Part shown: piece after piece, positions 1 to 22,808 of the stretch
Position numbering within the stretch: position 1 is the stretch's first letter
Layout of the letters: every line of letters begins with the position of its first letter
Virus record (IMG/VR): IMGVR_UViG_3300028571_000131
Location: 1 to 22,808 of that record
Reading direction: 5' to 3' (one strand)
DNA length: 22,808 bases
Source: a virus
The notes under the pieces: model-generated
The model's database searches: none
The model's input: the letters and a program-made list of their open reading frames with translations, nothing else
What the model was told of the DNA's origin: nothing
Program-made: the position numbers and the translations under genes

Positions 1-145
1 AACTAGATGATGGATGCTTCTTCATTTTTGAAGTAGCAGTATATCCAGTCAAATTTAATGGTGTATTCGAAGTAGTCTCAAGATAAAATGTCTGATTAAA
101 ATCAGATCCAACATCAATTACTATGTTGCTAACATATACAGCCAT
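1..145 (-). CDS. N-terminal part of a small phage structural-type protein (partial)
   Basis: An open frame begins at ATG 145-143 and runs off the window after 48 codons. The product starts MAVYVSNIVIDVGSDF and continues with a LNLTGYTATSKMKKHP stretch. This 'MAVYVSNI.I..G.DF...F.LE......LTGYTA....RKH' pattern resembles, from memory, a small beta-rich protein family encoded next to tail and baseplate genes in T4-like cyanophages. The exact role is unknown. A perfect T4-type late promoter box lies 30 nt upstream (182-175) and no Shine-Dalgarno sequence is visible in the leader. It follows the 74-residue gene after a 39-nt gap. The start is well supported because translation matches the family pattern from residue 1. 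The C-terminal part is missing, so no fold is claimed. Confidence 0.75.
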   Translation of the reverse strand, partial: MAVYVSNIVIDVGSDFNQTFYLETTSNTPLNLTGYTATSKMKKHPSSS

Positions 146-174
146 TATTATAAGAAATTGGATTATATATTAGA

Positions 175-182
175 TATTTATA
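175..182 (-). promoter_or_regulatory. T4-type late promoter box TATAAATA
   Basis: The minus strand reads TATAAATA, an exact match to the T4 late promoter -10 element recognised by the gp55 sigma factor; T4-like cyanophages use a similar NATAAATA. It sits immediately after the stop codon of the 74-residue gene and 30 nt before the ATG at 145. A start site about six bases downstream of the box would leave a leader of about 24 nt. Confidence 0.7.
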
Positions 183-184
183 AA

Positions 185-409
185 TCATTTGTTTGCAATA
201 TATTTAAGAAGATCTTTTATTTCTTTTATTTCTTCTTTTATGTTTTTTACGTCATTTTTTAAATTTTCAAATTCCTTTTTTTCTTTATATTTTTTTTTAG
301 AGAGTTCTAAAAATTGATCGAATTCACTGTTATTTTTATTTATTATAGCATTTGAATCCAAATCTCTAATTAAAGTATTATCGGTTTTTATTGCTAAGTA
401 TTTATTCAT
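185..409 (-). CDS. Small coiled-coil protein, 74 residues, unknown function
   Basis: The chosen start is the ATG at 409-407, giving MNKYLAIKTDNTLIRDLDSN and so on. A longer frame reaches back to 433, but those extra residues lie inside the end of the upstream gene. The start overlaps the end of the DUF4815 gene by 8 nt (GATGAATAA), a sign of translational coupling. The N-terminal half (residues 1-30) looks like a short folded region. From about residue 35 onward it is rich in Lys and Glu, with a heptad-like pattern (LKNDVKNIKEEIKEIKDLL), so a coiled coil is likely. Similar small coiled-coil proteins with an N-terminal 'MNKYLAIKTDN' are found, as far as I recall, after the large structural gene in T4-like cyanophages. 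It may be a minor virion part or an assembly factor, but the function is not known. Confidence 0.75.
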   Translation of the reverse strand: MNKYLAIKTDNTLIRDLDSNAIINKNNSEFDQFLELSKKKYKEKKEFENLKNDVKNIKEEIKEIKDLLKYIANK

Positions 410-3400
410 CAGATGCAAAAGACCTAAGAGCAATTGCTCTAAAATTCTTAATTCTTGGTGGTGTTGCTTGGTTGGTTGAGGTCATAATTATTTTAATCAT
501 AAAACCATTGAATTGTGGAAGATCATTTGCAGTAAATTTATATTCACTAAAATTATTAATTCCTGTGTTTGAATTTACAACTTTGTCTGAACTTCCGTCT
601 CCATTAAATGCCAAATATACTTGCTGAAAATCCGAATTATCATTTCTATAAAGTTTATACATCGCACGAATGTCAGAATTTTCTTCTCTATGTCCATCAA
701 ATTGAACATGAAGAGAATTTGATGAAAATTCCAAACTAATTTTTTTAGTTTCATAAATTGCAGAATTTGGATCAAATCCTGGAATATTTACTCTACTGTC
801 AATAGTAAAATCATCAACTTTATCATCTACCAAATTACTAATTAATATGATATTAGCAGTATTTAAATCAATCAACGGAGATACGTCTTCGTTATTTGTA
901 GATAAAGTCAATTCTAGTGCAAAAGATTTTTGATTATTTAATAAATTGTATTCATTAATTTTAGATGCAACTATTCTTGGGTCATCAAGATAATTTAATT
1001 TATTGAGAGAAACATTTTCGTATCCCTTATCCGTAAATGAAGATTCATTTCCACTAATGCTAGTTCCAGAAGTTGTTTTTATTCTTGATGAAATATTTGT
1101 TCCAGTTGGAGTAATTATAGTAATTCTTGGATCTATAACTTCAAATGGAATATTTTGGGATACTTGTAAATTATTTCCTCCCCCAAATTTTGTAGATGAA
1201 AATGTTTTAGATATATCGTCAAGTTTTATATAATAATTATTGAAGGTTTTTTCTCTTGAATCGATATTGTGATCTTTATTTATTTTTCTCAGTGATATTG
1301 AATTAAATTCATATTTATAAACAAAAGAATTCGATGGATGATTTGCATTTAAACTAAAATCGATTGCTCTATTAGAAATTGTAATATCATTTCCGGAAAC
1401 ATTATTATATGAAATAATTTCATTATTAATTTGCAAATATCCAGTATTTCCTGCACCAACAGGAGATCCCTCAAATGATGTAAAAATGCCGGAATTGGAT
1501 ACAGTAATTATCGTAGACGAATTTGTTAAACTTTGCGATAGTAATACTGGAGAAATATCACTTGCAAAATTTTCAATCTTTACTTTATTGCTACTTGAAT
1601 GCATTCCATGATTTTTGTGATCAAATAACATCGTATACCCATCTCTAATCGAATCATCATTAACAGAAGTTGGAGCAGAAATTAAAATTGAAGATCCAGA
1701 AGAATTGTAATAAGTAAGAGCAATTCCAGCAACAATATTATCATTAACATCATCAATTATAAGAAAATTGGTTTGAGATACAATTCCAACAACTGCCCTA
1801 ACGCCAGTTCCTGTATTTCCTAGTTTATTTGCAATGAGTAAATCTCCAAGTGCATATCCAGTTCCTCCATTAGTTATATTAAATTGAGTAACTGTTCCAG
1901 AAGAAACTGTAATATTTGCAGTACAAGAATTTCCAAATCCAGTGAGAGAAGTAAATCCAATTCCTGAATATGATCCGTTAGTAATTCCAATTCCGGAAGA
2001 TACTAAAGATAACGATGTTGTCCCAAGACCAACCGGACCACCTGATCCAAATATATTCCCAGAACTTGTTGACTGTGTTATTGTATTTCCTTGAACAAAT
2101 ACAGTCGTTGTTGATGCAATTGAAACATACTGTCTTTTAGAATATGCAATAGATGGATTATTTTTTAAAATTTTTCCGATTGGTAATTCTTGATTATACA
2201 TACTAAAACTTGAAGGCGTATTAGTTACAAATTTTGCCTTAAAAAGTTTAAATTTTAAATCCTCAAGTTGACTTGCATCCCAAGTTGAACTATTTTGTGA
2301 TTTGAATAAAGAACCTAGATATGGTTGACGATTGCTAATTGACTTTAAAATCAAATCTTCTTCACCCATTCTAGTAATATATGTTAAATATTTACTTGTA
2401 GGAGAAACAAGAACTAAAGAATATTCATAACCAGATTGAAGATATACTGGAGTAGAAAAACTAAATTGAGTAGGAGAACTTCCGTCTTGAGATAAATTTA
2501 TATCTTTTGGATCAATTTCTGTTTGTCCAAAAGGTAAAATTGTTGTAGTGGGTGTTCCATCTCGCATTGTTCTAATTTGAACAGTTACTGGAATTTTTTC
2601 ATCTTTAGTTTTAAAATAAACTTCTCCCCCAGTTATGAACACTCCATCTTGATATTTGTCTCTTTCTACTAGAAAAGATTGAGCTAATGGGTCATACCAT
2701 CCAGTATCTGTTGTTGTAGTTCTTGTTTCTATTCTATTTTCATCCAAATCTTGAGTAATACGTGTTATTGGTTGGTCTGATCCAATTTGTTTTCTTTCTA
2801 TTTCTGGTGTTTTAATTGATAATGTTTGTTCTTGATTATTTTGAGCATAACCGGTCGCATTGTATATTGTTTCTGCAGAACTATCTCCGGAGTCTAGTTG
2901 ATTTGCATTTGTCGAACTAGTAGTAACTCTGATAGTATTCAATCCAGTTGTAAACTTGGGATTGCTTGCAATTTTTGGATCGGGAATGTGTAAAGAAAAA
3001 ATAAGATTGCCTTTTTCGTCACTGATGAGAGATAAATCATTTACTATTGCTTCGGCAGTTCCGAATTGATTACATAAAACTGTACCTTTTTTTACATAAC
3101 CAATATTGCTACTCACTATTGGTAAGGCTAAATCCGCAGTATCAATATTGATAGTTTTACTATTTCCGGAATATGAAGAAGTCAATAAAGTTGATGTATA
3201 TGGATCAATAGAATAAGTTTCAGTAGGAGAATTAAATGGTCCAAATTTATGATTTGACTGCGCAACTCTAAATGAAATTTGTGGAGTTCCAATCGATTGA
3301 GGAGATCTTGAAGTTTTTACAATTTCTGAAGTAGAAAAAGAACCCCTAACCATAGTTATTGGAAGTAATTTTGGGACACAATATTCAGTCATGTCGGTGT

Positions 3401-6400
3401 TTTCTAGAAAAACATAATATCTAGTATTTGGTTTTAATCTTTTTCCAACTACTTCAATATTTCTTGATCGACAATTGTATAGAATATCCACACCAATAAC
3501 TCTACTTCCTAAGCTTACGGTATCTGCAGATGAAGAAAGTTCTAATCCAAAAGTTTTGTCTGTTCCAGTAGTTTTAAAAGTTTGTAAATAATCATTAGAT
3601 AAAGTTTCAATAGTAGTTGAAGTATTACGAATACCTAATCCACTAACAAATCCAGATTGTTGAGAATTTGTTTGGCTTGAAACTAAATTACTACTAATAA
3701 GTTCTTCTTGAATAATGTCTCTACCGTTCCAAGTTGTTTCGTGAGAATTCCAATAACTTGCCGCCATTCCTCCATTTTCTCGATTTTCAATACCAAGAAG
3801 GTCTGCAATAGCATTGTAGGCAGAATCTATTTTTACAATGTCTGGAGTTGGAAGTGAAACTTCTTCAATCCAAAAATCTGAAGTTGGGGTCAGTTCAATA
3901 GTTCCCGAAAAAAGAGCAATGTGAAATGGATTTAAATTTTCGGTTCTGGTTGCAAATTCCTGAGAAATAAAATTTACCTCAGTATATGCTAGAGTTAATC
4001 CCGGACCATTTCTAGTAATATTTGGTGATTCGAAATCTTCAATCCAACGATAATCTGCATTAGTTGGATCCGATAATGAAGATTTGGTTTCAAAAATTAA
4101 TGATACATTTCTTTCGGATGATCTTGGTCTACATTCACTAGTAATTGGGTCAATATCAAAATAAGACTCTCCAGTTAAATTGTGTGAGTTATGATTTCTG
4201 AAATTATCTACAAAAAAACCTGATTTGAATTTATCCAATCCAGTATTTGGATCTTTAATTGAAAGATTTTTCGTATCAGTTTCCAAAAGAGATAATGTAG
4301 TATATTCTTCTAAATTTTTAATCCTATTCTCAATACTTCCAATATCTTTCATCGTATATCTTTTATGAGGTAACATTTTTATTAAAACATCACTAGTTGC
4401 GTTAATAACATAAGGTTTCATTGAAATTACAGCAACTTCAAATCCTTCATCATTTGGAATCGGGGTTTTTGGGTTTTCTGACGGTTCTCCTTTTATTATT
4501 TCAAAAATTCCGTCTTTAGTTAAGTATAATCTATCAATTCTTCCTAAATAATAAGTATAATCAATCGTTATAGTTTTATTAGAAACTACAGTTTCCGAAG
4601 AAGATAAATTAAAATTTCTAGAAAAAAATGAAAACGGAGATATAATACTATTGGTCGAATATGCACTAACTCTTGGTCTAAAATCTATATAATCAGATGC
4701 TCTATTTCCAATAATAAACGGAATTTCTGTTGAATAATTTAAAGAATTGTAACTATTTACTGATTCTACATTTCCAACTATTTCATTATTTAAATAGTAA
4801 TCAAAAACAATTCTAAGTTTTTTAGTCGGATCTGAGATATTTTTTTTTCTTATTATTCTTCCGTAATCCACAAATTCTAATCTGTGTCCATTATCTAGAC
4901 TATAATTTTGTAATATGTTTCTATCTCCAGATACAATAGAGCTAATAGTAGCCACTATTCCTGAAGTTTTAAGTGCTATTGATTCATTAATTTCAAATGT
5001 TTTTTCGTTTTCGTTTACGAAAGATAATTGAGATTCTCCGATAATATCAACAACACGAGCAATTGCTCCTGATGTATTTCCTATAAATTGTTCACCAATA
5101 ATTATATTATTCGTAAAACTACTTGACTGCAACGAAACTACAATAGATGGTAAAATTGGATCCGAAGAATTATTTGATTCAAAAATTGCTAATACTCTAT
5201 AAATGTCGGGAACATTTAAAGAAATTTCTTCATCTTGAACTCTAGTTCCATATACTGAACTGTATGTTAATCCATCATTGAAAGTAGTTGATCCAATTCC
5301 AGATCCATTAAATTTTGATTTATTAATGATTAAATTTTCACATCTCTTAATAATTTTTTCTTTTGATGATAATTTATTTCTTTTTACTGTGCAAGTCAAA
5401 ATAGCATTGCCCGTTCTAGACAATCCAGATATAGTAAGTTCTCTTAAATCTACACTAAATGTAACTTGTGACTCTCTAATAACTTCCTTTTCTCCAATTT
5501 CCCACGTTAAAATATAACTACTCTCATCAAATGGTTCAAAATAAATATCGTTATCACCAAGATCACTTAAATAGAATGTAAAATTATTTCCGGTAATATT
5601 TTTTAATATTTGTTTCCTTATAATATAAGTAGAATCTAATAAATTTACAGAAGATATAAATTTATTTTGCAAAGGAACTATATATCCAGGATCATTTGAT
5701 TTATCTAAAACTGGAATCACTACATCAAAATCAGTTACAGTTATATTCGAATTTGGTGCCCCACCTTCACATACACCCAAAACTGTCGATATTCCAGTAA
5801 TGTTAATATAATTTTTGGATATTGTTGTTACTTTATTGTAAGTAGATGTGTTAAATCCTGGTCTTGAAAATTTTACAATATCTCCAATTTTAACAAGAGA
5901 GGAAAAATCAGACACACTAGGAGAAGTTACTGTACTAACTCCTGCGGATATTGCACTTATTGTAAATTGACTTGCTTCTGTAAATACCTTTTTTCCTTTA
6001 TCTAATACTAAATCTGAAGCAAAAGTAGAAATTCCAGAAATTCCAAAAATTGATTTAATATCAGAAAAATCATAATCTCTAATTGAAGTTAAATTTCTTC
6101 CTACATTAATTCCATTAATAAATAATGGTTCATTAATTTGAAATTCACCTTTAGTATCGTAAACAGTTAAATTAATTTGGTTTGAAACTGATTCTTTTAA
6201 AAATCCAGTAGAACCGCTATATTGTCCTCTAATATGAGAATCTGCACCTGCAGTAATCCCAAGACCAATAGACAAAGAGGTATAAGTTTGAATATCAAAA
6301 AGTCTTATTTCATACTGAGTTGTAGTTACTCCGGCAATATTTTTTTGATTGAAGTCGTATACTTTTGCAACTCCAATAGTAGTTGCAGATCCAATAGAAC

Positions 6401-7685
6401 GATTAGTTAATCTTTCATTTAGCAAACTTACAGTATATGTTGTAGAAAAACCAATTTTTGGAGAACCATATACATTGTCTAATTTTGCTATATTTCCTAT
6501 CCTGATTGGAAGATTTGTATTTTCTTTTAATTTTGTTGTTCTTGGTTTTAATATATCAATAGAAGAAGTAGAAATTTTATCTACTTCAAATCCTCTTATA
6601 TACGATTTTCCCGGAGAAACTTGAAGAACGTATATATTATCAGACGGAGTATTATCATTTTGAGTTAATTGATTTTCTAAATATATACCTCTATTTGATA
6701 TTCTGTCATTTAAAGATTCTCTTACGTCAATTGCAAATGGTTTTATGTAATAATCTCCAGATTCTTCATAAGTTCTTCTTGCTAATTCATCTTTAAATAC
6801 ATTAAAATCTGTTTTATTTACAAATTTTTGAAGTACACCATTTTCTACTCTAATGAGTTCTATAAAATCTTGATCATTTTTGTCAGTTAATAATTTTTTA
6901 TAAAGAGTAGCAGAAATTTTAAATCGATCTGCTCCTGGTGCAGATTCATTAGAAAATCCTTTTGCATTATCATATAAATCTGAATTTATTGAAGATGCAT
7001 TTATTATTTCCTCAGAAATCTGAAGACCTATTCTGTAACTAGGTGTATTTGTATACTGATCAAGAATTATGGTTTCTTTTAATACTTTAACAAAATAACC
7101 TCTAATAAAATATATTCCCTCACTAATTGATGCTGATGATCCAATTTTTGACGCATTAGTAGTAATACATCTAGCAAATGAACTATTAGCAAAAATACTA
7201 GATAACGAATAGTCAATATCAGACAATGTAATTAAATTTTCTCCATCTTGAAAAGTTTTTACGATTCCATCTGTTCCTGATGCAGTATATTTAACATAAA
7301 TTGTATCAAAATTATCCACAGATTCATTTGATGTAATAAAATTAACGACATTAGCAGTAACGCCGGACAATTCTCCTTTAATTTCAATTTGATTGTCAGA
7401 AAGAACTTTTAAATATTCTTTTACTGGAATATTTAAAAAATTAGAATCAATTCTTACGGCAAAATATCTATCATCATAAAATGTTCCACCAGGAATTACG
7501 ACAGAACCTTCCTTAAAAAAATATTGTCCAAATTTTTCAATTTGATTTTGTAAAATTGATTGTAGAGTTGTTATTTCTCTAGATTGAATAGGAATTCCTG
7601 GTTTAAATAAAACTTTTCTATAGTTTTTATTTTCGTCGAAATCGTCGAAATATGGAGAAATATTTAAATTGGTTTTTTGAGTCAT
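402..7685 (-). CDS. Giant DUF4815-type virion structural protein (baseplate/tail periphery)
   Basis: A 2427-residue protein. Its N-terminus (residues 8-45: SPYFDDFDENKNYRKVLF, then a Q-REITTLQSILQNQIEKFG stretch) is the signature of DUF4815 proteins of tailed phages. A 'SPGKSYIRGFEVD' motif near residue 355 fits the same family. Around residues 1660-1775 is a second conserved block (GWYDPLAQSFLV, then GVFITGGEVYFKTKD, then SKYLTYITRMGEEDL), followed by SLFKSQNSSTWDASQLEDLKF, which recurs in cyanophage tail proteins. A Gly-Tyr repeat (ITNGGTGYALGD) lies near residue 1940, an 'HGMH' segment near 2025, and a 'YLQINNEIISY' module near 2080. The C-terminus ends PPRIKNFRAIAL, as in related proteins. 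It starts 4 nt after the gp8 stop and overlaps the next gene by 8 nt. In T4 this position would hold gp9/gp10, so a role at the wedge periphery or fibre attachment is inferred, not shown. Confidence 0.9.
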   Translation of the reverse strand: MTQKTNLNISPYFDDFDENKNYRKVLFKPGIPIQSREITTLQSILQNQIEKFGQYFFKEGSVVIPGGTFYDDRYFAVRIDSNFLNIPVKEYLKVLSDNQIEIKGELSGVTANVVNFITSNESVDNFDTIYVKYTASGTDGIVKTFQDGENLITLSDIDYSLSSIFANSSFARCITTNASKIGSSASISEGIYFIRGYFVKVLKETIILDQYTNTPSYRIGLQISEEIINASSINSDLYDNAKGFSNESAPGADRFKISATLYKKLLTDKNDQDFIELIRVENGVLQKFVNKTDFNVFKDELARRTYEESGDYYIKPFAIDVRESLNDRISNRGIYLENQLTQNDNTPSDNIYVLQVSPGKSYIRGFEVDKISTSSIDILKPRTTKLKENTNLPIRIGNIAKLDNVYGSPKIGFSTTYTVSLLNERLTNRSIGSATTIGVAKVYDFNQKNIAGVTTTQYEIRLFDIQTYTSLSIGLGITAGADSHIRGQYSGSTGFLKESVSNQINLTVYDTKGEFQINEPLFINGINVGRNLTSIRDYDFSDIKSIFGISGISTFASDLVLDKGKKVFTEASQFTISAISAGVSTVTSPSVSDFSSLVKIGDIVKFSRPGFNTSTYNKVTTISKNYINITGISTVLGVCEGGAPNSNITVTDFDVVIPVLDKSNDPGYIVPLQNKFISSVNLLDSTYIIRKQILKNITGNNFTFYLSDLGDNDIYFEPFDESSYILTWEIGEKEVIRESQVTFSVDLRELTISGLSRTGNAILTCTVKRNKLSSKEKIIKRCENLIINKSKFNGSGIGSTTFNDGLTYSSVYGTRVQDEEISLNVPDIYRVLAIFESNNSSDPILPSIVVSLQSSSFTNNIIIGEQFIGNTSGAIARVVDIIGESQLSFVNENEKTFEINESIALKTSGIVATISSIVSGDRNILQNYSLDNGHRLEFVDYGRIIRKKNISDPTKKLRIVFDYYLNNEIVGNVESVNSYNSLNYSTEIPFIIGNRASDYIDFRPRVSAYSTNSIISPFSFFSRNFNLSSSETVVSNKTITIDYTYYLGRIDRLYLTKDGIFEIIKGEPSENPKTPIPNDEGFEVAVISMKPYVINATSDVLIKMLPHKRYTMKDIGSIENRIKNLEEYTTLSLLETDTKNLSIKDPNTGLDKFKSGFFVDNFRNHNSHNLTGESYFDIDPITSECRPRSSERNVSLIFETKSSLSDPTNADYRWIEDFESPNITRNGPGLTLAYTEVNFISQEFATRTENLNPFHIALFSGTIELTPTSDFWIEEVSLPTPDIVKIDSAYNAIADLLGIENRENGGMAASYWNSHETTWNGRDIIQEELISSNLVSSQTNSQQSGFVSGLGIRNTSTTIETLSNDYLQTFKTTGTDKTFGLELSSSADTVSLGSRVIGVDILYNCRSRNIEVVGKRLKPNTRYYVFLENTDMTEYCVPKLLPITMVRGSFSTSEIVKTSRSPQSIGTPQISFRVAQSNHKFGPFNSPTETYSIDPYTSTLLTSSYSGNSKTINIDTADLALPIVSSNIGYVKKGTVLCNQFGTAEAIVNDLSLISDEKGNLIFSLHIPDPKIASNPKFTTGLNTIRVTTSSTNANQLDSGDSSAETIYNATGYAQNNQEQTLSIKTPEIERKQIGSDQPITRITQDLDENRIETRTTTTDTGWYDPLAQSFLVERDKYQDGVFITGGEVYFKTKDEKIPVTVQIRTMRDGTPTTTILPFGQTEIDPKDINLSQDGSSPTQFSFSTPVYLQSGYEYSLVLVSPTSKYLTYITRMGEEDLILKSISNRQPYLGSLFKSQNSSTWDASQLEDLKFKLFKAKFVTNTPSSFSMYNQELPIGKILKNNPSIAYSKRQYVSIASTTTVFVQGNTITQSTSSGNIFGSGGPVGLGTTSLSLVSSGIGITNGSYSGIGFTSLTGFGNSCTANITVSSGTVTQFNITNGGTGYALGDLLIANKLGNTGTGVRAVVGIVSQTNFLIIDDVNDNIVAGIALTYYNSSGSSILISAPTSVNDDSIRDGYTMLFDHKNHGMHSSSNKVKIENFASDISPVLLSQSLTNSSTIITVSNSGIFTSFEGSPVGAGNTGYLQINNEIISYNNVSGNDITISNRAIDFSLNANHPSNSFVYKYEFNSISLRKINKDHNIDSREKTFNNYYIKLDDISKTFSSTKFGGGNNLQVSQNIPFEVIDPRITIITPTGTNISSRIKTTSGTSISGNESSFTDKGYENVSLNKLNYLDDPRIVASKINEYNLLNNQKSFALELTLSTNNEDVSPLIDLNTANIILISNLVDDKVDDFTIDSRVNIPGFDPNSAIYETKKISLEFSSNSLHVQFDGHREENSDIRAMYKLYRNDNSDFQQVYLAFNGDGSSDKVVNSNTGINNFSEYKFTANDLPQFNGFMIKIIMTSTNQATPPRIKNFRAIALRSFASDE
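7407..7438. repeat. Perfect 12-bp inverted repeat inside the DUF4815 gene
   Basis: Arms 7407-7418 (ttttaaatattc) and 7427-7438 (gaatatttaaaa) are exact reverse complements around an 8-nt loop. It lies in the N-terminal coding region, about residues 83-93 (LNIPVKEYLK). It is AT-rich, so it is one of the weaker members of the set seen in this window. Confidence 0.8.
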
Positions 7686-7689
7686 TTTT

Positions 7690-9255
7690 TTAAAATTCTA
7701 CTACGATTTTTAGTTCTTCTTTTTGTGATGAAGATCTTGTAATTGGTGCTCTATTATCAATATAAATTATTTCACCTGAATATTTTTTTATATCCGGAGT
7801 AGAAACTCCTGAAGTAAATGTTTGACCCAAATCGATTATTTTTCCTCCAATTTGAATATTATTTGTATTAAAATTAGTATCAACAATTAACGGAGAACCT
7901 TGTACTTCTGCACAATTAATCGTTACTCCGGCTCCAACGAATTTAAAAAGTCTGTAGCTATGAGAACTAAATGTAGAAAGACCAACTGGTTGATAATATT
8001 TTAAAACACCAGTATTTGGATTCCAAGATGCAACATAACCAACAGCGGTAGAACCAACACCAACGGTTTGAGTAATTTTAGCATTTAATGGATAATTGGT
8101 ATCTGAGGTATTTCCTGCACCTATTGGTTTTAATTTCAATGCATCAAGACCAGTGGCTGTAGAAGTATTTATCAATTCATTTTGACTTCCAAATATTACA
8201 GGATTTTTTAAAATTCCTATACGAGAAAAATTATTACCAATAATATAATCAGGATCGGAATCGTACTTAGAATATACCATTACTCTATATGCCCCAAGTT
8301 CTCGGTACACATCGTATCCGTGCCCTTGTTTTGGTGGAATAATAACTTCAATAATTCCACCAGATCCTGCAGTTATTTCTGGAGATCCACCAAATCCAAT
8401 ACCAAAATTTACAAATGCTCTAGTATATCCAAATCCACCATCAGTAACTGTAATTGTATCTATTTCCCCTCCGGTGATTGTAATAGATACCAATCCTCCA
8501 GTTCCATCTCCAAGAATAGGAATATTAATAATAGTTCCAGTTGTTTCACTATTTGCAGTTATATAACCAGATCCTCTATTTTTAACTATTGCAGTTTGTA
8601 ATTTACCATCGACTGAAGCGTTTTTTATTGTTTCTGTATTTATGTCTCCCCAGTTTTTCGGCAAAGGCATAAAATTTTCTGTTGCAAATTGTATAATATC
8701 TGATGGAGGTACAGTATAAAGATATTTCCAAAGATATCCATCAGACCCATCTCCCACCGATTGTGGATTAATATCTACAAAGTTTGGTTCAAATAATGAT
8801 TTTTGTCCTTTTGGGTTTTCTGGATTTGAACCGTTATTTAAACAAATATAAACTTTATATTCCGAATTTAAAATATAGAATCTGGAATCATATAATGTCT
8901 TAGAGTCTGTTTGTGGTGCTCCATTATCGATGTCGTAATTATTCCTGTACATATCATAAGTAATACCCAGTTCCCAGTCAATTCTTGGAATTACTCTAGA
9001 AATATCATTAGATGTTATTTTTTTAAGAAATAACATACTATCGTAATATAAATTTTCTTGTTGAAATGAATCCTTTGGTTCTGGAGGATCTGAAGACCAA
9101 TTAGGATCCCCATAGTTTTCAATAGTTATATTAGTTGGATTGGGATGAGATAAGAATGTATAATATTGATTTGTAGTAGTTCCGATCCCAACAAAACTTT
9201 TAATAAAAGTTTCCGCATTTAATATTCTAAATTGGTCAGTAATTATTGCTGGCAT
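7690..9255 (-). CDS. gp8: gp8-like baseplate wedge protein
   Basis: A 521-residue protein starting MPAIITDQFRILNAETF. It continues with a PPEPKDSFQQENLYYDSMLF segment and 'SRVIPRIDWELGITYDMYR' (about residues 85-107). This N-terminal pattern is the one annotated as baseplate wedge subunit gp8 in T4-like cyanophages. The order gp25-gp6-giant-gp8 also matches T4 6-7-8. T4 gp8 has 334 residues. The extra length here includes a Gly-rich beta-repeat insert at about residues 215-310 (NRGSGYI, VTDGGFGYTRAF, GGSPEITAGSGG), a module also seen in the two giant neighbours. The C-terminus (IIYIDNRAPITRSSSQKEELKIVVEF) contains a 'IdNR.pi.R...Q.E..k.v..F' pattern, common in wedge proteins of this group. 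A perfect late promoter box is 16 nt upstream and no Shine-Dalgarno is visible, so the transcript may be almost leaderless. Identity is based on motif memory and position. Confidence 0.82.
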   Translation of the reverse strand: MPAIITDQFRILNAETFIKSFVGIGTTTNQYYTFLSHPNPTNITIENYGDPNWSSDPPEPKDSFQQENLYYDSMLFLKKITSNDISRVIPRIDWELGITYDMYRNNYDIDNGAPQTDSKTLYDSRFYILNSEYKVYICLNNGSNPENPKGQKSLFEPNFVDINPQSVGDGSDGYLWKYLYTVPPSDIIQFATENFMPLPKNWGDINTETIKNASVDGKLQTAIVKNRGSGYITANSETTGTIINIPILGDGTGGLVSITITGGEIDTITVTDGGFGYTRAFVNFGIGFGGSPEITAGSGGIIEVIIPPKQGHGYDVYRELGAYRVMVYSKYDSDPDYIIGNNFSRIGILKNPVIFGSQNELINTSTATGLDALKLKPIGAGNTSDTNYPLNAKITQTVGVGSTAVGYVASWNPNTGVLKYYQPVGLSTFSSHSYRLFKFVGAGVTINCAEVQGSPLIVDTNFNTNNIQIGGKIIDLGQTFTSGVSTPDIKKYSGEIIYIDNRAPITRSSSQKEELKIVVEF

Positions 9256-9270
9256 AATATTTTTTTTAAC

Positions 9271-9278
9271 TATTTATA
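9271..9278 (-). promoter_or_regulatory. T4-type late promoter box TATAAATA before gp8
   Basis: There is an exact TATAAATA on the minus strand within the 29-nt gap between the giant gene and gp8. The gap is the only sizeable break between gp25 and the 74-residue gene, which supports function. With the T4 spacing, transcription would start near 9265, leaving about 10 nt before the gp8 ATG. Confidence 0.7.
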
Positions 9279-9284
9279 CTTAAA

Positions 9285-12200
9285 TTAGTAAGATAATCTT
9301 AATGGTAAAATTCTAGAGACATGTGCAGAAGTTTCTATTCCTATAACACCATTTTGATTATTAAATTGAAAAGATTTCGAATTTAAAGATCTTGAAATAT
9401 TAATAGAACCCCAAGTATATGTTCCATAATTATTTAAACTAGTTGAAATAAAATTTGATCCAGTGTTTATTCCAGATATCGAAAAAACATTAGAATATAC
9501 ACGAAGTGTGGATGTACCAATAGAAACAACATGGTTTGCATAATATATATTATCTATAAAACTATTTCCAATAGAAACTACATCAATTGAATTATTTTTA
9601 ATTGATGTAGTTCCATTTCCAATAGTAGTATTTTCGATAACAAAATAGTCTCCTGTAGAAATTCCAGAACGGGTTACTTTTTGGGCAGAAGAAATATTTT
9701 TATCTAATGGAGGATCTGTAGAAATATTTGGATGTGGAATAATATCAAAAGAAATTGATGGTGTTGTGGTTCCGATACCAACAGAACTTGTTCCAATTCC
9801 TACAATTAATCCATAGTCTCCATTATAAGACACTTTTTTAATTTTTTCTGTAATTGCGGTAGTTCCTATTCCAACAATAATAATATCATTTAAAGTTTGA
9901 GATAAATCATCAATTGTATTAAAAAATGGAAAAGTATTTTTTACATACATTTTCGTATCTGTCGAAGATAATGATACAATTATATTTGTAGTTGGATTTA
10001 TGATAGGTTCTAAATAATTTCTTTCTTTTGATATTTTTTCTCCATCGATAATAATATCCGATTTTTGTTTTGACCAAACAATTGGTCGGAGAAATGATTT
10101 GTCAGTAATTATTCCAATTCCACTATATGTTTGAGTTTCTAATGTATCTGCAGCAATTAATTCGTAAACTATTCTTTCTTCTTGAGATGGAATATTATCT
10201 TTTTTTTGTAATCTAATTCTATCTCCTGGTTTAATTGTTTCATCTATGTCTATTTCAAGATAATCTGATTCGGAACCAGTATAAAAATAAATTTTAAATT
10301 TACTTCCTGCCTTTGGTGCTTCTAAAAACTTTAATCTTGTCCCACTTGTAAATTGATAATCAATATTTGGTTTTTGTAAAACATTATTAATAAATATTAA
10401 AAGATTATTTGCTAATAAAATCCCAGAACCCTCTTTGGCAACAATGCTGTAATATTCTTTATTTACTATAGTTCTTGTTAATAAAAACGATTTTCTAACT
10501 CCATTAAAAAGATTACTAAAATCATCAAGTTCCAAAAGTTGTCCCAAAGTCCAACCAGAAAATTTACTTTGATATCTATTTTTAATTGTAATGTTGAATG
10601 CTGAAGTGCCTATTCCAACTTTATATGGAATTTGGGTCAATGTTAATACATCTCCAATTGAATATCCATATCCTCTATTTTCTAAATTAAATGAAATTAT
10701 ACTACCACCTGTCCCTACTACAACGTTTATTTTTGCACCAGTTCCAGTTCCTCCACTTAAAGTTAGATTGGTGTAGGGTGCTGGTTCATCTATAATGACT
10801 ATTGGAGGACTTGAAGTTGTATATCCACTACCAGCATTTGAAATACCAAATGAAGTTACTATCCCATTAGTAACTAATGAAATAATGGATGCGCCAATTC
10901 CAATACCTAAAGTATCTGCAATTGATACTTTAGGTGGAAATCTATATCCAGATCCACCAGTTGATAATCCTATAGACTGTATAGTTCCTCCAGAAGACAC
11001 TACAGCATATCCGAATGCTCTATTTGGAGGTTGGTATCCACTTCCAAGGCCAGTAAAAAATTCATTTATAACTCCACCTCTTGGTAGATCTTCAAGATAA
11101 GATCCAGTAAAATTAATTGATTGTCCGGTTCCTACTATTTCATAATCAGACTTCAAAATAGATCCAACATCGCCATAAAATGGTTTTTGGAAAATATTAT
11201 TAACAAGAATAATACCAAAACTAGATGTAATGCCGCTAATGGTTTGATTGTTATTTTTTAAATTAAATTCACTGGTCTGACTATTAAAATTTTCTGATAT
11301 ATCATCAATTATATAATTTGTACTATAATCCAATCGATAAAAAACTCTTCCCGAAAATGTAGATCTTGTAGTTAGTTCTCCGATTCCAGTTGGACCGTAT
11401 GGAGGGTCCGAAAAATATATAACTCCATCTTTTATCAAATAATCACCAGAAAGAACATTAATTGTTGCTCCAACTGTATGTGCAGAAGATACCGTCCCCA
11501 TCTGCCCTCTAATAATATTGAGAGAATTTGTAGATCCAATACCTACTAAAGATACTTTTATTATTTCATTTTCAATTTTAATTAAAGATTTTCCTTGTAT
11601 TTTTGATATATCCGAAAGATATATTACTGTAGTTCCTATTCCTACTGATGAAGCAAGAGAAACTATTATATCTTTTCTAGATACAGGACTTTGTATAATA
11701 TTGTCAATAGAAATTATGCATCTGGTAGTAGCAAGTTCGCTTTCTACAGATAAAGTATGAACAGTTCCCACTCCAGCAGATGAAAATGTAATTGCAATTC
11801 CCGCAATCGCTTCAGTTTTTCCTATAGCTAGTTTAATTAAATCTTTTGTAATTTTAATTGCATATATTGAAGATGGAAGAATATCAGTATTACCAATTCC
11901 AATAACGTTCATAGTTACAATTCCAATTGGAGTTCCTCCATTTGATGAATATATTAAGTTTTCTCCTGTATTAAACTCGTGGTCATTTATACTAATGTTA
12001 GATAAAGGTGTTGTTATTTTAGAAGATTCGAATTTTTTATTAAAAACCGTATTTCCGGAAGAAGTTAGTATAAATGAAGTTATTCCAATTATTCCTCCAC
12101 CAACAGTAGTCGTAACTCCGGTAAATTGAGGACTTATATCATCAAGTAATAAAACTTTATTACTAATAGATTCGTTGTAGTCAGTAATAACTTTAGAATC

Positions 12201-15200
12201 AAATTTAATTATTTTTGATAAAGAGTTATCATCAGTATCCTCTGATGCAAGATCATAATAAAATCTATCATATACTGAAGATTCGCTAAAAATTTCTACA
12301 TTTAAGTCAACCTGAGATACATCGCTATTAACTTTAACAGTATTTCCAATTCCATTTAAAATTTGCAAATCTGAAAAATTCTTAAATCCAGATGTGTGCA
12401 ATATGCTATTTACGGATTCTTTCCATGTATCATAATCAATTTCGCTTTTTATTGAATAAGAAAATCTTTGATAATAATCATTATCGTGAATTCTTTGATC
12501 ATTAAAACTAAGTTTTCCTTTATTATTTTCCCAATCTATTGATTTTCTTGATATACTATTTACTTCAAAATCAAAATCAAATTCGTATATATTTTCAATT
12601 GAAGATTTATAATTTCCTATATTTCCAACTATTATTTTATTTTTTTCAAATATACCTTGAGGATTTATAATTTTTAACGTTTGGGAAATTGGATCCCAAC
12701 CATTTTTAGCAACAAATCCATAAGCATTTCCATTGATTTGAGTTATTTTTTCTCCTTCAATAAATTTAACTTTTTCAAATTCTGGACTGTATATTGCCAA
12801 ATCTGTAGATTTTATTACTCTTCCAAAAATATTAGTAGGGTCAAATGATCCCCCAGTACTTCCAATTCCAGAAATAGAATAGGTAACACTCTCAGAACCA
12901 CCTGTCGTATTAATTCCAGTAACAACAAAATACCTATATCCATAATCACTAGAATTATATCCATCTGCATTATTTGTAATTTTTACATTTTCTACATAAA
13001 TTTTATCATTCACAGAAAATGGAAATTTAGAAAATCCAGTAATTGGTGACCTAAGAAATAAAGTATTTAATCCAAATTCGGAAACTGCATCTGAAACTGA
13101 CACTCCATTTGAATTTATAGTTGGTATAATTCTCAAATTATTCGAAAGTCCACTATCATTTGAAATAATTTGAACTTTAGATACAGAATTTCCTTGTGTA
13201 CTGGTTTTAGTTAAAATGTTTGGATTTCCAATTGCAATAGTTTTTGGCGCTGATGTATAATTTGCTCCTCCATTATCAATATTAATATTTTTCAAAGTCA
13301 AAATATCAAATAACCTTAAAATAATATAAGAATCTACTTTTGGTGCTAATGTTTTATTATTTGTAAACTCTAATCCTTGATTTGTAATATCAACATCTAA
13401 AATTTTTCCAATATTATCCGATTCTATAGATAATGTAGCATAGTTTCCAGATATTGTTTCTATTGATGATACTGTTGGTAATTTTGAAATATTTTGTCCA
13501 GAATTAATAATTTTTATAGAATGAATTCCTCCCGTTTCTTTATTAGAATTAGTAGAATAATATGCGGTAGATAATCCAGAAATATTATAAAATGTAGTTT
13601 CTGCACTTCCAACTAAAGTAAATGAAAATGTGGTACTTCCAATACCTGAAATTTTATGAACTCCATTGATTTTTGAGTCTACAATTTCAATACTAGAGTA
13701 ATTCGGAACCTCAGTATTTACTGATGATGGATAGGTAGTTGTAAATTTTAAATCATTACCTTCAATTCTATAATATAATTTTTCTGGTAAAGAGTCTTTA
13801 ATTGAAATATTAATTTTAGTCGATGAGTTGGCATCTCCGAATACACCATTTTTTTTAATTAATTTAGATTCATATCTTGATTTAAAATCAGAATCAGTAT
13901 AAAAATTGATATCATAACCAGATAAACTAGTATCAGAAACTGCAATAGAAACATTATTTCCTCTGTAGAAGGTTAATTTTGGATTAATCTTTGCCAATTC
14001 GTGAGTTCCTGATCCAAATGAAGTTATTCCAATATTTTCATATGGAAATTTAATTACGTCAAAATTATTTTTTGCAATCTTTATTGTGTTATTATTTATT
14101 TTGATTATGTGATATATTCCATTGTTTTCGAGTGGTGTAATTGGATTTGTTGCAGTGTAAACTACCAAATCCCCAGTTTGATAGTTATGATTAATAATTG
14201 AAATATTTGAATTTGAAGTACCAACACCGACTGCAGTGGATGCAAATGAAACTTGGTTTGTTACTAATTTTTTAATAACACTATTGAATTTAAAATTATA
14301 ATAATCAAATTTATTAGAAATAATATTTAATTTGATTGTATCATTTTTTATAAGGTTGTGAGGTTCATTTAGTGTAATATTTACATTTGTTTTTTTAACT
14401 TGTCCAGTTATCTCATCTACAATTGTTTCGAGTTTATGATTATTTCCAGATACAGAATTGAAATAAATATAAGAAGTCGAAAACCCAATCTTTGATGTAG
14501 ATAAACCAATAAATTCATCACTAAGTTTTACGCAGTAAAAAACACCAACATCACTCAATGAAAAAGTTGGACTTAACGTAGAGTTACTAGATGCAAAAAT
14601 TGTTCCACCGATTGCAACATATGATACTAAATCACCAGTTTTAAATTGATGATTTGGTAAATAAATTGATCTTGGAGGAATTGATTTTCTAATATCATCA
14701 CTTCCCGACGTTCCCACTATTACGTTACTATAAGTAGTTCCAATTCCAACAGATTTTGTAGAATCAAAATAATATAGCTTGCTGTTTTCTTTATTTTTAT
14801 TTTTTAATTTTTCATTTACGTTAAATGTAAATTCTTTTGGAAATTTTGTTACTAATTTACCAAATGTATGTGATGATCCAACGGAGTTATCATAACTCCT
14901 GATAACTCTATACTTATTATTATATTCATCGATGTTAATAATAAGTATTTTTTCGGATCCAATACCAATTATATCGTTTATTTTAATATTTTTATTAGAT
15001 GGTGGTTCTGAGATTGAAATAAATGTAGTAATTCCAGTGGCCAAAGTACTTCCAATTGCACTAGATACTGAAGACACAAAAGAAGTAATCCCAATAATTC
15101 TAATTCCTTCAATATTTTTATAAAGTGAAGATGAAATTCCACTTATTTCAACAATATCACCATCTATAAAATTAAGAGGAGATGTGCTGAATGCAGTAAC

Positions 15201-18200
15201 ATTTGTTCCAAGAACAGAAAATTTCAAATTATTATTTATTATTTCTGTCGTTGCAATAGAAATAATATTTTTACCCAAAATCTCACTTACGGCACAATTA
15301 ATAGAATTTTGATTTGAAAAATTTAAAATGTCACCGACTTTATATAAACTTCCGGGATTTATTACATTTATGGATGAAATGTCCGAAAGTTTAGTTAATT
15401 TTACTTTTACATTTGCATTTGAATTTAAAGAATCCATTAGAAATGGATAATTCCTATGAGATTCTTTTAGTCCTAGTGGAGTTATATTTCTTTTGTATTC
15501 TCCAGTGTTTATATATGAATCTGATTGATCAATTAATACATCATAGTTAAATAAATCTGAAGAATTATAATGTTTAATTGTTATGTATGGAAATGCTGGA
15601 TTGTTATTGTCGTCTAAAGTAGAAAAATAAGCATAAGTTCCATTAGGAAAATCTGAATTTATAAGATATCTTCCATTATATTCGTCCAAATCTCCATTTC
15701 CATTATAAAAATAATCATCTACAAAATAACCAAGAGGATATCCAGAAGGTCTTAGATTATTATCTAAATTTTGGTTAAGTTCATAACTAGATTTTAATCT
15801 TTTTATTCCTCCAGTTCCAGAAGAGTCTGGAATACTTTTAGCATTTCCACATGGTCCATAAATTGGATTTCCGTCATATGCCCAACCAATAATGGGAGAG
15901 TGGGATAATCCCTCCAATAATTCTTCAAATGTGTTTGGGTCCAAATTATCACCTAAAATTTTACGAATTTCTTTTGTAGCGTAAAATGAACAAATTTTAT
16001 TCTGTTTTAATTTTATTTCAGATGGAATCTGTAAAGTTCCCTTATAAATTTCTTCATTTAAAATATTTTTATATCTTTCTACTGAATTAATTTTCCATTC
16101 GTGTATATTTGAGTTAAATATTGCACCAGATCCTGCAGGAAGAACTCTAATATATGTTTCATTTTTGGTGTATCCTTTTCCGCTATTAATAATTTCTATT
16201 GAAGTTATTTTTCCATTTGAAACATTTGATTTTAATTTAGCATATTTTCCAGAACCGATAATTTCAAGTATTGGTGGAGTAGTGTATTCCAATCCAGAGT
16301 TTAGAATCCGAATATCAACTATTTCTCCATTTGTATTAATAATTGGAAAAAGATCTCCATTTATTCCAGTTTTTAGTGAAATTGATGGTTCTTTTATATA
16401 ATTGATAATATCCGTTACGCCATATCCAATACCTCCGTTACTTATGAATATATTTTCTATTTTTCCTCTAGATACTGCATACGCTGTGGCATCATAATAT
16501 GAGGGCCTTATAGTATCCCCAATACCAGTATTCCCTAAAATATTAACTTTTATTTCGGGGTAATTGAAAGTATGTGTTCCTGCTCCAATACTTTTTAAAT
16601 TTTCATAAATTTTGTTGTTAAAATTATTATCCGAAATACTAGATGCAGATCCGGCATTACTTAATTTGAATTTATTCGGATCAATAACAAATACATTGTA
16701 ATATGATGAGGTGGAAAGTCCCAAAATTTCAGTATCACTATTAGAATATGTTACTAAGTCCTTATTCTTGAAATTATGATTTTTTGCATAAATGTAATTA
16801 TCATACGTGTTAATACCTACAAATGTTTTATATATATCCTCTCGATTTATTGGTGGATAAGGTTGTGCATTAATTACTATCTTATTATTTGAATATAATG
16901 ATCCTTGATTATTGATAACAATTTTATCAATAATTTTTCTATTTCGGTTTGAAGTAAAGGTATGTGTATTATTTCCAAATAATACAAAATCTATTAATTC
17001 TGTTTTTTTAATTGCTCTTTCCTTTGTCGATGCAATAGAAAATGAAGTATTATCTATTTTTGCAACATAATAAATTGCACCATTTGATAATCTAGAAGTA
17101 GAAAATCCCACATTGGTACTTCCGATCCCAATTGCAACTCCGTTCGAAGTGTATATTATTTCTTCTCCATCTAAAAATTTGTGATCATAATCTAGAATAA
17201 TTTTATTAAGAAAAAGATTGACTTTTAAATCAGAAAATGATATAGAGTGCCTAAATGATTTAAGCGTTGCTGAGCACTCTGCTCCAATTCCATTACCGCC
17301 AGAAATAGTAACAGATGGTATATTTGTATAATCAAATCCCGGAGATGTTAAAATTATTTCAGAAATATTTCCCTGAATGTGCGCATATGCTTCTGCTCCA
17401 CTTCCCGTACTATCTACTATGGAAACATTTGGCGGATTTGTAATATCATAATTATTTCCATTATTTAATATATTAATTTTTTCCAATTGACCGTAAAATG
17501 CAGAATCAGTATGAATTGGAGAATGCAATTCAATTCCATTAACTCCAACTCCTATTTGACCAGTAATATTAATATTATTTTTTGAATTTTTTGGTGTTTT
17601 TAGTATTCTTCTAAAATTATTTTGATTAATAAGAGATTTATTAAATAAATTCGATGGAGAAATTATATGAGAATCGTTACCAGATCCATTAAAAAATACA
17701 AAAGAGTTATTAGATAAATTTGATTTGTTTAATGCTAATTTTATATTATCATTATTTATTTTTTTTATATAATAAAACCCACTACTGATTCCGGTAATTC
17801 CACTAGAATCAGTTAAAGAATTATAATAAATTTTATCTCCTGTTATGAAGTTATGCTCATTGATGCTAATTGTACTAGAAGATGCACTAGATGATGTAAA
17901 TATTTTAGATCTATTTGTGGTTTCTATTGAAGAATATGATGGAAATCCAGAGAATGCAATATAAGTATTTTGGTCTTTATCGATAAATGAATTCTGAATA
18001 TCTGCAAGTAAAAAATTTAATTTGAGATTTTCATTTACGTATTTTAAATTTTTCTTAATAGTATATTCGCCAAATGAATTCAGTTGACCGCTAAAAATTT
18101 TAAATTTATTATTATCAAGTATTTCAGTTACTTTAACATTAGAAATTACAACAATATTGGTCTTTTTGTCGATTATATCAATATTATCTTCTTTATGTAA

Positions 18201-19580
18201 AAAATGATAATTTTTTGTTGTAATTGTGTTAGTATTTGAATCTACCGTAAGAGTATCTACATATGTTACATTATTATGAAACCAAGTATTAAATTTCTTA
18301 TCTAATAGGGAAACTTTTTCTCCAAGATATTTGACTCCAAAGGAATCATCTGCATTAAAATATTTAGTATCAGATGTCCCTGTAGAAACGTTGGATATAG
18401 ATCCAACAACTCTCATTTGGCAGATAATATTCGTATTATTATTTTCATATCCGTAAACAAATTCGTCATTTATAATTTCTGTATTTGAAGATATTGATGT
18501 TGTTAATCCAGAGCAACCAAAAAACTGATTATGGGATTTTGATTGATAAGATGCCTTCTGGTAATTTTTATTATTAGATAAGTAATAAAAATTACCAGAA
18601 GTCGGAAATCCAAGAGTAGAATCCACAGTAACTACTTGTGGACTTGTTGGTTCAATTACTCTTGTTTTATTGTTAATATGAAACCTATTATCAATAGTGT
18701 CTTTAGAAAAACTTATTTTATAATATCTTTTATTCGCCAAAAATACTTCTTCAACATTTGATACAGTTCCGTTTGCAGTTGGTAAAATAAAAGAATTTTG
18801 ATATATTGTAGTATCTTTTAAATTAATTGGATTACCAAAAATAGATTCGACTATCATATTATCAAATACTTTCCATTCTGCATCTGATGCAACAATTGTA
18901 TTATCGAAAGGTTTTAATATTTCTACATTTTTTCCATATAAAATTTTAAATAATATTTTTAACGATGCATCAGTTCCTTTAGAACTATAAAAATCCCTTG
19001 CTCTACCTAAAATATTTTCAATTGATAATTTTGGCGTAAAATTTCTATTTTCAAATCCAGGAATAAAATTATACTTATATTTTTGAAAAAATTCTAATAA
19101 AAATAAAAAACTTAAATTATATACATTCGAATTTGGTGCATGAATATTTGCTTCAGTTTCTGTAAAAGTTAAATATTTCGAATTTTCAAAAGATTCTATT
19201 TCGGAAATTCCACTAAATCCTCGAACACAACCAGTAAAAGTATTTGTGGTCAATCCAGTATATGTAATAATTTCATCATCTATCTTTAAAAGTCCATACG
19301 TATTAGGAAATCCTATAGTACTATTGACTAAAATTGTTTCATCAAATGATAAAATTTCAGAAACAGTTTTTATTGGAAAAGAAGCAACATTTACTGAAGA
19401 ATATGATGAAATATTTTTATATGATGGAATATTTTCACAAAGATTTATATTTCCGTAATCATGTTCTTCGGAAATATAATATTGTTTTAGAAATTCCAAA
19501 AATAATGGATTTTCGTTACCAATAAAATCTGGTATTTGACTTTCTAAAATATTTGAAATTTTAATTTTTTTATTAGTCAT
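9285..19580 (-). CDS. Giant 3431-residue modular baseplate/tail structural protein with YHYH domain
   Basis: One uninterrupted frame of 3431 codons, starting 2 nt after the gp6 stop. It occupies the T4 gene 7 position, but T4 gp7 is about 1030 residues and I see no clear gp7 signature. It is built from recurring beta-type modules. Gly-Tyr repeats (pattern 'I..I.NgGsgYt..P.v.I', e.g. IEIINSGKGYT) occur near residues 700-775, 1040-1155, 2015-2118 and 2860-2985. 'H.f.tGD.v.Y ... YyikkI....ikla' modules are near 570, 792, 927, 1637, 1792 and 2528. An 'IDDEIITYTG...CVRG' module is near 82-125. 'NNVLQKP'-type segments are near 2620, 2790 and 3060. A YHYH-type domain (HSPIIGWAYDGNPIYGPCG, then FPNGTYAYF) spans about 1195-1335. 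The C-terminus (YGTYTWGSI, then VSRILPLRLSY) resembles the ends of giant cyanophage structural proteins. No signal peptide or membrane segment is apparent. It probably forms the outer wedge or tail-side decoration; the function is inferred. Confidence 0.88.
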   Translation of the reverse strand: MTNKKIKISNILESQIPDFIGNENPLFLEFLKQYYISEEHDYGNINLCENIPSYKNISSYSSVNVASFPIKTVSEILSFDETILVNSTIGFPNTYGLLKIDDEIITYTGLTTNTFTGCVRGFSGISEIESFENSKYLTFTETEANIHAPNSNVYNLSFLFLLEFFQKYKYNFIPGFENRNFTPKLSIENILGRARDFYSSKGTDASLKILFKILYGKNVEILKPFDNTIVASDAEWKVFDNMIVESIFGNPINLKDTTIYQNSFILPTANGTVSNVEEVFLANKRYYKISFSKDTIDNRFHINNKTRVIEPTSPQVVTVDSTLGFPTSGNFYYLSNNKNYQKASYQSKSHNQFFGCSGLTTSISSNTEIINDEFVYGYENNNTNIICQMRVVGSISNVSTGTSDTKYFNADDSFGVKYLGEKVSLLDKKFNTWFHNNVTYVDTLTVDSNTNTITTKNYHFLHKEDNIDIIDKKTNIVVISNVKVTEILDNNKFKIFSGQLNSFGEYTIKKNLKYVNENLKLNFLLADIQNSFIDKDQNTYIAFSGFPSYSSIETTNRSKIFTSSSASSSTISINEHNFITGDKIYYNSLTDSSGITGISSGFYYIKKINNDNIKLALNKSNLSNNSFVFFNGSGNDSHIISPSNLFNKSLINQNNFRRILKTPKNSKNNINITGQIGVGVNGIELHSPIHTDSAFYGQLEKINILNNGNNYDITNPPNVSIVDSTGSGAEAYAHIQGNISEIILTSPGFDYTNIPSVTISGGNGIGAECSATLKSFRHSISFSDLKVNLFLNKIILDYDHKFLDGEEIIYTSNGVAIGIGSTNVGFSTSRLSNGAIYYVAKIDNTSFSIASTKERAIKKTELIDFVLFGNNTHTFTSNRNRKIIDKIVINNQGSLYSNNKIVINAQPYPPINREDIYKTFVGINTYDNYIYAKNHNFKNKDLVTYSNSDTEILGLSTSSYYNVFVIDPNKFKLSNAGSASSISDNNFNNKIYENLKSIGAGTHTFNYPEIKVNILGNTGIGDTIRPSYYDATAYAVSRGKIENIFISNGGIGYGVTDIINYIKEPSISLKTGINGDLFPIINTNGEIVDIRILNSGLEYTTPPILEIIGSGKYAKLKSNVSNGKITSIEIINSGKGYTKNETYIRVLPAGSGAIFNSNIHEWKINSVERYKNILNEEIYKGTLQIPSEIKLKQNKICSFYATKEIRKILGDNLDPNTFEELLEGLSHSPIIGWAYDGNPIYGPCGNAKSIPDSSGTGGIKRLKSSYELNQNLDNNLRPSGYPLGYFVDDYFYNGNGDLDEYNGRYLINSDFPNGTYAYFSTLDDNNNPAFPYITIKHYNSSDLFNYDVLIDQSDSYINTGEYKRNITPLGLKESHRNYPFLMDSLNSNANVKVKLTKLSDISSINVINPGSLYKVGDILNFSNQNSINCAVSEILGKNIISIATTEIINNNLKFSVLGTNVTAFSTSPLNFIDGDIVEISGISSSLYKNIEGIRIIGITSFVSSVSSAIGSTLATGITTFISISEPPSNKNIKINDIIGIGSEKILIINIDEYNNKYRVIRSYDNSVGSSHTFGKLVTKFPKEFTFNVNEKLKNKNKENSKLYYFDSTKSVGIGTTYSNVIVGTSGSDDIRKSIPPRSIYLPNHQFKTGDLVSYVAIGGTIFASSNSTLSPTFSLSDVGVFYCVKLSDEFIGLSTSKIGFSTSYIYFNSVSGNNHKLETIVDEITGQVKKTNVNITLNEPHNLIKNDTIKLNIISNKFDYYNFKFNSVIKKLVTNQVSFASTAVGVGTSNSNISIINHNYQTGDLVVYTATNPITPLENNGIYHIIKINNNTIKIAKNNFDVIKFPYENIGITSFGSGTHELAKINPKLTFYRGNNVSIAVSDTSLSGYDINFYTDSDFKSRYESKLIKKNGVFGDANSSTKINISIKDSLPEKLYYRIEGNDLKFTTTYPSSVNTEVPNYSSIEIVDSKINGVHKISGIGSTTFSFTLVGSAETTFYNISGLSTAYYSTNSNKETGGIHSIKIINSGQNISKLPTVSSIETISGNYATLSIESDNIGKILDVDITNQGLEFTNNKTLAPKVDSYIILRLFDILTLKNINIDNGGANYTSAPKTIAIGNPNILTKTSTQGNSVSKVQIISNDSGLSNNLRIIPTINSNGVSVSDAVSEFGLNTLFLRSPITGFSKFPFSVNDKIYVENVKITNNADGYNSSDYGYRYFVVTGINTTGGSESVTYSISGIGSTGGSFDPTNIFGRVIKSTDLAIYSPEFEKVKFIEGEKITQINGNAYGFVAKNGWDPISQTLKIINPQGIFEKNKIIVGNIGNYKSSIENIYEFDFDFEVNSISRKSIDWENNKGKLSFNDQRIHDNDYYQRFSYSIKSEIDYDTWKESVNSILHTSGFKNFSDLQILNGIGNTVKVNSDVSQVDLNVEIFSESSVYDRFYYDLASEDTDDNSLSKIIKFDSKVITDYNESISNKVLLLDDISPQFTGVTTTVGGGIIGITSFILTSSGNTVFNKKFESSKITTPLSNISINDHEFNTGENLIYSSNGGTPIGIVTMNVIGIGNTDILPSSIYAIKITKDLIKLAIGKTEAIAGIAITFSSAGVGTVHTLSVESELATTRCIISIDNIIQSPVSRKDIIVSLASSVGIGTTVIYLSDISKIQGKSLIKIENEIIKVSLVGIGSTNSLNIIRGQMGTVSSAHTVGATINVLSGDYLIKDGVIYFSDPPYGPTGIGELTTRSTFSGRVFYRLDYSTNYIIDDISENFNSQTSEFNLKNNNQTISGITSSFGIILVNNIFQKPFYGDVGSILKSDYEIVGTGQSINFTGSYLEDLPRGGVINEFFTGLGSGYQPPNRAFGYAVVSSGGTIQSIGLSTGGSGYRFPPKVSIADTLGIGIGASIISLVTNGIVTSFGISNAGSGYTTSSPPIVIIDEPAPYTNLTLSGGTGTGAKINVVVGTGGSIISFNLENRGYGYSIGDVLTLTQIPYKVGIGTSAFNITIKNRYQSKFSGWTLGQLLELDDFSNLFNGVRKSFLLTRTIVNKEYYSIVAKEGSGILLANNLLIFINNVLQKPNIDYQFTSGTRLKFLEAPKAGSKFKIYFYTGSESDYLEIDIDETIKPGDRIRLQKKDNIPSQEERIVYELIAADTLETQTYSGIGIITDKSFLRPIVWSKQKSDIIIDGEKISKERNYLEPIINPTTNIIVSLSSTDTKMYVKNTFPFFNTIDDLSQTLNDIIIVGIGTTAITEKIKKVSYNGDYGLIVGIGTSSVGIGTTTPSISFDIIPHPNISTDPPLDKNISSAQKVTRSGISTGDYFVIENTTIGNGTTSIKNNSIDVVSIGNSFIDNIYYANHVVSIGTSTLRVYSNVFSISGINTGSNFISTSLNNYGTYTWGSINISRSLNSKSFQFNNQNGVIGIETSAHVSRILPLRLSY
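9576..9612. repeat. Perfect 13-bp inverted repeat near the 3' end of the giant gene
   Basis: Arms 9576-9588 (aactacatcaatt) and 9600-9612 (aattgatgtagtt) pair exactly around an 11-nt loop. It is coding, encoding part of TTSIKNNSIDVVSIG near residues 3323-3335. It is not near a stop codon and has no T-tract, so it is not a terminator. Confidence 0.85.
10905..10935. repeat. Perfect 12-bp inverted repeat in a Gly-Tyr module of the giant gene
   Basis: Arms 10905-10916 (acctaaagtatc) and 10924-10935 (gatactttaggt) pair exactly around a 7-nt loop. It is coding (PKVSIADTLGIG, near residues 2882-2892), inside one of the Gly-Tyr beta-repeats. Confidence 0.85.
14910..14948. repeat. Perfect 13-bp inverted repeat in the giant gene
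   Basis: Arms 14910-14922 (atacttattatta) and 14936-14948 (taataataagtat) pair exactly. The 13-nt loop itself holds the palindrome CATCGATG. A second palindrome, GGAGTTAT-c-ATAACTCC, lies just before it at 14884-14900. The region codes for about residues 1545-1566 (ILIINIDEYNNKYRVIRSYD). Confidence 0.8.
18555..18601. repeat. Perfect 19-bp inverted repeat, 9-nt loop, in the giant gene
   Basis: Arms 18555-18573 and 18583-18601 are exact reverse complements over 19 bases (cttctggtaatttttatta and its complement), with loop ttagataag. The element is fully coding (TSGNFYYLSNNKNYQK, about residues 327-342), within a 'GFPTSG' type module. It lies far inside the gene, so it is neither a terminator nor an intergenic regulatory hairpin. 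Confidence 0.92.
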
Positions 19581-19582
19581 TT

Positions 19583-21469
19583 TTATCTTATATATTTTTT
19601 ATTATCAATAAAACTTGAAGGTGGATTGTAGAGTGTTCCAGATTTGTTTGATCCGGAAGAAATAATATCCTCAATAAGGAACAAATTACTATTTCCTGTA
19701 GTATCTAGAACAATATAAAGATTTTCTTTTGAGATTATATCATTCGATTCTGGAATGACTTCTATTTCAATTTTATTCAATAAACTTGTTGACGTTATCA
19801 TTATTGGGTAGATGATTATTTCTCCTTTTTCGTAATTTACTTTTCCTGCATTATTGTTTATAAAATTGGGTTTTCCTTTATCTAAGGTAAAAAATCTAAT
19901 CTTACCAATTAATTCGCTAGAGTTATCAGGAATATCTGTTATGTATATATCTTCACTTATTCCATCAATTTTAAAAGAAGATGATCGAATATTAAATCCC
20001 TCACTATCTGCATGAAATTTATTTCCATAACATATTTCATAATTTGCAATAAAATTATAAGAAGGTAATAAATTTCTTCTCATTTTTAAAGTGGTTATAT
20101 TAGAAGTAATTCCTTTATCTACATTATCAATTATGGAAGTAAGTTTACTATATTTTAGCCTTCCCCCAAATGAGTTAATATCTGAAGATTTGGAGTAAGA
20201 TTCAATAGTCAATTTAATTCTTGAATCAAGGTCTTCTTTATTTGAAATAAAACTTGGATCATAAGATACTGTAGAATTATATTCTACATACAAATATTTT
20301 AAATCTATAAATTCCTGTTTGATTCCGGCAACCGTGTATTTTTTAAGATTATTTTTTATGAAATTTTTTGTAGTGTCCGATAAAAAATCACCATTTTTTG
20401 GTTTAATTGTAATAAAAACTTTCCCATATTGCGGCGGATCTAATTCTTCTCCACCATAAGCACTTACCGAGTCTATATTTCCATATAAAAAAGGAATTAG
20501 ACTAATATAATCAGTCGCAGTTACTGCTCTATATTGCGATGCATAAATTCTAGGAGCTAAGTATTTAACATTATCTACACTTTCGATATCGTCTCCATTT
20601 TCCGAAGATTCTGTAGTAGTTAAAAGAGATATTCCAGAAGTAATTGATTTATTTTTTCCACTTTGTAGGTATGATAAATTACCAGAAAAAGTAAAATTAG
20701 TTGCTCCATTTCCCTCTATTCCATTAGTTACAATATATGATACTATAATTTCGCTTCCATTTTCTGGTTTTTTCCCAAAAATATCATCACCAAAAATAAT
20801 TTGATATTTTTCATCATTAATTTCCTGAACTAAAAATAATTTTGAGGATGGACTGACATTAAAAATGTTAGAATATAATGAATAGTTATCTGTAGTAGTA
20901 GATTTTACGGAAACGCGAATCGTTGAAGTATCTATATTTGAATTTGGTAATATATATTTTGCATCTGATTGCGAATAATCAACTATAAACGATTTTTTTA
21001 AATAATTTCCTTCATAAATTTCAATGTTAGAGAATGAAGCAATTCCATTATTATTTGGAGTAACTATAATATCATCTGGAATTGAAAAAATATAATTACC
21101 TCCCTCTACAGAACCTAAAGTTACTACTCCAGCGTGTAACTTAACAGATTTTGCAGGTAAGTTATTTAAATTTACATCAAAATTAATTTTTGCAATTGCT
21201 GCTTTTTTTGATCTTGGAACGTATCCAATATTTCTTGCTAATGAAACTACATTTTCTCTCAAAGTAGCACTATCAATGAACGACTCATTGATAGCCATAT
21301 TAGTATTATATGCAGTTATATATGAATTATATGCAAGAGTATCAATTAAAATAGAAAAATTAGATCCCTCAAAATCAAAATCAGTAAAATTGGAATTTGT
21401 CCTCAGATAGTCTTTAATCTGAGTACGTATGTCTTTAAAATCTAAATTAGTAAATTGATTGAATGACAT
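19583..21469 (-). CDS. gp6: Baseplate wedge protein gp6 (baseplate J-like)
   Basis: A 628-residue protein, close to T4 gp6 (about 660). The N-terminus (FKDIRTQIKDYLRTNSNFTD, then GSNFSILIDTLAYNSY and NMAINESFIDSATLRENVVSLAR) is the standard gp6/baseplate-J start. Around residues 218-255 is the core motif IIFGDDIFGKKPENGSEIIV followed by GIEGNGA. At about residues 300-325 is the conserved PRIYASQYRAVTATDYISLI. The C-terminal third has a KVNYEKGEIIIYPI segment typical of phage gp6 tails. In T4, gp6 forms the dimeric wedge core that joins neighbouring wedges with gp53, gp25 and gp7. The start ATG shares its A with the TAA stop of gp25 (TAATG), so the two are likely translationally coupled. The downstream giant gene begins after 2 nt. 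All signature parts are intact. Confidence 0.95.
   Translation of the reverse strand: MSFNQFTNLDFKDIRTQIKDYLRTNSNFTDFDFEGSNFSILIDTLAYNSYITAYNTNMAINESFIDSATLRENVVSLARNIGYVPRSKKAAIAKINFDVNLNNLPAKSVKLHAGVVTLGSVEGGNYIFSIPDDIIVTPNNNGIASFSNIEIYEGNYLKKSFIVDYSQSDAKYILPNSNIDTSTIRVSVKSTTTDNYSLYSNIFNVSPSSKLFLVQEINDEKYQIIFGDDIFGKKPENGSEIIVSYIVTNGIEGNGATNFTFSGNLSYLQSGKNKSITSGISLLTTTESSENGDDIESVDNVKYLAPRIYASQYRAVTATDYISLIPFLYGNIDSVSAYGGEELDPPQYGKVFITIKPKNGDFLSDTTKNFIKNNLKKYTVAGIKQEFIDLKYLYVEYNSTVSYDPSFISNKEDLDSRIKLTIESYSKSSDINSFGGRLKYSKLTSIIDNVDKGITSNITTLKMRRNLLPSYNFIANYEICYGNKFHADSEGFNIRSSSFKIDGISEDIYITDIPDNSSELIGKIRFFTLDKGKPNFINNNAGKVNYEKGEIIIYPIMITSTSLLNKIEIEVIPESNDIISKENLYIVLDTTGNSNLFLIEDIISSGSNKSGTLYNPPSSFIDNKKYIR
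21270..21294. repeat. Perfect 10-bp inverted repeat with 5-nt loop in gp6
   Basis: Arms ctatcaatga (21270-21279) and tcattgatag (21285-21294) flank the loop acgac. It codes for the conserved AINESFIDSA motif near residues 59-67. At this length a chance match is plausible. Confidence 0.6.
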
Positions 21470-21870
21470 TATATTCTAGTTGGTTGTAAAATAAATTCTA
21501 TGTTTTGAATAGGAAAAGGCAATCCAACAATATCATATGAAATTTTTATATTTAAATTATTCGAATCTTCTATAAATTCAAGTAAAATATTTTTTAAATT
21601 AATTCTTGGTTCAAAATTTTTAATTAATGTGATGATTTCTTCTTCTAAAAAAGAAAATAAATCAGAATCAGAAAGTTCAAACAAAGAATTTTCGACTGAT
21701 GTTCCCAATAAATCATTAAAAAATCTTTCATTTAAACGAGTCCTAACAAGATTTATAACAGATTTTTTAATAGCATCTTCATTTTTTAAAATAATTAAAT
21801 CATTAGTAACTGGATGTTTCGTAAAAGATAAACTAATATCTTTAAAACTACGAGAAATTGTTACTGCCAT
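21469..21870 (-). CDS. gp25: Baseplate wedge protein gp25 (GPW/gp25 family)
   Basis: A 133-residue protein, matching the usual gp25 length (T4: 132). It contains the family core DISLSFTKHPVTNDLIILKN followed by EDAIKKSVINLVRTRLNERF (about residues 11-50). After these come the Gly-Thr-Ser segment and an FEPRINLKNI motif near residue 86, as in GPW/gp25 proteins. In T4, gp25 joins gp6 and gp53 in the wedge core and helps start tail sheath assembly. The ATG at 21870 gives a full family-like N-terminus (MAVTISRSFKDISLSF). It overlaps gp6 by one base. The leader of 35 nt is AT-rich with no clear Shine-Dalgarno, and a late-promoter-like box lies at 21898-21891. Confidence 0.95.
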   Translation of the reverse strand: MAVTISRSFKDISLSFTKHPVTNDLIILKNEDAIKKSVINLVRTRLNERFFNDLLGTSVENSLFELSDSDLFSFLEEEIITLIKNFEPRINLKNILLEFIEDSNNLNIKISYDIVGLPFPIQNIEFILQPTRI

Positions 21871-21890
21871 TTAAACTTTATTGTTTTATA

Positions 21891-21898
21891 TATCTATA
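21891..21898 (-). promoter_or_regulatory. Possible late promoter box TATAGATA before gp25
   Basis: The minus strand reads TATAGATA, one base off the T4 late consensus, about 20 nt before the gp25 ATG and inside the 35-nt gap. The position suits a promoter for the gp25-gp6-giant unit. The single mismatch and AT-rich setting make it tentative. Confidence 0.35.
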
Positions 21899-21905
21899 AT
21901 ACTTT

Positions 21906-22145
21906 TTACCAAGTTTTTCCATAATTTGGTTCCGTTCCATATTCCCAATCATCATAATCTTCATCATTACGAATTTTTTCATGAAGATCAGTTTGTTTTT
22001 TTAAATTATGATTGGGTGCCAAATCATGCATAATTTCTTGAATGATTCTTTTTGGTGGTTCTGTTTGATAATCCGTAATTAAATGCGTAGTTCCCCACAT
22101 TTGATGCATATATTCTTTGTCTCTATCAACTGGTAAATTAGACAT
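21906..22145 (-). CDS. Unrecognised 79-residue acidic protein
   Basis: A complete frame with a strong ribosome binding site (AGGAG, then five bases, then ATG), the best in the window. The product starts MSNLPVDRDKEYMHQMWGTT. It is rich in charged residues and has an acidic cluster (NDEDYDDWEYG) before the C-terminal EPNYGKTW. There is no signal peptide, membrane segment or zinc-binding Cys pattern. I do not recognise the family. It lies between speD and gp25 on the same strand, 64 nt after speD and 35 nt before gp25. It might belong to the structural block or to the small-gene cluster with speD. The real-gene call rests on the ribosome binding site, compact spacing and composition. A hairpin abuts its ribosome binding site. 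Confidence 0.8.
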   Translation of the reverse strand: MSNLPVDRDKEYMHQMWGTTHLITDYQTEPPKRIIQEIMHDLAPNHNLKKQTDLHEKIRNDEDYDDWEYGTEPNYGKTW

Positions 22146-22150
22146 TTTAA

Positions 22151-22173
22151 CTCCTGTTTTAAAAATAAAACAG
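22151..22173 (-). promoter_or_regulatory. Ribosome binding site joined to a hairpin, upstream of the 79-residue gene
   Basis: The AGGAG sequence is at 22155-22151. Directly upstream, CTGTTTTA (22173-22166) and TAAAACAG (22161-22154) form an 8-bp perfect stem with a 4-nt loop. The last bases of the stem overlap the first bases of the AGGAG. Further upstream, TGGAG and CTCCA (about 22201-22184) can form a 5-bp stem; its CTCC could instead pair with the ribosome binding site. Regulation is inferred only. Confidence 0.45.
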
Positions 22174-22209
22174 AACTTTTATGATGGAGGTTTCTATCTC
22201 CAAATATAT

Positions 22210-22536
22210 TTAACGATTTAATATTTTAAGATTATAATTATAAGAATTTAAATATTTAAGTATTTCCAGAGCAACTAATTTTGGATTTTCCTTTCCGCAA
22301 GTATAGATATCAATTGCAATACATCCTTCTTCTGGCCAAGTATGTGCTGAAAAATGACTTTCTGATAGTGCAATTACTATGGTAAGACCTTGTGGTTCAA
22401 ATTTGTGCGTAAAAATATTTAAAATATTCATTTTAGCACGAGAAATCCCTCTTTTAATTACTTCTAAAAGAGGGATTTCTTCATTTAACAAATTGTAATC
22501 TATATTATACACCTCTAATAAGAGATGATTTCCCAT
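22210..22536 (-). CDS. speD: S-adenosylmethionine decarboxylase proenzyme (SpeD)
   Basis: Makes decarboxylated S-adenosylmethionine, the aminopropyl donor for spermidine synthesis, using a self-made pyruvoyl group. The prokaryotic signature is intact: ALSESHFSAHTWPEEG followed by IDIYTCG. By comparison with the Thermotoga enzyme, self-cleavage occurs between Glu and Ser of 'SES|H' (Glu59-Ser60 counting from the ATG). The catalytic His (Ser+5) and Cys (Ser+20) are both present, and Thr takes the place of the Ser eight residues before the cleavage Ser. Length is 108 residues, slightly shorter than cellular forms (about 120-130). I chose ATG 22536, giving MGNHLLLEVYNID, which aligns with the usual 'GrHl..ElY' start. 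A TTG at 22551 would add only five residues and has no ribosome binding site. It is a known auxiliary metabolic gene of cyanophages. A GATAAATA box lies upstream, and a 16-bp perfect hairpin is embedded in the frame. Confidence 0.95.
   Translation of the reverse strand: MGNHLLLEVYNIDYNLLNEEIPLLEVIKRGISRAKMNILNIFTHKFEPQGLTIVIALSESHFSAHTWPEEGCIAIDIYTCGKENPKLVALEILKYLNSYNYNLKILNR
22441..22480. repeat. Perfect 16-bp inverted repeat, 8-nt loop, inside speD
   Basis: Arms agaaatccctctttta (22441-22456) and taaaagagggatttct (22465-22480) pair exactly around loop attacttc. It codes for EIPLLEVIKRGIS in the first third of SpeD. The adjacent stretch 22405-22439 can add a second stem (GTGC-g-TAAAA with TTTTA-GCAC), so the middle of the speD message should be strongly folded. 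Confidence 0.92.
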
Positions 22537-22571
22537 AGAAAAGTTATCCAATTGTTATAAGAATAAAAATT

Positions 22572-22579
22572 TATTTATC
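22572..22579 (-). promoter_or_regulatory. Probable late promoter box GATAAATA before speD
   Basis: The minus strand reads GATAAATA, matching the NATAAATA form of the late promoter described for T4-like cyanophages. It lies 35 nt before the speD ATG, in the 55-nt gap after the 44-residue gene. The gap is AT-rich, so a chance match is possible. Confidence 0.45.
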
Positions 22580-22591
22580 TTATTTTAAATA

Positions 22592-22726
22592 TTAACGTCC
22601 TTGTCCTCTATATTTTTTTCGAGCGGAATTTCGACTTGTTTTCGAATACTTTGTATTCTTTCCTTGTCCTTGAATTGTATTCTTTGGATTACTTTCAAGT
22701 TTTTGGTCTTTTTTATTCAGAGCCAT
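22592..22726 (-). CDS. Small basic protein, 44 residues, ending KKYRGQGR
   Basis: A short frame beginning with ATG 22726-22724, preceded by AAGGAG and an 11-nt AT spacer. The product begins MALNKKDQKLESNPKN, contains a TIQGQGKNTKYSKTSRNS segment and ends ARKKYRGQGR. It has many Lys and Arg and almost no hydrophobic residues, so it is probably disordered and nucleic-acid binding, or a minor virion or ribosome-associated protein. Short basic proteins with the same 'GQGKnTk.S.tSknA.KkYRGQG' arrangement are, as I recall, widespread and uncharacterised in T4-like cyanophages. The repeated GQG near the middle and the end is notable. It lies 55 nt upstream of speD on the same strand. An opposite-strand frame covers the same bases but lacks any support. 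Confidence 0.8.
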   Translation of the reverse strand: MALNKKDQKLESNPKNTIQGQGKNTKYSKTSRNSARKKYRGQGR

Positions 22727-22808
22727 TTTAATTTTTTCTCCTTTTGGTTCAAAAAACGGTTTTTGACGGGGTTTTTGCGTATTTTTTTATAAGATAGTTA
22801 TAAAACCT

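Follow-up and report, generated by a model that had tools for sequence, protein, structure and literature searches.

Genes and inverted repeats in the window

The window, the whole stretch of DNA that was analyzed, is a cyanobacterial-virus fragment of 22,808 bases with 28% GC from an uncultivated virus record. Seven of its minus-strand frames match known families. Minus-strand genes encode a 2427 amino acid DUF4815 protein (402..7685), a gp7-like giant baseplate wedge protein of 3431 amino acids (9285..19580), a gp6-like baseplate wedge protein (19583..21469), and SpeD, a polyamine-synthesis enzyme of the S-adenosylmethionine decarboxylase family (22210..22551; PHROG 3125 and PF02675). The speD gene has TTG at its 5′ end, and codon 1 is TTG in all 68 distinct alleles.

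Six perfect inverted repeats listed in the original prediction are present exactly where it placed them, all inside minus-strand genes and overlapping no gene end. One is in the DUF4815 gene, at codons 83-93 (7407..7438; arms of 12 bp, loop of 8 nt). Four are in gp7, at 9576..9612 (arms 13 bp, loop 11 nt), 10905..10935 (arms 12 bp, loop 7 nt, in the PKV...TLG codons), 14910..14948 (arms 13 bp, loop 13 nt), and 18555..18601 (arms 19 bp, loop 9 nt). The sixth, HP2, is in speD at codons 24-38 (22441..22480, minus strand; arms 16 bp, loop 8 nt). Absent from that list are HP1, which occupies speD codons 9-14 with the form CAYCUY...GAGGUN (22510..22527, minus strand), and a weaker repeat in gp6 (21270..21294, minus strand; arms 10 bp, loop 5 nt). 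In total, the window has 13 repeats with arms of at least 10 bp and loops of at most 15 nt. Codon register was considered as a signal (6 of the 13 are in 3:3 register) and set aside, because shuffled repeats with arms of at least 12 bp come mostly from a few places.

We rejected intrinsic terminators, which would have a GC-rich stem with a U-tract at a gene end, since all six listed repeats are gene-internal. The repeats at 18555 and 22441 are not among the terminator-like sites of 18000-22808; the other four were judged by eye. The claim that no repeat carries a T-tract fails for 14910..14948, where a T run follows on the plus strand, antisense to the genes, in the alignment. An Rfam search of the window gave no matches above the gathering score.

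Repeat number under codon-preserving shuffles

The predicted excess over chance is real, as none of the codon-preserving shuffles reproduces the count of six repeats with arms of at least 12 bp. The expectation is 0.60 under a codon shuffle and 0.80 when junction dinucleotides are also preserved (300 shuffles and a maximum of 3 in each case). Gene-wide shuffling gave 0.935 expected and a maximum of 5, with none of 1000 shuffles reaching six, and confining swaps to 60-codon blocks gave 2.13 expected, with six reached in 0 of 300. The 0.1 repeats originally expected is 6-21 times too low against these nulls, partly because the encoded amino acids favor pairing at some sites. Arms of at least 12 bp form at the 18555 center in 45.3% of 1000 synonymous shuffles (453, 18550 bin) and at the 7407 center in 24.5% (245, 7400 bin). 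Most shuffled repeats with arms of at least 12 bp thus fall at observed sites, so that the amino acid sequence partly accounts for two of the six. Arms of at least 19 bp at the 18555 center appear in 0.2% of shuffles.

Related loci have a 2-3 fold excess, with 19 repeats observed across 72 loci versus 6.35 expected. S-SRM01, the one complete named relative examined, has two versus 0.75 expected. Of the outcomes named beforehand as counting against the prediction, reproduction of the count by shuffles was not seen, whereas five repeats show little conservation of their arms, and S-SRM01 has a small excess.

Conserved hairpins in speD and a repeat in gp6

Selected mRNA structure, one of the explanations first offered, is supported for the speD repeat and not for the other five listed. 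Within the coding sequence of speD, 22441-22480 forms a conserved hairpin whose arms pair through the choice of synonymous codons. Scored in 13 alleles of the window clade, HP2 is more stable than synonymous resamples in every one, with z from -3.4 to -6.8. Across 68 distinct alleles it beats the synonymous mean in 58, with p<0.05 in 29 and p<0.01 in 19; 49 alleles miss p<0.01, and the signal is therefore strong only in one clade. The pairs are also compensated: 8 cells changed on both sides, a number matched by 0 of 500 shuffles in statistics that ignore kinship. Double changes affect 3 of 15 pairs (reached by 23 of 500 shuffles), with none in slid registers. Further pair types were reached by 416 of 500 shuffles, and in a wider set of sequences the corresponding numbers were 220 of 500 for double-change pairs and 449 of 500 for further pair types. 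Column pair 21-42 has a U-G form in the sense strand and no A-C form. RNAalifold predicted no pair in a 41-sequence speD alignment, and the signal at HP1 and HP2 is about equally strong on the antisense strand.

HP1 is synonymously constrained in both arms and is kept more widely than HP2. Its Glu13 is encoded by GAG in 59 of 67 alleles versus 69 of 551 other Glu codons, and this fraction (0.88) is the highest of 11 Glu columns, the next being 0.26. Leu10 is CTC at 0.47, and the next column is at 0.26. HP1 folds in S-SRM01, but six other named cyanophages did not show it when folded. Cellular speD served as a control, with the motif matched 72 times in 80 loci; there, a Glu in the place of Glu13 is GAG in 25 of 34 cases versus 220 of 545 for other Glu codons, a bias with the same sign as that in phages and weaker. 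Alternatively, GAGGU may be maintained because it resembles a Shine-Dalgarno motif and not for pairing.

HP1 and HP2 would act in the mRNA, where, lying at the gene's 5′ end, they most likely set speD translation or message stability. A bolder proposal, which we offer as speculative and rather unlikely, is that the start of speD in this group of cyanophages (a conserved UUG, then HP1 and HP2) is a two-hairpin RNA element that would throttle or switch SpeD synthesis through local folding, possibly in response to polyamines. The Shine-Dalgarno-like GAGGU would then be held by the CAYCUY arm of HP1, which presumably resembles the 3′ tail of 16S rRNA. We found no description of the speD hairpins among the literature matches listed, in a search with subscription journals mostly outside its coverage.

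The repeat at 21270 in gp6 is retained in many relatives, and its sense strand has G-U but hardly any A-C mismatches. Comparison of these sequences supports a putative selected mRNA structure here, in a repeat weaker than the listed six. With arms of only 10 bp, it has nonetheless been retained better than the 19-bp repeat in gp7.

Origin of the other repeats and comparison with known systems

The remaining five repeats are hardly kept beyond synonymous expectation in relatives of about 70% identity. Their homologues have 0.05-0.78 pairs above that expectation, versus 1.52 at 22441. Homologues with z>1.64 number 6 of 46 at 7407, 0 of 18 at 9576, 2 of 14 at 10905, 3 of 25 at 14910, and 0 of 7 at 18555, so there may be weak conservation at 7407, 10905, and 14910. 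The five are largely retained in the 94% sister: 9576 is identical in L123 (and gone in more distant relatives), 10905 has the same arms (and pairs in part, at most 11 of 12, in several relatives), 14910 has two broken pairs, and 18555 has 14-bp arms. Between the window and L123, 6 of 138 arm bases differ in repeats with arms of at least 12 bp and 13 of 262 in those of at least 10 bp, versus 5.8% overall. No compensated pair occurs in the arms of at least 10 bp compared. Given their little maintenance in homologues and substitution at the background rate, selected mRNA hairpins are not supported for the five.

Template switching, also proposed originally, fits 18555, and inverted nearby templates are not enriched across relatives. 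Across 77 pairwise alignments with 11,951 substitution clusters, 35 clusters (0.29%) have an inverted template of at least 10 nt; randomly placed controls give 0.51% and direct copies 0.58%. Among 139 clusters between the window and L123 (a count before filtering), the other arm explains a good case at 18555 and a weaker one at 16908. The outgroup L011 shares the sister's state in part of the 18555 left arm, so the window arm appears derived. Support for template switching is thin and lies mainly at 18555, the strongest candidate for a repeat perfected in this way. The sense and antisense strands of the window gp7 have equal excess folding (z of -3.6 and -3.8, respectively), and imperfect stems have no preference for G-U over A-C, as a DNA-level process predicts. 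The window and L123 gave only two imperfect stems, so the strand symmetry rests on gp7 folding and the relatives.

The reading that we favor, at a little better than even confidence, is a mixture of a conserved speD hairpin (22441, with HP1 before it) and five non-functional repeats. The five lie in AT-rich genes, and the encoded amino acids at two of them often give such repeats unaided. They would be near-palindromes perfected by chance or by mutation in a DNA-level process such as template switching (quasi-palindrome correction), and would then be decaying. That chance and composition suffice, with the fragment singled out as extreme and no special process needed for five of the six, is a less probable account that we take seriously. 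It gains from the 28% GC, the amino acids that favor two repeats, the 2.1 expected under local shuffling, the merely 2-3 fold excess in related loci (2 versus 0.75 in S-SRM01), and the lack of a multi-substitution signature; it has to contend with the failure of all 1000 gene-wide and all 300 local shuffles to reach six, with the rarity of the 19-bp arm at 18555 (0.2%), and with the excess in the related loci too (19 versus 6.35).

We consider it improbable that selection on the mRNA accounts for all six hairpins, e.g., to protect very long late transcripts. The repeat count is above that of codon shuffles, 22441 and 21270 are kept, and 54 genes of the group on average fold more stably than their shuffled versions (by a mean of -0.215 kcal/mol per 50-nt window on the sense strand, with 44 of 54 below shuffled), whereas five of the six repeats are hardly kept, their arms are substituted at the background rate without compensation, and a wobble preference is absent. 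The antisense strand is also below shuffled in 46 of the 54 genes, and in 34 of them the sense strand has the lower value of the two (p = 0.075). Neither the wobble comparison nor that of the strands gave a clear signal at the RNA level for the general excess. Targets of a cruciform-cutting enzyme, e.g., endonuclease VII (gp49), are a very unlikely explanation, although genes with an endonuclease VII annotation occur in S-SRM01. By eye the six have no evident common arm sequence or spacing, the positions of five are hardly kept, and such enzymes recognize junctions, not sequence. We give similarly little credence to an assembly or amplification artefact, which the source, an uncultivated virus record, might suggest. 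The repeats at 18555, 16908, 16965, 19445, 20777, and 21270 are fully paired in a separate contig (L088), which differs from the window at two positions across 16587-22066. Neither difference touches the 18555 repeat or its flanks, making an artefact unlikely at this site. In addition, L123 shares the 9576 repeat and the 10905 arms, and seven minus-strand frames match known families.

The analysis thus tells one site with a kept hairpin apart from an excess of coding palindromes that is general and mostly without meaning. The speD hairpin pair is the worthwhile result, a concrete candidate RNA element in an auxiliary metabolic gene of many cyanophages; a long perfect repeat by itself is a poor guide to function.

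As summarized in PMC4060949, prokaryotic coding sequences have an excess of short inverted repeats with arms of 6-9 bp, explained by template switching that perfects imperfect palindromes (Ladoukakis and Eyre-Walker 2008). The window likewise has perfect gene-internal repeats above expectation, but with arms of 12-19 bp and without a group-wide multi-substitution signature. PMC6649704 describes coding palindromes of up to 284 bp in nematomorph mitochondria, with both arms encoding conserved regions. Those perfect inverted repeats also lie within genes that still encode protein, whereas the repeats here measure 12-19 bp and for the most part lack conservation. For RNA genes, PMC8794818 shows that hairpins can be created and maintained by template switching. 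One switch is enough to form or restore a perfect stem, which 18555 fits, although here the gene is protein-coding and the candidate event is a single one. Bacterial coding regions are under selection for local RNA structure, a genome-wide tendency according to Katz and Burge (2003), as cited in PMC4060949. Synonymous choice similarly favors local pairing in speD, but there the hairpins are discrete elements found repeatedly at the same position within one gene family.

Inverted repeats in the window and in related phages

The window (22,808 bases, 28% GC, from an uncultivated-virus record) carries a T4-like cyanophage baseplate module, all on the minus strand: genes for a DUF4815 protein, gp8, gp7 (3431 aa), gp6, gp25, a small protein, and speD. 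Gene order is identical in S-SRM01 (Kyanoviridae, Serangoonvirus), which infects Synechococcus and comes from a reservoir in Singapore. Residues 1215-1324 of the gp7-like 3431 aa protein (9285-19580) form a YHYH domain (PF14240).

All six perfect inverted repeats of the original prediction are exact in the window: one in the DUF4815 gene (7407), four in gp7 (9576, 10905, 14910, and 18555), and one in speD (22441). With loops of at most 15 nt, there are 13, 6, and 2 repeats with arms of at least 10, 12, and 14 bp. For arms of at least 12 bp, codon and dicodon shuffles (300 each) give means of 0.60 and 0.80, and 1000 gene-wide codon-preserving shuffles give 0.935, none reaching six. A local null that swaps codons within 60-codon blocks is conservative because it retains more of the original codon order; its mean is 2.13 and six were reached in 0/300 runs. 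The claimed excess therefore holds. Shuffled repeats of this length arise mostly where repeats are observed (453 in the 18550 bin and 245 in the 7400 bin per 1000 shuffles), and therefore the protein sequence itself predisposes 18555 and 7407.

We surveyed 72 non-redundant loci (1.156 Mb, from 181 loci with redundant ones removed), excluding the window-lineage contigs L003, L123, and L088. Their ORFs contain 96, 19, and 7 repeats with arms of at least 10, 12, and 14 bp, compared to 61.8, 6.35, and 0.85 expected; local shuffles give 9.0 against the 19. The 19 include four copies of the homologous speD repeat (L090, L093, L094, and L095); 15 remain without them. The sister contig, L123, has three repeats (0.6 expected), and the complete S-SRM01 genome, analysed as five stretches, yields two with arms of at least 12 bp (0.75 expected) and 14 with arms of at least 10 bp (9.0 expected). 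Members of this group thus commonly show a 2-3 fold excess, with the window at the high end. Taken together, the six repeats are of an ordinary kind, and their number is somewhat high.

A hairpin pair in speD

The new item is a pair of speD hairpins, HP1 (22510-22527, codons 9-14) and HP2 (22441-22480, codons 24-38). We collected 121 gene copies (several contigs twice) from 40 of 42 loci of one set and the best 80 of 584 loci, yielding 68 distinct alleles.

HP2 arms are perfect over 15-16 bp in the window and L089-L096, with differing sequences; the stem is retained with a one-base bulge in L081-L088 and L097-L101. In an alignment of 22 sequences with 11 distinct rows, both sides have changed at 3 of 15 pairs (C-G/G-C; U-A/C-G with U-G; G-C/A-U), a count that 23/500 shuffles reach, and there are eight double-change cells, matched in 0/500 shuffles, with none in any slid register. 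In 41 sequences (28 distinct) there are 43 such cells (0/500 shuffles; best slid register 26) and seven pairs with double changes, a number reached by 220/500 shuffles. RNAalifold predicted no pair on the 41-sequence alignment. Relative to synonymous resampling, HP2 stability has z of -3.4 to -6.8 in each of the 13 window-clade alleles scored; in 18 more distant alleles z is variable (0.6 to -6.1). Across the 68 alleles, p is <0.01 in 19 and <0.05 in 29, and 58 fold more stably than their own synonymous mean; thinning to 32 alleles (<85% identity) leaves 8 and 13. The profile over codons 22-39 gives z of -4.1 to -4.7 on either strand in the clade (11 alleles) and a weak signal, -0.8 to -1.3, in the other 57. 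Elsewhere in the gene, a 45-nt segment at codons 67-81 is very stable in L102, L103, L105, L106, and L107 (-19.9 kcal/mol) and L112 (-18.2).

Codons 1-21 are structured in both the clade and the other 57 alleles (z about -1.5 to -2.5 sense, -1.0 to -2.4 antisense), centred on HP1 (CAYCUY...GAGGUN). Glu13 is GAG in 59/67 alleles, compared to 69/551 other Glu codons (Fisher p 2e-37, relatedness ignored), and in 29/31 vs 42/263 in the thinned set. His9 is CAC at a frequency of 0.74 (of the other four His columns, three lie at 0.16-0.23 and one, with n = 20, at 0.70), and Leu10 is CTC at 0.47 (next highest Leu column, 0.26). With codon bias in both arms, pairing is a better explanation of HP1 than a lone Shine-Dalgarno motif. 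Two positions often carry U-G pairs (17/68 and 27/68), the second being unpaired in 11/68. In the five alleles whose codon 10 is ATA, GAA is used and a shifted palindrome folds instead; L222, a sixth allele with Ile10, retains GAG.

Codon 1 is TTG (22549-22551) and codon 6 is ATG in 68/68 distinct alleles, and the Ser at codon 5 uses all four TCN codons. This pattern suggests that translation starts at TTG, not at the downstream ATG annotated in S-SRM01. SpeD of phage S-PM2 is described as an active AdoMetDC, and some phage homologues as arginine or ornithine decarboxylases (PMC9992855).

The near-identical contig L088 differs from the window at two positions across 16587-22066 and at about 70 within the 520 bases that follow (22067-22586, including speD). 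The break near 22067 is a sharp recombination boundary, by which the speD allele was exchanged between near-identical phages. Upstream of speD, 22592-22803 holds a short minus-strand reading frame starting MALNKKDQ (by eye); this stretch is 85-96% identical in 15 related contigs, which mostly have only 72-79% identity to the speD region of the window.

Conservation and origin of the other repeats

L123 is 94.2% identical to the window over 6481-21871. Arms differ at 6/138 bases (repeats of at least 12 bp) and 13/262 (at least 10), compared to 892/15,391 overall. All 13 changes break pairs and none is compensated, a test skewed towards breakage because the repeats were picked in the window. We also compared Watson-Crick pairs with the synonymous expectation in distinct ungapped segments from homologues of at most 90% identity. 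Mean extra pairs are 0.78 (7407), 0.44 (9576), 0.69 (10905), 0.05 (14910), 0.65 (18555), and 1.52 (22441), with z>1.64 in 6/46, 0/18, 2/14, 3/25, 0/7, and 8/25 homologues. Repeat 10905 is intermediate, with 10-11 of 12 pairs kept in several relatives, in some of them via changed pairs, because codons for PKV and for TLG complement each other by nature. Arms at five sites are little conserved.

A 10-bp gp6 repeat (21270-21294) exceeds synonymous expectation (z>1.64) in 24/47 distinct homologues, and many contigs of T4-like phages retain the hairpin, with G-U pairs in the sense strand. In 68 aligned segments (including L088 and L123), the mean per segment is 1.38 G-U vs 0.09 A-C, partly because of a conserved NES-FID protein motif.

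Selected mRNA structure and template switching were among the possible explanations offered for the repeats. Selected structure is supported for the codon-stabilised, compensated hairpin at 22441 but not for the five others. Sense z is below antisense z in most genes of a smaller set of relatives, clearest in L012, an indication of some RNA-level selection in these relatives. The general folding excess is close to strand-symmetric: z is -3.6 sense and -3.8 antisense for gp7 of the window, and the means are -0.215 and -0.176 kcal/mol per 50 nt (p = 0.075) for 54 genes from 54 further loci. There is no G-U preference (G-T 19 vs 15.1 expected, A-C 15 vs 10.9). Thus a DNA-level origin of the general excess is preferred but not proven. 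Template switching fits 18555, the strongest of all matches in a clustered-substitution template test. Several relatives preserve its right arm, and its left arm varies; L123 has perfect 14-bp arms, with three differences from the 19-bp arms of the window, all in the left arm. There the outgroup L011 shares the CT of L123 (gaps nearby in the L011 alignment) and the window has TC, therefore the 19-bp arms look derived. Two clusters between the window and L123 have inverted templates of at least 11 nt (139 clusters before filters). Group-wide, however, inverted templates are not enriched among 11,951 substitution clusters in 77 alignments: 35 (0.29%) have one of at least 10 nt, compared to 0.51% at random places and 0.58%, 0.60%, and 0.13% for direct, reversed, and complemented copies.

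An excess of inverted repeats is reported for most phyla of prokaryotes in a paper that puts forward both kinds of explanation; one passage of that paper finds protein-coding regions generally normal and another finds over-representation there too (PMC4060949). Mean density is described as highest in bacteria and viruses, mostly intergenic (PMC13155455). Further context comes from nematomorph mitochondrial palindromes (PMC6649704), RNA hairpins made by template switching (PMC8794818), and PMC8604942.

Follow-up and report, generated by a model that had tools for sequence, protein, structure and literature searches.

What is a 3431-residue protein doing between the baseplate wedge genes of a T4-like phage, and of what is it built? 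The window analysed here, IMGVR_UViG_3300028571_000131, is a 22,808-nucleotide (22.8-kb) virus fragment with T4-like myovirus baseplate wedge genes on its minus strand, among them an intact ORF with an ATG start (9285–19580) that encodes this giant protein. With a probability of roughly 0.7, we consider that it organises the baseplate wedge in a marine T4-like myovirus, having a core remotely homologous to T4 gp7 and a chain greatly enlarged by β-modules. The original prediction, drawn from the letters of the sequence, described a baseplate-wedge protein made of several kinds of small β-module with a long arm, a description that our results support; absent from it were the named family, the T4 gp7 core and the existence of the last quarter as a separable gene. 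Already known is the family itself, the cyanophage and pelagiphage 'gp7'/'VrlC' (phrog_2885) between gp6 and gp8; new here are the modular anatomy, the gp7-core homology and the split arm.

Gene context and family of the giant protein

The genes of the window are, in transcription order:

22210–22551 (−): S-adenosylmethionine decarboxylase, first in transcription order and followed by a small ORF
21469–21870 (−): gp25, after the small ORF and before gp6
19583–21469 (−): gp6, directly before the giant ORF
9285–19580 (−): giant baseplate wedge protein, 3431 aa (phrog_2885; cyanophage 'gp7'/'VrlC')
7690–9255 (−): gp8, directly after the giant ORF
402–7685 (−): DUF4815 protein, 2427 aa, after gp8

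Residues 2–2487 of the giant protein match the phrog_2885 baseplate wedge subunit profile with E = 0 and 2438 bits, and 93 phage records contain one place covering at least 80% of residues 1–1700. The gene order gp25–gp6–giant–gp8 is that of cyanophage S-MbCM7 and corresponds to gp6–gp7–gp8 of T4; adjoining the wedge genes of the window is the S-adenosylmethionine decarboxylase gene. Because a protein equally long (3431 residues) and 93% identical is found on an independent contig (L003), the giant ORF is neither a chimera nor an assembly artefact; another relative (L002) is 100% identical across its matched 400 residues.

Cyanophage members of phrog_2885 are annotated as gp7, 'baseplate wedge initiator', structural protein or VrlC. 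These names conflict: in S-MbCM7 (L092, KF156338) the name VrlC goes to the counterpart of the giant protein and 'gp7 baseplate wedge initiator' to the gene after gp8, in the position of the DUF4815 protein, whereas other cyanophages give the name gp7 to the giant.

Four families of repeated modules

Comparison of the giant protein with itself by BLASTP lists no off-diagonal pairs, and profile methods were therefore used: an iterated search with one seed per module over the giant protein, its neighbours and its relatives. Along the chain, from the N terminus, the modules and domains are as follows (residues in brackets):

19140–19355 (−): IDDE module 1 (76–147); iterated search, fold match to 8jov_1 with Z 8.2
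18432–18638 (−): IDDE module 2 (315–383); iterated search, hhalign, fold match to 9n71_A with Z 9.7
18039–18275 (−): β-barrel (436–514) with E1 FCCH fold and weakly H-like sequence; structure comparison, Z 9.0–9.7 to Uba1 FCCH
17601–17885 (−): H module 1 (566–660); iterated search, hhalign, model
17235–17513 (−): Gly-Tyr module(s) a (690–782); iterated search, hhalign
16935–17225 (−): H module 2 (786–882); iterated search, hhalign, model
16530–16817 (−): H module 3 (922–1017); iterated search, hhalign, model
16086–16493 (−): three Gly-Tyr modules c–e (1030–1165); iterated search, hhalign
15609–15938 (−): YHYH half-domain (1215–1324), without the YHYH motif; Pfam
15276–15452 (−): Gly-Tyr module f (1377–1435); iterated search
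14841–15029 (−): IDDE module (about 1518–1580), absent from the original prediction; hhalign
14406–14684 (−): H module 4 (1633–1725); iterated search, hhalign
13953–14228 (−): H module 5 (1785–1876); iterated search, hhalign, sub-cutoff E1_FCCH
13221–13568 (−): Gly-Tyr modules g–i (2005–2120), diverged; iterated search, hhalign
11736–12020 (−): H module 6 (2521–2615), first module of the arm; iterated search, hhalign, model
11673–11729 (−): INN module 1 (2618–2636), short and weak; iterated search, hhalign
11436–11663 (−): IDDE module (2640–2715); hhalign, fold matches to 9n71_A (Z 10.0) and 8jov_1 (Z 10.2)
11103–11225 (−): INN module 2 (2786–2826); iterated search, hhalign
10635–11009 (−): three Gly-Tyr modules j–l (2858–2982); iterated search, hhalign, model
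10245–10421 (−): INN module 3 (3054–3112); iterated search, hhalign

The H module is present in six copies (starts 566, 786, 922, 1633, 1785 and 2521; i-E from 6e-25 to 4e-15) where about seven had been predicted, and the Gly-Tyr (GY) module, put at about ten, in 11 copies at i-E < 0.01 with two more near 0.02, so that both modules hold and their counts shift. The iterated search finds two strong copies of the IDDE module (76–147 and 315–383). For the INNVLQKP (INN) module, two of the three predicted segments are solid (2786 and 3054), and the short third (2619) is weakly supported (i-E 0.49, hhalign 27%). Over the whole homologue set, matches at i-E < 0.01 number 342 for H, 556 for GY, 130 for IDDE and 53 for INN; reversed and shuffled proteins of the same set give none for any of the four modules. 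The central claim, a giant protein with at least four kinds of repeated small module, is thus borne out by profile searches with empty controls.

As iteration could let copies recruit one another, per-copy profiles built from positional orthologues only were also compared by hhalign. All 15 H–H pairs reach at least 80% (median 98%), 49 of 66 GY–GY pairs reach at least 50%, IDDE pairs score 97% and 73%, and the two long INN copies score 96% with each other; among non-module control segments, 0 of 78 pairs reach 50%. Pairs across families almost never reach 50%, one strong H–GY pair being a shared end. Profile–profile comparison adds two IDDE copies, at 2640–2715 and about 1518–1580 (probability 73–98%; 97.8–98.2% between the two), making four for a module to which no number had been attached.

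Several candidates were set aside. A fifth IDDE copy at 3192–3275 was dropped (hhalign at most 5%), and H-like stretches at 428–515, 1440–1520 and 1722–1785, all below 75%, were left out of the H count; the barrel at 436–514 scores at most 31% against H copies. In the PDB profile search, matches of H to quinolinate phosphoribosyltransferase and of GY to BURRH repeats, the latter in short pieces, look like chance, both coming from unrelated contexts. Pfam scanning of GY and IDDE copies yields stray sub-cutoff matches, and no module passes a Pfam cutoff except the YHYH half-domain. Together the modules make up 41% of the giant protein, and 44% when the YHYH half-domain is counted; about 56% of its residues lie outside named modules. 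The openly licensed literature yielded neither a module analysis nor a structure of the phrog_2885 family.

Related segments occur in other proteins. Residues 205–279 of gp8 (7690–9255) contain a GY module (i-E 0.001 here and down to 2e-5 in relatives), and the DUF4815 protein (402–7685) has GY modules at residues 1897–1970 and 2074–2129 (6e-7) as well as a weak IDDE-like stretch; judged by these profile matches, the module stock is common to the neighbouring wedge genes. Residues 682–776 of the giant protein (window 17253–17537) match phrog_460, named 'head closure Hc2' (E = 2.7e-21), and a structure search with the arm returns cyanophage neck, sheath and fibre proteins. Many virion proteins seem to contain such modules.

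Age of the duplications

The most similar paralogues within the giant protein are 36% (H) and 44% (GY) identical. In distant homologues, a copy shares 34–48% identity with its positional counterpart and 23–31% with its paralogues, and the best resemblance is to the positional counterpart in the giant protein for 202 of 270 H copies, 205 of 338 GY, 102 of 106 IDDE and 28 of 37 INN. As no copy pair within the protein of any relative exceeds 50% identity, recent copying is rejected as the source of the repeats. By sequence comparison, the duplications are older than the spread of the family, as had been supposed from the divergence of the copies. The most recent duplication seen is in the arm of L085, where GY copies at 2913/3407 and 3042/3453 are 49–50% identical.

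Predicted folds of the modules

With the relatives as alignment, AlphaFold2 gave a 1195-residue N-terminal model (mean pLDDT 79.6, good over 240–1195 and of low confidence over 1–240) and a 952-residue arm model (pLDDT 63.8, fair over 2500–3000 and poor after 3215). The original prediction had staked each module on a fold common to its copies. Predicted secondary structure agrees between copies at 0.74 for H, 0.80 for GY, 0.65 for IDDE and 0.71 for INN, compared with 0.44–0.47 for random placement. IDDE copies from the two separate models match the same residues of the same structures: 315–383 and 2640–2715 have fold hits to residues 103–186 of 9n71, a phage tail tube (Z 9.7 and 10.0, respectively), and 76–147 and 2640–2715 both hit GP4, a tail protein of 116 residues (8jov; Z 8.2 and 10.2). 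At the level of predicted secondary structure and fold hits, the copies of a module agree with one another.

The H modules fall short of the Pfam cutoff for E1_FCCH (PF16190; 16.3 bits against 29.5), with three of 41 copies matching at E ≤ 0.05 and residues 1797–1837, in H module 5, at E = 0.011. As the Pfam matches are all sub-cutoff, a link of H to FCCH or to the endosialidase barrel is a lead. The INN profile matches the capsule depolymerase 9k4a twice (135–172 and 207–245, E = 4e-8), and the arm model has fold matches of probability 1.0 to the tailspikes 9k4a and 4y9v.

A core related to T4 gp7

Located at the N terminus of the giant protein is the region related to T4 gp7:

18375–19580 (−): gp7-type wedge core (N-terminal helices, DFYSSKGTDASLKILFKILYGKNVEI segment and next domain), residues 1–402, interrupted by the first IDDE barrel
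18915–19013 (−): strongest T4 gp7 homology, residues 190–222 against 727–759; hhalign P 96.7%, hmmsearch E = 2.3e-6

Searched against 177,635 PDB sequences, a profile of residues 1–1195 finds only T4 gp7 (E = 2.3e-6) and gp7 of Klebsiella phage KP1 (3e-6). By hhalign, residues 190–302 align with 727–822 of T4 gp7 at 96.5% and 32% identity, and the reversed control scores 0.3%. Fold comparison of residues 237–402 with domain V of T4 gp7 (765–852) is borderline (Z 7.9, r.m.s.d. 4.1, 84 residues) and collinear, as are the N-terminal helices 9–44 with 646–681, a correspondence that has no significance alone. The homology is confined to about 100–200 residues of the giant protein; residues 1–640 of T4 gp7, whose profile is shallow, have no hhalign match to any segment of it. 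The Pfam domains Gp7_helical, Gp7_5th and Gp7_6th are present in T4 gp7, and none is reported for the giant protein, which places it as a gp7-core homologue outside the T4 gp7 family proper. No structure of any phrog_2885 member was found in PDB searches by sequence, and neither phmmer with the single giant sequence nor the arm profile gave PDB matches. The core itself varies among relatives: in L008, L010 and L032, a second IDDE-type barrel is inserted beside the first (residues about 89–275).

The DUF4815 neighbour was rejected as the true gp7, since T4 gp7 matches phrog_2885 (E = 1.3e-4) and not phrog_358, the DUF4815 family.

A variable, separable arm

Relatives are collinear with the giant protein from residue 1 to about 2487, beyond which they show insertions, extra modules or the end of the gene.

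12075–12122 (−): core/arm junction, residues 2487–2502; insertion point and gene fission/fusion point in relatives
9285–12113 (−): variable C-terminal arm, residues 2490–3431 (~940 residues); separate gene in some relatives

The arm, with the module order H–INN–IDDE–INN–GY–INN, is fused to the core in the giant protein and is a separate gene in three lineages, the state changing three times (by fusion or fission) on a FastTree phylogeny of the core. It forms a separate downstream ORF in L013/L014, L020, L021, L026, L038 and L047/L048, and in L041 and L054 another gene comes between it and the core; the separate ORFs match parts of residues 2502–3365. In L014, L020, L021, L038 and L047 the arm ORF begins 0–100 bases past the core stop, and for that of L026 no start was located within the 200 bases searched after the core stop. 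Between the core and arm genes of L041 and L054 is an ORF of 338–340 residues starting M(A/S)KQGI.TG..PNDGTGDTL. Being fused in one lineage and adjacent in others, core and arm are suggested to be physical partners.

Proposed role in the baseplate wedge

T4 gp7 is a monomer of the wedge that occurs in six copies and forms, jointly with gp8, the platform where gp6 binds (PMC3004832). Owing to its homology and position, the N-terminal region of 402 residues should take the place of T4 gp7. The N-terminal helices and the DFYSSKG segment would pair with the gp6 dimer, building the wedge as T4 gp7 does, and the conserved barrel chain would run outward as a rigid scaffold binding neighbouring wedge proteins. 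The arm may be an exchangeable adaptor holding phage-specific peripheral proteins, probably fibres or spikes, a proposal that draws on the resemblance of its INN modules to parts of tailspikes and of the T7 fibre N terminus; the β-modules would serve mainly as spacers and protein docking surfaces, rather than as enzymes. With moderate confidence, we assign a scaffold role to the collinear barrels and an adaptor role to the variable, detachable arm, on which peripheral proteins would sit.

Published work regards T4 gp7 as absent from pelagi- and cyanomyophages and apparently substituted by VrlC (PMC7029224), which would make the giant protein an independent occupant of the place of gp7, unrelated to it. 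Although the shortness of the homology and the lack of a detectable counterpart for residues 1–640 of T4 gp7 agree with that proposal, an unbiased PDB profile search that finds gp7 alone, an hhalign match at collinear positions with an empty reversed control, and synteny with T4 make it improbable; the sequence evidence here favours gp7-core homology over unrelated substitution. A rather better, albeit still unlikely, alternative is that the modules are receptor- or carbohydrate-binding units and the giant protein is an organ of host recognition, with an arm varying with host surfaces. The arm is indeed the variable part, INN resembles capsule depolymerases, and six of 41 H copies have sub-cutoff matches to the endosialidase β-barrel (PF12195, best E 1.1e-4). 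Yet matches of these barrels extend to E1 enzymes, tail tubes, a capsid protein and F1-ATPase, indicating that the barrel fold is generic, and the structural analogues of H and INN include both carbohydrate-active tailspikes and proteins with non-binding structural roles. Moreover, the first ~2487 residues, holding most of the modules, are collinear family-wide, unlike a recognition surface, and no carbohydrate-binding family of Pfam is matched above cutoff. Carbohydrate binding, which the original prediction had raised for the modules, found no positive evidence, the motif-less YHYH half-domain being the one match above a Pfam cutoff; the modules may bind receptors or sugars, a possibility that these results do not support.

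Least probable is a role for the YHYH part in degrading the cell wall, as a metal-dependent hydrolase carried by the baseplate, a function proposed for phage YHYH domains (PMC7824862). The Pfam YHYH domain (PF14240) is matched with 75.3 bits against a cutoff of 25, and the segments GWAYDGNPIYGP and GDLDEYNGR are near-invariant in 62 relatives, but the match covers profile positions 80–184 only, the C-terminal half. In two bacterial YHYH proteins (L091 and L093) the G.YHYHG motif lies in the N-terminal half, which the giant protein lacks; the giant protein has no such histidines upstream, its relatives lack the motif there too, and a hydrolase role is therefore unlikely for this protein. A wedge organiser with an adaptor arm is the most likely reading of the giant protein. 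Generalised to marine T4-like phages, it would mean that the gp7 core has been shifted to the N-terminal end and become the root of a modular scaffold, the detachable arm, encoded separately or fused, being an exchangeable adaptor between the conserved wedge and phage-specific fibres, a proposal that we advance only tentatively.

The records conflict, with gp7 both absent and present and two different genes bearing its name; for a protein family found in hundreds of marine phages, the present results settle this conflict on the side of gp7-core homology. The domains of a protein among the largest in these virions are now mapped, together with the exact junction of arm attachment and detachment, which makes segment-wise structure work possible and the adaptor idea testable.

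Comparison with known systems

The closest relatives are the gp7/VrlC proteins of cyanophages and pelagiphages, such as those of Synechococcus phages DSL-LC03, S-CAM9 and S-SSM7, which have the same gene order, 30–40% identity along most of the length and the same YHYH and GY content; they differ in having the arm as a separate gene in some, and other arm lengths and inserts, where the giant protein is fused. Individual parts have counterparts elsewhere. The barrel at 436–514 has the fold of the E1 FCCH domain (Uba1, Z 9–9.7 over 72–78 residues), and H copies give sub-cutoff sequence matches to FCCH and to the endosialidase barrel; none of these passes a curated cutoff, and the barrels here stand in a phage structural context, with no link to ubiquitin chemistry implied. 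INN modules resemble parts of the capsule depolymerase tailspikes 9k4a and 4y9v and the N terminus of T7 gp17 (7boz), being found in tailspikes there and within a wedge protein here. Of the YHYH domain, the giant protein has the C-terminal half, well above cutoff, and not the N-terminal half with the histidines.

T4 gp7 (PDB 5hx2 and 5iv5), encoded like the giant protein between gp6 and gp8, shares with it a homologous core with collinear flanks. The two differ in where that core lies: in T4 gp7, of 1032 residues, about 640 residues precede it, whereas in the giant protein it is at the N terminus, the opposite end of the chain, where an inserted IDDE barrel splits it and β-modules spanning about 3000 residues come after it.
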